This document shows, in pieces, positions 1-64,000 of a stretch of DNA of 64,000 bases. Within the stretch, counting starts at the first letter, position 1; every line of letters begins with the position of its first letter. The stretch lies in the NCBI RefSeq assembly GCF_013283195.1, contig NZ_JABEKT010000001.1, forward strand, positions 2,863,473 through 2,927,472, read 5' to 3'. A model generated the notes under the pieces. That model was not told where the DNA came from and made no database searches. It saw nothing but the letters and a program-made list of their open reading frames with translations. A program made the position numbers and the translations under genes. Source of the stretch: Ensifer adhaerens (GTDB lineage: Bacteria > Pseudomonadota > Alphaproteobacteria > Rhizobiales > Rhizobiaceae).

Positions 1-164
1 CCCAACCCGAGGAGCAGCATCTCCACACCGCGCAAGGCGGGGCTCATCACGAGCACAAATAGACAATCGCTTCCCACCAAGGATGGCCGCTGCAACGATC
101 CCGCAAATCTGCTCGATCATCGGCCGCGGCCATGGGTGCGCGGATCCACTCGCAACGAGATGGC

Positions 165-869
165 TCACTCTACCGGGTCAAGAATGTCCACTTCGTTGTT
201 CTTCGGCGATCCGACTTTTGTGCCGATCTTCCACATCATCATCAACTCGGCCGGAAACGGCATCATGAGATCGTGCGCTTCGGTCTCCGGAGACAGCCAG
301 CGGTCGTAGTCCTGCCGGCGCAGGATAACGGGCATCCGATCATGGATCGTCGCCATCATTGCATTCGGTTCGCAGGTAACGACACAGAAGGTGCGGGTAT
401 CTTCATCCGTGGCTGGATCCCGCCAGGTCTCCCATAGGCCGGCGAGCACGAACGGTTCGCCTGATTTCATCGCGATGGCATAGGGCTGCTTGTTCTTGCC
501 GGTCCCATGAATGTCCTTCCACTCGAAGAAACCATCGATCGGGACCAGGCAGCGGCGTGACTTGTAGGCGCCGCGAAACATGCCATTCGTTGCGATCGTC
601 TCCGCTTTGGCATTGATCGGTGCGGGCTGTCCTGGCTTGCGTTCCTTGACCCAACTCGGAATGAGCCCCCAGCGCGCGGAGATGAAAACCGGTCCCATCA
701 CCCCGTCATCGCGGATCACGTCTCGAATAATGATCGGATAGTACTGCGACGGCGCACCATTGAACCTTGGCAACTGATTTGCCAGGCCTTCGACTCCCTC
801 TCGCTTCGCAAACGAAAAAGCCCGCAACAATCCTTCGAGGTTGGTCTTCAGATAGACACGTCCGCACAT
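165..869 (-). CDS. SOS response-associated peptidase (SRAP, YedK/HMCES family)
   Basis: The 234-residue protein starts MCGR, which places the catalytic cysteine at position 2 once Met is removed. The other family residues are visible: N86 (INAKAET), E116 (GFFEWK) and H176 (HDRMP). In the SRAP family Cys2 forms a thiazolidine cross-link with abasic sites in single-stranded DNA and shields them. Length matches YedK-type proteins (about 220-235 aa). It stands alone, and I see no alphaproteobacterial LexA box (GTTC-N7-GTTC) upstream, so SOS control is not supported here. Family assignment is secure; the role is inferred from the family. Confidence 0.95.
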   Translation of the reverse strand: MCGRVYLKTNLEGLLRAFSFAKREGVEGLANQLPRFNGAPSQYYPIIIRDVIRDDGVMGPVFISARWGLIPSWVKERKPGQPAPINAKAETIATNGMFRGAYKSRRCLVPIDGFFEWKDIHGTGKNKQPYAIAMKSGEPFVLAGLWETWRDPATDEDTRTFCVVTCEPNAMMATIHDRMPVILRRQDYDRWLSPETEAHDLMMPFPAELMMMWKIGTKVGSPKNNEVDILDPVE

Positions 870-1076
870 GTGCGATCCTCCCCGACAGAAGGTATCGCGA
901 CCGCGAAAGTCGTCAACCGGTCACGGTGACAACCGCAATTCGTTTCGCGATCCAACGGTCATGGAAAGGCATGGAAATGCCATCCGGCTTGTCCGACAAA
1001 ACAATGTCGGAAGCGTCGGAAGGAACCTCGTAAGAATTTTGGAGATTTTATTTTAGTCAGCGTTTTCAAGAAGTTT

Positions 1077-1152
<76 letters not shown>

Positions 1153-1419
1153 ATCCGGACCGCCTCGGCGTTTGCCGCTGCGGTCTGGAGGGGCGTATAA
1201 AGGCGTTCCCTCACCTTGTCTAGCGTCGATTGCAAAATTTCTGAGAAAAAATTCCAGCGGCCCGGAAAGCCGGCTTTTCCACAGGCGTCTGCCGCACCCC
1301 TGGCGCGTTGCGCCCGGGACGCTGGCGGCCAACTCACTGAATCGACACGCCCTCCTTGCCAATATTTGACCGCCACGCCACAGCCAGGCTGATATCTGCC
1401 TGCGGCCGCATGCGCCGCG

Positions 1420-2337
1420 TCAGAGCAAAAGTTCGCCGGCGGCGATCTTCACCGCATGGCCGCCGATGCGCGCCGAGTTGATCCGGCCGCCCGCCACATC
1501 GAGATGCAGGTGGATGTAGGACGGCCGACCCATTTCCACCCCCTGCTCGATCAGGAAGGGATGGTGACCATCGACCAGCTGGTCAAAATGGTGGATGGCG
1601 CCGGAAAGGGCTGCGGCAGCAGACCCCGTTGCCGGGTCCTCGAAAATGCCCATGTCAGACTTGAACATGCGGGTGTGGAACCGCGCCGTGTGATTGATGC
1701 CGCCGCGACAGTAGAGATAGGCCGATGCCAGCCGACCTTCGGCAAGCGGTGCCAGCTGCTCCCAACGCTGCGGGTCGAACTCGACGTTGGCGACGGCGGA
1801 GACATCGTGCAGCGGCACCATGACGAACGGCGAGCCGGCGCTCCAGAAAGACGGCGCATGATTCTCGAAGCCGATCTGCGAAGTCTTCAGGCTCAGCGCA
1901 TCGGCCAGCGCTTGTTTGTCGAAGCGGGCGTCGAGCCGCGCCGATTTGCGCGGCAGGTCGAATTCGGCAAAGCTCGCCTCGCCGGGCTTGATGCGCACGG
2001 CGCAACGCACCGGCCCCACCTTTTCCTCCAGCACCTGCACCAGATCGGCATTCTCCTGAGATGTGCCATGCGCTGCCTCGGCGATCGCCACGGCCGCGCC
2101 GACCGTCGGGTGCCCGGCGAAGGGAAGCTCATGCCCGGGCGTGAAGATGCGCAGCCGCGCCGTGTGCGCAGCGCCCCCGGGCCTCCGGATGAACACCGTC
2201 TCCGAAAGGTTGAATTCCTGCGCGATCGTCTGCATCGCCTGATCGTCGAGCGCATCCGCCCCGAAGACGACGGCCAGCGGATTGCCCTCCAGCCGGTTCT
2301 GCGTGAAGACATCGTAGATCGCGTAGCTGAGCGGCAT
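1420..2337 (-). CDS. PhzF family isomerase/epimerase
   Basis: This 305-residue protein has the PhzF diaminopimelate-epimerase-like fold signatures: an N-terminal YDVFTQNRLEGNPLAVV segment, the catalytic-type glutamate in NLSETVF (E46), a GHPTVG loop near residue 95, and EDPATGSAAA in the second half. Family members isomerise or epimerise small molecules. Outside phenazine clusters the substrate is usually unknown, and no phenazine genes are present here. It is monocistronic, followed by about 270 bp to the tRNA. Start is the ATG of MPLSYAIYDVF. Confidence 0.92.
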   Translation of the reverse strand: MPLSYAIYDVFTQNRLEGNPLAVVFGADALDDQAMQTIAQEFNLSETVFIRRPGGAAHTARLRIFTPGHELPFAGHPTVGAAVAIAEAAHGTSQENADLVQVLEEKVGPVRCAVRIKPGEASFAEFDLPRKSARLDARFDKQALADALSLKTSQIGFENHAPSFWSAGSPFVMVPLHDVSAVANVEFDPQRWEQLAPLAEGRLASAYLYCRGGINHTARFHTRMFKSDMGIFEDPATGSAAAALSGAIHHFDQLVDGHHPFLIEQGVEMGRPSYIHLHLDVAGGRINSARIGGHAVKIAAGELLL

Positions 2338-2700
2338 TTATTTCCCCTTGCGCATATACTCCGGCCACGAACTTGCAATGCCATCGGCCGGGCGGCAAGC
2401 GCAAAAACGCCATCCCGCGCGGCGCCGTTCGCTATCGGGATACCGCTGCCGCACCCGGCCGAAAGCGTTGCCGCCATTGGCTTCTCGCGACGCCTGAGCG
2501 GTACAATCGACCGGTCCCTCCGCCTGCCGGTGACGGGAATGTGATCGCTGCTGTTCGCAAGGCTCGACCGCGACGCGGATTTGGTGTTGATCTATCGCCT
2601 GCCGCCCGAACAATGCCTTGGGCTCGGGCCACGACATCCATTCAGCCGGGAGCAAGAAGCACGCCGCATGAGACCGACCCTGGACACCGTGGCTTAGGCA
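2338..2700. other. Intergenic stretch with no recognisable gene
   Basis: This 363-bp segment separates the divergent phzF-like and DUF930 genes. Short open frames exist on both strands, but none resembles a known protein or has a convincing ribosome binding site. It presumably holds both promoters; no clear operator or repeat was seen. Confidence 0.5.
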
Positions 2701-3414
2701 ATGCGGCAAGCGATGCAGCGGACGGATGACCGGACGATCTGGGGCGCGTTGGCGCTCGCACTGATGCTGCACGCCCTCGCCTTCACGGCGCTCTCGCGCC
2801 TTCCCCCCAAGTCGATGCCGCCACCTCACGCAGAAGGCAGCATCGACGTCGAAATCCTGGCCGAAATGCCGCAGAAGGAGACGCTGATACCGTCGCGCCC
2901 CGCCGAGGCGAGCCAGCCCATGAGAGAAACGCAGCACGCGGAACCGAAAGCGCACCCCGATAGCAACGCTCAGCGCCGCGCCGCAGCCACACCCACGCGG
3001 CAGCCGCAGCCGCTGGGCATGGTGCACGCCGACACGCTCTATTCCGCCGGCATCCTGGCTTCGCCGCGCAGCCGACAGGCGCGCAAGGGTCTGGCGCAGC
3101 TGGCACCTGAAGAGCGGGTAGTGCAGCTCTGCAATCTGGAAGCGATGGAGCAGGTTCACCGTTGGAAAGCGGACTTCGATCCGGACTTCCTCGTCGCCTA
3201 TGCCTTTTCAGGCGTGCGATTGTCAGGTGGGGTGTTGAAGGCCAATGGCGGGGCGTTTCGCAGCGAGCGGCAATGGTGGCGCATCGCCTATTCCTGCGAG
3301 GTCGCTGCGGACGGCAATTCCGTCGTCGGCTTCGCGTTCAAGGTCGGCGACGCGATCCCCCGTGACCAATGGCAGGACCTTGGCCTTCCCGTCGCCGACG
3401 CTGCCGGGGACTGA
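2701..3414 (+). CDS. DUF930 domain-containing membrane-anchored protein
   Basis: The 237-residue protein has one N-terminal transmembrane segment (about residues 14-34), then a proline- and charge-rich linker (about 35-110), then a C-terminal DUF930 domain (about 118-235). The domain shows LAPEERVVQLCNLEAMEQV, a VAYAF motif and a GAFRSERQWWRIAYSCEV core. The layout resembles TonB-like anchored proteins with a periplasmic domain, but no function is established for DUF930. A second in-frame ATG lies at 2713; neither start has a strong ribosome binding site. Confidence 0.85.
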   Translation: MRQAMQRTDDRTIWGALALALMLHALAFTALSRLPPKSMPPPHAEGSIDVEILAEMPQKETLIPSRPAEASQPMRETQHAEPKAHPDSNAQRRAAATPTRQPQPLGMVHADTLYSAGILASPRSRQARKGLAQLAPEERVVQLCNLEAMEQVHRWKADFDPDFLVAYAFSGVRLSGGVLKANGGAFRSERQWWRIAYSCEVAADGNSVVGFAFKVGDAIPRDQWQDLGLPVADAAGD

Positions 3415-3720
3415 GGGCCCGGGAAACCTGAGCCGTCAGGCCGCATGATCGGCCCGGTGCAAAACCGCCCTTCGGCGCCCGCCAAGCCGCCGTCGCTTGT
3501 TGCCGCGGCAGAACTCGAAAACATGCTGCGTTGCATTAAAGACGCCATGTAATTCTCTGAATCGATTCAAGCATTTATCCCTCGCCCCTTGAACCCTGCG
3601 GACCGTCCCAGGCTGCACAGCCCTGACTGACCGCGCCGCTTCGATGGCGCGAACACCAATCTCGCGGTTGCATCGACACCGCTGCCTTCGCCCGACTGAT
3701 CGCTCATAAGAATCAAACAT

Positions 3721-3748
3721 TTGACACATACCAACCGTATGGTATGTT
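3721..3748 (+). promoter_or_regulatory. Promoter with overlapping palindromic operator upstream of the TetR gene
   Basis: A consensus -35 hexamer TTGACA (3721-3726) is followed after 16 bp by TATGTT (3743-3748). A palindrome with 8-bp perfect arms, ACATACCA at 3726-3733 and TGGTATGT at 3740-3747, fills the spacer and overlaps the -10. This placement suits a repressor, and the adjacent TetR gene suggests autorepression. The -10 ends only 6 nt before the gene's ATG (3755), so transcription would start at or next to the start codon. Confidence 0.72.
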
Positions 3749-3754
3749 TTCCAC

Positions 3755-4375
3755 ATGCCCAGACCGACCAAACAATCACCCGAACGCGGCAACGCCCGGC
3801 ACCGGCTTCTCGAGGCGGCGCGCGACATCATCCGCGCCAAGGGCTTTGCCGCCACCAGCGTCGATGATCTCTGCCGCGCGGCCGACGTCACCAAGGGCGC
3901 GTTCTTCCATCATTTCGCCAGCAAGGACGCGCTCGGCGTCGCCGTCGCCGATTTCTGGGCGGAAACGACGACCGACTTCTTCGCCGCCGCGCCGTATCAC
4001 GCGCCGCCCGACCCATTGGCGCGTGTTCTCGCCTATGTCGCGTTCCGCAAGGCGATCATCCTCGGCGAGATTGCCGAATTCACCTGCCTGGTCGGCACCC
4101 TGGCGCAGGAGGTCTATGCCACCGCGCCCGACATTCGCGATGCCTGCGGCCGCAGCATCTTTGGCCACACCGATACGCTGGTCGTCGATATCGAGGCCGC
4201 GCGCATCGATCGCGGCATTGCCGATGACTGGACGGCCGAAAGCCTCGCCCGGCACACGCAGGCCGTCATCCAGGGCGGCTTCGTGCTCGCCAAGGCCGGC
4301 AACGATCCCGCGCTTGCCCGCGAAAGCCTCGACCATCTCGACCGGTACATCCGACACCTGTTTCACGTCACCTGA
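3755..4375 (+). CDS. TetR/AcrR family transcriptional regulator
   Basis: The 206-residue protein has an N-terminal TetR helix-turn-helix (about residues 15-60: RHRLLEAARDIIRAKGFAAT through FFHHFASKDALGVAV) and a TetR_C-like ligand domain. It begins right at the DNA-binding domain, so no later start is possible. A palindrome lies in the promoter, consistent with autoregulation. The downstream GFA-like gene starts 13 nt after its stop and is probably co-transcribed. The ligand is unknown. Confidence 0.93.
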   Translation: MPRPTKQSPERGNARHRLLEAARDIIRAKGFAATSVDDLCRAADVTKGAFFHHFASKDALGVAVADFWAETTTDFFAAAPYHAPPDPLARVLAYVAFRKAIILGEIAEFTCLVGTLAQEVYATAPDIRDACGRSIFGHTDTLVVDIEAARIDRGIADDWTAESLARHTQAVIQGGFVLAKAGNDPALARESLDHLDRYIRHLFHVT

Positions 4376-4387
4376 GGAGGATGCGAC

Positions 4388-4924
4388 ATGAGCGACACCA
4401 CCCATATCGGATGCGCCTGCGGACAGACGCGGCTCAAGGTGCAGGGCACGCCGATCCTCGTGTCGGAATGCCTGTGCGACAGCTGCCGGGCGGCGGCTGC
4501 CCGCCTGTCGGGTCTGCCCGGCGCCCGCAGCATCCTGACCTCCTACGAGGCCACCCCTTCCGCCGAATATCGCAAGGACCGGATCACGATTGTCTCCGGT
4601 GAGGAAACCTTAAGCGAATTCCGGCTCTCCCCCGACGCCGGCTCACGCCGCGTCATCGCCACCTGCTGCAACACGCCGGTCTTTCTGGAGATGAAGGGCG
4701 CCCATTGGCTGAGCCTCTACCTGCACCTCTGGCCCCAGGAAACGCGCCCGAAGGCAGCGCTGCGCACCATGGTCGGCGACCTGCCCGATGCTTCGAGGCT
4801 GCCGAAGGACATTCCCAACCTGAAGACCCATACCGTGTCGTTCTATGCCAAGCTGCTCTGCGCCTGGATCGCCATGGGCTTCCGCAATCCGAAGATCGCG
4901 ATCGCACGCAAGATCGAGGCCTGA
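4388..4924 (+). CDS. GFA-like / DUF6151-type cysteine-rich protein
   Basis: A 178-residue protein with a glutathione-dependent formaldehyde-activating (GFA)-like zinc pattern: GCACG near residue 10, CLCDSC near residue 30 and CCNTP near residue 97. It is preceded by a strong GAGGAG ribosome binding site and lies directly behind the TetR gene, so it is the likely main target of that regulator. GFA-fold proteins bind zinc and sometimes glutathione adducts, but many members have no known reaction. The C-terminal 60 residues are outside the classical GFA domain. Confidence 0.75.
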   Translation: MSDTTHIGCACGQTRLKVQGTPILVSECLCDSCRAAAARLSGLPGARSILTSYEATPSAEYRKDRITIVSGEETLSEFRLSPDAGSRRVIATCCNTPVFLEMKGAHWLSLYLHLWPQETRPKAALRTMVGDLPDASRLPKDIPNLKTHTVSFYAKLLCAWIAMGFRNPKIAIARKIEA

Positions 4925-5056
4925 CGGCTGGGCCGAAGCATCGGCGCCTTGCTGTGGCCATCCAGGTGAAAAAGCAGCACGTGAGCGACGAGACCCTGCC
5001 GGGCGAAATCAATACTGCAGATTGTGCCGTTGCCTTTGGCATGTATGGTGCCGGCC

Positions 5057-5586
5057 ATGGACAAGACCACGACATTCCCGCTTTCGCTCCCAGGCTATGA
5101 AATCGAAGGGCTGATCGAGGCGGACGCGCCGCGGCTGATGCCGCTTTATCAGAGCTGCCGGGATTATGTGGTGCTGGAGCGCGGCCACCCGCCCGACGCC
5201 GCCATTGCGCTCGAAGAATTTCAGAGCTTTCCGCCCGGACGAACCGCTGCCGACAAATTCGTCTTCGGATTGATGTCGTCAACCGGAGAGCTCGTCGGCA
5301 TGCTCGCCTGCGACCGCGATTATCCGCAGGAGAAATCTGGTGGATCGCGCTTCTGCTGATCGACCCGGCCCTTCGCGGGCAAGGCGCGGCGAAAGCCCTG
5401 TGTGGCGATTTCTTCGGGTGGCTGAAGACGCAAGGGGCCGACCGCGTCGAACTCGCCGTCTTCGCCGAGAACGTGACCGGACTTCGTTTCTGGCAAGGTC
5501 AGGGTTTTACCCTGGCCCGAACGGCAGGGCCGGTCGCAATCGGCGTGAAGCAGCATAGCCTGCAGGTTTTGGCCCGGCCGTTATGA
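5057..5586 (+). pseudogene. GNAT acetyltransferase broken by a -1 frameshift
   Basis: The frame from MDKTTTFPLSLPGYEIEG runs through a normal GNAT N-terminal half to ...YPQEKS near 5335. The acetyl-CoA-binding half then continues in another frame as WWIALLLIDPALRGQG, ending in GLRFWQGQGF...VLARPL at the TGA of 5584-5586. One missing base in the A-run of 'gagaaatctgg' (AAAA to AAA) explains the break: restoring it gives EKIWWIALLLIDP, a standard GNAT strand. No other lesion is seen, so this is either a recent pseudogene or a homopolymer sequencing error. Confidence 0.85.
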
Positions 5587-5833
5587 ACGGCTGAACGCTG
5601 CAAAGTTAGCCTTGAAGGCTGATCGTCCGCTCAAAAACCGGCGCCATTGAGGGCAACAGCGCCTGCGGTTTGCGATCGTTGGCCGCCATCCGCGCGTCGC
5701 ATGCGCATGCCCCGTGACTGTTACGCCCTGCCGAACGCGCCGCAAAGCTCACGGCGACGTTTCCAGAGCGCTGCAGGTGCCGCAGCAACACGCTGCGGCC
5801 ACGCTCCCTGTCATCACGCGCTGCCGCGCGGGA

Positions 5834-6568
5834 TCACCGCTTGCCGTCGAACAGCCAGGTAAGGATCGGCAAAATGAACGGCGGATAATTGTGTGCACCC
5901 GGGTCCGGCCCCCAGATGGCAATCGCCTCGTCGATCTCCGGTTCGGGATCATCGGCGATATGGGCTGCCACCTTTTCGACCAGCGCTTCGGCCGTTTCTG
6001 CCACGCGGTAGAGCCGGAACACCGTCACCGCCCGCCCCATATGGAGCACGTGGTAGCCAGGCTCGGCAGTTGCCGCGTCGAGGTCGATGCCGGTTTCTTC
6101 CAGCGCCTCGCGGCGGATATTGCCTGATATGTCGCAGCGCCCGTCGATGATATCATCAGGCTCCAGCGAGCCCGAGGGGCTGTAGACCCGGGCCGGATTG
6201 GCCGTGTGCGAGCCCATGCGCACCAGGATCAGCGCGCCATCGGATGACACGATCACCGGCATGGCGAACAGGTGGAAGGCGGCCTCCGTGCGCGTCTTTC
6301 GCCACCACAGGAAGGTCGAATAGGGCACCACGTGCCCCTCGCCCACCACGCGGCCGTGCTCGATGCGAAGCGCCCGCTGCAGCACCATTCGCCCGTCGAA
6401 GAGGTGCGGGTTGGCGGCGATTTCCGCCCGCCAGTTTTCCTGGGCGGCCCCCACCTGATCCAGATGGAAAGGATGCGGACTGTCCTTGACGTGGATATCG
6501 ACGCCCGAGATCGGCAGGATCTCGCCTTCGTCAGGCCATTCAGCCGTGTTGCTTTCGAGGATTGCCAT
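5834..6568 (-). CDS. NUDIX hydrolase domain protein
   Basis: This 244-residue protein carries the second half of a NUDIX box, REALEETGID, near residue 155; the usual glutamate of the first half is not at the expected spacing, so the box is relaxed. NUDIX enzymes cleave nucleoside diphosphates linked to another moiety. The ATG (MAILESN) lies 2 nt after the TGA of the upstream endonuclease-family gene, so the two are translationally coupled. The open frame extends further upstream in the endonuclease gene, but that part is antiparallel-frame noise. Confidence 0.85.
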   Translation of the reverse strand: MAILESNTAEWPDEGEILPISGVDIHVKDSPHPFHLDQVGAAQENWRAEIAANPHLFDGRMVLQRALRIEHGRVVGEGHVVPYSTFLWWRKTRTEAAFHLFAMPVIVSSDGALILVRMGSHTANPARVYSPSGSLEPDDIIDGRCDISGNIRREALEETGIDLDAATAEPGYHVLHMGRAVTVFRLYRVAETAEALVEKVAAHIADDPEPEIDEAIAIWGPDPGAHNYPPFILPILTWLFDGKR

Positions 6569-6570
6569 CG

Positions 6571-7677
6571 TCACACGTCCAGCGTCATCGCCACGGGGCA
6601 ATGGTCCGATGCCTTCGGCCGGTCCCAGCCCGTGCGCGGATAGCGTTCCACCTCCTGTCCCGGCGGAAAGATCGTGCGGAAGGGCTGGCCGCCGCGGATG
6701 ATTTCCGGCACTTGGGATGCATTGCGCCGGGCAAGGGCTGGCGACAGCCAGATATAGTCGAGCTGGCAGAGGTGCCGCTCCTGCGGCCCGCGGCTGTGAA
6801 ACAGCGTCCAGCGGTCGAGCACTGGCCGGCGCAGCATCGGGTTCTCGACGAAACCGTCCGCCGTCAGCGCGTCGAGCGCGCTTTGCTCTTCCTCGCGCGG
6901 CACGAACTCGTAGCCGTTGCGGCGGTCGCCGAGAATGTCGACCTTCTCCTGGTAATCGTTCATGTCGCCGCAGATCGCGAACATCTTGTCGGCCGTGTGC
7001 CCGCGGCCGAAGCGGCTTTCGATGATGTGGCGCACGGCTTTCGCTTCCGCCACGCGCACCGGCATCGTCGCCTGGCGCCCGTCCATCCCGTCGCGCGCCG
7101 GGCCCATGGATTTGAAATGCACGACGTAAAGCGTCAGTGGCCGCCCGCCAATGCGCAGATCCAGTTCCAGGCAGTCGCGCTTGAAGATCCGGTCGGTCGG
7201 CCGGTTGGAGGAAGCGAGCGCATCGTTGAAGATATCGAGATCCGCATAGGTCAGCCCCGCGTGGCTTTTCACCTCGAGGCACTCGATCGGCTGGCCGTCG
7301 CGCGTCTCCTCGCGCATCAGCACCGCCACGTCGATCCCACGCGAATCATTGCCCTCGATCAGGTATTTCTGGCGATAGCCGTTGCCGACCATGCGGAAGA
7401 GATAATTGTATTCAAACGCCTGCAGCGACGCCATGTTGTCGGCCTCCTGCAGGCAGAGGATATCCGCATCGCAATCGGCAATCGCGAGCGCCGACATCTG
7501 CCGCGTATCGTCCGTATGCGCGATCGTGCGCGCCTCTTCCAGCCGCTGATACTCTGCCTCGCTCTTGACCTCGAAGAGCCTCAGCACCCGATCCTGCTTG
7601 AGCTGATTGCGAAAGCCGGAAAAATCGAAGCGGCTCATGAGATTTTCAATATTGAAGGTGGCAAGTCTAAGGGACAT
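6571..7677 (-). CDS. Endonuclease/exonuclease/phosphatase family protein
   Basis: The 368-residue protein has the EEP catalytic signatures in order: RLATFNIENL at the N-terminus, ADILCLQEAD (metal-binding Glu), GDMNDY (Asp/Asn pair) and a C-terminal KASDHCPV (Asp-His). EEP enzymes hydrolyse phosphodiesters in nucleic acids or lipids. There is no signal peptide. The ATG at 7677 is preferred over the TTG one codon earlier. It is the first gene of a two-gene unit with the NUDIX gene. Confidence 0.9.
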   Translation of the reverse strand: MSLRLATFNIENLMSRFDFSGFRNQLKQDRVLRLFEVKSEAEYQRLEEARTIAHTDDTRQMSALAIADCDADILCLQEADNMASLQAFEYNYLFRMVGNGYRQKYLIEGNDSRGIDVAVLMREETRDGQPIECLEVKSHAGLTYADLDIFNDALASSNRPTDRIFKRDCLELDLRIGGRPLTLYVVHFKSMGPARDGMDGRQATMPVRVAEAKAVRHIIESRFGRGHTADKMFAICGDMNDYQEKVDILGDRRNGYEFVPREEEQSALDALTADGFVENPMLRRPVLDRWTLFHSRGPQERHLCQLDYIWLSPALARRNASQVPEIIRGGQPFRTIFPPGQEVERYPRTGWDRPKASDHCPVAMTLDV

Positions 7678-8066
7678 CAAGCAATTCCATGACTGAAGTG
7701 CCGCGGAGATTAGGCATTGAAGCGCAAATGTCGAGAATGATTTGGCCGGAGCGGCGTGAGGAGGATCGCCTTGCCGGAGGCTGGCGTTGACGCCTCGGCG
7801 AAACGCTCATCGTCTGCGATGTCGAATGCATGCGGTCGCGCCTCCTCAAATCGATTGCTGCAGAGCGTCGTTGAGACGAAGCTCAGGAGCACACTGTCGG
7901 CAAAAGCGGACGGGGGCCGGTCGACCTTGCCATGGTGGCGATGCCGGCGAATGACGCCATGTGTCTTCTGTTGACATATGAGGGACAGCCCATAAGCTGC
8001 GCGCACGCCTTTGAGATCGACACCGTTACCGGAGACAGGGATCATGCAGGTGCCCCTCAGACACGC
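7678..8066. other. Intergenic region, no recognisable gene
   Basis: This is the divergent spacer between the endonuclease-family gene and the binding-protein gene. An ATG at 8044 has a fair ribosome binding site (GGAGACAGGG) but opens only about a dozen codons out of frame with the downstream gene. Longer frames here overlap the flanking genes antisense. No repeat was identified. Confidence 0.4.
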
Positions 8067-8945
8067 ATGGCCAAGCGCATGAGACGGTTTCTGCTCGTGA
8101 GCCTCGCCCTTTGCTTTTCGGCCTTGGCGACCGCCGCCGCAACGCTCGACACCATTACGAAGCGCGGAACCGTGCGGATCGGTTACATCGCCGATCAGGC
8201 GCCATTTTCCTCCGTCCAGCCAGGGGCCGAACCGGTGGGATATGCCATCGACCTGTGCCGCAAGATTGCTGACGAGATCGAACATCAATCTCCGCAACTG
8301 AAACGCGAATTTGTCGAGATGACGCTCGCCGGCGGCTTCGATGCAGTTGAGAATGAAGATGTCGACTTGCTGTGCGGTTCCATCACGGTGAACTTGAAGA
8401 GGCGGGAAATCGTCGATTTCTCACAACCGATCTTCCTCACCGGGGCGAGCGCGCTGCTGCGCAAGGATTCGCCCAGCTACCTGCAGGCACTGTTTCGCAC
8501 CGAACCGGCCATTCACGCCGTCAGCGAGCGCGCTGCCACAAACGTCATCGGTATGCGCGCCAACACGACGACGGCAGGGACGCTTCGCGAGCAACTCGCA
8601 ACCCAGGAATCGACGACAAAGCTTGCCGATTTCAACACGCATGAGGACGGGCTCAAGGCGCTGGAGGACCGCCGGATTGATGCCTATATCGCCGATCAGG
8701 TGCTGCTCATCAACCTTGCCAAGCGGGCGCGCGATCCATCCTCGCTATCGGTCGGCGATCGCCTGATCACGCATGAACCCTATGCGATCGCCTTGCGCCG
8801 CAACGACGCCGACTTCCGTCTGCTGGCAGACCGTGCGCTGACGGATTTCTACCTTTCGGACGAGTTTCTGCCGCTGCTGGAGAGCTATTTCGGAGCCGAA
8901 GCGCCGATGCTGCACACGCAGATCATCATGCAACACGTGCCATAG
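8067..8945 (+). CDS. Amino-acid ABC transporter substrate-binding protein (family 3), orphan
   Basis: The product is about 292 residues: a signal peptide (MRRFLLVSLALCFSALATAAA) followed by a family-3 solute-binding domain (TLDTITKRGTVRIGYI, then PVGYAIDLCRKIADEIE, then VDLLCGSITVNLKRREIVDFS). Such proteins deliver polar amino acids to an ABC permease. No permease or ATPase gene is adjacent, so it either uses a distant system or has a sensory role. The start is uncertain (8067 or 8079), and the open frame continues upstream without domain content. Confidence 0.85.
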   Translation: MAKRMRRFLLVSLALCFSALATAAATLDTITKRGTVRIGYIADQAPFSSVQPGAEPVGYAIDLCRKIADEIEHQSPQLKREFVEMTLAGGFDAVENEDVDLLCGSITVNLKRREIVDFSQPIFLTGASALLRKDSPSYLQALFRTEPAIHAVSERAATNVIGMRANTTTAGTLREQLATQESTTKLADFNTHEDGLKALEDRRIDAYIADQVLLINLAKRARDPSSLSVGDRLITHEPYAIALRRNDADFRLLADRALTDFYLSDEFLPLLESYFGAEAPMLHTQIIMQHVP

Positions 8946-9134
8946 GTCGCGTGCGGCGGGCGGATATCACGCCATATTGAAAACGTGCAGTCCGGCGCAT
9001 GCGAGGCTCGGGCCGGTCGACGCGTTGTGTGGGGCGTATGAAGACGCTCGGCACTGCGATCGAGACTGCCGTTCTCGCGCAGCGCATAGTCGTTGAGCAA
9101 GTCCTCGAACGCGTCGGGATTGTCCCACCCGCTG

Positions 9135-10841
9135 TCACATCTCCGGCAGGCCGGCCTTTCGGAATCCGTCGACAAAATGGTCTCGTACAGATGCATCGCG
9201 CAGCGGCTGGGAGCGGAGCCAATGGCCGATCGTGAAATGAGGGTGGGCGATCAGGAACAATTCTGCTTCTCGCCGCGCCTCCTCGCGGTGGCCCAGCTGC
9301 GCAAGCGTAGCCGCCAGGAACTTGCGTGAGTTGGTGCGATAGGTGTCTTTCCTGCGCAGTGTAGCGGTTGCCGCCTCGTAGTCGCGCGCGGCGTATTGCG
9401 CCTGCCCAAGATGACAAAGATACCAGCAGGCCGGATAGGGATTGAGGCGTAGCGCTTTTTCGATCTGCGCCAGTCCGTCGGCCACCCTGCCGTCGAGCAC
9501 GGACATGTCGGACATGGCGGCCCAGGTGTCGGCGTGGTTCGGGTCGAGCTCCAGCGCCTTGGCGAAGGCGGCCTCCGATTCCTCCCATCGCCGCTCATAA
9601 GCCAGAATGGTCCCAAGGATGTAACGGCAGCCGGCATCGTTGGGATCAAGGTCGATCGCCTTCTGCGCGAGCGTCACCGCCATCCGGCGGTTGGGATCTT
9701 CCGGCTCGCCGAAATGCGTCCAGGCAAGCCAGCGGTTGTAGGCGAGCAGACCGACCGCCTCTGCATAGGATGGCTCGAGCTCGACCGCCCGCTGGAGCAG
9801 CATATGGGCCTCACGCTCGGTTTGCGGCGACTCTTCCGTCAGCAAGCGGGCGCGCACGCACAGCTCGTATGCCTCAAAGTTCTTCGGCCGCTTGCGCTGC
9901 GTCGGGATGGTCAGCCGGCCGACAAGGGCCTCGACAATCTTGGCGTTCACTTCATCCTGTAATTCGAAAACATCTTCCACCGTCCTGTCGAACCGGTCGG
10001 CCCACAAGTGCTGGCCGCCGAGCGCATCGATCAATTGAGCATTGATGCGCACACGGCCCATGGCGCGTCGGGCGCTCCCCTCAAGCACGTAGCGGACGCC
10101 GAGTTCCTGGGCGACCAGCCTGATGTCGACCGGCTTGCCCTTGTAGCCCTGCACGGAATTGCGCGCGATGACGAACAGGCCGGCAGTGCGGGAGAGGTCG
10201 GTGATCAGGTCTTCGGTCAAGCCATCGACGAAAGGCGCGTCCGCTTCATCCCCGCTCATGTTCGTGAACGGCAATACGGCGATCGAGGGACATTCGGGCA
10301 GCGGCAATTTGCTCTGCAGCGCATCCGGCCAATGCCACACGTGGACCGGGCGCGTGAGGTTCTTCAGGTAGCGTTCGCCCGCATCGAAGAACCGCTCGCC
10401 GATCTTGCCGACGATCTCGCCGTGAACCTTGGCTGAAATGCAGATACCGCCCGGTTCGGCCTGCGTCTCCAGACGCGCCGCGACATTGACGCCGTCGCCG
10501 AGCACGTCCGAGCCGTCGTCGATGACATCGCCCAGATTGACGCCGACACGCAAAAGCAGGCGCCGGTCTGCGGAAGGCCCGACAGCAACAGTCGCCCGTT
10601 GCATTTCCAACGCCGCTGCGACCGCGTCGACAGCGCTGGCGAATTCGATCAGGAATCCGTCGCCCATGGCCTTGAAGATGCGACCCTTGTGGCGCATCAC
10701 GGCCGGCTCGATAACGCCGGAACGCAGTTCCCTGAGGCTCGCCAGCGTTTCGACTTCATCAGCCTCCATCAGGCGTGAATATCCCACCACATCGGCAACG
10801 ACGATGGCGGCAAGGCGACGCTGAAGAGATTGATCCGTCAT
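9135..10841 (-). CDS. Class III adenylate/guanylate cyclase fused to TolB-like and TPR domains
   Basis: A 568-residue soluble protein. Residues about 8-170 form a class III cyclase domain with both metal aspartates (D17 in VVADVVGYSRLM and D61 in AMGDGF), K57 in the adenine-selecting position, D114 in VLGDGVN, and N117/R121 as transition-state residues, so it looks active and ATP-selective. Residues about 185-300 resemble the TolB N-terminal domain (PSIAVLPFTNMSGD). The rest is TPR repeats. This architecture is common and expanded in rhizobia. No membrane segment is present. Confidence 0.92.
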   Translation of the reverse strand: MTDQSLQRRLAAIVVADVVGYSRLMEADEVETLASLRELRSGVIEPAVMRHKGRIFKAMGDGFLIEFASAVDAVAAALEMQRATVAVGPSADRRLLLRVGVNLGDVIDDGSDVLGDGVNVAARLETQAEPGGICISAKVHGEIVGKIGERFFDAGERYLKNLTRPVHVWHWPDALQSKLPLPECPSIAVLPFTNMSGDEADAPFVDGLTEDLITDLSRTAGLFVIARNSVQGYKGKPVDIRLVAQELGVRYVLEGSARRAMGRVRINAQLIDALGGQHLWADRFDRTVEDVFELQDEVNAKIVEALVGRLTIPTQRKRPKNFEAYELCVRARLLTEESPQTEREAHMLLQRAVELEPSYAEAVGLLAYNRWLAWTHFGEPEDPNRRMAVTLAQKAIDLDPNDAGCRYILGTILAYERRWEESEAAFAKALELDPNHADTWAAMSDMSVLDGRVADGLAQIEKALRLNPYPACWYLCHLGQAQYAARDYEAATATLRRKDTYRTNSRKFLAATLAQLGHREEARREAELFLIAHPHFTIGHWLRSQPLRDASVRDHFVDGFRKAGLPEM

Positions 10842-10924
10842 GTGAGGACAAGCCTAACGACCGAATTGGCAGGGTATTGTTCGACCGCAGGTGAGTCAAC
10901 AAGTGGCAGGAGGTCACGCCGGGG

Positions 10925-11060
10925 CGACGCCCCACCCGCACGATCCCCACCGCCACCACATCGCCGACGCCCTTGCCCGGACGCACGCGTGCCGCCAGCG
11001 AGACAGAGGAGATCGATCTGGTCTTCGCGCCGGCCCCGATCTTCGCCTCGAACCACCCTG
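10925..11060 (-). pseudogene. Remnant of a GreA/GreB-like gene 3' end
   Basis: On the minus strand this reads AKTRSISSVSLAARVR then GKGVGDVVAVG, matching PKTGSISYVSPVARVL then GKGVGDVATVG of the intact Gre-like gene 1.9 kb away. At DNA level 10956-11027 aligns without gaps to 12912-12983, with the first 23 bp identical and about 85% identity overall by eye. Similarity fades beyond, and no N-terminal half is present. It lies in the same orientation as the intact gene, with the MATE gene between them. Confidence 0.82.
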
Positions 11061-11371
11061 GCACCCGATCACGCTTCAGCCGGACAAGCGCTTCGCCGTG
11101 CAAGGAGCGGTGATTGCCGGAGCTTCACGGAACCTTGACTGGCGTCTTTCAAATAGGCCCAGGCGCAATTCATGCCGCTTGACAGTAGAACGAGCCGACA
11201 ATAGAGACGCATCCAGGTCCACAGGGTGACCTGCCGCTCGCATGGCGTTATCGCCATTGGTTAACCCCTGCCTTGGACAAGCTGATCGCCATTTCCCCCT
11301 AGGGGCAGTTGGAGCGATGGCAATGCGAGCCCCATCAAAATCATCCGACTTGCCCATGACGGGAGTTTTTG

Positions 11372-12769
11372 ATGAGCGACCAATCGTCGTTGCCGGCTGA
11401 GCCGGAAAATTCACTCTTGAGTGGATCGATCCGATCCGCCTTCATTCGAACCAGCCTGCCAATCATCGTCGTAACGACGATAAGCGGCCTGCTGACCGTG
11501 GCCGATGCCATGCTTCTCGGCGCATTCGTAGGGGCTGATGCCCTGAGTGCGGTGACGTCAGTGTTTCCAATCTCAATGTTATTGGTGGCTGTCTCGACGA
11601 TGGTCGGCATCGGCATGGCCAGCATTTTGGGACGTCGACTAGGTGCCAAAGACGTGGATGGGGCAATCGGCACCCTCGCTTCGGCACAGGGCCTTGCCCT
11701 TGCTGTCGCTGCCCTGGCAATGCTGACTTTTTTTGGACTGGGTGCCCATGTTGTCAGTTTGGCGGCGGGCGGCAACGTCCACCTTGGTGAGATGGGATGG
11801 ACTTTCCTTGCTATTTCATTTGCGACCGCACCGGCAGGATTTCTGCTTTCTGTGCACGTCGACGCGCTGCGCATGGAGGGGCGGGTTGGCTTCATGGCTA
11901 TGGCAGGCGTGTTGGTGACGCTCGCCAATATCGGTTTCAACGCATTGCTGATCGGGGTGTTTGATTTTGGAGTGGCTGGGTCGGCCTGGGGTACGGCCCT
12001 GGCGCAGGTATTGGGGCTGGGTGTCGTTGTTATCTATCGCATGAGCGGCAGAGCAGGCCTGCCGATGGTCGGCTTGAGATACGACGGTGAATGGCGAGAA
12101 ATGCTGGCCCTTGGGGCACCGCGCAGCCTCAATTTCATCGGTATTTCGCTCGGCTCGGCGGCGGTACTGTTCACCCTGCTATGGCTGGAGCTGCCGCAAT
12201 CCGACATGACGATCGCAGCATATGGGGTGGTGATGCGCTTGATGACATTTGCCTTCCTGCCGCTGATGGGTATGAGCCTGGCCCTGCAGGCAATTGTCGG
12301 CAATGCGGCAGGTGCCAGGCAGGATGAGCGGGCAAAGCAGACGCTTTATTTTTCACTTGCCGTAAGCGGAGTTTATTGCCTGCTGGTGCAACTGCTGCTG
12401 TTTGGTGCACGCGGCTGGCTGGGCGGGCTTTTTGTGCCCGATGCCCCTGTTGGGCTGGAGGTGGCACGCATTGTTCCCCTGTACCTTGCAGCGTACGTCG
12501 CTTTTGGCCCGGTCATGATGGCCGCGAGCTATGCGCAAGCCATAGGCAGGGCACGGCAAGCCGCTGTTCTCTCGCTGGGGCGAGCATATCTGTTCGCAAT
12601 TCCGCTGACCTTGGCCTTGCCCCACATTTGGGGTGAGACCGGTGTGTGGGTCGCCGCTCCGATAGCCGATATCTTGATGCTGATGCTCAGCATGCTGGTT
12701 TGGTGGCGTGCCCGCACTTACACCTCGCGAAAGGCCGGCGGCTTCGGATCAGGTTCACTCACTCCATAA
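11372..12769 (+). CDS. MATE family efflux transporter
   Basis: The 465-residue integral membrane protein has about 12 hydrophobic segments and MATE features: an IVVTTISGLLTVADAMLLG first helix region, ALSAVTSVFPISMLL, and a repeat-like second half with SLNFIGISLGSAAVLF. MATE proteins export cationic drugs or metabolites using H+ or Na+ gradients. The ATG has a GGGAG site 6 nt upstream. Codons such as TTA and TTT are more frequent than in neighbours, suggesting foreign origin. The gene sits between an intact Gre-like gene and a copy of that gene's 3' end. Confidence 0.93.
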   Translation: MSDQSSLPAEPENSLLSGSIRSAFIRTSLPIIVVTTISGLLTVADAMLLGAFVGADALSAVTSVFPISMLLVAVSTMVGIGMASILGRRLGAKDVDGAIGTLASAQGLALAVAALAMLTFFGLGAHVVSLAAGGNVHLGEMGWTFLAISFATAPAGFLLSVHVDALRMEGRVGFMAMAGVLVTLANIGFNALLIGVFDFGVAGSAWGTALAQVLGLGVVVIYRMSGRAGLPMVGLRYDGEWREMLALGAPRSLNFIGISLGSAAVLFTLLWLELPQSDMTIAAYGVVMRLMTFAFLPLMGMSLALQAIVGNAAGARQDERAKQTLYFSLAVSGVYCLLVQLLLFGARGWLGGLFVPDAPVGLEVARIVPLYLAAYVAFGPVMMAASYAQAIGRARQAAVLSLGRAYLFAIPLTLALPHIWGETGVWVAAPIADILMLMLSMLVWWRARTYTSRKAGGFGSGSLTP

Positions 12770-12867
12770 TTGGGTTATGCCCGCATCGCCACCGGAGCGA
12801 GCGCGACATCGGTCGACGTAATCGTTACGTATTTCCCGCTTGCCGGTGGCCCGCCGCCGGCGAGCGC

Positions 12868-13350
12868 TTACGCAATCGCTGTAATCTCCAGCTCCTGCCC
12901 GCCGACTGTCGCCACATCGCCGACGCCCTTGCCCATCAGCACTCTTGCCACCGGCGAGACATAGGAGATCGATCCGGTCTTCGGATCCGCCTCGTCCTCG
13001 CCGACGATGCGGTAGGTCTGCACCCGGCCGTCGTCGCGGCAGAAGGTGACCGTGCTGCCGAAGGCGACCACGTCGGTCGAGGTCGGGGCAGAGACGAGTT
13101 CGGCGGTGCGCAGCCGTTCGGCAAGATAGCGAAGGTCGCGCAAGGGGCCAGCCGCCTGGCGCCGGCGCTCGTTGACGTCGTCGATCCCGCTCGTCGCATC
13201 ATAGGCCGCGCGTGCCTCACGCTGCTGCTCTTCCAGCGCCTTCAAGCCCGCTTGCGTGACAAGGTTGGGATGCGGCGAAACCGGGCGGTCAGGCAGAAGT
13301 GTTTCCGCAGCGGTTTCGGCACTTTCTTCCTTGGTAAAGGCAACACTCAC
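12868..13350 (-). CDS. GreA/GreB family transcription elongation factor-like protein
   Basis: The 160-residue protein has an N-terminal coiled-coil-like region (about 30-95: LVTQAGLKALEEQQREARAA, DDVNERRRQAAGPLRDL) and a C-terminal FKBP-like Gre domain (about 105-160: VAFGSTVTF, SISYVSPVARVLMGKGVGD). Gre factors enter the RNA polymerase secondary channel and rescue backtracked complexes. The acidic tip (GIDDVNE) is compatible with cleavage stimulation. A GTG start is chosen for its CGGAG ribosome binding site; the open frame continues 14 codons upstream. Confidence 0.88.
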   Translation of the reverse strand: MSVAFTKEESAETAAETLLPDRPVSPHPNLVTQAGLKALEEQQREARAAYDATSGIDDVNERRRQAAGPLRDLRYLAERLRTAELVSAPTSTDVVAFGSTVTFCRDDGRVQTYRIVGEDEADPKTGSISYVSPVARVLMGKGVGDVATVGGQELEITAIA

Positions 13351-13657
13351 GATCGAACTCCGTTTCGGCGCAGGCCGGCTTTTACATAGCATCCGGGCGA
13401 AAGCCCACCACGGGCAGAACCGAAGCGATGGATGCCCGAGCGCAAACGATGATATTGCCTCATCCGTTCGCAGCGGTCACCCCGCATTGTCCCGATGTCC
13501 GCCGATAACACCGTCACCGGCCGGCGACACGCTCTTTTGGCGGGGTCAACGCGCTCGCGGCTCCAACACCGTCACAATGCGAAAATCCTCTGACGACCGG
13601 CGGCAAATGCCAGCAGTACGCCTCCATAAAAACAACGGGATACCGCGATTTTCTGAC

Positions 13658-14479
13658 TCAGTTTGTGACGCGAAAGACCAAGCCCGGCAAGCCACCCTGC
13701 CGCCGCGCTGCGCTCGGCGCGGCGCGCCGGTCGCCCTCGAACAACGGCCCGCCCTGCAGCGCGAGTTCATCGCGCGCCAGTGCCACCAGCGCACCGGCCT
13801 GCCCCGCGGCCGCCAGGCGGAAGGCCTCGTCGAATCGGCCGGCCAGTTCCGGATCGAGACGAAGCAGCAGCCGCGGCAGCCACTTGCCCTTGCCGGACCA
13901 ACAACCGCGTCCAAGGAGCGCTAGGTCGCACAGCGGCTGGTGAAGGGCGCTAGCAATCGCCCGCACCTCCGCCTCTGGCCGCTCGTCCTTCAGGTCGTCG
14001 AGCAGGTCGGTGATCTGGTAGCGCAAGAGGTTGCGCCGCTCGGCGCCGATCTCGCCTGGCCCTCGCGCAAGCGCTGCGCTTGCCTCGGCCTGCAGGCTGC
14101 TGCCGCGTTCGATATTCCGGCCGATCACCGCGCCGCCCGCCAGCATGTCGAGAAGCACGGGGTGGCCGCCCGCAGCATCCTGATCGACGAACCAGTTCAG
14201 CGTTTCGAAATCGTGGACGAATGCCTCGACGGGAAACGCGTCCGTCGTAAAGCTTTCGCGCCAGGCGCTTTCCAGGGTCTCATGCAGCACGACGAGATCG
14301 ATATCCGAAGACGGCGTGCCCTCGCCACGCAGGATCGAGCCCGCGACGATGGCAAAGGCCGCGTCCGGGAAGCGCTCGCGCACAATCGTTTCCGCCGTGC
14401 GCACCGCCGCCAGGCGCTGCTCCACCTTTCTTGCGTCTTCGGCGAGATCCGCCTGGCTGCTTTTTTCGTTGTTCGACAA
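13658..14479 (-). CDS. Nucleotidyltransferase domain protein
   Basis: A 273-residue protein with the Pol-beta-type minimal signature GSILRGEGTPSSDIDLVV at about 47-64: the GS motif and the D59-x-D61 metal pair. A helical C-terminal half follows. The set resembles kanamycin nucleotidyltransferase-like proteins, but the substrate cannot be told. The apparent start is TTG with only a weak purine stretch upstream, so the N-terminus is uncertain; no in-frame ATG fits better. It lies upstream of the ftsZ paralogue but 820 bp away from its start. Confidence 0.85.
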   Translation of the reverse strand: MSNNEKSSQADLAEDARKVEQRLAAVRTAETIVRERFPDAAFAIVAGSILRGEGTPSSDIDLVVLHETLESAWRESFTTDAFPVEAFVHDFETLNWFVDQDAAGGHPVLLDMLAGGAVIGRNIERGSSLQAEASAALARGPGEIGAERRNLLRYQITDLLDDLKDERPEAEVRAIASALHQPLCDLALLGRGCWSGKGKWLPRLLLRLDPELAGRFDEAFRLAAAGQAGALVALARDELALQGGPLFEGDRRAAPSAARRQGGLPGLVFRVTN

Positions 14480-14598
14480 ACCCGTCCCATCCCCAAAACG
14501 AAAAATCCCCCCGCGGCCGTCATCTCACGGGAGGATCTTGATCGAAAGGCAAAACCTGCCGTCGCCGCTTTTCGGCGGCAACTCGGGCGCTCCTCGTG

Positions 14599-15639
14599 TT
14601 ACTGCAGCGTGCGCGTCGGCGCCTGGCCGGGCTGGCCGGCCGATGCCGCCGCACCCGCCGGGTCTGCCGTGTTGCGCTGGCCGTCGAGGCCCGTTGCCAC
14701 CACCGACACGCGGAACGTGCCGTCGAGTGTGCGGTCGAAGATCGAGCCGACGACGATGTCGGCCTCGTCGTAGACTTCCTCGCGAATGCGGGTCGCCGCT
14801 TCGTCGACTTCGAACAGCGTCATGTCCATGCCGCCCGAGATCGAGATCAGCACGCCCTTGGCGCCGCGCATCGACACTTCGTCGAGCAGCGGGTTGGCGA
14901 TCGCGGCTTCCGCCGCCATCAGCGCGCGGCCCTCGCCGGTCGCCTCACCGGTGCCCATCATCGCCCGGCCCATGCCCTTCATGACCGACTTCACGTCGGC
15001 GAAGTCGAGGTTGATCAGGCCTTCCTTGACGATCAGGTCGGTGATGCACCCGACGCCCGAATAGAGCACGCGGTCGGCGATCACGAAGGCGTCGGCAAAG
15101 GTGGTCTTGGCGTCGGCGATGCGGAAGAGGTTCTGGTTGGGGATGACGATGACGGTGTCGGCTGCCTCGCGCAGGCGCTCGACGCCCTCTTCAGCCATCT
15201 GCATGCGGCGCTTGCCTTCGAAGCTGAACGGCTTGGTGACGACGCCGACGGTCAGGATGCCGGCCTTGCGGGCTGCCGCTGCAATCACCGGGGCAGCCCC
15301 CGTGCCGGTGCCCCCGCCCATGCCGGCGGTGACGAAACACATATGCGTGCCGCCGAGGTGATCCATGATCTCGTCGATCGATTCCTCCGCGGCCGCCCGC
15401 CCGACTTCCGGCAGCGAGCCGGCGCCCAGTCCCTCGGTCACCTGCGCGCCCAGCTGGATCAGCCGCGATGCCTTCGACATCGCCAGCGCCTGCGCATCGG
15501 TGTTGGCCACGATGAAATCAACGCCCTGCAAGCCCTCGGCGATCATGTTGTTGATGGCGTTGCCGCCACCGCCGCCGACACCGATCACGGTGATCTTCGG
15601 GCGCATCTCGGTGATCGTCGGCTTCTTGAAATCGTTCAT
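14599..15639 (-). CDS. ftsZ2: Short FtsZ paralogue (FtsZ2-like)
   Basis: The 346-residue protein has a complete FtsZ GTPase: [14 protein letters not shown] at about 20, the tubulin signature GGGTGTG at 108-114, and the T7 loop [12 protein letters not shown] near 205. It stops soon after the core domain with a short Ala/Gly/Pro tail and lacks the long linker and C-terminal conserved peptide that bind FtsA and ZipA. This is the known layout of the second FtsZ of Sinorhizobium. The ATG at 15639 has an AGGAGA site 8 nt upstream, favoured over an ATG ten codons earlier. No ftsQ/ftsA genes are adjacent. Confidence 0.93.
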
Positions 15640-16032
15640 GGCTTTGTCTCCTAGGGCGAACGCCGCCAAAACAACGGATCGGGGCGAATCGGGCAGCTGT
15701 TATTTTAGGAATTGAAAAAAGCCACGGAGAAGGCAAGAGAAAAGGGGAATGTCACTTTCCACACATGATTTGTAATTTGGCGTCACGGCGGAATTTCAGG
15801 TTGCCGGCCGGATCGCGCCGTCGGACAAATTAAGTCATTTTATCAGAGACTTGATTTATCTGCACCGCCGCAACCACCATTTGCCCCGGAGCGAACCAGC
15901 AGCACTCTCTTCTGGCTTCGACAGACCGAAAAGGTGCAGCACATCTCTTCCCGCTCCCTGTCAATTGGGAAACAGCGTCATCGCAGCACCCAAATGACGC
16001 AGACGCGAACTCCGAAATTGCGGCGAGGTTTT

Positions 16033-16076
16033 GCCCCTCACCCCAACCCTCTCCCCGCTTGCGGGGCGAGGGAGAC
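16033..16076. repeat. REP-like palindromic element, copy R1
   Basis: CCCCTCACCCC, then CTCTCCCCGC, TTG, GCGGGGCGAG forms a short hairpin. The same core recurs at 16154, 31915, 47843 and 47988. It sits upstream of the ftsZ paralogue and forms a converging pair with R2, 77 bp away. Confidence 0.8.
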
Positions 16077-16153
16077 CCGAGATTGCGGCCCCGTTTCAAT
16101 CCCAGCACTTCTCCCATTCACTCCTGCTGGATGAAACGCTGGGCGCGCCACAC

Positions 16154-16204
16154 GCCCCTTCTCCCCGCCTGCGGGGAGAAGTTCCCGGTAGGGGGATGAG
16201 GGGC
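16154..16204. repeat. REP-like palindromic element, copy R2
   Basis: The core CTTCTCCCCGC CT GCGGGGAGAAG is a perfect hairpin, followed by GGGGGATGAGGGGC. It lies 62 bp beyond the 3' end of the GST gene. In GC-rich rhizobial genomes such elements are dispersed in intergenic DNA and can act as weak terminators or mRNA stabilisers. Confidence 0.82.
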
Positions 16205-16266
16205 TGAGCGGAATGCGCGGGACGACAGTCGCGGCGCCGGTGGCGGCAGTCGCGCCAATCTCCCTC

Positions 16267-16875
16267 CTAACCCGCAAAACTCGGCCGCGCCCGCACCCGC
16301 TCCAGCCAGCGCTGGACGTTTGCAAGATCGCCCGGCACCTCCATGCCGAAGACATCGCCGAGCCAGGCGCAGACGCCCGCGGTGATATCGGCGATCGAGA
16401 ATGTCTCGCCGGCAAGGAACGCCCGGCCGTCGGCAAGCTCCCGGTCGAGCCAGGCCCATTTTTTCGGCACCGCCTGTCGCTCGGTCTCGGCAAAGGCAGG
16501 AAACTGGGTCAGCCTCTCCTTGAAGAAGGCATCGGAATGCAGCGCCACGTTGCCGATCGTGCCGAAGATTACCAGTTCGGCGCGCCGGTTCCACATCTCC
16601 ACCCTGGCGCGGCTGACGGCGTCGCTGCCAAAGAGCTGCGGCTCGCGGTGCGTCTCCTCGATATAGCGGCAGATGGCGACGCTCTCGGTGATGACGGTGT
16701 CGTCGTCGAGTTCCAGTACCGGGATCTGGCCGAGCGAATTGAGCACCAGAAACGCCGGCGCCCTGTGCTCCGCCTTGGAAAAATCGACATCCACCATCGG
16801 CAGATCGATCCCCTTCTCCGCCATGAAGATGCGCACCCGGTACGAATTCGGTCCCATGCCCTGATAGAGTTTCAT
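16267..16875 (-). CDS. Glutathione S-transferase
   Basis: The 202-residue protein has a thioredoxin-like N-terminal GST domain (MKLYQGMGPNSYRVRIFMAE, with cis-Pro in GQIPVLEL and the glutathione-gamma-Glu contact ITESVAICRYI) and a helical C-terminal domain (SIADITAGVCAWLGDVFG). GSTs conjugate glutathione to electrophiles. The ATG at 16875 has a GGGAGGA site 5 nt upstream; the frame runs 19 codons further without similarity. A palindrome about 70 bp upstream may be an operator. Confidence 0.92.
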   Translation of the reverse strand: MKLYQGMGPNSYRVRIFMAEKGIDLPMVDVDFSKAEHRAPAFLVLNSLGQIPVLELDDDTVITESVAICRYIEETHREPQLFGSDAVSRARVEMWNRRAELVIFGTIGNVALHSDAFFKERLTQFPAFAETERQAVPKKWAWLDRELADGRAFLAGETFSIADITAGVCAWLGDVFGMEVPGDLANVQRWLERVRARPSFAG

Positions 16876-16944
16876 CGCTTCCTCCCATCGACTTGCGCGA
16901 CACCACCGTCGCCCGTTCGCTGATCCCATCACTATGTCATACCA

Positions 16945-16959
16945 GTTGCTTTTAGCAAC
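16945..16959 (-). promoter_or_regulatory. Candidate operator palindrome upstream of GST gene
   Basis: GTTGCT-TTT-AGCAAC is a perfect inverted repeat with 6-bp arms and a 3-nt centre, 70 bp before the GST start in an AT-rich promoter region. Its size fits a small winged-helix repressor such as HxlR or MarR types; no such regulator gene is next to it. Confidence 0.5.
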
Positions 16960-17060
16960 CAGTTTTATTTAACGTATCGGTTTACCTCCGGGAGAGAGGA
17001 TAGACCGCGGGGTAAGGCAAGTCGGAAAGATATGATCAGCCAATCCAGCTGGGTCAGCCG

Positions 17061-17078
17061 AGTTGACCTGGGTCAACT
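17061..17078. promoter_or_regulatory. 18-bp perfect palindrome
   Basis: AGTTGACC/GGTCAACT is a perfect 18-bp palindrome with no separate spacer beyond its TG/G centre. A second perfect palindrome, GCTGGGTCAGC, lies 11 bp to the left. It sits 59 bp past the phosphotransferase stop and about 190 bp upstream of the GST start. There is no T-run, so a protein-binding site is more likely than a terminator. Confidence 0.4.
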
Positions 17079-17136
17079 GAACTGACCAGGCCATATCGGG
17101 CAAACGCATGCAGGCACATGCGAGCGGCCGCGCCAC

Positions 17137-17934
17137 CTATGCCAGATTTGACAGGAGCTGATGTCGGTGGGCCTGGAACGCGGCCCGCTCCTGACGCCAG
17201 TGTTCGAGATGGCCGTCGCGCGCCAGCCGTTCGGCGACATCAGCTCCGAGCATCGAGACCATCGCCGCCTCGTCGCCCATGTGCTCCAGCACGGCCTCAA
17301 CCATGGCAGGAAGTGCGGCGTCACCGGCGATGCCGTAGCTGTCGCAGAACAGCCGCAGGCGCGCGCTGCCGTTGCGCAGATCATCGAATGCTGCAGCAGC
17401 CATTTCGCTCGAATGAAACGACAGCGGCACGGTCCAGTAGGCGAGATAGGCAACGTCCCTCAACCTCGGCCCCGGCCCGGCGAGATCGAAATCGATGACC
17501 GCGGCCGGACGACCGTCGCGAAAGATCAGGTTGTAGGGCGCAAAATCATTGTGGCAGATGACCTCGTGGCGCGCGCTGTCCGGATACCGGAAAGCCCAGT
17601 GATCGGACGCTGTGTGGACGAAATCGACCGTTGCGTCGTGATAATCGCGAAGCAATCGGGCAGCAGCAACCAGCGCCTGCCCGTCCTGCCACAGTTCCGG
17701 CGCGCAGTCGGCCTGACCGTCGAGAAAGGCGAGTATCTCGCGCCCCTGCCCGTCGATCCCGAGAAACCGTGGTGACGCGCCGAAGCCCTCCGCTTCCAGG
17801 TGAAGCAACAGCCGGTGGATGCTGGCGCTTTGCGGCCCCATCCGCCGGCGCACGGTGTCGCCGATCCACACGACACCGGCATTGACGTTGCCGCCCGAAA
17901 GCGTCGTCGCTGCAGCATCCAGATCTTGGCTCAT
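17137..17934 (-). CDS. Aminoglycoside phosphotransferase-family kinase
   Basis: The 265-residue protein has the APH/choline-kinase catalytic core: HNDFAPYNLIF (Brenner motif, catalytic Asp and Asn) and AVIDFDLAGPG (metal-binding Asp). The substrate may be an aminoglycoside, a sugar, choline or another small molecule; the fold does not decide. The ATG at 17934 (MSQDLDAA) follows an AGAGGTGAG site; an upstream in-frame extension of 54 codons has no family similarity. It is transcribed away from the small secreted gene at 18127. Confidence 0.88.
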   Translation of the reverse strand: MSQDLDAAATTLSGGNVNAGVVWIGDTVRRRMGPQSASIHRLLLHLEAEGFGASPRFLGIDGQGREILAFLDGQADCAPELWQDGQALVAAARLLRDYHDATVDFVHTASDHWAFRYPDSARHEVICHNDFAPYNLIFRDGRPAAVIDFDLAGPGPRLRDVAYLAYWTVPLSFHSSEMAAAAFDDLRNGSARLRLFCDSYGIAGDAALPAMVEAVLEHMGDEAAMVSMLGADVAERLARDGHLEHWRQERAAFQAHRHQLLSNLA

Positions 17935-18126
17935 CGGCTCACCTCTCGCGCAACCCATGGCCGCGGCGAGAAGGTCGGCTGCCGGCGCGCCGCTGTCAAT
18001 GCGGGGCGCATCGCACCGTCTCCAGCCGCCGACCCTCTGGTGTTGCGGGGTGGTCCGTTCGCATGCACACAAGCGGGTTGATTGCCGCCCGGCCACATGG
18101 TCTGTTGCCGCAAACAGGAGCCGCCC

Positions 18127-18423
18127 ATGTCAATCAGAGCCCTCGCCCTTGCCGCCATTGCATTTTTCAGCGCCGGCGCTTCCCAGGCCGCCCTTGCCCC
18201 CAACTTCCAGCGCGCCAACGAGTTGACCGCCATCATCACCGCGGTGGCAGAGGCCGTGCCGAAATATCCGATCGACAAGATCATCAAGCAGGGACGTGAT
18301 CGCTACGCGGTGATCGCCGGCGAGTGCACCGTCATCGCCCGCATCGTCGGCCTGCCGGCAAAGCCTGGGCTGGTCGGGCCGAAGCAGTTCAAGGTCGAGC
18401 TCGAAAGACCCCGCTGCGATTGA
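18127..18423 (+). CDS. Small secreted protein, unknown function
   Basis: A 98-residue protein with a clear signal peptide (MSIRALALAAIAFFSAGASQA) and a mature part of about 75 residues, including ANELTAIITAVAEAVPKYPI and a possible disulfide pair (Cys in GECTVIA and the penultimate Cys). The ATG has an AGGAG site 9 nt upstream. It converges with the iron-type ABC operon. I recognise no domain; a periplasmic location is the only inference. Confidence 0.75.
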   Translation: MSIRALALAAIAFFSAGASQAALAPNFQRANELTAIITAVAEAVPKYPIDKIIKQGRDRYAVIAGECTVIARIVGLPAKPGLVGPKQFKVELERPRCD

Positions 18424-18496
18424 TGGCTCTGGCGCCCCTTCGAACCGGCGCCGATCCCGCCGACATGCGGGCGCCATCAACGCCCGCCTGTCGCCC

Positions 18497-19522
18497 TCAA
18501 AGCCGCCAGGCGCTCGCAATCGCAAAATTCGCCTTCTGCCCGACGGGGATCGCGGTATCGCCATAGGCCTTCAGCGCCTGGCCGTCCGGCAGAGCCAGCG
18601 TCAGGGCGAAGCGTTCGCCCTCATAGACGCAAGCCTTCACTTCCAGCGCAATGCCCTCGGCATCGGGCCGCACATGCTCCGGCCGCACCAACACGTCGCG
18701 GTGAAGGCCGGCAGGCGCTGAGCCGATCACCTCGCGAAGCTGCGGCCAGCCGAGCACCCGAGGCGCATGCTCGGCCACGGGCACCTTCAGGATCGAGCCG
18801 CGGCCGATGAGCCCACCGACGACGGTGCCCTCGGGCCGTGCGTAGATGTCCGCCGGCGCCGCCAGCTGTACCAGCCGGCCCTCCGACATCACGGCGACGT
18901 CGGTCGCCAGCGCCATCGCCTCCGACTGGTCGTGCGTCACATAGACCATCGTTGCACCGGAGCGTTCGTGGAAGATGCGGAAGGTTTCCTCCATCGACTT
19001 GCGCAGATGCTGGTCGAGATTGGCGAGCGGCTCGTCGAGCAGCACCACGTCAGGCGACGTCACCAGGCAGCGCGCCAGCGCCACCCGCTGCCGCTGCCCG
19101 CCGGAAAGGGCTGCCGGCCGGCGCTCGGCATAATCGGTGAGTTTCACCAGCGCCAGCGCCTCGCCCACCTTACGCCGCCAGGTCTCGCCGGAGATGCCGC
19201 GCACCTTCAGGGGATAGCCGACATTTTCCGCCACCGTCATATGCGGCCAAAGCGCATAGGACTGGAACACCATCGCCATGTTGCGCTTTTCCGGCGGCAG
19301 CGCCCGCGAAGCATCCGATAACCGGCGTTCGCCGTAGTCGATCGAGCCGTCGGTCGGCTGTTCGAAGCCGGCGATCATGCGCAGCACCGTGGTCTTGCCG
19401 CAGCCCGATGGTCCCAGCAGCGCCAGAAACCCGCCTTCGCGCACCGTCAGCGACACGTTGGAGACGGCAGGCCGGCCGCCGCCGAAATCCTTGGTGAGGT
19501 GATTGAGGATCAGTTGCGCCAC
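18497..19522 (-). CDS. ABC transporter ATP-binding protein (ferric iron/phosphonate/spermidine type)
   Basis: The 341-residue ATPase has Walker A GPSGCGKT (37-44), a VFQSYALWPHMT Q-loop, signature LSGGQRQR (about 138-145), Walker B VVLLDEP and the H-loop YVTHD, followed by a C-terminal TOBE-like domain (about 245-341). It starts with GTG inside the end of the permease gene (13-nt overlap), so translation is coupled. It is the last gene of a binding protein-permease-ATPase operon of the FbpABC/AfuABC layout. Confidence 0.94.
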   Translation of the reverse strand: MAQLILNHLTKDFGGGRPAVSNVSLTVREGGFLALLGPSGCGKTTVLRMIAGFEQPTDGSIDYGERRLSDASRALPPEKRNMAMVFQSYALWPHMTVAENVGYPLKVRGISGETWRRKVGEALALVKLTDYAERRPAALSGGQRQRVALARCLVTSPDVVLLDEPLANLDQHLRKSMEETFRIFHERSGATMVYVTHDQSEAMALATDVAVMSEGRLVQLAAPADIYARPEGTVVGGLIGRGSILKVPVAEHAPRVLGWPQLREVIGSAPAGLHRDVLVRPEHVRPDAEGIALEVKACVYEGERFALTLALPDGQALKAYGDTAIPVGQKANFAIASAWRL

Positions 19523-21282
19523 GGCAGCACGCCTTCCGGAAGGTAGTTTGCAAGGGTTTCGAGCGCCGCCATCAGGGCCATCACCATGATGACGACCAAC
19601 ACCGACAACGCCGAGGCGAGATCGGACGAGCCGCTGTCATCGAGATTGAAGATGGCCACGCCCAGCGTCTGCGTGCCCGCCGACCAGAGCAGCGCCGAGA
19701 CCGTCAGCTCATTGGCGGCAATCAGGAACACGAGGATGATCGACGCACCCGCCGCCGGCGCCACCAGCGGCAGGATCACGTCGCGCATGCGCCGGAAGAA
19801 GCCGGCGCCCGACAGCCTTGCCGCCTCCTCCAGCGACGGGTCCATCTGCAGGAAGGCGCTCATCACGGGCTTCAGGCTGACGGCGAGGAACGAGGAAAAA
19901 TAAGCAATCAGGATGATCCAGATGGTGCCGTAGAGCGAGACATTCAGGAGCGGCAGCGGTGCCGCAAAGGTCAGGATGAAGGCAACCGCCAGCACGATAC
20001 CGGGCAGTGCATAGGGGATCTCGATCAGGATGCCGAGCGTGCCGGCAAGCACACCCTTGCGCCGGTTCATGAGATAGGCGGTCGGCGCGGCAACGACCAG
20101 CAGCCCGAGGGCGGCCGAACTCGCAAGGAACAGCGAATTGCCAAAGGCGCTCAACGTCATCGTCTGGCGAAACAGGATTTCCTCATAGGCGCGCAGCGAC
20201 ACCGTCTGCCAGGTGAGCGGCACGCCATAGGCCGGCACCAGCGAACTGGCGATCAGCGCCGCGAACGGTGCCACCAGAACCAGGAACAGGATCGCCGCCA
20301 ACCCAAGTTCAACCAACACCCGGAAACGCCCGAGCGAAAAGGCGGCATTGGCGCCGGAAAGGCCGATGATGCGGTAGTCTTTGCCCGAAAGCGCCCGCTG
20401 CTGCAGGATCAGCCCCATGGCCGCGATCGCAGCAATCAGGCTCGACAACAGCGCGATCTCGCCGAAGGTGCCCGAGCCGAAGCTTGCAAGCCGCGTATAG
20501 ATCAGCGTCGGAAGCACCGTAATCCCGGCGGGAATGCCGAGGATCGCCGGAATGCCGAAATTGCCGACACCGGAGACGAAGGCGATCGCCGCACCGGCGA
20601 TCAGCCCGGGGGCGGCCAGTGGTGCGACGATATCGAGGAAGACGCGAAACGGCGATGCGCCGGAAAGCCTTGCCGCCTCCACCCCGTCGCGCGGCGAGGC
20701 CGAAAGCCCCGCCTTCAGCGCCAGGAACACCAGCGGCGCGTGCTGCACGCCGAGGAGCAGCGAAATGCCGAACAGCGAATAGAGCGGCTGCGGACTGCCG
20801 AGCGGCGGCGCGATGCCCAGCGTCTTCAGAAGCGGGCTTGCCGGCCCGGTCATCTCCACCCAGGCAAGCGCTGTCACCTGCGGCGGGATCATCATCGGCA
20901 GCATGAAGGCGAAGCTCAGGAAAAGCTTGCCCCTGATATCGGTAAGCGCCACGGCAAAGGCGAAAAGCGCGCCGATCACGACTGAGATCACCATGCCGCC
21001 CGTCGCCGTCAGCAGCGTGTTGCGGATGGCGGCATAGGTCGCAGGCTCGGTAAGCACGCCAATGGAATTGCCGCTGGCCAGGCCCGCAAAGCCGGCCTTC
21101 ACCAGGCTGATGAGCGGCAGCGCGCAGAGCAGGAAAAGGCAGGCGAGCACGAAAGGCACGAGCCAGCGCGGCTCGCCGGCCGGCGACGCGCCCGGCTTCA
21201 CCGGGCTCGTACGAGACACCCCCGCATTGGAAAAGCGCAGCCAGCGGGGCCGGCTGCGCATGGTTTCACTCTGTTTCGACAT
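19510..21282 (-). CDS. ABC transporter permease, double-domain (FbpB/AfuB type)
   Basis: The 590-residue protein has about 12 transmembrane segments in two homologous halves, each with an EAA-type loop (GVEAARLSGASPFRVFLDIVAP and LEEAARLSGAGFFRRM). Fused permeases of this form belong to iron(III) and related transporters. It starts 8 nt after the binding-protein stop and overlaps the ATPase gene, so all three are one operon. Confidence 0.94.
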   Translation of the reverse strand: MSKQSETMRSRPRWLRFSNAGVSRTSPVKPGASPAGEPRWLVPFVLACLFLLCALPLISLVKAGFAGLASGNSIGVLTEPATYAAIRNTLLTATGGMVISVVIGALFAFAVALTDIRGKLFLSFAFMLPMMIPPQVTALAWVEMTGPASPLLKTLGIAPPLGSPQPLYSLFGISLLLGVQHAPLVFLALKAGLSASPRDGVEAARLSGASPFRVFLDIVAPLAAPGLIAGAAIAFVSGVGNFGIPAILGIPAGITVLPTLIYTRLASFGSGTFGEIALLSSLIAAIAAMGLILQQRALSGKDYRIIGLSGANAAFSLGRFRVLVELGLAAILFLVLVAPFAALIASSLVPAYGVPLTWQTVSLRAYEEILFRQTMTLSAFGNSLFLASSAALGLLVVAAPTAYLMNRRKGVLAGTLGILIEIPYALPGIVLAVAFILTFAAPLPLLNVSLYGTIWIILIAYFSSFLAVSLKPVMSAFLQMDPSLEEAARLSGAGFFRRMRDVILPLVAPAAGASIILVFLIAANELTVSALLWSAGTQTLGVAIFNLDDSGSSDLASALSVLVVIMVMALMAALETLANYLPEGVLPWRN

Positions 21283-21290
21283 TCAGGCGA

Positions 21291-22271
21291 TCAGTTCGTG
21301 CCGAAGATGCCGGAGAAGGTCTTGAGATCGGCGTCGGAGTTCTTCACGGCCGCCGCCGCGTCGATCGGCAGCACCTTGATCGTCTCGCGCGCCGGATACC
21401 CCTCGGGCAGCGCCACACCGTTGCGCGCCGGGATGTAGCCCATCTTCACCGCCGTCTTCTGCCCCTCTTCCGAAATCAGGAAGTCGACAAACTTCTTGGC
21501 GGCGTCAGGGTTCTTGGCGGTCTTCAGGATGCCGACCGGCTCGGTGACGGCGGACACGCCTTCCGCCGGGAATACGAACTCGACCGGCGCGCCCTTGGCC
21601 TTCTCGCGGATCGCCATGAAATCGACGATCATGCCATAGGCCTTCTCGCCGGTGGCGACAGCCTTCAGCACGCCACCATTGCCGCCGGCAGCCGTCGCGC
21701 CGTTTTCGGCCAGCGCCTTGTAATAGTCCCAGCCGAGGCCGTCGATGCCGGCGAGCGTCTGCGCGTGGATGAGTGCGGCACCCGAGGTCAGCGGGCTCGG
21801 CATCGTCACCAGACCCTTGGCGTCGGCCTTTGCCAGATCCTGCCAGCCCTCGGGCTTCGTCGAGGCCGCGGTGTTGTAGATGATGCCGGTGGTGATCATC
21901 TTGGTGGAGTAAAAGGCGCCGTCGGCGTCATAGAGCGCGGCGTCGTAGTTGGCCGCTTCCGGCGACTTGTAGGCGAGCAGCTGGCCCGCTTCCTTCAGGC
22001 GCTGCATCGTCACGGTGTCAGCGATGAGGAGCACGTCGGCAACCGGGTTGCCGGCTTCGATCTCGGCCATCAGCTTGGCCATCAGCTTCGTCGTGCCTTC
22101 GCGCACCCATTCCACCTCGACGCCGGGATTGGCCGCCTTGAAGGCGTCGACGGTTGCCTGCGCATCCTCGTTCGGCTGGCTGGTGTAGAGCACCAGGCTC
22201 TCGGCAAAGGCGGCGGTGGAAAGCAGCGAGGCGACAAGCGCACCGGCAACGACGGAGACAAACGATTTCAT
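21291..22271 (-). CDS. ABC transporter substrate-binding protein, iron(III)/AEP-like
   Basis: The 326-residue protein has a signal peptide (MKSFVSVVAGALVASLLSTAAFA) and a family-1 binding-protein fold (LVLYTSQPNEDAQATVDAF, then GVEVEWVREGTTKLMAKL). The order binding protein-permease-ATPase matches ferric-iron importers, but the two adjacent iron-binding tyrosines of FbpA are not evident (the region reads TGIIYNT), so another ligand such as 2-aminoethylphosphonate is possible. The ATG at 22271 has GAGG 8 nt upstream; an ATG two codons earlier is too close to it. Confidence 0.9.
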   Translation of the reverse strand: MKSFVSVVAGALVASLLSTAAFAESLVLYTSQPNEDAQATVDAFKAANPGVEVEWVREGTTKLMAKLMAEIEAGNPVADVLLIADTVTMQRLKEAGQLLAYKSPEAANYDAALYDADGAFYSTKMITTGIIYNTAASTKPEGWQDLAKADAKGLVTMPSPLTSGAALIHAQTLAGIDGLGWDYYKALAENGATAAGGNGGVLKAVATGEKAYGMIVDFMAIREKAKGAPVEFVFPAEGVSAVTEPVGILKTAKNPDAAKKFVDFLISEEGQKTAVKMGYIPARNGVALPEGYPARETIKVLPIDAAAAVKNSDADLKTFSGIFGTN

Positions 22272-22386
22272 CGACATATCCTCGGTTCAAGATGGCGCCG
22301 AGGCTTAGTGCGGATGTTTTACAGCGGTGTGACAGGTTCGCTCATGGGCGTTCGCTCAAGTCCCGACCTGTGGATGCAGGCGAAGT

Positions 22387-23316
22387 TCATCGGGGCGTGG
22401 AAGGAAGGATGCCGCGGTAGCGCACATGCACGTTCGCCAACATATACAGGAACTCGCTATCACTATACTGCGCATAGTCGTAAACCTTGTAGACGCGAGC
22501 GAAATTCTCTGCCGCAAGCTTGGACTCCGGACCGAATATGTTGTCGACTTTACCAAAGTAGAAACCGAGATCCTTGAGATATCGCTGGATCAGACGAACG
22601 TCGGCCCCTGCCGCGTGAGCTTTCAGCTTCTCGAACTCCTCCTTTACGAACATGGACAGACGATCGTCGCTCTTCTTCGTGCAAAGCAACGTACAGCCGA
22701 GGTTCCCCACCTCGATCGCTGTGCTTATCGCATTCAGGATGAGATCGTAGTTGACGTGCGCTCCGCTCAAGGGCGCGGTGGCCACATTGAAGGACAGCAT
22801 CAGGGAGGCAACCATCGACTTCACGGAAAAAGGGCTATTCAGGGAATAGCTCAGCACTTCGAAGACGCAACCGTCACCTTTGTAATCCGACGACAGATCA
22901 AGAACGCTGGCGAGATAGTCGCTATCGACCCCGCTGATCCGGTTGTTTTCGTCGTACCGAAGGCGCCCCTTCGCATCGTCGCTGCCATCCCCGGCGACCA
23001 GCACCTGGGTCGCTTCCAGAGAAAGCTCTCTGAGAGCAACCCCAATACGGCGCATGAGGATTGTGGCCATGACCGCCTCTGCCGCAGTCTTTTCCATTCC
23101 ATGCGCGGGAACCAGGGCAGTCGCTTCGCCGATATACGCTTCAAGCGTGCCGAACGTAGCGTTGAACTCACCCTCTAGCCGACCGTACCAAAGTGGCGAC
23201 CGCGCTGTCAGAGCAAAGCTCTGGCTTTCCAGTTTCCGCCAGAGCGCCTCGAAGTCATTGATTGTGAGCTCGAACACGTAGGGAATGTCCAAAGCAACAT
23301 TAAATTCATCCGCCAT
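22387..23316 (-). CDS. Unfamiliar protein with C-terminal peptidoglycan-binding-like motif
   Basis: The 309-residue protein has no signal peptide or membrane segment. Residues about 1-235 match nothing I know. The C-terminal 55 residues contain VRLIQRYLKDLGFYFGKVDN then FGPESKLAAENFARVY, the pattern of the PG_binding_1 fold (LQ..L..LG.Y.G.vDG.fG..t..Av..FQ). The ATG (MADEFN) has a GGGAGG site. Base composition is more AT-rich than in neighbours. It is transcribed alone, divergent from the ECF41 operon. A cytosolic protein with this domain is unusual; it might be exported by a specialised route or use the fold for another ligand. Confidence 0.7.
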   Translation of the reverse strand: MADEFNVALDIPYVFELTINDFEALWRKLESQSFALTARSPLWYGRLEGEFNATFGTLEAYIGEATALVPAHGMEKTAAEAVMATILMRRIGVALRELSLEATQVLVAGDGSDDAKGRLRYDENNRISGVDSDYLASVLDLSSDYKGDGCVFEVLSYSLNSPFSVKSMVASLMLSFNVATAPLSGAHVNYDLILNAISTAIEVGNLGCTLLCTKKSDDRLSMFVKEEFEKLKAHAAGADVRLIQRYLKDLGFYFGKVDNIFGPESKLAAENFARVYKVYDYAQYSDSEFLYMLANVHVRYRGILPSTPR

Positions 23317-23506
23317 TGGTTGCCTCCCGACGAACCCGGCACCGCCACCTGAAATAGAGTGCTCCCCAAGGTTACACTCACACATTGGCTGAGGGCGGCA
23401 TAGCTATCCAAACGGGTTACAAGGCCGCGTCGGCGGCAACGGGCCATGCGTCCGTGCCCGCATCTGAACCCGCCAGGGCGCCTCCCTCAAAAAAAATCGG
23501 CGCGCA

Positions 23507-23533
23507 TGTCACACCGGCTGATCCTGTCTCGTC
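23507..23533 (+). promoter_or_regulatory. ECF41-type sigma promoter
   Basis: TGTCACA (23507-23513), exactly 16 bp, then CGTC (23530-23533). This equals the promoter consensus known for ECF41 sigma factors, and it stands 33 bp before the start of the decarboxylase gene that precedes an ECF41-type sigma gene. Autoregulation of the two-gene operon is the natural reading. Confidence 0.85.
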
Positions 23534-23566
23534 ATGGTATCGGAACCAACGAAAGGAAACGGAACC

Positions 23567-24034
23567 ATGACTGCCAAGATCGACCTTTTCGCCGCTGCCC
23601 CGCAACTGATGAAGAGCTGGACCAGCGTGTCGATGGCCATCGCCGCCAGCCTCGAGCCCGATCTCATCGAGCTCGTCAAGATCCGCGCATCCCAGATCAA
23701 TGCCTGCGCCAACTGCATCAATATGCACACGCAGGAAGCCCGCGCCAAGGGCGAGACCGAACAGCGCATCTACCTGCTTTCGGCCTGGCGCGAAGCCCCT
23801 TGCTATTCCGAACGCGAGCGTGCAGCACTTGGCTGGACCGAGGCGCTCACGCGCCTGTCGGAAGGTCATACCCATGAAAGCGCCCGTCAGGCGCTCGCCG
23901 AACAGTTCACCGAGGAGGACCAGGTGAAGCTCACGCTCATGATCAATGTCATCAACGGTTGGAACCGTCTGGCCGTCGGCTTCGGCCTGTGGATCGAGCC
24001 GGCAGCGGCAAAGTCTGCGCAGGCGGCCGCCTGA
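23567..24034 (+). CDS. Carboxymuconolactone decarboxylase (AhpD-like) family protein
   Basis: The 155-residue protein has the AhpD-type redox motif: C47-A-N-C50 followed by H54 in QINACANCINMHT, with E35 upstream in PDLIELVKIRAS. Such proteins act as alkylhydroperoxidase-like thiol oxidoreductases. Its TGA overlaps the ATG of the sigma gene by one base (TGATG), so the two are coupled. Decarboxylase-family partners are the standard neighbours and regulatory targets of ECF41 sigma factors. The ATG follows a GGAAACGGAACC site. Confidence 0.93.
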   Translation: MTAKIDLFAAAPQLMKSWTSVSMAIAASLEPDLIELVKIRASQINACANCINMHTQEARAKGETEQRIYLLSAWREAPCYSERERAALGWTEALTRLSEGHTHESARQALAEQFTEEDQVKLTLMINVINGWNRLAVGFGLWIEPAAAKSAQAAA

Positions 24035-24891
24035 TGGCGGGCAATGCCCACGAGGACGCAGCGGCGGGTTTTGACCCGCTGCGTCCGAAACTCATCCGTG
24101 TCGCCTATCGCATGCTCGGCTCGGTCGCCGACGCAGAGGACATGGTGCAGGAGGCCTTCATCCGCTGGATGGGGGCCGACCGCTCAGCTGTGCGCGAACC
24201 CGAAGCGTTCCTGCGCCGCACCGTCACCCGGCTCTGCCTCGACCAGCTGAAGTCGGCGCGGCTCAAGCGCGAGACCTATGTCGGCCCCTGGCTTCCCGAC
24301 CCCGTCGTCGAGGAGGAGCCGGAGGAAGACGTCACCCTGCCCCTGATGCTCGCCTTAGAGCGCCTGTCGCCGCTCGAGCGCGCCGCCTTTCTTCTCCACG
24401 ACGTCTTCGGGCTGGGGTTCGAGGAAGTCGCCGCCACGATCGATCGCGATCCCGCCGCCTGCCGGCAGCTCGCCGCCCGCGCCCGCACCCATGTGCGCGA
24501 CGGCCGGCCCCGTTTCCAGGTCGAGCAATCGCGTGGGCTCGAACTGGCGCAGGCCTTCTTCACCGCTTCGCGCAGCGGCGACCTGAAGGCGCTCGGCGCC
24601 ATGCTCGCCTCCGATGTCAGCATCCACGCCGACGGCGGCGGCAAACGCTCGGCCGCCATGCACCCGATCCTCGGCTTCGATGCAGTCATCAAGGTGCACG
24701 AGCAATTGGCCGCACTCTTCCGCAAGCACGGCTCCGATCTCGTGCGCGCCGGCTTCATCAACGGCCTGCCCGGCTTCGTCACCCGCGAGGCCGATGGCGA
24801 GCTGCAATCGACCGCGCTTGAGATCGAGGACGGCAAGGTGGTCGCGATCTACATCGTGCGCAACCCGGACAAGCTTGGACATCTGCATTAG
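24034..24891 (+). CDS. ECF41 family RNA polymerase sigma factor with SnoaL-like extension
   Basis: A 285-residue sigma factor. Region 2 (about 15-80: IRVAYRMLGSVADAEDMVQE) and region 4 (about 105-160: LSPLERAAFLLHDVFGLGFE) are joined by a linker containing the ECF41 hallmark WLPDP (86-90). The C-terminal extension (about 170-285) is NTF2/SnoaL-like and carries DGGGK (200-204) and NGLPG (243-247), the segment shown in other ECF41 proteins to regulate activity in cis. No separate anti-sigma gene is present. Its last 52 codons are copied at 28220-28378. Confidence 0.95.
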   Translation: MAGNAHEDAAAGFDPLRPKLIRVAYRMLGSVADAEDMVQEAFIRWMGADRSAVREPEAFLRRTVTRLCLDQLKSARLKRETYVGPWLPDPVVEEEPEEDVTLPLMLALERLSPLERAAFLLHDVFGLGFEEVAATIDRDPAACRQLAARARTHVRDGRPRFQVEQSRGLELAQAFFTASRSGDLKALGAMLASDVSIHADGGGKRSAAMHPILGFDAVIKVHEQLAALFRKHGSDLVRAGFINGLPGFVTREADGELQSTALEIEDGKVVAIYIVRNPDKLGHLH

Positions 24892-24964
24892 CAGATGTCC
24901 GCCAGCGGCATGAAGCCGTTGCCCTGATGCACTCACACGCTCAGGCGCCAATTGCTGCACCGGC

Positions 24965-25762
24965 CTATTGCCCGATGCGGCGCTCCTGCATCTCTTCGCC
25001 GACGAAACAATTGTAGCCGGCTTTGGCGTCGACGCGTCGCACAAACGGCTCGGATCGCTGAAGCCGGGCAACGTTCGGCCCCCGTATCTCGACGATCAGC
25101 TTGCTGAGGATCGCCTCCCCAAAATCGCTCGTATCCGAGACTTTCAGGAGAAAGGCGCCGTCTCCACCGATCACGCAATGCTCGTAATAAGCGTCGAGAT
25201 CCGGGATCGATTCCAGGTCCCGGCGTGGCAACAAGATCGGCAGTCCGTCGATGACGATGCCCTGGGCGACAGTCGAGTTGCGGGCGACGGGCGCCGGTAC
25301 GCCGGAATTGTTCGGCCCGTCCCCCGAAATGTCGATCACGCGGCGCACACCGCGAAATGGGCTCAAGCGGAAGAGGTGTCGGGAAAACGCAAGCGCGTTG
25401 GAAATCGAGGTGAAGGATATCCGCCGTGTCGGTTGCCGTTGCAAAGTCTCGGAAAACTGGCGGGCGGTGTCGACGCCGTCGATCAGCGTCCAGGGCAAGA
25501 CCTGCACGGCTGAGCCACCCCACTCGACATAGGTCACCGCGATCCTGCCGATCGGCCCGCTCCGGATGGCAGCGACCAGTTCCGGCTGAAGAAAGGCATC
25601 CACATAGCCTTGGCGCTGCAGCTGCTGCTCGTCGATCTCCATCGAATAGGAGACGTCGACGGCAAGGACCAGCTCGAGATCGACGTCAAACGAGGACCGC
25701 TCGGCGGACGTGCTGCCCGCCAGGAGACCGACGCAGACAAGAAGGGCGCAGTGCAGTTTCAT
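24965..25762 (-). CDS. DUF1194 (von Willebrand A-like) secreted protein
   Basis: The 265-residue protein has a signal peptide (MKLHCALLVCVGLLAGSTSA) and a VWA-like domain with a MIDAS-type DVSYSM motif (DxSxS) near residue 37, and a second metal-loop segment DISGDGPNNSG near residue 147. It is probably periplasmic and binds a divalent cation. The function of DUF1194 is unknown. It converges with the ECF41 gene and is the first of three minus-strand genes that separate ECF41 from the copy of its 3' end. Confidence 0.87.
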   Translation of the reverse strand: MKLHCALLVCVGLLAGSTSAERSSFDVDLELVLAVDVSYSMEIDEQQLQRQGYVDAFLQPELVAAIRSGPIGRIAVTYVEWGGSAVQVLPWTLIDGVDTARQFSETLQRQPTRRISFTSISNALAFSRHLFRLSPFRGVRRVIDISGDGPNNSGVPAPVARNSTVAQGIVIDGLPILLPRRDLESIPDLDAYYEHCVIGGDGAFLLKVSDTSDFGEAILSKLIVEIRGPNVARLQRSEPFVRRVDAKAGYNCFVGEEMQERRIGQ

Positions 25763-26014
25763 CGCGGTCGCGAGCCCGTTGCGCGATGATATTACGCCCG
25801 TTCGGCGCGCTCGCAATGCGGGGGCGGCGCGCGCTCCATATCGTCGAAGGCGTAAACCACATGGAGCTTCACGACGGTGAGAAATACGTCGACCACGGCG
25901 GAACGGACCGCGCACCTCAGCTCGCGTCCGAAGGCCCAAGCCTGGTGTCACCCCTCATCGAGAGTGTTCAGGCCGGCCGTCAGACTGCGGCCTGTTCGGC
26001 GTCACAGGAAGGCT

Positions 26015-26248
26015 TCAGGAAGCCGAGAATTTGACCGTTACGCCGCGCTGCCGAAAATACGCCTGCATGAGCTTCCGGCCGGAACGGTTGTTCTGCACGA
26101 GCCTGGCCGGGTCGAATACAGCCTCTTTCAAACCCGCCCGCGTCAACGCGGCCTTGAGCGTCGCGATATGCACGTCGATATCGGCATTGTCCGCCTGGAG
26201 CGATTCATAAATCCGGTTTGTTGCATCTGCTACGGTCGGTTCGCTCAC
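26015..26248 (-). CDS. Small protein, unknown function
   Basis: A 77-residue basic protein with an internal helix-rich stretch (ADIDVHIATLKAALTRAG then EAVFDPARLVQNNRSGRKLM). The GTG start has an AGGAG site 7 nt upstream, which supports translation. It has no signal peptide or membrane segment. I do not recognise a family. It lies between the VWA and SulP genes, all on the same strand. Confidence 0.6.
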   Translation of the reverse strand: MSEPTVADATNRIYESLQADNADIDVHIATLKAALTRAGLKEAVFDPARLVQNNRSGRKLMQAYFRQRGVTVKFSAS

Positions 26249-26466
26249 GATTACACTCCTGTCATTGCCTGGCTGGCGCTTACCACATTTTTCGGCTTGA
26301 CCCTATTGTGCTGAAAAACGCCCACGTCAATGGGTGGCGGCAAATTGGAGGATTGCGCCCGCCTTCGAAAAGGCAAGCACCGGAAGCATACCAGCGGGAA
26401 CCGGCCCCTTGCGGTCGAAACGCATTGCAGCTTCGCACCGGAAGGGTCTTTTGTTCGGGGCGGAAA

Positions 26467-27933
26467 TCAGATTTCCTTGAGTTTCGCTGGGCTGTCGAGG
26501 CTTCCGATCAAAGTTGCGCTTGCATCATTCAACCCCAAGACAGTGGTTGCGATATCGTGGGCTCGAAAACGATCTACGACCTTGTCGAGCGCCGCCACTG
26601 CCGTGATATCCCAGAAATGGGCCTGCGAAACATCGATAACCACGCTCGTGCCCTTGGCTTCTTCGATATCGAATGCGTCGATGAAGACATCGGCCGAGGC
26701 GAAGAACACTTGCCCTGATACGCGATACTTCACCTGCCCGCGACTGGCATCGGTCTCTGTTTCCACCTTCATCAGGCGGGCAACCTTGAAGGTGAAGAAC
26801 ACGCCGCTCAAGAGAACGCCGATGGTGACGCCGAGAGCAAGGTTGGCGCTGAACACCGTGACAACAACGGTCACCACCATGACGGCGCTGGACATCTTCG
26901 GGTGAACGACCAGCGTCTTCAACGACGACCAATCGAACGTATCGATAGACACCATTACCATGATTGCAACGAGGGCAGCGACAGGAACCTGGGAGACCCA
27001 TGGCTTCAACAGAACCATAAGGACGAGCAGGAACGCGCCGGCGAATAGCGTGGAAAGTCTTCCCCGTCCGCCATATTTCACGTTGCTGACAGTCTGGCCG
27101 ATCATGCCGCAGCCAGCGATCCCTCCGAACAGGCTCGCGGCCGTGTTGGCGATGCCAAGGCCCGCACATTCCCTGTTCTTCGAACTTGGCGTGCCCGTGA
27201 GATCGTCAACAACACTTGCCGTCATCATCGATTCCAAGAGGCCAACCATGGCTATGGCAAGTGCCGGGCCGGCGATGATCGTCAGCGTCTCCAGCGTCAT
27301 CGGCACGGCGGGCCAGCCAAAGACCGGCAGGGAATCGGGCAATTTTCCGAGATCCGCAATTGTCATGACCGGCAGCTGCAAGGCGATCGATGCGACTGTC
27401 AGGACAACAATGCAAATCAACGGGGATGGGATGGCGGTCGTGATCCTCGGTACGAGGTAGATGACTGCGAGGCCCGCCGCCAGCATGCCGTAGGCAAGCC
27501 AGTCTCCCCCGACAATATGCGGCAGTTGGGCTGCGAAGATGAGGATTGCCAATGCATTGACGAAGCCCGTCCGCACGGATCTCGAAACGAAGCGCATCAG
27601 GACCCCGAGACGGAGAAGCCCGAAAACGATCTGGATCACCCCGGCAAGCAGTCCGGCGGCGAAGAGATAAGCAAGTCCGTGAGCATGAACCAGGGGTGCC
27701 GCGACAAGGGCGACCGAGCCCGCAGCGGCAGATATCATTGCCGGACGGCCACCTGTGAAGGCGATGACGATGCCGATTATGAAAGAAGCAAACAGGCCGA
27801 CCTGCGGATCGACGCCTGCAACGAAGGAAAACGCGATAACCTCTGGAATCAGCGCGAACGTCGCGACGGCCCCAGCGAGCATTTCGCGCATGGGATTGGC
27901 GGACCAATCCCGGCGGATCGAAGAAAATTGCAT
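26467..27933 (-). CDS. SulP family anion transporter with STAS domain
   Basis: The 488-residue protein has a SulP membrane domain (about residues 15-360) with PQVGLFASFIIGIVIAFTGG and GLLESMMTASVVDDLTG, then a cytosolic STAS domain (about 385-485: VSGQVFFASADVFIDAFD, VVIDVSQAHFWDITAVAALD). SulP proteins carry sulfate, bicarbonate or other anions. The ATG of MQFSSIRRDW starts directly at the conserved N-terminus; the open frame extends 130 codons upstream antisense to the sigma-factor remnant and is spurious. No carbonic anhydrase neighbour is present to suggest bicarbonate. Confidence 0.92.
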   Translation of the reverse strand: MQFSSIRRDWSANPMREMLAGAVATFALIPEVIAFSFVAGVDPQVGLFASFIIGIVIAFTGGRPAMISAAAGSVALVAAPLVHAHGLAYLFAAGLLAGVIQIVFGLLRLGVLMRFVSRSVRTGFVNALAILIFAAQLPHIVGGDWLAYGMLAAGLAVIYLVPRITTAIPSPLICIVVLTVASIALQLPVMTIADLGKLPDSLPVFGWPAVPMTLETLTIIAGPALAIAMVGLLESMMTASVVDDLTGTPSSKNRECAGLGIANTAASLFGGIAGCGMIGQTVSNVKYGGRGRLSTLFAGAFLLVLMVLLKPWVSQVPVAALVAIMVMVSIDTFDWSSLKTLVVHPKMSSAVMVVTVVVTVFSANLALGVTIGVLLSGVFFTFKVARLMKVETETDASRGQVKYRVSGQVFFASADVFIDAFDIEEAKGTSVVIDVSQAHFWDITAVAALDKVVDRFRAHDIATTVLGLNDASATLIGSLDSPAKLKEI

Positions 27934-28219
27934 CTGAAGAGTTCTCGCAAAGCATGGCGAACGCGCTCTGCTGAGCGGTCGTTTGAATGGCATGCAGGTT
28001 TTGCGTGGTCTGGCGGATCGGCGGCCAGAAGAGCCACCCGGAATTTCACCGGGTCCGTGGTGAGTAAATTCGTAATATCGCAAACTTTCTGCATTGCAAT
28101 ATGAAATTGCAATGGCGGCGATCGGCGCGAAACGGCCGTTCACACGATGAACGGCGGCTTCTCCATTGCGTATGGGTCGAGGCAGGAACTGTCCGGCTAC
28201 CGCCAATCGGCGATCAGGC

Positions 28220-28378
28220 GAGGACCTGGTGCGCGCCGGCTTCATCAACGGCCTGCCCGGTTTCGTCACCCGCGAGGCCGACGGCGAGCTGCAATCGACC
28301 ACACTCGAGATCGAGGACGGCAAGGTGGTGGCGATCTATATCGTGCGCAACCCGGACAAGCTGGTGCATCTGCACTGA
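28220..28378 (+). pseudogene. 3'-terminal fragment of a second ECF41 sigma gene
   Basis: This encodes EDLVRAGFINGLPGFVTREA through NPDKLVHLH and a stop, matching the last 52 residues of the intact sigma factor with about three substitutions. DNA identity is about 93% over 156 bp by eye. Upstream of 28220 the similarity ends abruptly, and no sigma regions 2 or 4 exist here. Orientation is the same as the intact gene 3.3 kb to the left. Confidence 0.9.
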
Positions 28379-28711
28379 CGCCGATTGCGCCCAAGTGCGG
28401 CTCAGCGGACTGCGGCCGGTGCCGGCGGCGACCCGTTTTACGATGAGCGAGAGCCGGGTCAGCGTCACCGCATGGAACGCACGTCGTTGCCAGTGCTGTG
28501 GCGTATGGCGCTGGGCCGATCTGGCGGCTCGACATTGGTGAAATCGGCGACGGCGGAGCAACCATCGACCCGCCTGTTCCCGACTTTTTGGCAATCTGGT
28601 ATGGTTGCGTGCCATGAGCTTGAGCGTAGGCCATTCGCCATCGAAACGACGAGATGGGTGACGACAGGCCAGGGTAACAGCAGGCACGAGGGCACTTTCG
28701 GGGCCACTTCA
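28379..28711. other. Intergenic region upstream of the adenylate-forming enzyme gene
   Basis: 333 bp between the sigma-gene remnant and the next coding start. The open frame from the downstream gene continues through it, but the encoded residues resemble nothing and lack a start with a ribosome binding site. No repeat or clear promoter was assigned. Confidence 0.4.
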
Positions 28712-30271
28712 ATGTCGCCATCGCCATCCATCGCAACGCTCGACACCAGAGCGCTCAGGCAGCATTCCGAAGCGCTTTTCAGCCGCTGCCAATGGTCACG
28801 GGAGCAATTGCTGTCCTTCCAGGCGACGCAACTGCAATCCATGTTGCAGCACGCCATCCATTCCTCGCCCTATTATCGCGACACCATCGGTGCCCTCGTG
28901 GCGCGGGAGGCGGCGCTCGCCGCCTTTCCGGTATTGAACAAGCACGCGCTCATGGAAAACTTCGACCGGATCGTCACCGACACGAGGCTCGACCGACATC
29001 AGGTCGAGCGGCACCTCGACGGCGACGATCCGGGAAGCCTGCTGCTTGGTGAGTTCAGCGTGGCCGCCACCGGCGGAACGACGGGCGAGCGCGGGATCAC
29101 CGCGTTCGACGGCGCTGCCTGGCTGGCTGCGATCGCCACCATGGTGCGCTTTCAGAGAATTATCGGCATCGAGGAAACCACGCGGAGCATGGCGGTCTTT
29201 GCGTCGTCCCCTGTCCACATCTCCCATAGGATCGGCGCCGAGTTGCGGGCGATCCGGCCCAAGGCACCCGGGCTGAACGTGCTGATGCCGACCGAGACGA
29301 TCGTCGAAACGCTCAATGCCTATCAGCCCGAAGTCATTTCGACCTATCCCTCATTCGTACGCGTGCTGGCCGCTGAGCAGGAGGCCGGACGGTTGCGGAT
29401 CAGGCCAAGGCTATTTCGCACCAGCGCCGAAACGCTGACGCAGGATGTGCGCGCTATCGCAGCCGAGACCTGGCAGGCGACCGTCGCCAACAGCTATGTC
29501 TGCACCGAGGCCGGGCCGATGGGTCACGAATGCCTGCGCGCCGATGGCCTGCATCTCGCCGAAGATGCCTTCGTCTTCGAAGTGGTCGATACCGACAATC
29601 GCCCCGTCGCTAACGGCACCCAGGGCGCAAAACTGCTTGTGACGACGCTGACCAACCGCACGCTGCCATTGGTGCGCTACGAGATCTCCGACATGGTCAC
29701 CATGGCAAGCGAACCCTGTCCATGCGGCCTGCCCTTCTGGCGCATCGCCTCGATCGCCGGACGCCGGGAGGAAATGCTTCGTTTCGCCAAACGCGGCGGC
29801 GGCACGATCGATGTCCACGCGCACCGCCTGCGCTCGCCGCTGACGGGCACGGCCGGCGTGCGGCAATTCCAGTTCGTGCCGCTGCCCGACGGGCTGGAAA
29901 TCAGGATCTCGGTGTTTCCAGGGATCGTCGCCGATGCCGTGAGCAGGAAGATCGAGGACGCGATCCGCGCGACGCTCGACGCGGTCGACGCCCAACCTTC
30001 AATCCTTGCCGTCAAGGTGGTCGACGCCATCGATCGCTCGGGCGCCGGGGCAAAGGTAAGGCTGGTGGCAACAGCGGCCGCGCGCTCCCCGGATAAAAGA
30101 GATAACACCCGGCGCTGCGTCGTCTGCAGCCCCGGCCACCGTTGCGTCACGCAATCGCACTGGCGGCGACCGCCACGTCGTTGTCCAGCGGATAGACCGG
30201 CCGGCGGACGCGTCGGTACGTGCGTGCGCCGATATTGGCGGTGCTCAAACCATCGGCGTCGACCTCGATGA
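28712..30271 (+). CDS. Phenylacetate-CoA ligase-like adenylate-forming enzyme
   Basis: A 519-residue protein of the PaaK/CapK type: LQSMLQHAIHSSPYYRDTIG near the N-terminus, the phosphate loop AATGGTTGERG near residue 120, STYPSFVRVLAAEQEAG, SYVCTEAGPMGHEC, and the hinge-like PLVRYEISDMV. Such enzymes activate aryl or acyl acids as adenylates. The substrate is unknown. The recognisable domain ends near residue 465; about 55 further codons, Arg/Cys-rich, run antisense into the M81 gene for 125 bp, suggesting that the original stop was lost by a frameshift. Start is tentative, with only a weak ribosome binding site. Confidence 0.83.
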   Translation: MSPSPSIATLDTRALRQHSEALFSRCQWSREQLLSFQATQLQSMLQHAIHSSPYYRDTIGALVAREAALAAFPVLNKHALMENFDRIVTDTRLDRHQVERHLDGDDPGSLLLGEFSVAATGGTTGERGITAFDGAAWLAAIATMVRFQRIIGIEETTRSMAVFASSPVHISHRIGAELRAIRPKAPGLNVLMPTETIVETLNAYQPEVISTYPSFVRVLAAEQEAGRLRIRPRLFRTSAETLTQDVRAIAAETWQATVANSYVCTEAGPMGHECLRADGLHLAEDAFVFEVVDTDNRPVANGTQGAKLLVTTLTNRTLPLVRYEISDMVTMASEPCPCGLPFWRIASIAGRREEMLRFAKRGGGTIDVHAHRLRSPLTGTAGVRQFQFVPLPDGLEIRISVFPGIVADAVSRKIEDAIRATLDAVDAQPSILAVKVVDAIDRSGAGAKVRLVATAAARSPDKRDNTRRCVVCSPGHRCVTQSHWRRPPRRCPADRPAGGRVGTCVRRYWRCSNHRRRPR

Positions 30272-31670
30272 TCTCTGATGCGATCGGGCCGAAGGCGGCG
30301 CGGAAATGCTGCTGCGACTTGACGACGACGACGTCGTAGGTCGCGGGCTCGATGCCGACGGCGCGAAAGAGGTTCTGGTCGAGCAGCTGCTGGCGCTCGC
30401 TCGAAATCAGGATGTCGATGCCGGAGACGCGGAAGCGCACGCTTGGGCCGAGAGACGCCGGCAGGCCCTTAAACATCGGCCCTTCGAAGATGATCCGCCC
30501 GTCGGAGATCGCCTGCACCGTGCCCTTGACCCGGACCGGCCCGCCGCCGACGGAAGGGTCGATCTTGCAGCCGAGCGTCACCTCGCGCTCGGCCCCGAGC
30601 CCTGCTTCGATCAGCTCGGCAACGACCGCCGGGTCGCACATCGCCCCGAAGGCGGCATTGGTGACACCCGCCTGCAAGAGGCCCGAGAGCAGGCAGGTGG
30701 AATCGCTATAGGCGCCGCAGCCGGGATTGTCGGAGAAATCGGCGATCACCAGCGGCCCGGGCTTGCGCTTGACTGCCAAATGTTTCGCGATGGCGCCCGG
30801 CAGTGCCGTCAGCGGCAATTGTTCATCCTGGTGTTCGCGCCGCTGCCAGATCTCGTCGCAGAGCCGCTCTGCATGCGCGATCGCATCGGCGTCAGCCACC
30901 TTCGCCTTGTCGTAGCAGATGACGGCCGAAGGGCCGGTGTTGTGGATGTCGGCGTCGTAGAAGCCGGCATTGATGGAGGTCGCGAGAATACCGTCCTCGC
31001 GCGCGATCGCATCGGCGATATCAAGCAGCTCGGTCATGGCGCAGGCATGGGTGGTGCGGCCGTCGTTGCAGCCGTTGATCATCGGCGGCTGGCGAATGGC
31101 AATGGCGGGCGCGATCTCGCGGCGCATCGCCGCTTCCAGCAGGGCCCCCGCTTTCGTCGCGCATTCCGCCATGTCCACATGCGGATAGGTGCGGAACGAG
31201 ACGGCAATGTCGAGAAGGTCAGCCATCTCAGGCGCCGAATTGGCGTGCAGGTCGAAGGTGGCGGCAATCGGCAGGTCGGACCCGACAATGCCCCTCACCA
31301 CCTGAAGCAGCTGGATCTGCGCGTCGTCAGATGTCTCCGTGCACATGGCGCCGTGAAAGACGATGAAAACGCCGTCGAGCTTTTCGCCCTCAAGCGCTGC
31401 CGTCACGTCTGCGACGAAGCGCAGGCGCGTCGCCTCATCGATCCGGCCACCGGGCTCGGCCCGGGCCGCCACCGTATAGACCGGCTCCCAGCCAAAACGG
31501 TCGCAACAGTCGATGAAGCCGCCGATTTCCGAATTGGTGCCGCGGCAATTGTCCTCGATCGCCGCCCCTTTGAAATAGTGGCACATCTCGAAATCCTTGA
31601 AGCCGGTCTTCAGCTTCGAGAACGTGTTGGTTTCCTGGTTGAACTCGAGAACGGCGACCTTGAAGCTCAT
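30147..31670 (-). CDS. M81 family metallopeptidase (MlrC/microcystinase C-like)
   Basis: The 507-residue protein starts MSFKVAVLEFNQETNTFS, typical of the MlrC N-terminal DUF1485 domain, with metal-ligand candidates in FDLHAN and YPHVDMAE and with NDGRTTHACAMTE. The C-terminal domain contains DNPGCGAYSDSTCLLSG. MlrC degrades linear peptides; most family members in proteobacteria lie near peptide or amino-acid transporters, as here with a binding-protein gene upstream on the same strand. No signal peptide is seen. Start could be five codons earlier. Confidence 0.88.
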   Translation of the reverse strand: MSFKVAVLEFNQETNTFSKLKTGFKDFEMCHYFKGAAIEDNCRGTNSEIGGFIDCCDRFGWEPVYTVAARAEPGGRIDEATRLRFVADVTAALEGEKLDGVFIVFHGAMCTETSDDAQIQLLQVVRGIVGSDLPIAATFDLHANSAPEMADLLDIAVSFRTYPHVDMAECATKAGALLEAAMRREIAPAIAIRQPPMINGCNDGRTTHACAMTELLDIADAIAREDGILATSINAGFYDADIHNTGPSAVICYDKAKVADADAIAHAERLCDEIWQRREHQDEQLPLTALPGAIAKHLAVKRKPGPLVIADFSDNPGCGAYSDSTCLLSGLLQAGVTNAAFGAMCDPAVVAELIEAGLGAEREVTLGCKIDPSVGGGPVRVKGTVQAISDGRIIFEGPMFKGLPASLGPSVRFRVSGIDILISSERQQLLDQNLFRAVGIEPATYDVVVVKSQQHFRAAFGPIASEIIEVDADGLSTANIGARTYRRVRRPVYPLDNDVAVAASAIA

Positions 31671-31914
31671 GGCATGCACTTTCATTCGGGGAATGGGAGA
31701 AGATCGAAGAGACGGGCGCCGGGGAAGCGCGAACACCCCGGCGCCGCGCCCGTCGCATGTTGCGCCCTGCGTGAAACGCAGCACGCGACATGCGAATTCC
31801 TTGGGAGAGGCTTGCCGCTCACAGTTTCCTTGTGAGGCTGCAGCTCATCCATCACCCAGGAGAGACCATTGAAGTGCCGACAGCGACTATAGTTGCGAGC
31901 GGTTGCCGCGATGT

Positions 31915-31965
31915 CCCTTCTCCCCGCACGCGGGGAGAAGGTGGCCGGCAGGCCGGATGAGGGGC
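31915..31965. repeat. REP-like palindromic element, copy R3
   Basis: CTTCTCCCCGC AC GCGGGGAGAAG followed by GTGGCCGGCAGGCCGGATGA and GGGGC. It is the same element as R4 in reverse orientation, placed between the amino-acid binding-protein gene and the M81 gene. A 244-bp flank up to the M81 start holds nothing else recognisable. Confidence 0.85.
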
Positions 31966-32010
31966 TTTAGTAAACCAGGCCACGAAGCTCGCCTGCCCGC
32001 CCCTCGCTAT

Positions 32011-32805
32011 CTATCGGAAATATTCGCTCGTGCTCTTCGGCCGGGCCATGATGTCGAAGTCGAAATACTGCTTGCGGATCTTGTCGTAGGTGCCATTGGC
32101 CATGATCGCCTCCAGCCCGCCGTTGAGCTTGCCGAGCAGCTCTTCGTTGCCCTTGCGCACCGCCATGGCGTTGCCCTGCGCCGTATCGAGGATGAAGCTG
32201 TCGCCGACGAAATCGCAGCAGCCGCTATCGTCCTTAGCCAGCCAGTCCGTCAGCGCCATCTGACCCTCGAGGATCAGGTCGAGCCGGCCATTGGCCATAT
32301 CGAGGAACACTTCGCTGAGTGTCGGGTAGAGCTTGACCTCGCTGTCGGGGAAGAACTCCTGCAGCGCCTCGACGGCCACCGAACCGGACTGCGTGCCGAT
32401 CACCTTGCCCTTCAGCGCTTCCGGCGAAACGTCTGTTAGCCCCAGGTCCTTGCGAGCAATGAAGCGCATGGCGTTGAAGTAATAGGGCTTGGTGAAGTCC
32501 ACTTCCTTCTTGCGGTCCTCGTTGATCGCCATCGAGGCGATCATCACGTCGAATTTCTTGGCTTGAAGTGCGGGAATGATGCCGGACCACTCATTGGTGC
32601 TCCACACGCATTCAACCTTGATCTCGGCGCAAACCGCCTGGCCGATGTCATAGTCGAAACCTTTGATCTCGCCACCAGCCGTCACATAATTGAATGGCGC
32701 ATAATCGCCTTCCGTGCCGATCGAAAGCTTGTCCGTCGCAAGGCTCGTGCCGGCCATGGCGCAGGCGAAGAAAAGTGCTGTCGCACGCATGAACTTCTTT
32801 TGCAT
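32011..32805 (-). CDS. Amino-acid ABC transporter substrate-binding protein (family 3, HisJ/OccT-like)
   Basis: The 264-residue protein has a signal peptide (MQKKFMRATALFFACAMAGTSLA) and a family-3 binding fold (KLSIGTEGDYAPFNYVTAGG, FDVMIASMAINEDRKKEVDF, GTQSGSVAVEALQEFFP). It resembles lysine/arginine/ornithine/octopine binders. No permease or ATPase genes follow; the next gene on the strand is the M81 peptidase. An AAAGGGA site precedes the ATG. It is divergent from a LysR gene that may control it. Confidence 0.92.
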   Translation of the reverse strand: MQKKFMRATALFFACAMAGTSLATDKLSIGTEGDYAPFNYVTAGGEIKGFDYDIGQAVCAEIKVECVWSTNEWSGIIPALQAKKFDVMIASMAINEDRKKEVDFTKPYYFNAMRFIARKDLGLTDVSPEALKGKVIGTQSGSVAVEALQEFFPDSEVKLYPTLSEVFLDMANGRLDLILEGQMALTDWLAKDDSGCCDFVGDSFILDTAQGNAMAVRKGNEELLGKLNGGLEAIMANGTYDKIRKQYFDFDIMARPKSTSEYFR

Positions 32806-33052
32806 GTCGTTCCCTTTGTCATCAGTCTCGGCGCCTCCGGGTTATCGCCCGCAAAGCCGCGCATCGGGCCGGACCCAATGTCGATTTCGCCTGCCAATCC
32901 CTGAATTTACTGCCGATCGTTGTTGCGTTTTCGCTTTATTATTCGTCGACAATGGGCGACGTTCCCGCGCTTCGCAATGCCAAAGAAATAATCCCAGACA
33001 TCTAAAGAATTCATATATGGTGGCGCGGATCGACCGCCTTCCGGAGAACCCC

Positions 33053-33973
33053 ATGCGCGATCTGCCAAGCCTCAAATCCCTGCGCGCCTTCGAGGCGGCA
33101 GCCCGCAATGGCAGCCTGACGGCGGCGGCAAACGAGCTCTGCATCGGCCAGGGCGCCATCAGCCACCAGATCCGCATCCTCGAAGACAATCTTGGCCTCA
33201 GCGTCTTCATCCGCAAGCAGCACGGCGTCGAGCTGACGCCCGAAGGCGCCCTGCTCTTTGCATCCTGCAACCGCGCCTTCGACGATCTCGAAGGCGTTGT
33301 CCAGCATATCCGCCCGCGCAACACCCAGAAGATCCTGCGCGTCAAGGTCGGCCCGTTCTTCTCGATGAAGCTGATCGCGCCGCGCATTTCCGCGTTCCTC
33401 AGCGAAAATCCGGGCCTGCAAATCCACCTCTCCCATCTCGAAACCAACACGCCGGCGACCGGCACCGCCGACGTGATCATCGACTATTGCCTGCACCCCC
33501 CGCCCGCCCGGTTTTCGCAGCGGCTCCTGCGCGAGCGCCTGGTGCCGGTCTGCGGCAGCTCCATTTGGCAGGCACAGGCCGGCAAGCACGACCTTCTTTC
33601 CGGCAACCGCCTGCACTATCGCGGCCTGCAGGAATGGCAGAGCTGGATCGCCTCCTCCGGCCTGAGGCTCCCGCCCAGCCGCCAGGACCTGATCTTCGAC
33701 GACCAGCACATCATTCTGGAAGCGGTGAAGGAAGGACAGGGCGTCGCGCTGATCGACCGCACCATGGTGGAATACGAACTCAGATCCGGTCAGGTCCGCC
33801 TGGTGCACGACCACTTTTACGAACCCAACGAGACCTACCAGTTCGTCTGCCAGGAAGAGCTGTTCCGCACCAAGCCGGTGACGAAGAGCTTTCTCGGCTG
33901 GCTCCTGCAGGAAATCGACGACCGCCAGCGGCGCTATGCCGAGATTGCCGCGGCCGCCGGCTCTTCCCGTTAA
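33053..33973 (+). CDS. LysR family transcriptional regulator (GcvA-like)
   Basis: The 306-residue protein has an N-terminal winged HTH (LPSLKSLRAFEAAARNGSLT, LCIGQGAISHQIRILEDNLG) and a substrate-binding domain of the GcvA subgroup. The ATG at 33053 has a CCGGAGA site, and the upstream frame is unrelated. It is divergent from the amino-acid binding-protein gene across a 247-bp spacer, the standard layout of a LysR regulator and its target. The effector is unknown, probably an amino acid or peptide product. Confidence 0.92.
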   Translation: MRDLPSLKSLRAFEAAARNGSLTAAANELCIGQGAISHQIRILEDNLGLSVFIRKQHGVELTPEGALLFASCNRAFDDLEGVVQHIRPRNTQKILRVKVGPFFSMKLIAPRISAFLSENPGLQIHLSHLETNTPATGTADVIIDYCLHPPPARFSQRLLRERLVPVCGSSIWQAQAGKHDLLSGNRLHYRGLQEWQSWIASSGLRLPPSRQDLIFDDQHIILEAVKEGQGVALIDRTMVEYELRSGQVRLVHDHFYEPNETYQFVCQEELFRTKPVTKSFLGWLLQEIDDRQRRYAEIAAAAGSSR

Positions 33974-34011
33974 GCCGCTCACGTGCCCAAGAACGGCACA
34001 ATCCCATGCCT

Positions 34012-34350
34012 TCAGAGGCTGCAACCCGGATGCTTGTAGAGGTCCGCCTGGGAGAGATCAGGTGGGCATTGCGTCTTGGTGCCGCCGCTCTGGCCGCACG
34101 CCGCAGCCTTGATCTGGGAAATCGCGGAGTATTTGCCCTGGGAAACATGCACCCGCACGCAAACCTTGGTGCCGGCGTTCCACCACGTATTGTTGCCGCC
34201 GACGTCCTCATAGCCGCGCGCCTGCATTTCGCTTTCAGCTCCCGGTGCGCGCGCGCCCACGAGATCGGCGACGTCGGACGGGGATTTGGCGAAAGCACCT
34301 GTTGCGAATGTCAGCGATATCGCCGCGAAAATCAGGGTTTTGCTAGACAT
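34012..34350 (-). CDS. Small secreted protein, unknown function
   Basis: A 112-residue protein with a signal peptide (MSSKTLIFAAISLTFATGAFA) and a mature domain beginning SPSDVADLVGARAPGAESE and containing RGYEDVGGNNTWWNAGTKVC. Three to four cysteines suggest periplasmic disulfides. The pattern 'GY..........WWN......C' occurs in small secreted proteins of rhizobia, without known function. A GGAGGA site lies 9 nt before the ATG. Confidence 0.75.
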   Translation of the reverse strand: MSSKTLIFAAISLTFATGAFAKSPSDVADLVGARAPGAESEMQARGYEDVGGNNTWWNAGTKVCVRVHVSQGKYSAISQIKAAACGQSGGTKTQCPPDLSQADLYKHPGCSL

Positions 34351-34572
34351 GCGATCTGTCCTCCACAGTGGCGCCTACGGGCTCTTGAACTTGCGCCTGC
34401 AACGCTCAAACCAGCTTGAAGCAATCGTCCGACAAAAGCCGGAACGGGCGATGGCTATCCGCCGCCCATGCGACGGCGGCAAGCCGTTTGGCCGTTGCGG
34501 CGTGACGCGGTTGAACCAGACGTCGAAGCCGTCGAGGTAAATTACCTAGCACTCATGTGACGATCGGGAAGT

Positions 34573-34585
34573 ACGTAACTGTTAA
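34573..34585. promoter_or_regulatory. GTAAC/GTTA-type palindrome, imperfect
   Basis: ACGTAAC-T-GTTAA, an imperfect member of the GTAAC-N-GTTAC motif set also found before sulfatase 2, sulfatase 3 and the DUF1254 gene. It lies in the spacer between the MFS 3' end and the small secreted gene, 223 bp upstream of the latter. Confidence 0.4.
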
Positions 34586-34607
34586 TTGTAACCATATGAG
34601 TTCGTAA

Positions 34608-35813
34608 TCACGCCACACCCGGTTCGCCCGCCACCGCCGGCTTGCGCCCCAACCGCAAGCCGAAAATCAACGGCACGGCGATCGCATAGACAACGACGAC
34701 CGACAGCCAGATCGCACCCGGCCATTGCTCCCTGACGGCGAAGTAGAAGCTCGAGAACGCCAGCGGGCTGACGATCGAGGCAAGGCTCACCACCGACGCC
34801 AGCACGCCCTGGAACTGGCCTTGTTGGCTGTCATCGACTTCTCCAGTCGCCAGCGCCTGCAGCGCCGGCACGCCGATGCCGCCGAGCGCGAAGACCGGCA
34901 TGATCGCGAAGATCATCCAGCTCTCCGTCGCAAGCGCCATGACGATAAGTGCTGCGCAGACGCTGGCGACACCGGTCAAGATGGCCGCGCGCTCGCCGAG
35001 CAGCTTGACGGCCGGACCGGGGAGAAAGGCCTGGGCAAGGGTCTGGCAGACGCCGAAGGTGCCGAGCGACAGCCCGACCCAAAGCCCGTTCCACTGGAAG
35101 GTATCGCCGCCCCATAGCGCCCAGCAGGTGCCGTAGGCCTCGCCGGTGGCGCTGAAGATGAAGAAGATGACAATGATTGGCATCAGGCTCTTCACCGAGA
35201 AAACCCAGCGCAGGGGCGCAAGCGGGTTCAGCGCCGAAAGATCGAGTTTCTCCCGGCTGGGCGTGCGCGATTCCGGCAGGATGAACAATGCCAGCAGCAG
35301 GTTGCAGCCGTTGAGGACCGCCGCCGCGATGAAGGGCAGCCGTAGCCAATGATCACCAAGAGCGCCCCCAAGAACGGGGCCGATGATGAAACCGATGCCG
35401 AACATGGCGTTGAACAACCCGAAGCGGCGGGCACGCTTCTCCTCAGGCGAAATGTCGGTGATGTAGGCCATCGCCACGGAGATGTTGGCGCTCGTCAGTC
35501 CGGCAATGGCGCGGCCGATGAACAGCACGAGGAGATTGGGCGCAAAGGCCAGCAACAGGTAGTTGATGGCAGCGCCGCCAAGCGAAATCAGGAGCACCGG
35601 CCGGCGGCCGAGGCGATCGCTGAGCGCACCGAGCACCGGCGCGAAGACGAACTGCATGGCCGCGTAGAGCGCGGTCATCACGCCGATATAGGGCGCGACG
35701 TTGTCGGTGTGGGTCACCTCCTTCAAAAGCGAAGGCAGGATCGGGAAGATGAGGCCGATGCCGACGGCATCGAGCACGATGGCAATGAAAATGACGATAA
35801 GGGGCCTGGTCAT
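34608..35813 (-). CDS. TetA-like MFS drug:H+ antiporter
   Basis: The 401-residue protein has 12 membrane segments and the tetracycline-efflux subgroup signatures: MTRPLIVIFIAIVLDAVGIG at the start (motif D1-type Asp in helix 1), the motif A loop GALSDRLGRRPVLLIS, and FGIGFIIGPVLGG for motif C. It probably exports a drug or metabolite. No tetR-type regulator is divergent from it. The ATG has GGAG close upstream; an earlier in-frame start lacks similarity. A copy of its 3' end lies at 38463-38516. Confidence 0.9.
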   Translation of the reverse strand: MTRPLIVIFIAIVLDAVGIGLIFPILPSLLKEVTHTDNVAPYIGVMTALYAAMQFVFAPVLGALSDRLGRRPVLLISLGGAAINYLLLAFAPNLLVLFIGRAIAGLTSANISVAMAYITDISPEEKRARRFGLFNAMFGIGFIIGPVLGGALGDHWLRLPFIAAAVLNGCNLLLALFILPESRTPSREKLDLSALNPLAPLRWVFSVKSLMPIIVIFFIFSATGEAYGTCWALWGGDTFQWNGLWVGLSLGTFGVCQTLAQAFLPGPAVKLLGERAAILTGVASVCAALIVMALATESWMIFAIMPVFALGGIGVPALQALATGEVDDSQQGQFQGVLASVVSLASIVSPLAFSSFYFAVREQWPGAIWLSVVVVYAIAVPLIFGLRLGRKPAVAGEPGVA

Positions 35814-36240
35814 GGCACGCTCCGGCAGACGCAAGCATGCGAACGCCTTCAAGCGCCGATAGCTCGCGATCAGGGCTATGCACAATTCCCCGCTTCGGAT
35901 CGATTCCGGCGGGAATTACGCAGCGAGTTTAAAGGCTTGCAGCGAATAGTGCGCCATAGGTGAAGCGCGACGCTACAAGGTGTGTCAGTTATTGATTTTG
36001 GGAGCCGCTGGCCGATCCCTGCCCAAGAGCGCAGGGATGACATGTGCTTGACCGCCTGGACGCCAATTCGTCCACCTGTTTACTCCGCCACTGAGCGGAT
36101 CAAGGGAAGCGGTCGCTTTTCGCGACGACCGACAATTACGCCGATCGGCCACGCGCGACAAGTCTCTTTTTTCGAGGGATCGATCACGATTGCCCGGCTG
36201 CATTCAGCAAGCCGTGACGCATCGGAAATGCACGTGCCGC

Positions 36241-36314
36241 AATCAGCTGAGCCGCCAGACCTTGACGGCAGAGATCAGCAAAATCACAGTGAGAGCCCGC
36301 AGCAGGACGCCGTT
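36241..36314 (-). pseudogene. Remnant of a TSUP exporter 3' end
   Basis: The minus strand encodes NGVLLRALTVILLISA then VKVWRLS and a stop, against NGVLLPALAVILLISA then AKVWRHS and a stop in the intact TSUP gene (38598-39410). DNA identity to 38596-38669 is about 90% by eye. Similarity ends at about 36314. The remaining part of the spacer (35814-36240 and 36315-36403) holds nothing recognisable. Sulfatase 1 lies between this remnant and the intact gene. Confidence 0.87.
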
Positions 36315-36403
36315 CGCCACGATGCGGCGCGGTTGAAGAACATAGACGCTCCAACCGCGCCGCGCCGTATCCGCTGCTTCCGACTGCGGATGTCGATGCG
36401 GGC

Positions 36404-38056
36404 TTACTGCCCATGCTGCTTGCGCATCGCCTCGGCGATCTGTGCTTTGACGCCGTCTATTCCGAAACTTGCACCCTTCTGCATCGGCGGAAATTCGATC
36501 GCCGACTTTGCCAGTTCCTCAACTCTTTGCTGGACGAGGACAAAGCGCCAGAACTCGAACTTGTACCATTCAAAATACTCTTGCGAACCGACGTTGCCCT
36601 TGAAGAAGGCCGTCCGCTCGAACGGATCAAGGCGCAGGTTTACAACGGTCGGCACATCCAGCTTGATGGTGTTGCCGATCCAACCATCAGGCTGTTCCAT
36701 GAAGGTGTATTTGTAGTCATCGATACGGGCCGCGCCGAGCACGCTTTCGGCGAAATACCAGATCTCGTGGCGGTTCGACGGGCCGGTTCCAGCGAGCAGG
36801 CTGGTCTGATCATAGCCATCAAGGTGAACCTTGTAGGTCTGGCCACTGAGTTCCTTGCCCGCTCTCAGTTCGACGGCAATGTTGGTACTCCCGGCAGCGG
36901 CCACAAGTGTGGGGAACCAGTCGAGGCCGGACATCAGCCCGTTGCATATCGAACCCGGAGGAACATGCCCTGGCCACCGGATCATTGCCGGAGCGCGGAA
37001 GCCGCCTTCGTAGGTGGTGCCTTTTCCGCCGAAGAACGGTGTCTGTCCGCCATCGGGCCAGGTAAAGTTTTCCGTGCCGTTGTCGGTGGTGAATATGACG
37101 ATGGTGTTGTCATCGTCGCCCATGTCCTTGAGCTTTTGCATGGTGTCGCCGACAATGTCGTCCAACTGGGCCATTCCTGCTTCATGGATGGTCCAGCCGT
37201 TCTCCGAGTTGCGCATCTTCTCGTACTTTTCCGACAGATGCGTAACGATGTGCATCCGTGTCGGGTTTAGCCAAAGGAAGAACGGCTTGCCGTCGGCCTT
37301 TGCCTTGTCGATGAACTTGAAGGACAGGTCCCGAATTTCGTCATCGACCGTCTCCATGCGCTTCGGGTAGAGCGTGCCGGCATCCTCGATCTTCTGTTTG
37401 CCGATCTTGCCCCATCGCGGCATTTCCGTCGGGTCGTCCACTTCGGTGGCCCAGGAGTGGACCATGTTGCGCGGACCGACAACGTTCAGCAATTCCTGCG
37501 GATAACCAGGATGCGCAGGGTCTTCCATCGCATCCAGGTGGTAGAGGTAGCCGAAGAATTCATCGAACCCATGAACGGTCGGCAGGAACTCGTTGAGATC
37601 GCCGAGATGGTTCTTGCCGAACTGTCCTGTGGCATAGCCCATCGACTTCAGTACCGTTGCGATAGTGGGCGCAGCAGCAGGCAGACCGATGGGCGAGCCT
37701 GCCTGTCCGACCGTGGTCATGCCGGTTCGAACCGGAAGTTGCCCGGTAATGAAATTGGCCCGTCCCGCCGTGCAACTCGCCTCGGCGTAGTAATCTGTAA
37801 AGAGCATCCCCTCTGCGGCAAGCTTGTCGAGATGGGGAGTGCGGCCCGCCATCATGCCGCGATTGTAGGCACCGATATTCCAGATGCCGACATCGTCCGC
37901 CATGATGACCACTATGTTTGGTTTCTTGCCGGCTGTTTGCGCCATCGCGCTGCGGCTCAAGGTAACGCTCGCAGTGGTGCCAATTGCCGACATCGCCAGC
38001 AGCGACCCGCCGGTTAACAGTATATCTCTTCGCGTTGGAGTTGCATCGCTTGCCAT
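36404..38056 (-). CDS. Arylsulfatase-type sulfatase 1, Tat-exported
   Basis: The 550-residue protein has a Tat signal (TRRDILLTGG, cleavage near SAMAQ) and a sulfatase domain: PNIVVIMADDVG (metal aspartates), active-site ASCTAGRA with C95 as the formylglycine precursor and R99, GKNHLGD, and TTDNG. The motif is CTAGR rather than CxPSR. It hydrolyses a sulfate ester in the periplasm. The ATG at 38056 has GGAGGA 6 nt upstream; one two codons earlier abuts it. Codon use is slightly less GC-biased. The gene lies between 3'-end remnants of TSUP and MFS genes. Confidence 0.93.
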   Translation of the reverse strand: MASDATPTRRDILLTGGSLLAMSAIGTTASVTLSRSAMAQTAGKKPNIVVIMADDVGIWNIGAYNRGMMAGRTPHLDKLAAEGMLFTDYYAEASCTAGRANFITGQLPVRTGMTTVGQAGSPIGLPAAAPTIATVLKSMGYATGQFGKNHLGDLNEFLPTVHGFDEFFGYLYHLDAMEDPAHPGYPQELLNVVGPRNMVHSWATEVDDPTEMPRWGKIGKQKIEDAGTLYPKRMETVDDEIRDLSFKFIDKAKADGKPFFLWLNPTRMHIVTHLSEKYEKMRNSENGWTIHEAGMAQLDDIVGDTMQKLKDMGDDDNTIVIFTTDNGTENFTWPDGGQTPFFGGKGTTYEGGFRAPAMIRWPGHVPPGSICNGLMSGLDWFPTLVAAAGSTNIAVELRAGKELSGQTYKVHLDGYDQTSLLAGTGPSNRHEIWYFAESVLGAARIDDYKYTFMEQPDGWIGNTIKLDVPTVVNLRLDPFERTAFFKGNVGSQEYFEWYKFEFWRFVLVQQRVEELAKSAIEFPPMQKGASFGIDGVKAQIAEAMRKQHGQ

Positions 38057-38462
38057 GCTCATTCCTCCGTTTGGTCAGGCAAAAACAGAGCAACGCGCGG
38101 TGCGGCGGGATTGTAATGGGGAGGCCGTGGCTTCGGATTGCTCTGTCGTGAGAGCCGCGCGAAATCGCGTTCCTTGCCGATCCTGGCAAGGCCTGTCGGC
38201 TCGCCTGATCCAACACTATGCTACCACAAACGAGCCGATTGCAAGTCACGGTAGGTAACGGGCCCGATTAAAGCGACGCGGCCAAGAAATGCAACTCAGG
38301 ATGGATCCCCTTGGTTGCCCAAAGATGCCTTGATGATACAGTAGCCGCAAGGTCGAAAGCGACCCTTGTCGCATTTGCTGTCTACTATGCTCTGGCGCGA
38401 AGCGATCAACGATGGTTCATTCAGTTCCGGCAAGCCCGCCGGGGCGGCGTCGGCTCCAAACA

Positions 38463-38516
38463 CAAGCCGAAAACCAACGGCACGCAGATCGTGTCGATAA
38501 CGACGACCAAGAGAAA
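38463..38516 (-). pseudogene. Remnant of a TetA-like MFS gene 3' end
   Basis: The plus-strand sequence from CAAGCCGAAAA to ACGACGACC aligns with 34656-34709 at the end of the intact MFS gene, about 85% by eye. On the minus strand it reads VVVIDTICVPLVFGL against VVVVYAIAVPLIFGL. No other part of an MFS gene is adjacent. The remaining spacer between sulfatase 1 and TSUP (38057-38462, 38517-38597) has no gene. Confidence 0.78.
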
Positions 38517-38597
38517 CCGACATTGATGCATCAGGCACCAGGATGACAACGAAGGTGCCAAGTGTTGCATTTTGTGATGCAAATGAGAGTGCTTCAA

Positions 38598-39410
38598 TCA
38601 GCTGTGCCGCCAGACCTTTGCGGCAGAGATCAGCAAAATCACAGCGAGGGCCGGCAGCAGGACGCCGTTAGGTACGACACCTAAAAGCAATCCACCGATG
38701 AAGGTGCCGACGATCGAGCCGGCCGCCATCATGAGGAGGAAGCGCGTGTTGCGTCTCAGAACGGAGAAGCTTTGGTCTCGACTGTATCGGGTAAAGCCGA
38801 CCAACATCGTCGGCAGGCTCACGGCCAGTGAAAGGCTGCCCGCCAGTTTTATGTCCGCGCCGAACAGAAGCACAAGGGTGGGTATCAGCAGTTCGCCACC
38901 GGCGACACCCAAGAGCGAGGCGACGATGCCGATGACGAAACCTGCCACGACACCGGCAACGAGTTGCGCCGATCCGGTCAGGAGTGACTGCCCCGCTGTC
39001 GCATCATGGCCCGCAACCAGAATGACCGCGATCACGACGAGCAAGGCCGCGATGACCTTATAGAGGGTTTCGGACCGGAGACGCGTCGCCCACCCTGCCC
39101 CGAACCATGCGCCCAACAGGCTGCCAGCGAGCAGATTGACCACAATGGACCAGTTTTCCGCAATCGCTCCAAACGGAACGGTGGCGGCCCGGAACGGCAG
39201 GGCTGTCGCAACGACGACCAGGCTCATCGCCTTGTTGAGGATGACGGCTTCCAGCGCGGCAAAGTTGAACAGGCCAATGAGCAGCGGCAAGCGGAACTCT
39301 GCCCCGCCAAGGCCGATGAGGCCGCCGAGTGCGCCGATCACTGCGCCGCCGCCGAATGCTGCCGGCGCGCTGCGCGCAGGAGTGGTGGACGTGTTGGCAG
39401 AGGTTTCCAT
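38598..39410 (-). CDS. TSUP family sulfite/sulfonate exporter (TauE/SafE)
   Basis: A 270-residue membrane protein with about 8 hydrophobic segments in two repeats: GALGGLIGLGGAEFRLPLL in the first half and IVASLLGVAGGELLIPTLVL in the second, the paired glycine-rich motifs of TauE/SafE. Family members export sulfite, sulfoacetate or related organosulfur anions. The ATG at 39410 is preferred over an upstream TTG. Close to sulfatase 1, a link to sulfur metabolism is plausible but not shown. Confidence 0.91.
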   Translation of the reverse strand: METSANTSTTPARSAPAAFGGGAVIGALGGLIGLGGAEFRLPLLIGLFNFAALEAVILNKAMSLVVVATALPFRAATVPFGAIAENWSIVVNLLAGSLLGAWFGAGWATRLRSETLYKVIAALLVVIAVILVAGHDATAGQSLLTGSAQLVAGVVAGFVIGIVASLLGVAGGELLIPTLVLLFGADIKLAGSLSLAVSLPTMLVGFTRYSRDQSFSVLRRNTRFLLMMAAGSIVGTFIGGLLLGVVPNGVLLPALAVILLISAAKVWRHS

Positions 39411-39514
39411 GAGCGATAGGAATATATCCAAATGTAACGCTTCGGATAATCAACAGATGCTGACAGGTGTGCCACAGTATCGACGGTCTATCTCGTCAGC
39501 GAAGGAACCTTTTT

Positions 39515-40096
39515 GTGGATAGCAAGCTGCGCCGCGTCGTTCTCATCGTCGCCCTGTTGAACCTGGCCTATTTCGGGGTTGAATTCCTCGTAGCGCTTGC
39601 GATCGGCTCTGTGTCTCTCCTCGCCGACAGCGTCGATTTCCTGGAAGATGCGTCCGTCAACGTGCTGATTTTCTTTGCGCTGGCCTGGACAGTGCGCAGC
39701 CGCGCCCGGGTCGGCATGGCGATGGCATTCATTCTGCTTGTCCCCGCGCTTGCCTTCTTGTGGACGGCCTGGGCGAAGTTCATGGACCCGATCCCGCCCG
39801 AACCCTTTGCCTTGTCGCTGACGGGCTTCGGCGCGCTTCTGGTCAACCTGTTCTGCGCCTACCTTCTCGTCCAGTACCGTCATACGAGCGGCAGCCTGAC
39901 GCGGGCAGCGTTCCTGTCTGCCCGCAACGATGCCTTCGCCAACATCGCGATCATCGGCGCGGGCCTGGCGACGGCTTACCTGTGGCATTCGGCCTGGCCG
40001 GATCTGATCGTCGGGCTGGGGATCGCGCTGATGAACATGGATGCAGCGCGGGAAGTCTGGGAAGCCGCGCGCGAGGAACACGACGCCGTGGCATAG
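39515..40096 (+). CDS. Short cation diffusion facilitator-like transporter
   Basis: The 193-residue membrane protein has about five to six hydrophobic segments with CDF-like motifs: LVALAIGSVSLLADSVDFLE in helix 2 (Asp-x-x-x-Asp in place of His-x-x-x-Asp) and SARNDAFANIAIIGAG in helix 5. It ends after the membrane domain and lacks the cytosolic metal-binding C-terminal domain of typical CDFs. The GTG start at 39515 has GAAGGA 8 nt upstream. It is divergent from TSUP. Substrate metal is unknown. Confidence 0.8.
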   Translation: MDSKLRRVVLIVALLNLAYFGVEFLVALAIGSVSLLADSVDFLEDASVNVLIFFALAWTVRSRARVGMAMAFILLVPALAFLWTAWAKFMDPIPPEPFALSLTGFGALLVNLFCAYLLVQYRHTSGSLTRAAFLSARNDAFANIAIIGAGLATAYLWHSAWPDLIVGLGIALMNMDAAREVWEAAREEHDAVA

Positions 40097-40176
40097 TTCG
40101 TGCCGACTGGCGCCGCAACCGCGCGCCAAACGCGGCCGCAGCCGACGAACGCCGGCTGAAACGGGTGACCGAAGCA

Positions 40177-40282
40177 CTAAAGCATTTCCAGGAAAAGTGC
40201 GGAGCGGTTTTCCGTCAGGAAATGCGTAAAAACAGAGACATAGAGCGTTTCTGTGTTTCCGTCCAAATCGGAAACGCTCTAG
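40177..40282. repeat. 106-bp MITE-like element, copy A
   Basis: It runs from CTAAAGCATTTCC to GGAAACGCTCTAG, so the ends are inverted repeats. Copy B at 59471-59576 has exactly the same length and about 80% identity, including AGGAAATGCGTAAAAACA and GAGCGTTTCTG. No coding capacity. It lies in the 353-bp spacer between the CDF-like and VOC genes, in which nothing else is seen. Confidence 0.87.
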
Positions 40283-40449
40283 GGGCGCCCGCCAGTCCGG
40301 CGTCCCCGACCTCGCCCTCTGTCCAAAAAACGGCGCCCAACCTGACGGTGGTCGCGGACGGTTTGCTTCGCTGTCCGGAGCCACCCGCCCTGCACCACCC
40401 ACCCCATTTCGCACCAGGGCCGGCCGAACACGCGCGACGGCCGGAGGCC

Positions 40450-40923
40450 TCAGCCGCGCCTTGCCGCTTCGATCGCGGCGACATCGATCTTCCTCATAGT
40501 CATCATCGCGTCGAAAGCACGCTTTGCCTCAGCGCCGCCAACCGCAAGCGCCTCGGTCAGCACCCGCGGCGTGATCTGCCAGGAAATGCCCCACTTGTCC
40601 TTGCACCAGCCGCAATCGCTTTCCTTGCCGCCGTTGCCGACAATGGCGTTCCAGTAGCGGTCGGTTTCCGCCTGATCGTCGGTGGCGATCTGGAAGGAGA
40701 ACGCCTCGCTATGCGTGAACGCGGTGCCGCCGTTGAGCCCGATGCAGGCAACGCCTGCAACCGTGAACTCGACGACCAGGACGTCACCCTGCTTGCCGGA
40801 CGGATAGTCACCAGGCGCGCGAATGACGGCCCCCACAGCGCTGTCGGGAAAGGTCTGGGCGTAGAAGCGGGCTGCCTCCTCGGCGTCCTTGTCGTACCAT
40901 ACGCAAATCGTGTTCTTGGCCAT
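40450..40923 (-). CDS. VOC superfamily protein (PhnB/3-demethylubiquinone methyltransferase-like)
   Basis: A 157-residue single-domain protein of the glyoxalase/VOC fold, with ICVWYDKDAEEAARFYAQTF at the start, GGTAFTHSEAFSFQI in the middle and CKDKWGISWQITP near the end; these segments are typical of the PhnB-like group. Members of this subgroup mostly lack a known reaction. Monocistronic, starting at an ATG within CATGCC at 40921-40923. Confidence 0.88.
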   Translation of the reverse strand: MAKNTICVWYDKDAEEAARFYAQTFPDSAVGAVIRAPGDYPSGKQGDVLVVEFTVAGVACIGLNGGTAFTHSEAFSFQIATDDQAETDRYWNAIVGNGGKESDCGWCKDKWGISWQITPRVLTEALAVGGAEAKRAFDAMMTMRKIDVAAIEAARRG

Positions 40924-41072
40924 GCCTGTCTTCCTCTCGCTGTTCGTTTCCCACTTGGCGGTTGAGATAAGGCGCTGCCCGTCATTCTCCAGTCCGGGCC
41001 AGCCATTTGGGGAAAAGCCAAGCGGGCACAGAACCGGCAGGCCACACCTGCCCCTTGATCGCTTGCGAGAAT

Positions 41073-42395
41073 TCAGTTCAGCTTGACGAGCGCCGGCGGC
41101 CAGTATGTGCCGTTCGCAACGCCGTCGAGCGGGCCATAGAAGCGGAACGTCAGACGGAATTTTTGCCCCTTGGGGATCGGGAGCCAGTTTCCATCCGGCG
41201 CGTCGGCGGGCTTGTCGGTTGCGAAATAGAGCGTCAGCGAACCATCCGAACCAAACTCCGGATGCGTCTGCTCATTGAGCAGGAAGCGGTTCAGAGGGTT
41301 CGGCAGAACGCGGAAGTGGACGTTGTCGACGGCGATAACCGACCAGAAATACTTGGCAAAGCGCGACGGCAAAGCGTCCTTCGGGAAGGTCATCTTGTAG
41401 GCGTGGTCTCCGGTCAGCTCGTCACCGCCATCGTCCTTGCTGCCACGATAGTAGAGAACCTCGGGCTTGACGTTTGCCCAGATGCCGCCGTTGTTGACCA
41501 GCGTCCGCGCCAGATAATCCAGCCCATATTCTCCAACGACACCCGGACGCGCCCAGCCGTTTTGAACGACGCCATGCCCGATCGTGAGCCCCGCCTTGCC
41601 GATCTGCGCGAAGGCCTGTTGCTTGATGATGTCGTCCACGCGGCTGCGTTCCTGCGCATTGTCTTTGATCGCCGACGCGATCGCGCGCGCATCGGCCTGC
41701 CGTTTCTCAAGCCCGACGCTTAAATCCGGTTCGCCATCCAGCGCCGCGGCAGCGGCCTCGAATGCCTCCACACCCGGAAGCTTGTCGAGATCGAAGATCG
41801 GCGTCTTCGGGATATCCGGCAGCTTTGGCGCGCCGGTCGCGCGCAGCTTGAAATCATGCTGTAGCGCCACGGCCCGCTCCGAATCGTTGCCAAGCGCCAC
41901 GCGGGCCAGAACCCGGGCATGCGGCACCGGCAGATCGATGCGCATCATGTTACCGGGCAATTCGACCTTCGCGCCCTGCAGGCATACGGCAAAATCCCCC
42001 GAGGCTCTGCCGGGAAACAGGCGCTCGTTGATGTTGGCGAGCGTCTCGCCCCAGCCGTTCAGGAACTGGACCGTGTAGTAGCGGTCGTTGATTTCGGGGA
42101 CCGTGACGATGGTGCAGCTATTCTCGTCCACCGCAACCCAGGCCTCGGAATAGGCGACATCCAGGTTGGGGTTGGGCCAGTCGACCGCGCCGGGCTTCCG
42201 GTGGATCAGTTCGTTCCACTTGAAGCCCTCCTGGAAGTCGAGCTGCTGCTGTCGCGTGATGAGCAGGCGGCCAAGAAGATAGATGTAGGCTTCGCTGACT
42301 TCCTCGTCGGTCGGCTGCTGAGCCAGCGCCGGAGAGCCGACCGACACGAGGCCGCACATGAGCAACAGGCTGACGGTGGACTGCAATCGGTTCAT
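41073..42395 (-). CDS. DUF1254/DUF1214 domain secreted protein
   Basis: The 440-residue protein has a signal peptide (MNRLQSTVSLLLMCGLVSVGSPALA), an N-terminal DUF1254 domain (about 35-165: NPNLDVAYSEAWVAVDE, DRYYTVQFLNGWGETLANI) and a C-terminal DUF1214 domain (about 320-430: FWSVIAVDNVHFRVLPNPLN, GSLTLYFATDKP, GNWLPIPKG). Function is unknown; the proteins are periplasmic. A GTAAC-type motif 58-70 bp upstream is shared with two sulfatase genes, hinting at a common regulator. Confidence 0.92.
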   Translation of the reverse strand: MNRLQSTVSLLLMCGLVSVGSPALAQQPTDEEVSEAYIYLLGRLLITRQQQLDFQEGFKWNELIHRKPGAVDWPNPNLDVAYSEAWVAVDENSCTIVTVPEINDRYYTVQFLNGWGETLANINERLFPGRASGDFAVCLQGAKVELPGNMMRIDLPVPHARVLARVALGNDSERAVALQHDFKLRATGAPKLPDIPKTPIFDLDKLPGVEAFEAAAAALDGEPDLSVGLEKRQADARAIASAIKDNAQERSRVDDIIKQQAFAQIGKAGLTIGHGVVQNGWARPGVVGEYGLDYLARTLVNNGGIWANVKPEVLYYRGSKDDGGDELTGDHAYKMTFPKDALPSRFAKYFWSVIAVDNVHFRVLPNPLNRFLLNEQTHPEFGSDGSLTLYFATDKPADAPDGNWLPIPKGQKFRLTFRFYGPLDGVANGTYWPPALVKLN

Positions 42396-42452
42396 GGTCG
42401 GTCCTCCCTGTTTTCGCAGCGACGATGCGCTTTGCCGTGTCCCAGGGAAAGT

Positions 42453-42465
42453 ACGTTACGGTTAC
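42453..42465 (-). promoter_or_regulatory. GTAAC-type motif upstream of the DUF1254 gene
   Basis: Reading GTAACCGTAACGT on the minus strand, 58 bp before the DUF1254 start. It is a direct rather than inverted arrangement of the GTAAC unit found at 55784, 62381 and 34573. Confidence 0.4.
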
Positions 42466-42590
42466 ATCGCCGCCGAATGGTTTCGGCTCACCAGCGCCCC
42501 TGCCACACGCGCGACCAAACAGCTTTCCCGCTCAAAGTTAGGGGAAGATCGCTTCGCAGCCCGCGCCCGGCGAATGCCTTTCGCTTGCGC

Positions 42591-44549
42591 TCATCCCGCC
42601 TGCGCCGTCCCATGGGCATGGATCACCGCGTCTGCCTCCTTGCCGTAGAGCTCCTCGAAGTGGTCGAAGCTCTTGGAGAAATAGCCGATCCCTTGCGTTG
42701 CCGAGCGCAGCGCCCGCGCCAGCTCGTCGAGAACTGCTCCCGGCACCAGCGCGCGAAAGACATCCCAGCCCTTGGCCGCCTCGTCGCGGTCGAAACCCAG
42801 CACCTGCCCCTTGTAGGTGGAAACGATCGGCACCAGGCTGCCGGAATAGATCGACGGAATGTGGATCTCGACACGCACCACCGGCTGCATCAGCACAGCG
42901 GAGGCTTGCGACAATGCCTGGCGCACCCCCATCTTGGCGGCGGCGCGGAAGGCGAATTCGGAGCTGTCGACGGCGTGATGTTGTCCGTCCGTCAGCGTCA
43001 CACCGACATCGATCACCTGGAAGCCGAGCGGCCCCTTTTCCATCGCCTCGCGCGCACCCGCCTCGATCGCGGGAATGAAGTTGCGCGGCACAGCGCCCCC
43101 TTTCACCGTTTCGTTGAAGCTGAAGCCGCCGCCGCGCTCGTTGGGGTGCACGCTGAGCTTCACGTCGGCAAACTGCCCGGCGCCCCCCGTCTGCTTGCGG
43201 TGGCGGTAATGCACATCGGAGGGTTTCAGCACCGTTTCGCGATAGGTCGGGCTCGGCGGCCGGTCGGTGACCCCCACATGGAAGACGTCGGCCAGCGTCT
43301 TGCAGAGATCGCGCAAGTGCACCGGCCCCTGCACGCAGATCAGCTGCGCGCCCGTGCCCTCCTCCTGCATCACCTTCAGGCTGCGATCGGTCTCGGCAAG
43401 CTTGGCCAGCGTGCCGGAAAGCTTGGTCTCGTCGCGCTCGCTGTCTGGCACCAGGATGCGCTCCAGCATCGGCGTCGGCGGCACCGTCCAGTCCGGGGCT
43501 TCGTACGCGGCCGTGGCGGTCAGAAGGGCCGGCACCGGCAAATGGTCGGATTTGACGGCGGCAAAGATCGTACCGGGCTCCGGCGTCCCTGTCGCAAGCG
43601 GCTTGCCGGTTGCCGGGTCCTGCACCGAGCCGACACCGCCACCGCCGAGCGGCGCCCCCTGCTTGATGCCACCGGAAAGTGCCCGCACCAGCACGGTCTT
43701 GCCGACATTCTGACGGTGGTAGGCGTGGAAGCTGACGGCGGCGAGGCCCGTCTCAGGGATCTTGCTTGCTGCGCCCAGCCGTTTTCGCAGCATGTCGACC
43801 GGCGGCGCCTCATGTCTCAGCGCCTTCATCAGCCGCAGGATGCCGTTGCTGTGGCTAGCAGCCCCGACAAGGACAGGAATGATCCGGTTTTCCCTGAGCA
43901 GCCGCGAAGAGATGGCATAGATGGTGTCGCTTGCCGGCTCGCGATCCTCGATCAGCTCTTCGAGCAGCCAGTCGTCGAACTCCGAGAGGTGTTCGAGCAG
44001 CTCGGCGCGCGCTTCCTTCTCGCGCTCCAGCGTCGTGTCCGGGATCTCGATCAGCGCCGAAGTCTGGCCCTCGCGATAGCGCCAGGCGCGTTCGGAGATC
44101 AGGTCGCAGCTGCCGACGATCCTGTCGCCCTCGCGGATCGGCACCTGGCGCAGGATCAGCATGTGGCTGGAATAGTCCTGCAACGCCGCGATGACGTCGC
44201 GCAGCCGCCCGCGCGGCTCATCCATGCGGTTGACGAAGATGATGCAGGGCGTGCCCGATGCCTCGATCACCTTGAGATAGGGTGCCGCCAGCACCGCCTC
44301 CTCCGGCGCCGGCGAGACGCAGAGCACGCAGGCGTCGCTAGCCAGAAGCGCGTGCTGCGCATGGGCGAGCGCTTCGGTGGCGCCGGGCGCGTCGAGCGCA
44401 CACCACGCCTCCTTGCCGATCTCGAATTCGGTGACGTTCAATCCGTAAGGTGACATGACCTTTCTGGAGCTTTCCCCCAGCGCAGCCAGTTTTTCCACCA
44501 GCGTGGATTTACCTGTCTGCGAAGGTCCAACTACCGTGAAGCAGCGCAT
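42591..44549 (-). CDS. Aberrant elongation factor G paralogue
   Basis: A 652-residue EF-G-like protein. G1 (GPSQTGKST, 8-16) and G4 (NRMD) are present and domains II-V follow (VRALSGGIKQG; GGAGQFADVKLSV; EAGAREAMEKGPLGFQVIDV). The distance from G1 to G3 (DAPG, 53-56) is about 35 residues shorter than in EF-G, so the switch I segment with RGITI is missing, and the catalytic His after DxPG is Ala57. A normal translocase role is therefore doubtful. Such paralogues sit beside a normal fusA elsewhere in the genome. A GGGGAGGA site precedes the ATG. Confidence 0.88.
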   Translation of the reverse strand: MRCFTVVGPSQTGKSTLVEKLAALGESSRKVMSPYGLNVTEFEIGKEAWCALDAPGATEALAHAQHALLASDACVLCVSPAPEEAVLAAPYLKVIEASGTPCIIFVNRMDEPRGRLRDVIAALQDYSSHMLILRQVPIREGDRIVGSCDLISERAWRYREGQTSALIEIPDTTLEREKEARAELLEHLSEFDDWLLEELIEDREPASDTIYAISSRLLRENRIIPVLVGAASHSNGILRLMKALRHEAPPVDMLRKRLGAASKIPETGLAAVSFHAYHRQNVGKTVLVRALSGGIKQGAPLGGGGVGSVQDPATGKPLATGTPEPGTIFAAVKSDHLPVPALLTATAAYEAPDWTVPPTPMLERILVPDSERDETKLSGTLAKLAETDRSLKVMQEEGTGAQLICVQGPVHLRDLCKTLADVFHVGVTDRPPSPTYRETVLKPSDVHYRHRKQTGGAGQFADVKLSVHPNERGGGFSFNETVKGGAVPRNFIPAIEAGAREAMEKGPLGFQVIDVGVTLTDGQHHAVDSSEFAFRAAAKMGVRQALSQASAVLMQPVVRVEIHIPSIYSGSLVPIVSTYKGQVLGFDRDEAAKGWDVFRALVPGAVLDELARALRSATQGIGYFSKSFDHFEELYGKEADAVIHAHGTAQAG

Positions 44550-44713
44550 CGGCGATCCTCCCCTATCGAGATCGCGAGAGCGCCGTGCGTTGCAACGCCC
44601 CGCCTCCTCTTAATTCTAGGGCAGCTTTCTGACTTTCAAAGGCGTTGCGCAAAAACGTGGGGCCGCAGCAGCGCGCAATACCGCGGACCATACGGGCGTC
44701 ACCGCACAAACTG

Positions 44714-44740
44714 ATTGCAAAACAGTATCAGTTTTGCAAT
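44714..44740 (+). promoter_or_regulatory. Operator-like palindrome upstream of GST gene
   Basis: ATTGCAAAAC (44714-44723), 7-nt spacer, GTTTTGCAAT (44731-44740): a perfect 10-bp inverted repeat, 91 bp before the GST start. Its two-turn spacing fits a dimeric repressor. No regulator gene is adjacent, so it probably responds to a distant one. Confidence 0.6.
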
Positions 44741-44830
44741 AACATCACGCGGGAAACCAGACCCCTGCGCGTTGCACGGCGCTGCCGGACACAACGCGCG
44801 CCCGAAACGTCAGCATCGGAGGCCGTCCGC

Positions 44831-45514
44831 ATGTCGCTCACGCTTTATCTGCATCCGCTCGCCTCTTTCTGCCATAAGGTGCTGATCGCGCTCTACGAGA
44901 ACGACACGCCCTTCGACGCCAGCCTGGTGGACCTTCTGGACCCTGAGGAGGCGGCCCGCTTTGCCGAGCTCTGGCCGGTCGGCAAGATGCCGGTTCTGCG
45001 CGACAGCGCCCGCGACGCGACGATCCCGGAAACCTCTGTCATCATCGAGTATCTCGATCGCCACTATCCCGGCAGCCAACCGCTGATCCCTGGGGACGTC
45101 GACGCGGCGCTGCAGGCGAGGCTCTGGGATCGCTTCTTCGATCTCTACATCCACGTGCCGATGCAGAAGATCGTCACCGACACGCTGCGCAGCCCCGGCG
45201 AGAACGATCATCGCGGCGTCGCCGACGCCCGTTCGGCGCTTGGCGTCGCCTACGGCATGGCCGACCGGCATTTCGCCGCCAACGCCTTCGCCGGCGGCGC
45301 AGCCTTCAGCCTTGCCGATTGCGCGGCGGCGCCAGCGCTCTTCTATGGCGGTATCGTCGAGCCCTTCGCCGACAGCTACCCGCACCTGTCGGCCTATTTC
45401 GAACGGCTGCTCGAACGCCCGTCCATGCGCCGCGTGCTGGCCGAAGCACGGCCCTACTTCCACATGTTTCCCTACAAGGATCTCATGCCGGCGCGGTTTC
45501 TCACCGGCGGCTGA
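44831..45514 (+). CDS. Glutathione S-transferase
   Basis: The 227-residue protein has a GST N-terminal domain (LTLYLHPLASFCHKVLIALY, with PVGKMPVLRD and IPETSVIIEYLDRHYPG) and a C-terminal helical domain (FSLADCAAAPALFYGG). A cysteine in the active-site loop (SFCHK) points to a Beta/Omega-like or lignin-degradation-type GST. Start is the ATG of MSLTLYLHP; an in-frame extension of 62 codons crosses the upstream palindrome and is non-coding. Confidence 0.92.
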   Translation: MSLTLYLHPLASFCHKVLIALYENDTPFDASLVDLLDPEEAARFAELWPVGKMPVLRDSARDATIPETSVIIEYLDRHYPGSQPLIPGDVDAALQARLWDRFFDLYIHVPMQKIVTDTLRSPGENDHRGVADARSALGVAYGMADRHFAANAFAGGAAFSLADCAAAPALFYGGIVEPFADSYPHLSAYFERLLERPSMRRVLAEARPYFHMFPYKDLMPARFLTGG

Positions 45515-45551
45515 AGTCGGCCGCCGGCGAACTCCAGGATACGGACTGAGA

Positions 45552-46532
45552 CTACTCGACCTGCTTCGGCGGCGTGCCGATTGGAAACGCGATGGTGACG
45601 AAGCCGGCGGTGCCTTCCGGGCGGTTCTTGGCTGCGAATTCCTGGAAGACCTTCAAGGTCAGCGACACGGGCGTTTCGGCCACCTTGAAATTGTAGCCGA
45701 GCGTACCGCCGACGGCGGCGATGCGACCCTTGAAATCGCCGAGTCTTGCCCCTGAGCCACTATCGCCCGTCACCTGCTGGTAGAAGTAGCCGGCGACACC
45801 GGCGGAAAACTGCGGGCTGAAATGCTGGGTAACGGCCCATTCCGCGTGGAATTCCGTGCCCGTGCGATAGTTCGTCGCCGGGTTCTCGCCGTTGAAGGTA
45901 ATACCGGTGGCACCCGAAAGATCGAAGCCGGTTTCCGGGTTGAACCACGTGCCGGCAAACGTCAGGTCGCCTGCCCAGCGGTTGAAGGAAATGTTGGCAA
46001 GCTCGCCCTTCTGGTAGTCGCCGATCGGAATGTTGAGGCTGGCATTCGCCGTCCAGTGGAAATCGCCCTCATGCCAGCCGAGCGAGGCGCCGAGCACAGG
46101 GTCGCCGATGGTAAAGACCGAGTCGGAGGCCGAGGCCGAGCGGCCGGCACGCGGGGCTGAAAGCGTCGCGTCGACATTGGGCCCACCGAAGGGCACGATC
46201 GCGCTCAAACCGAGATTGCCGCCAAGCACCTCCTCGGGCATGACCCAGAGGCCGGTGCCGAAGACGCCGACCAGGTTCGCCTTGACGTCGCCGACGATCT
46301 CGCCGCCGAGGGGAAGCTGCTTGTTGCCCTTGAGCTCGCCTACATAGAAGTAGTTGTCGTTCTGGAAATAGGTTCCGGGCGGCGCAAGCAGGCCGGCCAA
46401 TGGGCCGCGGGCACCGAGCAGATAGAAGCCCGCGCCGTTTTCGGCGGCCTCGGCCACCGAAAACGGCGCGATTGCCAATGTCAGGCCAGCGGCAACAGCC
46501 GACGCGGAAGCTAGGCTTTTGGCGTATTTCAT
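45552..46532 (-). CDS. Outer-membrane protein of the phenol-degradation MetA/SphA type
   Basis: A 326-residue protein with a signal peptide (MKYAKSLASASAVAAGLTLA...VAEA) and a beta-barrel-like mature part rich in alternating aromatic residues: GPLAGLLAPPGTYFQNDNYF at the start, YQKGELANISFNRWAGDL in the middle, and a final strand GFVTIAFPIG. This is the COG4313 family, named for genes in aromatic degradation clusters; it may be a channel for hydrophobic substrates. No degradation genes are nearby. Convergent with the GST gene. Confidence 0.85.
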   Translation of the reverse strand: MKYAKSLASASAVAAGLTLAIAPFSVAEAAENGAGFYLLGARGPLAGLLAPPGTYFQNDNYFYVGELKGNKQLPLGGEIVGDVKANLVGVFGTGLWVMPEEVLGGNLGLSAIVPFGGPNVDATLSAPRAGRSASASDSVFTIGDPVLGASLGWHEGDFHWTANASLNIPIGDYQKGELANISFNRWAGDLTFAGTWFNPETGFDLSGATGITFNGENPATNYRTGTEFHAEWAVTQHFSPQFSAGVAGYFYQQVTGDSGSGARLGDFKGRIAAVGGTLGYNFKVAETPVSLTLKVFQEFAAKNRPEGTAGFVTIAFPIGTPPKQVE

Positions 46533-46765
46533 GACAGTGATTCCCCTCGAATCTCAGCCGTGACGATACCATTTCACCGTGTGTGAGCCAGCCCTAAGAA
46601 AACGGGAGGTCACTTTTGGGTCACGCGGGAAGCCGTCTGCGCGCAACTCGCGCCCGCGGCCTTGCAGCCGCCCTCGGCGCCGCTACCTTACGCCCGACGC
46701 CTCGCCTCTCGCTGTAGGGGCGCTTCGCCCCATCTGGCGACATCGACCAGCAAAGGAGCCTGACC

Positions 46766-47815
46766 ATGGAATACCGGCTGCTCGGCCGCTCCGGCCTGAA
46801 GATCTCGACACTGACAATGGGAACGATGACGATCGGCGGCGGCGGCAAGTTCGCGCAGGTCGGCAATGTCGGCCTCGACGAGGCGCGCCGCTATGTCGAC
46901 ATGTGCCTCGATGCCGGCGTCAACCTGATCGACACCGCCGACATCTATTCCACCGGCGGCTCGGAGGAGATCATTGGCGATATCCTCGGCGGCAAGCGCA
47001 AGAACGGCGTGCTTGTCGCCACCAAGGCGCGCTTCAACATGGGACCGGGCCCGAACGATGGCGGGCTCTCGCGCCATCACCTGATTGCCGCCTGCGAGGC
47101 GAGCCTCAGGCGGTTGAAAACCGACGTCATCGATCTCTACCAGGTGCACGAATGGGACGGCCAGACGCCGCTCGAAGAAACAATGGAGGCGCTCGACACG
47201 CTCGTCCATCACGGCAAGGTGCGGTATATCGGCTGCTCCAACTATTCCGGCTGGCACATCATGAAGGCGCTCGGCATCAGCGCGCTCGACCGCCGCCATC
47301 GCTTCGTCAGCCAGCAGATCCACTACACGCTCGAGGCGCGCGAGGCCGAATACGAGCTGCTGCCGATCAGCATCGACCAGGGGCTCGGCGTGCTCGTCTG
47401 GAGCCCGCTTGCCGGCGGCCTGCTTTCCGGCAAGCATCGGCGCAACCAGACGCCGGATGGCACCCGCCAGCTTGCCGGCTGGAACGAGCCGCCGATCCGC
47501 GACGAGGAGCGGTTGTGGAAGATCGTCGACATGTTGGTGGCAATTGCAGGCGAACGCGGCGTCTCGCCGGCACAGGTTGCGCTTGCCTGGCTGATCGACC
47601 GCAAGGGTGTGACCTCGGTGATCATCGGCGGGCGCAAGGAGGAACAGTTCCGCGACAATCTCGCCGCCGCCAGCCTGAAACTGACCGACGAGGAGCGCGA
47701 ACTGCTCGATGCCGTCAGCCTGCCGCCGGTGCTCTATCCCTATTGGCACCAGCTGCGCAGCGCCAAGGACCGGCTCGGCGAGGCCGATCTGTCGCTGCTG
47801 GGGCCGCATGTTTGA
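46766..47815 (+). CDS. Aldo/keto reductase
   Basis: A 349-residue TIM-barrel oxidoreductase with AKR motifs: MEYRLLGRSGLKISTLTMGT, the catalytic Asp-Tyr pair in GVNLIDTADIYSTGGSEEII, the strand [16 protein letters not shown], and NADPH-binding VTSVIIGGRKEEQFRDNL. It reduces carbonyls with NADPH; substrate unknown. An AAAGGAG site precedes the ATG. Two REP-like elements in its 3' flank may terminate or stabilise the transcript. Confidence 0.94.
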   Translation: MEYRLLGRSGLKISTLTMGTMTIGGGGKFAQVGNVGLDEARRYVDMCLDAGVNLIDTADIYSTGGSEEIIGDILGGKRKNGVLVATKARFNMGPGPNDGGLSRHHLIAACEASLRRLKTDVIDLYQVHEWDGQTPLEETMEALDTLVHHGKVRYIGCSNYSGWHIMKALGISALDRRHRFVSQQIHYTLEAREAEYELLPISIDQGLGVLVWSPLAGGLLSGKHRRNQTPDGTRQLAGWNEPPIRDEERLWKIVDMLVAIAGERGVSPAQVALAWLIDRKGVTSVIIGGRKEEQFRDNLAAASLKLTDEERELLDAVSLPPVLYPYWHQLRSAKDRLGEADLSLLGPHV

Positions 47816-47842
47816 AAATGCCAGGTTGCGGTCTGGACAAAA

Positions 47843-47892
47843 GCCCCTCATCCGGCCTGCCGGCCACCTTCTCCCCGCAAGCGGGGAGAAGG
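47843..47892. repeat. REP-like palindromic element, copy R4
   Basis: GCCCCTCATCCGGCCTGCCG, then GCCACCTTCTCCCCGCAAGC, then GGGGAGAAGG. Hairpin core CCTTCTCCCCGC/GCGGGGAGAAGG. It starts 27 bp after the aldo/keto reductase stop. Confidence 0.87.
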
Positions 47893-47987
47893 AAATCCGC
47901 GGCAACTGGCCGTACTCAAGGTTATGCTCTGACGGTGGCTTCGTTTCAGCAGCCAACGTGATGTGCCGGTGCCACCGCGATTCACGT

Positions 47988-48028
47988 CCCCTCTCCCCGC
48001 CTGCGGGGAGAGGGTTAGGGTGAGGGGC
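47988..48028. repeat. REP-like palindromic element, copy R5
   Basis: CCCCTCTCCCCGC CT GCGGGGAGAGG, then GTTAGGGTGAGGGGC; same subtype as R1, inverted. With R4 it forms a convergent pair 95 bp apart in front of the toxin-antitoxin operon. Confidence 0.85.
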
Positions 48029-48156
48029 AAACCCGAGGTATGGGCAATCAGGCCACGCTTGACCCATTGTCAGCCAGCGTTCCTAAACCGGTGCCAGTGC
48101 CGACGCACCCGAAAAAACCACGGCCCCTTGACTTCCCGCCCGAACCCTCCAATTTA

Positions 48157-48168
48157 TATCATATGATA
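48157..48168 (+). promoter_or_regulatory. Palindromic operator candidate of the toxin-antitoxin operon
   Basis: TATCATATGATA is a perfect 12-bp palindrome 27 bp before the antitoxin ATG. A TTGACT hexamer lies upstream at 48128-48133. The AT-rich palindrome stands out from the GC-rich flanks and is a likely site for autorepression by the Xre-type antitoxin. Confidence 0.6.
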
Positions 48169-48195
48169 CGACAGGCGAATTCATAGGAGACGATC

Positions 48196-48600
48196 ATGCC
48201 CAGCGCGCAGCCGGCTCTTGCCCCCGAACGGGATGCCGCAAGACATGAGGAAGCCGTCATCGTCAAGGCGGTGGTGAGGGCCTGCGACTTGTGGAAGCTG
48301 ACCAACAAGGAAGCATCGCAGCTCTTCGACGTGCCGATCGCCACCTGGAACCGGATGAAGGCTGGCGATTTCAAGGGCCGGCTCGATCAGGACAAGCGCA
48401 TGCGTGCCAGCCTGATCGTCGGCATCTTCAAGAGCCTGCGCCTCTATTTCAACGGGCCGCTGACCTACCAATGGCCAAAGGCAGTCAATACCGGCCCTGT
48501 GTTTGACGGCCAGTCTCCGGTCGATCTGATGATCGAGGGCGGCATACCGGCGATGATGAAAGTGCGCCGCTATCTCGATGGCCTGCGCGGCGGCCTATGA
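48196..48600 (+). CDS. Xre/MbcA/ParS-type antitoxin (DUF2384)
   Basis: The 134-residue protein has an N-terminal Xre-like helical part (about 20-70: VVRACDLWKLTNKEASQLFD, VPIATWNRMKAGDFKG) and a C-terminal DUF2384 region (about 75-134: ...KAVNTGPVFDGQSPVDLMIE then GGIPAMMKVRRYLDGLRGG). The C-terminus neutralises the RES toxin, and the protein represses the operon in related systems. Its stop overlaps the toxin start (ATGA). The AGGAGA site is 7 nt upstream. Confidence 0.92.
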   Translation: MPSAQPALAPERDAARHEEAVIVKAVVRACDLWKLTNKEASQLFDVPIATWNRMKAGDFKGRLDQDKRMRASLIVGIFKSLRLYFNGPLTYQWPKAVNTGPVFDGQSPVDLMIEGGIPAMMKVRRYLDGLRGGL

Positions 48601-49286
48601 TCCCTGAGATCGATTTCACCGATCCCGCCACCGTCCGGCTGATCTCGACCGCCTATATCGACGAGCCGGCCGTCAAGCCGCTTTGCGACGACGAGGACGA
48701 TATCGAGATCCTCAACCGGCTGGAAGCCTTGACGTCTGCGCGGCTGAGCCCGCTGGCGCTTCCCGCCGGCGTCAGCCCCGCCGAGCTTCTGAATGACAGT
48801 TTCGGCTATGGCTGGTCGCTGATCAACGCCGCCTTCTGCCACGCCCGCCCGCCGGGCAACCGCTTCAACACCGAGGATCGCGGCGCCTGGTACTGCGCCT
48901 TCGGCGACAATGCACTCGAAACCTGCCAGGCCGAGATCGTCTATCACCGCACCCGGGCGCTGGCCGACGCCGGCATCTTTCAGGATATCGGCGCCTATCG
49001 CGAGCTGATCGCCGGCTTCACCTGCCGCTTCCACGATGTGCGCGGAGAAAAGGACGCCGCCTATCTCGGTCCCGACCCGGCCCTTGCCTATCCCGCCGGC
49101 CAGGCGCTCGCCGCGACAATCTTTGCCGATGGTGGCAACGGCCTGATCTACCCCTCCGCCCGCCATGCCCAAGGCGAATGCATCGCCGTCTTCCGCCCCG
49201 CTGTCATCCAGAACATCCGCCAGGGCCGCACCATCACCTTCGCGTGGAAGGGCACGCGGGAGCCGGAGATCCGACGCGAAGGCTGA
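48597..49286 (+). CDS. RES domain toxin (NAD+-degrading)
   Basis: The 229-residue protein carries the RES domain that gives the family its name: Arg in PPGNRFNTEDRGAWYCAF, Glu in ETCQAEIVYHR, and Ser in GNGLIYPSARHAQGECIAVF. RES toxins hydrolyse NAD+ and stop growth. Start ATG overlaps the antitoxin stop by 4 nt, so synthesis is coupled and antitoxin comes first. Both genes appear intact. Confidence 0.92.
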   Translation: MIPEIDFTDPATVRLISTAYIDEPAVKPLCDDEDDIEILNRLEALTSARLSPLALPAGVSPAELLNDSFGYGWSLINAAFCHARPPGNRFNTEDRGAWYCAFGDNALETCQAEIVYHRTRALADAGIFQDIGAYRELIAGFTCRFHDVRGEKDAAYLGPDPALAYPAGQALAATIFADGGNGLIYPSARHAQGECIAVFRPAVIQNIRQGRTITFAWKGTREPEIRREG

Positions 49287-49362
49287 GGGTGCCGCAGCCG
49301 TGCTGCGTAAGCCAAGAGTTGCACGAGCCCGAAGCGTTCAGCCGATCGTACAATTCTTGCCC

Positions 49363-49472
49363 TCATTCCGGCCCTGTGCCGGAACCCAGCCAGCCCAAGT
49401 CCTTGGGCTGAAAGACGCGTTCCTGACGTGAACGACGTCAGGTCACTCGATTCCGGCACAAGGCCGGAATGA
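49363..49472. repeat. Long inverted repeat with 21-bp arms
   Basis: Arm 1 at 49363-49383 (TCATTCCGGCCCTGTGCCGG A) and arm 2 at 49452-49472 are reverse complements with one mismatch. Each arm is also a small palindrome, and the 68-bp loop contains CCTGACGT...ACGTCAGG. This would form a large cruciform or hairpin behind the RES gene. The rest of the 49287-49668 spacer has no gene. Confidence 0.75.
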
Positions 49473-49668
49473 GGGAAGTTGAACCGGTCACCCTCCCCGT
49501 CGAACATTTCGCGGTGGCCAACCGCCCGGCGTTTGGGAACTGGCCGAAACGCCGCCCGTCGGCAGGCTGGCGAGTAGCTGAGCCGTACCAGCGGCGGGTG
49601 TGCACACCATCACCGGCAGATGTTCCACGGTTCCCGCCCGCAGTCCCTTCGCGTTTGCCGGGGCGCCA

Positions 49669-50160
49669 TTACTGAGCGGCCTGGCAAGCCCGCAGCGCCT
49701 TGAAGGCGGCATCGGTTCCCGCCAGTTTCACGACAATGGGATTGCCGCCCGCCGGCGTAATCGTCACAGCCGTCTTCTTGGCCAGGTCGTAGATGAAGTC
49801 AGGATTGTTGACCCACACAAACGCACCGCGATAGCCGTCCATCACCTGGCCCTTCGCCTCGCCACTGAATTTCTCGCCATCGACATCGAACAGAACCGCG
49901 AGCTTCTCGTCGGCTGCAACATTGGCATCAGCCTTTGTGTAGAGCGCCATGTAACCGCGCAGCGCCGCCGTTGCATCGATACCCATCTGAACTTGTGTCC
50001 CGTCTGCATTTGATTTCGTAATCAAGCATCCCGGTCCCATGTTGTCCTTCACCAGAATGTCCCAGCCGGCTTCCGAGCCGAATTTACTCTGGGCCATCGC
50101 ACCCGTTGCAACGAGGGCGGTGAAAGCCACTGTCAGTCCAACTGCAATCTCCGTTTTCAT
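49669..50160 (-). CDS. Secreted protein, unknown function
   Basis: The 163-residue protein has a signal peptide (MKTEIAVGLTVAFTALVATGAMAQ) and a soluble mature part with ILVKDNMGPGCLITKSNADG, LFDVDGEKFSGEAKGQ and a C-terminal FKALRACQAAQ; two cysteines could pair in the periplasm. The layout resembles periplasmic invasion-associated-type proteins of Rhizobiales, but I cannot assign a family with certainty. AGGAGA site before the ATG. Upstream (50161-50546) 386 bp hold no gene. Confidence 0.75.
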   Translation of the reverse strand: MKTEIAVGLTVAFTALVATGAMAQSKFGSEAGWDILVKDNMGPGCLITKSNADGTQVQMGIDATAALRGYMALYTKADANVAADEKLAVLFDVDGEKFSGEAKGQVMDGYRGAFVWVNNPDFIYDLAKKTAVTITPAGGNPIVVKLAGTDAAFKALRACQAAQ

Positions 50161-50546
50161 AGCAATCTCCTTTTGGTTAGCAGAAATTACCTAGCCAAGC
50201 GCGGAGGACGCCGTTGGGGGCGACGCCAAAAAGGGTGCGCCGCAACGGCTTCAACACGAGTTTGCGGGCGAGAACAGAGACTGCAACTGCGGCATTCTAA
50301 TGGAGCCGAGAGAAATACTGTCGGCGTTACCGCCTGGATTGCACCGGCAATAAAATAATTCCGTGTATTAACCGCTCATTAAACTTGGAATCACCGGAAA
50401 GTTGATAACGTGAACGCGGCGGCTTGCTTTCGGGCATAGCCGTCAAACGCAGATCACGCAGGCAACCCTAGGGCGTTCGGCAACGGGCGCCCTTTGCGTT
50501 TCTCCGTCAAACGGGGCCGAGCAACGACACCAGATGCGATAACATC

Positions 50547-51446
<900 letters not shown>

Positions 51447-51606
51447 TCATGAATTCTCCTCATAAGCCCTTGCGACATTTACCATCTAATCCTGATCAAT
51501 CCCACGCCTTAAATTGCCTGAGACGACACAACCACGTCAGGCCCACCATCGGACCCCACATCAGGCCCAATTGGGGGCCACGCGGCATTTACAAAGGATC
51601 GAGGCC

Positions 51607-53089
<1,483 letters not shown>

Positions 53090-53118
53090 TCGCCAACAGC
53101 ATGAAAGGACCAACAGGG

Positions 53119-53856
53119 ATGGAAGGTATCAGGGACAAGGTCGTCGTCATCACCGGCGCCAGCAGCGGCCTCGGCGAGGCAACGGTTCGCCGGCTTGCCC
53201 GGGAAGGCGCCCGGCTAGTGCTGGGCGCGCGCCGCATCGACAGGCTGCAGGCACTCGCCGACGAACTCTCGCTCGGCAGGCAATCAGCACTTCAAACCGA
53301 CGTCACGTCGTTCGAGGAGGTCACGCGCCTGGTCGACCATGCGGTCACCCTCTATGGCCGCATCGATGTCATGCTCAACAATGCCGGGCTGATGCCGCAT
53401 TCGCCGCTCGAGCGCTGCAAGGTGGACGATTGGGACCGCACCATCGACGTCAACCTGAAGGGCGTGCTCTACGGCATCGGCGCGGCACTCCCGCACATGA
53501 AGGCGCAGATGGGCGGCCACGTCATCAACGTCTCGTCGGTTGCCGGCCACAAGGTCGGCCCCGGCGGTGCGGTCTATGCCGCCACCAAGCATGCCGTGCG
53601 GGTGATCTCGGAAGGATTGCGGCAGGAGGTAAAACCCTACAACATCCGCACGACCATCATTTCGCCCGGTGCCGTTGCGACCGAACTGCCCGACAGTGTC
53701 ACCGAAACGGACGTCGCGCAGAATGTGCGCGCCCTCTATGAGCGCGTGGCGATCCCCGCCGACAGCTTCGCGCGCGCCGTCGTCTTTGCCATGAGCCAGC
53801 CTGAGGATGTCGACATCAACGAGATCCTGTTCCGCCCGACCGCGCAGGAATACTGA
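53119..53856 (+). CDS. Short-chain dehydrogenase/reductase
   Basis: A 245-residue classical SDR: cofactor motif [10 protein letters not shown] (TGxxxGxG), NNAG in [10 protein letters not shown], catalytic Ser in [10 protein letters not shown], and YxxxK in VYAATKHA. The residue pattern ARRIDR after the second strand favours NADP(H). The ATG at 53119 has AAAGGA 9 nt upstream; an ATG at 53101 lies within that site. Last gene of the cupin/AKR/SDR group. Confidence 0.94.
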
Positions 53857-53945
53857 CGGGCATTGCTCTGGCTGCCCGAAGAAGTTCGGCCGGCGCAGGG
53901 CGCCGGCCGACAATCGTCGAGAAAACCGGATAGGACCGCCCGGAC

Positions 53946-55607
53946 TTACCGCGGCGCCAGCCCCTCCAGCTCGTTCAGCCGCTTCATTGCCGCCTGTTGT
54001 GCCAGCAGACCGTAGTTGATGCCGCTCGCGTTCAGCGTACTGCCTGCCTGGTAGGGGAACTGGTTGAAATCGGAGAAGAACTCCTTGATCTTGCCCTGGA
54101 CCGGGACGAGCAGCCACATGTTGCGGGCGAGGAAATCCATGGCTCCGCCCCCTTCCTTGATGCCGCGTTCGTAAGGATCCATTCTAAGATTGGCAATGTT
54201 TGCCCAGCTTGGCACCTCGCGCGTCGCCGTCGCAATGTTGCCCTCGCTGTTGATGGCGAAACTCAGCTTCCAGTCGTTCCAGCGGATGGCATTGAGATTG
54301 CCGCCCTGGTCGAAATAATAGACGGAGTCGCGCGGCGGTTCCTTTGCCTCGCCCTTGAGAAGTTCGGTCAGGTCAAAGCCGTCAAGGTGAACCTTGAAGG
54401 ACTTGGTTCCCGCCTGGAAGCCTTCCTTCATCTGCCCCTTGACGTCGTTGATGCCGGCGGCCGTGGCGAAGGTCGGCAGCCAGTCCATCAGCGTCACGGG
54501 ATCGTTGATCTGCGTGCCCGGCTTCACCACGCCCGGCCAGCGCACCATCATCGGGATGCGGAAGCCGCCCTCCCAGGTGGTGCCCTTTTCGCCATGGAAC
54601 ATCGTCATGGCACCATCGGGCCAAAGCGCGATCTCGGCGCCATTGTCGGTGGTGTAGAGCACGATGGTGTTCTCGGTGATGCCGAGGTCGTCGAGTTGCT
54701 GGAGAAGCTGCCCGACGTGGCCGTCATGCTCCACCATGCCGTCGGCATGGATGCCCTTGCCAGTCTTGCCAAGCGAGTCCGGCTTCAGGTGCGTGAAAAT
54801 GTGCATGCGTGTCGAGTTGAACCAGACGAAGAACGGTTTGTCGGCCTTGTGCTGGCGATCGATGAAGTCCTTGGCGGCAGCCAGGAATTCCTCGTCCACG
54901 GTCTCCATGCGCTTGGTGTTGAGCGCGCCGGTGTCCTCGATCTTACCGTCGGCAAAGGAGTGGATGACGCCGCGGGGCCCGTACTTCTTCTTGAACTCCG
55001 GATCCTTCGGATAGAAGTAGCCTTCCGGCTCTTCCTCGGCATTGAGGTGGTAGAGATTGCCGAAGAATTCGTCGAAGCCATGGTTGGTCGGCAGGTGCTC
55101 GTCATGGTCGCCGAGGTGGTTCTTGCCAAACTGACCTGTCGCGTAGCCCTTGGTCTTTAGAACATCGGCGATGGTCGGCATCCAGTCCTGGATGCCGTGC
55201 GGGTCACCCGGCATGCCGATGGTCAAAAGCCCGGTGCGGAACGGCTCCTGACCGAGGATAAACGAGGCGCGGCCGGCGGTGCAGCTCTGCTGGCCATAGC
55301 TGTCGGTGAAGATCGCGCCCTCGGCCGCAATGCGGTCGATGTTCGGCGTGCGGTAGCCCATCAGGCCCATGGTGTAGGCGCTGATCTGCGGGACGCCGAT
55401 GTCGTCGCCGAAGATGACGAGAATGTTCGGCGGCTTGCCGCTGCCGGCGGCGGGCTGTTGCTGGGCCCTGGCCGCGTTGAGCGGCGCGCCGGAGCCGACC
55501 ATGGCGGCAGCGGCAAAGATCGTGCCGCCGAGAAGCAGGCTGCGACGATCGACGTCGAGTGAAGTCTGGGTTTCGCTGCTGGATGGCTTATCGACATTCT
55601 CTACCAT
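53946..55607 (-). CDS. Arylsulfatase-type sulfatase 2, Tat-exported
   Basis: The 553-residue protein has a Tat-type signal (DRRSLLLGG, cleavage after AARAQ) and the sulfatase fold: PNILVIFGDDIG (metal aspartates D68, D69), active-site QSCTAGRA with C109 as formylglycine precursor, GKNHLGD and TTDNG. It is closest in sequence pattern to sulfatase 3 (shared NLYHLNAEEEPE and GPRGVIHS). It converges with the SDR gene and is transcribed alone, with a palindrome 177 bp upstream. Substrate unknown. AGGAGA site before the ATG. Confidence 0.93.
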   Translation of the reverse strand: MVENVDKPSSSETQTSLDVDRRSLLLGGTIFAAAAMVGSGAPLNAARAQQQPAAGSGKPPNILVIFGDDIGVPQISAYTMGLMGYRTPNIDRIAAEGAIFTDSYGQQSCTAGRASFILGQEPFRTGLLTIGMPGDPHGIQDWMPTIADVLKTKGYATGQFGKNHLGDHDEHLPTNHGFDEFFGNLYHLNAEEEPEGYFYPKDPEFKKKYGPRGVIHSFADGKIEDTGALNTKRMETVDEEFLAAAKDFIDRQHKADKPFFVWFNSTRMHIFTHLKPDSLGKTGKGIHADGMVEHDGHVGQLLQQLDDLGITENTIVLYTTDNGAEIALWPDGAMTMFHGEKGTTWEGGFRIPMMVRWPGVVKPGTQINDPVTLMDWLPTFATAAGINDVKGQMKEGFQAGTKSFKVHLDGFDLTELLKGEAKEPPRDSVYYFDQGGNLNAIRWNDWKLSFAINSEGNIATATREVPSWANIANLRMDPYERGIKEGGGAMDFLARNMWLLVPVQGKIKEFFSDFNQFPYQAGSTLNASGINYGLLAQQAAMKRLNELEGLAPR

Positions 55608-55783
55608 GCTGATCGTCTCCTGTTGGTGAGGATTGCAGTCGTCGATTGCGCTGAAACTCGGGTTTTCGAACTTTTCTGAAAAGCCTGTCGGCATGCCGAA
55701 ACGCGTCATTAGTGACGGACATCGCTGGCGGCTCGCCAATTACGCCCGGAAAACTACCATGCATGAGGCCGTGGGTAGGAGTT

Positions 55784-55798
55784 ACGTAACAGTTACGT
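55784..55798 (-). promoter_or_regulatory. GTAAC-N-GTTAC palindrome upstream of sulfatase 2
   Basis: ACGTAAC-A-GTTACGT is a perfect 15-nt palindrome 177 bp before the sulfatase 2 start, extended on one side by a further GTTACG. The same core occurs before sulfatase 3 (62381) and, less perfectly, near the DUF1254 gene and at 34573 and 12816. Confidence 0.55.
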
Positions 55799-56012
55799 GG
55801 CACCCGATCGACCGACAGAAGCACCAACGCCGCGCATCGCCGCGCCCCCATGACCGAGGTGCCGACAAGACCGCAAGCCAATTCGTACGCGGTCGAAATT
55901 CGCTCTCTCCCACCTGCCCCGCAATGTTGCGGCAATCCGGATGCGCAATCTCTCAACCGTCAATTTCCAGCCGCCCTGACGCATGACCGGGGATGCAAAC
56001 TTGAGGATGTGA

Positions 56013-56465
56013 ATGCCGATATCCCTGCTGCCGGCCGAGGCCGTGGAAGCCGATGCCATCCGCAATCTGAGGGTCGATGAGAGCCAGACGGATTTCATCG
56101 CCAGCAACGACGAATCGCTGGAAGAACTGGCCGAACGCCCGGAATGCGTCGGCTTTGCCGTCATGGCCGAGGGAGAGCCCGTCGGTTTTGCCATGTACGC
56201 GCTCGACCCTGACGACGGCAACCACTGGATCTACCGGTTGATGATCGACATCAGCCATCAGGGCAAGGGGTTTGGCGGCAAGGCGCTCGCCGCGTTGGTC
56301 GAGACGATGGCGACCATCCCCGGATGCGACGCGATCTATCTCGGGGTCTACCCGGACAACACCCGCGCCGACGCGCTCTACCAGCGCTTCGGCTTTCGCG
56401 AAACGGGCCAGAGCATCGGCGGCGAAACCGTGCTCAGGCTCGATCTTGCCGGCATGAAAACCTAA
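56013..56465 (+). CDS. GNAT family N-acetyltransferase
   Basis: The 150-residue protein has a complete GNAT core: GFAVMAEGEPVGFAMYALD, the catalytic strand IYRLMIDISHQGKGFGGKAL with the acetyl-CoA loop (Q/RxxGxG/A), and AIYLGVYPDNTRADALYQRF then GFRETG. It acetylates a small amine, possibly spermidine-like, as the arrangement resembles BltD/SpeG-type enzymes. It is alone on its strand between sulfatase 2 and the porin gene. Confidence 0.9.
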   Translation: MPISLLPAEAVEADAIRNLRVDESQTDFIASNDESLEELAERPECVGFAVMAEGEPVGFAMYALDPDDGNHWIYRLMIDISHQGKGFGGKALAALVETMATIPGCDAIYLGVYPDNTRADALYQRFGFRETGQSIGGETVLRLDLAGMKT

Positions 56466-56737
56466 TCCAGCGGGCAGTCGCGCCACCTCGACTAGCCCGG
56501 GAAATCCGCGATTCCACGGGGGCGCCGGCCACAACCACCAGTAAACTCAGGCGAGCAATGTGAGATTTTGCCGCACGCCGGAAATCGACAAATATGAAGC
56601 AATTATAATAGATTAAAACACATGTAGATACAAAGCCTTATCGGCGTGGACCGTTAACGGAGAAAATTCACATAACTTCAAGTTGCATGCTGTGGCATAT
56701 TTGTGACAGCAACTCTGATCACTGCTTGCTAGAAGCC

Positions 56738-56758
56738 GGCACCCCATTAAGTGGTGCC
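56738..56758 (+). promoter_or_regulatory. 5'-UTR hairpin before the porin gene
   Basis: GGCACC...GGTGCC forms a small stem with a 9-nt loop, ending 20 nt before the porin ATG and just upstream of its ACGGAG ribosome binding site. The 56466-56737 stretch before it is AT-rich and probably holds the strong promoter, but no gene. Confidence 0.45.
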
Positions 56759-56778
56759 AAATTCTACGGAGCATTGAA

Positions 56779-57423
56779 ATGTCGCATAAGCTTATCCTTT
56801 CCGCCGCCATCCTGGCCGCGCTCGCAGCACCGGCCGTAGCAGCCGACGCCGTTGCGGACATCGCTCCCGCTCCGGAAGCGCAGGCAGCCGAGGCGTTCAC
56901 CTGGACCGGCGGCTACCTCGGCGTTCAGGGCGGCGGCGGCTGGCTGGACGGCAAGTTCAGCGTTCCCGGCGCAAGCGTCAGCGAAGATTTCAACGGCGGC
57001 CTGATCTCTGGCTTCGTCGGCTACAACTACCAGTTCGGCGATTGGGTCATCGGCGCTGAAGGCGATCTGACCTACAACTGGAACGACAACAAGTACGACA
57101 TCTTCGGCACCGACGTGAAGGTCGGCACCGACCTCGCAGGCTCGGTTCGCGCCCGCGCCGGTTACGCCTTCGACAACGCGCTCATCTACACGACCGCCGG
57201 CTGGACCGCGACGAGCGGCTACGTCGAAGTCCCGGGTATCGGTGACGTCGACCGTACCTTCAGCGGCTACACCGTTGGCGCCGGCGTTGACTACGCCTTC
57301 ACCAACAACATCTTCGCCCGCGCCGAATACCGCTTCAACGACTTCGGCAGCAAGACGATCGAAGACGTCAAGGTCGACCTCGACCAGCACCAGGTTACCT
57401 TCGGTATCGGCGTGAAGTTCTAA
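56779..57423 (+). CDS. Outer membrane beta-barrel protein (Omp31/RopB-like)
   Basis: A 214-residue protein with a signal peptide (MSHKLILSAAILAALAAPAVA) and an eight-stranded-barrel pattern: FTWTGGYLGVQGGGGW at the start, FVGYNYQFGDWVIGAEGDL, VRARAGYAFDNALIYTTAG, and the terminal strand HQVTFGIGVKF ending in Phe, the outer-membrane assembly signal. Members are abundant surface antigens of Rhizobiales. Clean optimal codons, a 5'-UTR hairpin and a strong terminator suggest high expression. Confidence 0.94.
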   Translation: MSHKLILSAAILAALAAPAVAADAVADIAPAPEAQAAEAFTWTGGYLGVQGGGGWLDGKFSVPGASVSEDFNGGLISGFVGYNYQFGDWVIGAEGDLTYNWNDNKYDIFGTDVKVGTDLAGSVRARAGYAFDNALIYTTAGWTATSGYVEVPGIGDVDRTFSGYTVGAGVDYAFTNNIFARAEYRFNDFGSKTIEDVKVDLDQHQVTFGIGVKF

Positions 57424-57460
57424 TCCTGCCCCACCAAAAGCCTTTTTTGGCCTTTGGTTC

Positions 57461-57493
57461 GCGCCGCGCCTCTCTCCGAGACGCGGCGCTTTT
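57461..57493 (+). terminator. Rho-independent terminator of the porin gene
   Basis: Perfect stem GCGCCGCG/CGCGGCGC with a 13-nt loop, followed by TTTT, 38 bp after the porin stop. It also lies between this gene and the convergent LysR gene. Confidence 0.85.
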
Positions 57494-57553
57494 CATTTGC
57501 AGCTCGCACAACGAGCAGAACCTTTCGCCGAAATGCCCTGCCTCGACAACAGG

Positions 57554-58504
57554 TCAGCCCGAGGCCACGGACGTCGTCGCCACAGGCTGTTCTCCCGGCA
57601 TCAGCTCGGCCATCATCCAATCGCAAAAGGCCAGAACACGGGGGTCCTGGGCAGAGCTTTCGGGATAGACGAGGTGATAGGCATAGTCCCCGGCGACGCT
57701 GACGCCGACGTCGAACAATTGCACCAGCCGCCCCTCGGACAGCTCGTTGCGGATCATCGCGAGATCGACGAGACCAACCGTGCCACCGGCGATGACAGCC
57801 TCGACCACATGGCTGGTGTCGGTGAAGGCAACGCATCGGCTGTCGTCGAAATCGTCGATGCCGGCAGCCGCCATCCACATCCGCCAGTTGGGCCAGAGCA
57901 TGCCTTCGGTGGTGCACTCGACATGACACAGCGTCTGGCCGAAGAGATCGCGCGGCGTCTTCGGTTTTGCGCCGGCCGCAATCAGGTTCGGGCTGCAGAC
58001 CGGTGCGATCACCGCTTCGAACAGGCGCTCGGACCGTGTCCGTCGATATCGTCCGGAGCCGAAGCGTATGGCGATGTCGACATCGTCGGCGTCGAAATCC
58101 CTGATCTCGTCGGTGATGTCGAAGGTAAGCTCGATGGTCGGGTTGGCGGCGCGGAACTGCGATAGCCGCGGCAACAGCCAGTTGGTGGCAAAACGCGGGC
58201 TGAGCGACACGCGCAGCTGCCGGGCGCCCCGCTCCATCCGGCGCGCCCGGCCGACGGCCCGCTGCAGCGTCTCCAGCGCCTGGACGGCCGCCTCGAACAC
58301 CACGGCACCCGCCGGTGTCAGCTGGATGCTGCGGCTGGTGCGGGTGAAGAGCACGAGACCGAGCTGGTCCTCGATTTCCTTGATCTGGTAGCTGACCGCC
58401 GCCGGCGTCAGCCCCACCTCGTCGGCGGCGCGGGTGAAATTCAAATGTCGACCGGCGGCCTCGAAGGTTCTGAGTGCGCGGGTTCCTGGCAGCATTCGGC
58501 TCAT
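57554..58504 (-). CDS. LysR family transcriptional regulator (GcvA-like)
   Basis: The 316-residue protein has an N-terminal HTH (ALRTFEAAGRHLNFTRAADE, VGLTPAAVSYQIKEIEDQLG) and a GcvA-type ligand domain (LSPRFATNWLLPRLSQF, DDVDIAIRFGSG). It is divergent from the class IV aminotransferase gene, with a 128-bp shared spacer, so it likely controls that gene. Effector unknown, probably an amino acid. Confidence 0.93.
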   Translation of the reverse strand: MSRMLPGTRALRTFEAAGRHLNFTRAADEVGLTPAAVSYQIKEIEDQLGLVLFTRTSRSIQLTPAGAVVFEAAVQALETLQRAVGRARRMERGARQLRVSLSPRFATNWLLPRLSQFRAANPTIELTFDITDEIRDFDADDVDIAIRFGSGRYRRTRSERLFEAVIAPVCSPNLIAAGAKPKTPRDLFGQTLCHVECTTEGMLWPNWRMWMAAAGIDDFDDSRCVAFTDTSHVVEAVIAGGTVGLVDLAMIRNELSEGRLVQLFDVGVSVAGDYAYHLVYPESSAQDPRVLAFCDWMMAELMPGEQPVATTSVASG

Positions 58505-58632
58505 GGATCTTCAAACCAGCCTTGATGATCCCTCGAGAACTACTTGTTTTTCATCGGCCAATCAATGTCCGATGATCATCGTGAGAGATGCGGCAGCAGC
58601 CCCATCGCAAACCGGCCCCCTGGAGCAATATC

Positions 58633-59445
58633 ATGCCTGCCGACCCAACCTCTTCCACCGCACAACGCAACGGTCACGCGGCAAGCACCGCCGATCTTTC
58701 GCCGCTCGCCTTTGCCGGCTACGCCCACTTCACCGCCATGCAGGTTCGCGGCGGACAGGTGCGCGGCCTCGATCTGCATCTCGCTCGCCTGCGCAACGCA
58801 TCGCTTGAAATGTTCGGCAAGGCCCTGCCCGACGAACAGCTGCGCTCCCATCTGCGCGCAGCACTCGCCGCGTCGCCGGCCGACCACTCACTGATGGCGA
58901 CCGTCTATTCGCCGGCGGGCGAATTCACCGTTGCCGGGCCGGATGTCGGTCTCGACGTGCTCGTTAGCACCGGCCCGGCCTCGTCAGGTCCGAAAGGTCC
59001 GCTGGCGCTCCGGACTGTCGGCCACGAGCGCACGCTGCCGACCGTCAAGCATGTCGGCGAGGTCGCCAAGACCTACTATCTGCGCCAGGCCGTGGCGGAG
59101 GGGTTTGACGACGCCGCCTTCGTCGACCGAAAGGGCCGCCTCACCGAAGCCTCGATCTGGAACCTCGCCTTCTGGGACGGTGACGCTATCGTCTGGCCTG
59201 AGGCCGAGATGCTGACAGGCACCACCATGAGCATCCTGCGGCGGCAACTGGCCCGGCTTGGCATCGCCCAGCGCACGCAGGAGATCAGGCCGGCCAACCT
59301 CGCGGGCCTTGCCGGTGTGGTGATGAATTCGTGGACACCAGGCATCGCCGTCAGCCAGATCGACCAGACACCTCTGCTTGACCCCTCGGCTTTCCTGGGG
59401 CTGCTGCATCGGGCCTACGAGGCCGAGCCCCTCGTCTCGCCATGA
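58633..59445 (+). CDS. Class IV aminotransferase (PLP), D-amino-acid/branched-chain/ADC-lyase type
   Basis: The 270-residue protein has the fold-type IV signatures: RGGQVRGLDLHLARL, the PLP lysine in LPTVKHVGEVAKTY, GRLTEASIWNL (Glu binding the PLP pyridine nitrogen), and TGTTMSILRRQLARLG. The subgroup (branched-chain, D-amino-acid or aminodeoxychorismate lyase) cannot be decided by eye. Start ATG at 58633. Divergent from its likely LysR regulator. Confidence 0.9.
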   Translation: MPADPTSSTAQRNGHAASTADLSPLAFAGYAHFTAMQVRGGQVRGLDLHLARLRNASLEMFGKALPDEQLRSHLRAALAASPADHSLMATVYSPAGEFTVAGPDVGLDVLVSTGPASSGPKGPLALRTVGHERTLPTVKHVGEVAKTYYLRQAVAEGFDDAAFVDRKGRLTEASIWNLAFWDGDAIVWPEAEMLTGTTMSILRRQLARLGIAQRTQEIRPANLAGLAGVVMNSWTPGIAVSQIDQTPLLDPSAFLGLLHRAYEAEPLVSP

Positions 59446-59470
59446 CAGCACGGCTCCAGGCTGGCGAGCG

Positions 59471-59576
59471 CTAGAGCATTTCCAGGAAAAGTGCGAAGCG
59501 GCTTTCCGTCAGGAAATGCGTAAAAACAAGGTGCTGGAGCGTTTCTGCGACTCTGTCTAAGCCGGAAACGCTCTAG
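59471..59576. repeat. 106-bp MITE-like element, copy B
   Basis: It begins CTAGAGCATTTCC and ends GGAAACGCTCTAG, so the ends are 13-bp inverted repeats with one mismatch. It has the same length as copy A. It starts 26 bp after the aminotransferase stop. The remainder of the spacer (59577-59866) shows no gene. Confidence 0.88.
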
Positions 59577-59866
59577 GTGCCACCGCCGGCGTCAGCGCCG
59601 CCTCATCGGCCGCACCGGCGGAATTTCGCCATCGACCGTTTACCTCGTAGGCGCGTGATACGCGGGCACGGGACAGTATCCGGCGCCTGGAACTTCAAGC
59701 GCTGTTTAACGATCTACAGGGACCACCTGTCCTTCAATGATCGATCCTGACGATCGCCGGTCGAACGGACGAATTTCCGCCCCGCAACCCGGGATCTGCA
59801 GGCCTGGCCGCCGGCAATGGCGGTGGCGCGCCCTGCGGAGCGCCGGCCACCATGCCGCAACACTGG

Positions 59867-60637
59867 CTATTCGAACTTCTCGGTGCTGTCCGCCTTACCC
59901 TTCACCCAATATCCCGATGCCTTGATCCAGGAGAGCGGGTAACCGCGCTCCTCGGTCAGATGCGCGCGGATCGCCCGCGTCACCGAGGCTTCGGCCGCGA
60001 CCCAGACGAAGGTGTTGGGCTCGATGACGACGGAGCGCAGGACGGCGAGGAGCGCTGAAGCGTCGGTTGCCTGATGCAGCGGGCGATAGGCCCAATGGCA
60101 TCTGAGCTCGGCCTTCGTCTCGAAAGCCTGTTGTTCGGCAGGATCGGCGATCGCGGCAATGCTGGTGATGCGAGCGCCTGCGCCAATCTCCTCGATCCGT
60201 CGACCGATCGCCGGCAGTGCCGTTTCATCGCCGATCAGGAGCCAGCGCTCGACATTGGAAACGACGGCCGAACCGCGGGGCCCGCCAATGTTCAAGGCGT
60301 CGCCCGGGCGTGCATTCATCGCCCACTGCGTGATCGGCCCGGCCTCGTGCAAGGCGAAATCGATCACCAGAGTGCGGGCGGCCGTATCATAACGACGTGG
60401 CGTATAGTCCCGCCGTTCCTCGGTGCCATCGGCTGAAGGCACGATGATCTTGACGTGATCATCGGCCCCAAGGCTGACGAAATCGGCAAGGTCCTCGCCC
60501 GAAAGCGTGATGCGCAGCATGCCGGGCGTGATGCGCTCGGCCTCGGTGACCACAAGCGAACGTCGCTTGAGATCGTGGCGCACGCGCTCGATCTTCGGCG
60601 CTGTTGCATTGTGGGAAGGAGTCTGGGTCGTGTCCAT
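59867..60637 (-). CDS. Siderophore-interacting protein (FAD-binding ferric-siderophore reductase)
   Basis: The 256-residue protein has an FAD-binding domain (ITPGMLRITLSGEDLADF, RRDYTPRRYD flavin motif) and a C-terminal SIP domain (WLLIGDETALPAIGRRIEEI, FVWVAAEASVTRAIRAHL, KASGYWVKGKAD), as in ViuB/YqjH. It releases iron from siderophores by reduction in the cytosol. No siderophore transport genes are adjacent. The ATG has AAAGGA upstream. Related in theme to the iron-type ABC operon at 18-22 kb. Confidence 0.94.
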   Translation of the reverse strand: MDTTQTPSHNATAPKIERVRHDLKRRSLVVTEAERITPGMLRITLSGEDLADFVSLGADDHVKIIVPSADGTEERRDYTPRRYDTAARTLVIDFALHEAGPITQWAMNARPGDALNIGGPRGSAVVSNVERWLLIGDETALPAIGRRIEEIGAGARITSIAAIADPAEQQAFETKAELRCHWAYRPLHQATDASALLAVLRSVVIEPNTFVWVAAEASVTRAIRAHLTEERGYPLSWIKASGYWVKGKADSTEKFE

Positions 60638-60857
60638 CGGTATCCTTTTGAGGCTCGTCGATGTCGATCCGCAGGACACAGTCGCGCAGACCGAAGCCGC
60701 TTGAGCCGTTCGATCATACGCGTTGAGTGACGTTAACGCTTACGTGACCGGACAGCGCCCGGCCATTTCGACCGTTGTAGCGGAGATGGCGCGCCGGTGC
60801 AACGCGCCGCGAGAGCGCATCGTGGCTGCGACGACCGAGCCGCAACATTGCGAAACG

Positions 60858-60892
60858 AAAAAGGCGCGCCCGCTTGAGCGGACGCGCCTTTG
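60858..60892 (-). terminator. Rho-independent terminator of the class I aminotransferase gene
   Basis: On the minus strand AAAGGCGCGTCCGCTC pairs with GAGCGGGCGCGCCTTT-like sequence (one mismatch), giving a long GC stem followed by TTTTT, 22 bp beyond the aminotransferase stop. The stem also has As on the other side, so it could act in both directions. Confidence 0.88.
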
Positions 60893-60914
60893 ACGAAAAG
60901 CAGGATGGTCGCGA

Positions 60915-62144
60915 TCAGGCCGCCAGCGCCAACGCTTCCCCGCGGACGAGATCGCCGAGACGGCGAATGCCCTCTTCGATCATCTTGTCGTTGGCGCAGG
61001 AGAACGAGAGGCGCAGCGTGTTCTCACCGGAACTATCGGCAAAGAAGGCACGGCCGGGCACGAAGGCGACCTTGGCGGTCTCCAGCGATTTGGCCAGAAG
61101 TGCCGTGCCGTCCATGCCCTTCGGCAGCGTCACCCAGACGAACATGCCGCCTTCGGGCTTGGTCCAGGTCACGCCATCGGGCATGTACTTCTCAAGGGCC
61201 GCCAGCATGGCGCTGCGGCGATGCTTGTAGACCCGGTGGATCTTGGCGACCTGGGCATCGAAGCCACGCTCGGCAACCGTGCAGATCGCCATCTGGTTGA
61301 TGGTCGAGGAATGCAGATCGGCCGCCTGCTTGAGGAGCACGAGCTTTTTGATCACCGTTTCCGAGGCGCAGACCCAGCCTACGCGCAGGCCCGGAGCCAG
61401 CGTCTTGGAGAACGAGCCGCAATAGACGGTGCGGGTGTTGTTGATGTCACCCTTACGGGCGATTTCCAGCGCCAGGATCGGCGGGATCGCCTCGCCGTCG
61501 TAGCGCAGCGACTGGTAGGCCGCGTCTTCGATGACGGCGATATCAAGCTCTTCGGCAAGATCGAGCACGCGCTCGCGCCCTGCCAGGTCCACCGTCTCGC
61601 CGGTCGGGTTCGAGAAATCGGCCGAGAGATAGGCGAACTTGACGCGGCCGCCGGCGGCTTTCGCGGCTTCCGCATAGGTCGCAGGCGTGCGGTTTCCGCC
61701 CGGGTTCAGCTGGTCGTAGTGCGGTTCATAGGCGTTGAACGCCTGCAGCGCGCCGAGATAGGTCGGCCAGGTCACCAGCGCCGTGTCGTTGGGCGACAGG
61801 AACAGCTTGCCGATATAGTCGAGGCCCTGCTGCGAGCCGGAGGTGATGAAGATGTTGTCGACACCGGCCGGAATGCCGATCTTTTCCATCTGCTTGGCAA
61901 GCCATTCGCGCAGCGGCTTGTAGCCTTCGCTGACGGAGTACTGCAAGGCAGCGCTTACGGCCGGGCCGGAGAAGATCTCCGCATAGGCGTCCTTGAACTC
62001 CACGTCGGGAAACAGCTCGGGATCGGGAATACCGCCGGCAAACGAGATGATGTCGGGGCGGTCGAGCAGTTTCAACAGTTCGCGGATCTCCGAGGCGCGC
62101 ATCCGGCTGGAGCGCGTCGCGAATATGTGGTCCCAGTCGAGCAT
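60915..62144 (-). CDS. PLP-dependent aminotransferase (class I, 2-aminoadipate/LysN-like)
   Basis: The 409-residue protein has fold-type I motifs: IISFAGGIPDPELFPDVEF, ITSGSQQGLDYIGKLF, SNPTGETVDLAGRERVLDLA, the PLP lysine in GSFSKTLAPGLRVGW and a C-terminal LRLSFSCANDKMIEEGIRRL. These resemble aminoadipate/aromatic aminotransferases of the KAT/AadAT group without the MocR HTH. A terminator follows. The upstream region (62145-62490) contains promoter elements for this gene and for sulfatase 3. Confidence 0.93.
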   Translation of the reverse strand: MLDWDHIFATRSSRMRASEIRELLKLLDRPDIISFAGGIPDPELFPDVEFKDAYAEIFSGPAVSAALQYSVSEGYKPLREWLAKQMEKIGIPAGVDNIFITSGSQQGLDYIGKLFLSPNDTALVTWPTYLGALQAFNAYEPHYDQLNPGGNRTPATYAEAAKAAGGRVKFAYLSADFSNPTGETVDLAGRERVLDLAEELDIAVIEDAAYQSLRYDGEAIPPILALEIARKGDINNTRTVYCGSFSKTLAPGLRVGWVCASETVIKKLVLLKQAADLHSSTINQMAICTVAERGFDAQVAKIHRVYKHRRSAMLAALEKYMPDGVTWTKPEGGMFVWVTLPKGMDGTALLAKSLETAKVAFVPGRAFFADSSGENTLRLSFSCANDKMIEEGIRRLGDLVRGEALALAA

Positions 62145-62380
62145 TGGGTCGTTTCCTCAAGGATTTTTGCAGCGGGCAGCGCCATAGGGCTCGCGTTCCG
62201 CATTCATTGTCTTTGTCCTTCGACAGGATCACGACGGCTAATTTATGTCAATGTTGTTGACCTAAATCACGCGATTTTCTAGCTGCGCCGCCCCTCACCC
62301 AGCGTCATGCAATCAACGTTGCGTCAACCCCGTGCGACCTCCGGTATCCCGGCGCTTACGCGTCGTCGGGCGACGTCCGC

Positions 62381-62391
62381 GTAACCGTTAC
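62381..62391 (+). promoter_or_regulatory. GTAAC-C-GTTAC palindrome upstream of sulfatase 3
   Basis: GTAACCGTTAC, a perfect palindrome around a central C, 100 bp before the sulfatase 3 ATG and inside the divergent spacer with the aminotransferase gene. Same core as at 55784. Confidence 0.55.
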
Positions 62392-62490
62392 AAACTTGTC
62401 CATCGCCAAAACAGGGCGCAGGCTCCCCCGTCAATCGTCTGCATATGACCGGACGCATTCTCGATCACTCAACGATAGGAGGATTACGCC

Positions 62491-64000
62491 ATGAGTACGC
62501 ATCAGGGAGACGACGACCAATCCGCGAACGGGCATCCGTCGGGGGTCAGCCGGCGAGACCTTCTGCTTGCCGGCAGCGCGCTTGCGGCAGCAGCGCTGAC
62601 CACGTCGGGTGGAGCGACGCCGGCAAGCGCGCAGCAATCCACGTCGGCCGCGGCCAGTGGCGCCAAGCCGAACATCCTCATGATCATGGGCGACGATATC
62701 GGCTGGTTCAACCCGAGCATCTACCACCGCGGCATGATGGGCTATCGCACGCCCAACATCGACCGCATCGGCAACGAGGGCGCGATGTTCACCGACTGAT
62801 ACGGGGAGCAGAGCTGCACCGCCGGCCGCGCCGCCTTCATCACCGGCCAGTCGCCGATCCGCACCGGCCTCACCAAGGTCGGCCTGCCCGGCGCCGATGT
62901 CGGCCTGCAACCGGAGGACCCGACGGTCGCCGAACTGCTGAAAGCGCAAGGCTACGCCACCGGCCAGTTCGGCAAGAACCATCTCGGCGACAAGGACGAG
63001 TTCCTGCCCACCAATCACGGCTTCGACGAGTTCTTCGGCAATCTCTACCATCTCAACGCGGAGGAAGAGCCCGAGAACCCGGATTATCCCAAGAGCCCGG
63101 AATTTCGCAAACGCTTCGGCCCGCGCGGCGTCATCCACTCCTATGCCGACGGCCGGATCGAAGACACGGGAGCGCTGACCAGGAAGCGCATGGAAACGAT
63201 CGACGAGGAATTCCTGGCCGCTGCGCTCGATTTCATCGATCGCCAGCACAATGCCCAGAAGCCCTGGTTCTGCTACTTCAATTCCACCCGCATGCACGTC
63301 AACACCCACCTCAAGCCGGAATCGGAGGGGAAGACCGGCAAGGGCGTCTATTCCGATGGCATGGTCGAGCATGACGGCATGGTCGGCCAACTGCTGAAGA
63401 AGCTCGACGATCTCGGTCTCGTCGAAAACACCATCGTCGTCTACACCACCGACAACGGTGCCGAGGTGATGACCTGGCCGGATGGCGGCAACACCCCGTT
63501 CCGCGGCGAGAAAGCCACCAACTGGGAAGGCGGCTACCGCGTGCCAACCTGCATCCGCTGGCCTGGCGTCATCAAGCCGAACACCATCTACAACGACATC
63601 GCCTCGCACTACGACTTCATCCCGACCTTCTGCGCGGCTGCCGGCGAGCCGGATATCGTCGAGAAATGCAAGGCCGGCTATCAGGCCGGCGCCAAGACCT
63701 TCAAGGTGCATCTCGATGGCTACAACCTCGTCCCCTATTTCAAGGGCGAGGTGAACGACGCTCCACGTCGCGAGTTCCTCTACTGGAACGACGACGGCGA
63801 GCTGGTCTCCGTCCGCTTCCAGGATTGGAAGGTGGTGTTCAAGGCACAGGAAAGCACCGGCATCGGCGTCTGGCGCGACGCCTTCACCACCCTGCGCGCG
63901 CCCAAGCTCTTCAACCTGCGCGCCGACCCCTTCGAGCGTGGCGATGAATCGATCGAGTACGAGAAGTGGTTCTTCGACAGGGCCTTCGTGGTCGTGCCAT
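62491..64000 (+). pseudogene. Sulfatase 3, Tat-type, interrupted by an in-frame UGA and cut by the window end
   Basis: The frame opens after an AGGAGG site with a Tat signal ([10 protein letters not shown]) and [12 protein letters not shown]. Codon 103 (62797-62799) is TGA where the paralogues have Ser or Tyr (FTD-x-Y). Reading on in frame gives YGEQSCTAGRAAFITGQ with catalytic Cys as codon 109, and every later sulfatase motif (GKNHLGD, NLYHLNAEEEPE, TTDNGAE) for about 400 codons to the window end without another lesion. It is either a fresh nonsense mutation, a sequencing error or recoding. Confidence 0.88.

Follow-up and report, generated by a model that had tools for sequence, protein, structure and literature searches.

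The 64,000-nt stretch analysed here (the window; its genome is designated G000) contains three genes whose 3' ends occur a second time on the same strand, each copy lying 2-4 kb of other genes away from the intact gene. The genes encode a GreA/GreB-like protein (gre), an ECF41-type sigma factor and a TSUP protein. How did their ends come to be separated from them by unrelated genes? An earlier note on this DNA had proposed insertions that bring a replacement 3' end, as at tRNA genes. Our comparison with related genomes indicates that the copies are probably displaced gene ends, produced as DNA from related Ensifer lineages entered by one-sided recombination.

Results

Three repeated gene ends in the window

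All three pairs described in the earlier note are present at the places given there, with the copies oriented like their intact genes (Table 1). They are above chance because a self-scan of a 504-kb stretch of G000 returned them with E-values of 1e-18 (gre), 2e-59 (ECF41) and 8e-27 (TSUP). The earlier identities were about 93, 90 and 85%; if that list was in order, the value for gre was too high. The stop codon is retained in two of the three copies, as noted before: ECF41, with TGA instead of TAG, and TSUP. The gre copy has none. Pfam backed the gene names (GreA_GreB, MatE, Sigma70_r2/r4_2, DUF1194, Sulfate_transp+STAS, Sulfatase and TauE), and the gene formerly read as VWA is DUF1194.

Table 1. 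Positions of the repeat pairs and of the features at the three sites (numbered within the window)
Feature	Position	Strand	Remarks
gre repeat pair	10946-11038 / 12902-12994	same orientation	82% over 92 nt (BLAST); 80% ungapped
ECF41 repeat pair	24736-24887 / 28223-28374	same orientation	92% over 152 nt (BLAST); 92% ungapped
TSUP repeat pair	36226-36322 / 38581-38677	same orientation	86% over 97 nt (BLAST); 86% ungapped
Site A: cyclase-TPR gene left of gre fragment	9135-10841	-	Pfam PF00211, TPR
Site A: gre 3'-end fragment	10946-11047	-	covers gene nt 391-481 of 525; lacks stop; heavily decayed; 82% over 92 nt
Site A: MATE transporter, cargo	11369-12769	+	Pfam PF01554; common to G015
Site A: intact GreA/GreB-like gene, anchor	12868-13392	-	Pfam PF01272, E 7e-21
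Site B: intact ECF41-type sigma factor gene, anchor	24034-24891	+	Pfam PF04542, PF08281
Site B: DUF1194 gene, cargo	24965-25951	-	Pfam PF06707; common to G015
Site B: small ORF block, cargo	25956-26394		missing at same place in G015; matches elsewhere in relatives
Site B: SulP transporter + STAS domain, cargo	26467-27934	-	Pfam PF00916, PF01740; common to G015
Site B: scar, last 14 nt of M81 (MlrC) with stop codon, ahead of joint	28214-28227	-	identical in G015, where intact M81 gene begins
Site B: ECF41 3'-end fragment	28223-28378	+	92% over 152 nt; in-frame TGA; at most 5 nt of letters common with scar
Site B: resident-type DNA downstream of fragment	28702-30083		84% to G013 48935-47557
Site B: G000's own intact M81/MlrC gene	30147-31784	-	Pfam PF07364, PF07171
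Site C: MFS transporter, native neighbour	34608-35885	-	Pfam PF07690
Site C: TSUP 3'-end fragment	36226-36322	-	86% over 97 nt; also in G007 and G013 (80-81%)
Site C: sulfatase, cargo	36404-38062	-	Pfam PF00884; common to G007 and G013; missing at same place in G015
Site C: MFS-gene 3'-end fragment beside TSUP	38445-38508	-	80% over 64 nt
Site C: intact TSUP (TauE/SafE) gene	38598-39431	-	Pfam PF01925

Donor, recipient and joint at the ECF41 site

The relative G015 has the gene order ECF41-DUF1194-SulP followed by an intact M81 (MlrC) gene. In G000, DNA of the G015 type (91% identical over 26452-28227) ends 14 nt into the 3' end of M81, and the ECF41 fragment follows. The M81 3' end and ECF41 share 2 to 5 letters at this joint (28223-28227). 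The SulP ORF as listed is over-extended and reaches 28323. G015 has only ~145 nt between the equivalents of 25830 and 26452, and the small-ORF block (~0.6 kb) is missing. To the right of the fragment, the resident-type DNA has its counterpart at the same place in G013, between ECF41 and M81; its ORF had no Pfam match. The donor arrangement (G015-like, minus the small ORF) and the recipient arrangement (G013-like) are therefore both found in living relatives.

The fragment and the intact ECF41 gene of G000 differ at 1/1/10 sites in codon positions 1/2/3 (P=0.0005). Comparisons between orthologues show the same pattern, with 1/1/10 differences to G002 and 1/0/12 to G007. Because the differences fall mainly at third positions, both copies appear to have evolved as functional genes up to the time they were brought together, and they seem to have diverged as orthologues do, not as a gene and its decaying duplicate. 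The phylogeny also changes across the joint. To the left, G000 groups with G015 at a UFBoot value of 93, which is below the usual 95, and the left-block identities of G000 are close (93.0% to G015, 92.8% to G007 and 92.5% to G013). To the right, G000 groups with G007 at a UFBoot value of 99. In core stretches G000 is nearest to G007 and G013 and farther from G015. Sliding identity showed no clear switch that would mark a crossover point within the intact ECF41 or gre gene.

Because of the M81 scar, the 1/1/10 codon pattern and the change of tree across the joint, the ECF41 event in G000 appears nearly solved: G015-like DNA would have entered by homology at one end and been end-joined at the other. 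G015 itself is not the donor. The exchange could also have run in the opposite direction, with a G015-like recipient taking up G013-like DNA that was anchored in M81 or beyond and whose free end lay within ECF41. In that case the fragment would be foreign and the cargo resident. Such an event predicts an identical joint, and the resident-type segment matches G013 less well than the ~90% of the backbone. We consider this polarity rather improbable, since the core stretches and the right-hand tree place G000 with G007 and G013 and not with G015, and the G015-like content is the odd part in the clade of G000.

ECF41 fragments were found in 3 of the 15 genomes fetched, with lengths of 38, 79 and 152 nt. 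In G002 the fragment runs directly into the sequence that, in other species, immediately follows the intact gene. Codon-position differences of the other two fragments are not orthologue-like (4/5/5 in G002 and 2/0/2 in G007). Among 80 named ECF41 loci, a fragment was seen only in the G007 strain; 10 other rows are 18-41-nt matches of no weight.

The gre and TSUP sites

All 16 genus genomes have an intact gre-like gene, and two of them have a gre fragment (91 and 288 nt). The site is empty in G013. In G000, positions 11152-12780 are 93% identical to G015. The cyclase-TPR gene is beside the MATE gene in G015 and on other contigs or replicons in several relatives; the G000 fragment adjoins it, not the native flank. 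Its codon-position differences (4/7/5) are not orthologue-like. The G002 fragment, by comparison, directly precedes the downstream flank found right behind the intact gene in other species, and it differs from the intact gene at 7/6/17 sites (P=0.007).

The TSUP site is messier and does not fit the simple model, because G007 and G013 have no intact TSUP gene and the TSUP gene of G015, beside the MFS gene, is internally deleted. The description of cargo between an intact gene and its copy holds for G000 only, as G007 and G013 carry the TSUP fragment and the sulfatase alone. One-sided recombination at this site would need extra losses in both. The 3' end of the MFS gene is copied as well, a fourth gene-end copy in the window that is absent from the earlier note. 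Neither the TSUP fragment (2/3/4) nor the MFS fragment (6/4/3) has orthologue-like codon-position differences. Checked as the earlier note had proposed, relatives yielded donor and recipient arrangements for ECF41, an empty site only for gre (G013), and no clean pair of arrangements for TSUP. Its view that the incoming DNA carried a replacement 3' end and that the fragment is the displaced one agrees with the best cases (ECF41 in G000, and gre and ECF41 with their native flanks in G002) and not with TSUP.

Partial tandem duplication within a genome, or decay of a full tandem paralogue to its 3' end, had been offered as a simpler explanation. The even codon-position spread of the gre, TSUP and MFS fragments in G000 is compatible with it, and a 104-nt 3' fragment in G005 (2081992-2082094), close upstream of the intact gene, looks as a decayed tandem copy would. 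However, the ECF41 fragment of G000 and the gre fragment of G002 differ from the intact genes mainly at third positions, and fragments are found next to native flanks, separated from the intact gene by foreign genes. The fetched stretches showed no full-length second copy close to gre or ECF41, and the 80 named loci none close to ECF41. Duplication is thus an unlikely source of the copies.

Gene fragments beyond the window

The earlier note had suggested a search for further direct repeats of gene 3' ends. Besides the MFS pair in the window, such repeats were found in a survey of 1.704 Mb in four stretches (two from G000, one from G006 and one from G005), which recorded local same-strand gene fragments with at least 75% identity over 40 nt and used gene calls from a home-made GC3 method. 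Of 19 rows that passed, 3 had more than 3 copies and were discarded, leaving 16. The ECF41 row was included manually, since its fragment is covered by the over-called SulP ORF. The kept rows comprise 8 3' ends (from 7 genes), 5 5' ends and 3 internal fragments. A special bias toward 3' ends is rejected by these counts (8 vs 5 rows, p=0.58). The second G000 stretch (G000b, 400 kb) and the G006 stretch (400 kb) had no fragment rows. The fragment is on the downstream side in 6 of the 8 rows with 3' ends and on the upstream side in 4 of the 5 with 5' ends; these are the sides that one-sided insertion predicts, although the numbers are small. G005 has a mirror event at the 5' end of a gene, with ~186 nt duplicated, and the corresponding site is empty (single copy) in five relatives (G010, G014, G008, G001 and G009). 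A replication terminus as the cause of local clustering was rejected: in the 504-kb stretch (G000:C1:2643473-3147472), KOPS-like octamers are on one strand and the GC skew does not switch.

These data bear on whether the segments are small site-specific integrative elements that target the 3' ends of protein genes with a replacement end, their integrase being lost or supplied in trans. In the fetched genomes, every gre and ECF41 fragment is a 3' end in the same orientation, and the cargo differs between species at the same gene end, as such elements would have it. Yet the fragments vary from 38 to 288 nt and the copies are 82-92% identical, where constant, short, identical direct repeats (att) would be expected. 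On its right, the ECF41 cargo ends at a break within an ordinary gene, M81, and this scar weakens the reading further. Consistent with the earlier remark that no integrase is visible, Pfam detected no integrase, transposase or recombinase family in the main cargo ORFs of G000, G002, G007, G015 and G005, one G007 ORF and a small G000 ORF being without a family or unscanned. The mirror 5' event in G005 and the similar numbers of 3' and 5' rows also argue against it. We therefore regard integrative elements as very improbable and find no support for a tRNA-type insertion.

Discussion

We conclude that the gene-end copies, as seen at ECF41 in G000 and at gre and ECF41 in G002, are probably natural footprints of homology-facilitated illegitimate recombination (HFIR) or of circle formation followed by a single crossover. 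By analogy, the same mechanism may have acted at gre and TSUP in G000. In the proposed mechanism, incoming linear DNA would pair by homology inside a conserved anchor gene and supply the 3' end of that gene together with the donor genes beyond. A homologous joint in a shared gene fits ECF41, which is intact in all 15 genomes fetched and has different trees to its left and right. The other end of the incoming DNA, a random break, would be joined without homology or with few shared letters, and this joint would fall inside the same anchor gene of the recipient. The outcome would be a whole anchor gene followed by the new genes, beyond which the recipient's original 3' end persists as a fragment next to its former flank. 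Joining may occur by HFIR proper, or the incoming DNA may be end-joined to a circle that then integrates by a single crossover. Ku-dependent end joining is suggested by gene content only, namely five Ku genes above the cut-off. Dupuy et al. (2019) reportedly treated NHEJ and heterologous DNA uptake in S. meliloti.

HFIR is described from Streptococcus pneumoniae, Acinetobacter baylyi and Pseudomonas stutzeri, and as rare in E. coli conjugation (PMC3240628). As in that account, the Ensifer case combines a homologous joint with a non-homologous one that has few shared letters (3-10 bp of microhomology in HFIR), and foreign DNA lies between them. Unlike the systems treated there, it is an evolutionary footprint only, in a rhizobial chromosome and between DNAs that are 8-18% diverged. 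HFIR as presented in that source usually deletes recipient DNA about as long as the insert (PMC3240628), whereas the Ensifer joint lies inside the anchor gene, yielding a displaced end, and at the ECF41 joint the recipient lost little or no DNA. A recipient loss of the insert's length was not found there; the G013-type flank lacks ~0.8 kb farther right, away from the joint. Since the event replaced no more than part of ECF41, circle formation with a single crossover suits this site at least as well. Integration of linear DNA in E. coli through ligation of its ends to a circle and a single crossover, as outlined in the same source, gives the same product: intact gene, cargo and truncated copy (PMC3240628).

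Related arrangements are known. The displaced effector ends and orphan immunity genes of the Vibrio cholerae T6SS, and orphan Rhs 3' regions, also have a module at a conserved gene with the old 3' region moved downstream, for which HFIR was proposed in Vibrio (PMC5361080). Those loci, as characterized in that paper, are under toxin-immunity selection, whereas the Ensifer anchors are housekeeping-type genes and the cargo consists of ordinary transport and enzyme genes. The short variable segments and dimorphic loci of E. coli were likewise credited to homology-assisted illegitimate recombination, but the excerpted account describes them without displaced gene ends (PMC2884548). In Sinorhizobium meliloti, genomic islands and prophages at the 3' ends of tRNA genes are similarly flanked by an intact gene end and an end copy; unlike the Ensifer sites, with diverged gene ends of variable length and no integrase found, they are reported in the excerpt with direct repeats of 12-98 bp and integrases (PMC11476347). 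The titles and abstract beginnings of the literature searched contained no description of the present sites, which does not prove that none exists.

HFIR has so far been a matter of laboratory crosses and of proposals for toxin loci; there is value in natural examples that reveal the donor arrangement, the recipient arrangement and the joint together. The insert of transport genes at the ECF41 sigma factor gene provides one, with base-level resolution, and it comes from a genus that has several Ku genes. Gene gain of this kind is an ordinary process that is seldom so clearly readable. It is conceivable, if speculative, that one-sided recombination and multi-Ku end joining form a steady route in Ensifer by which one to a few genes are gained beside conserved genes, each event leaving a datable scar at a gene end that would reveal donor, recipient and joint genome-wide. 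If such scars are common, they would allow gene gain without mobile elements to be counted and dated. Other species, too, have displaced ends at the same genes.

Results and discussion

The fragment pattern in the window is real, a known kind of event accounts well for it, and one case is resolved almost to the base. The earlier note had described three genes, each accompanied by a same-strand copy of its 3' end. All three pairs were confirmed in place by BLAST, with identities of 82% over 92 nt for the GreA/GreB-like gene (gre), 92% over 152 nt for the ECF41 sigma factor gene and 86% over 97 nt for the TauE/SafE gene (TSUP), which far exceed chance. The gene names also agree with Pfam. The window's genome (G000) was compared with 15 further genomes of the genus. 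Long alignments show the region to be collinear in five relatives (G015, G013, G007, G006 and G008), broken by differing inserts; for the remaining relatives, sequence was taken around gre and ECF41 only (G014, around gre only).

The ECF41 site is the most informative. G013 lacks the cargo, and its match to a downstream window segment (see table) sits 1.15 kb past ECF41. G015 has ECF41, DUF1194 and SulP without the small ORF or the ECF41 fragment, and its cargo continues without a break into an intact MlrC-type (M81) gene, entered at the 3' end. G000 is identical to G015 through GGCGATCAGGCGAGGACCT, the final 14 nt of which are the M81 stop and last codons, and then switches to ECF41; 2-5 letters at this joint are common to both sides. 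Because the identity ends in M81 letters, the DNA left of the joint, incoming or resident, was formerly linked to an M81 gene and was broken 14 nt inside it.

Third codon positions account for 10 of the 12 differences between the G000 ECF41 fragment and the intact gene (P=0.0005). This is the pattern seen between species, indicating that the two ends diverged as working genes in separate lineages. G000 is closest to G007 and G013 in two core stretches: in one, its identity to them is 95%, against 90-91% to G015; in the other, long matches to them are at 91-95%, against 80-86% to G015. Trees group G000 with G007 right of the joint (UFBoot 99) and with G015 left of it (UFBoot 93), though identities to relatives are close there. 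The best reading of these sequences is that G015-like DNA entered a chromosome of the G007/G013 type at ECF41; the opposite polarity is less probable.

Intact ECF41 is present in all 15 genomes sampled at the site, and a downstream 3'-end fragment in three. In G002, 1.85 kb containing an M20 peptidase gene separates intact ECF41 from the fragment downstream of it. The alignment of G002 to G001 starts inside this fragment and continues into a downstream region common to G001, G003 and G011, where it starts ~50 nt past ECF41. Therefore, the native flank remains attached to the displaced ECF41 end. In G007, the flank common to G013 and G006 begins 13 nt beyond the fragment.

Fragments of gre occur in 2 of 16 genomes. 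In G002, 1.35 kb with an outer-membrane-type (Phenol_MetA_deg) gene separates a 288-nt fragment from intact gre, and the two differ by 7/6/17 at the three codon positions. After this fragment come 59 nt of the flank found behind gre in G007, with more of that flank further along. G013 has an empty site. The other fragment, in G000, is short and decayed (4/7/5) and adjoins a cyclase-TPR gene located on other contigs in several relatives. G015 has the cyclase and MATE genes as in G000, plus an additional insert with a bestrophin-like gene; no recognisable gre fragment was found in it. By analogy, the G000 gre copy may have originated by one-sided recombination.

TSUP is the weakest case of the three. 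Intact TSUP is missing from G007 and G013, which carry the TSUP fragment, sulfatase and MFS genes as G000 does. In G015 the sulfatase is absent, and an internally deleted TSUP adjoins the MFS gene. This adjacency suggests that TSUP-MFS was the ancestral order, that the MFS-adjacent TSUP fragment would be the displaced end, and that TSUP was probably lost later in G007 and G013. Codon-position differences within the G000 pair are even (2/3/4). A fourth pair lies here, the neighbouring MFS gene with a 3'-end copy beside the TSUP 3' end, giving an alternating minus-strand order of TSUP, MFS fragment, sulfatase, TSUP fragment and MFS gene.

Gene-end fragments were surveyed in 1.704 Mb of sampled sequence. 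The 16 rows retained comprise eight at 3' ends, five at 5' ends (p=0.58 for 3' versus 5') and three internal; a 504-kb G000 stretch holds nine rows, five inside the window. A mirror-image case was found in G005: 2.7 kb upstream of an HlyD-type gene, on the far side of a cyclase-TPR(-rhodanese) gene, lies a copy of the HlyD-type gene's 5' end. In G010, G014, G008, G001 and G009 the flanks of this site overlap by 184-188 nt, a single copy with no insert. Given the 5' rows and the G005 case, a process restricted to gene 3' ends lacks support. Elsewhere in G000, a displaced-looking 3' end of an NDH-2-type oxidoreductase gene (94% and 88% pieces) lies ~0.6 kb from the intact copy; the gene is present in 16/16 genomes, and the fragment had no match in the other 15 at the search threshold.

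Incoming DNA would join the recipient by one homologous and one non-homologous joint. Such joining would explain the variable fragment lengths, the between-species divergence, the involvement of both gene ends and the absence of a recombinase from the ORFs scanned. Either homology-facilitated illegitimate recombination (HFIR), or circle formation by end joining of the incoming piece followed by one crossover, would explain the pattern (PMC3240628). Others have proposed HFIR to account for the displacement of 3' regions at Vibrio T6SS and Rhs loci (PMC5361080), as well as for the small variable segments of E. coli genomes (PMC2884548). G000 has five Ku-family genes on C14 and C16, four of them forming two neighbouring pairs on C14, and end joining operates in S. 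meliloti (PMC10932983); thus the means for end joining are present, and Ku end joining may have taken part at these sites.

Positions and lengths of features in G000 and relatives
Feature	Genome	Position	Length
ECF41 fragment	G000		152 nt
ECF41 fragment	G002		79 nt
ECF41 fragment	G007		38 nt
Segment matched in G013	G000	window 28702-30083	
MFS gene	G000	window 34608-35885	
MFS 3'-end copy	G000	window 38445-38508	
Intergenic repeat	G000	window 40174-40283	~105 nt
Inverted pair	G000	window 53946-55739 / about 62621-63751	1.0-1.15 kb alike
NDH-2-type 3' fragment	G000	C1:2987606-2987743	
NDH-2-type gene	G000	C1:2988299-2989621	
HlyD-type 5' copy	G005	L154:5981-6063	
HlyD-type gene	G005	L154:8728-10077	

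Two other repeats were seen in the window. The members of the inverted pair are ~74% alike, one gene being intact and one copy broken, and the region also matches the sulfatase weakly. The short repeat has many copies across the genus genomes and is intergenic wherever inspected.
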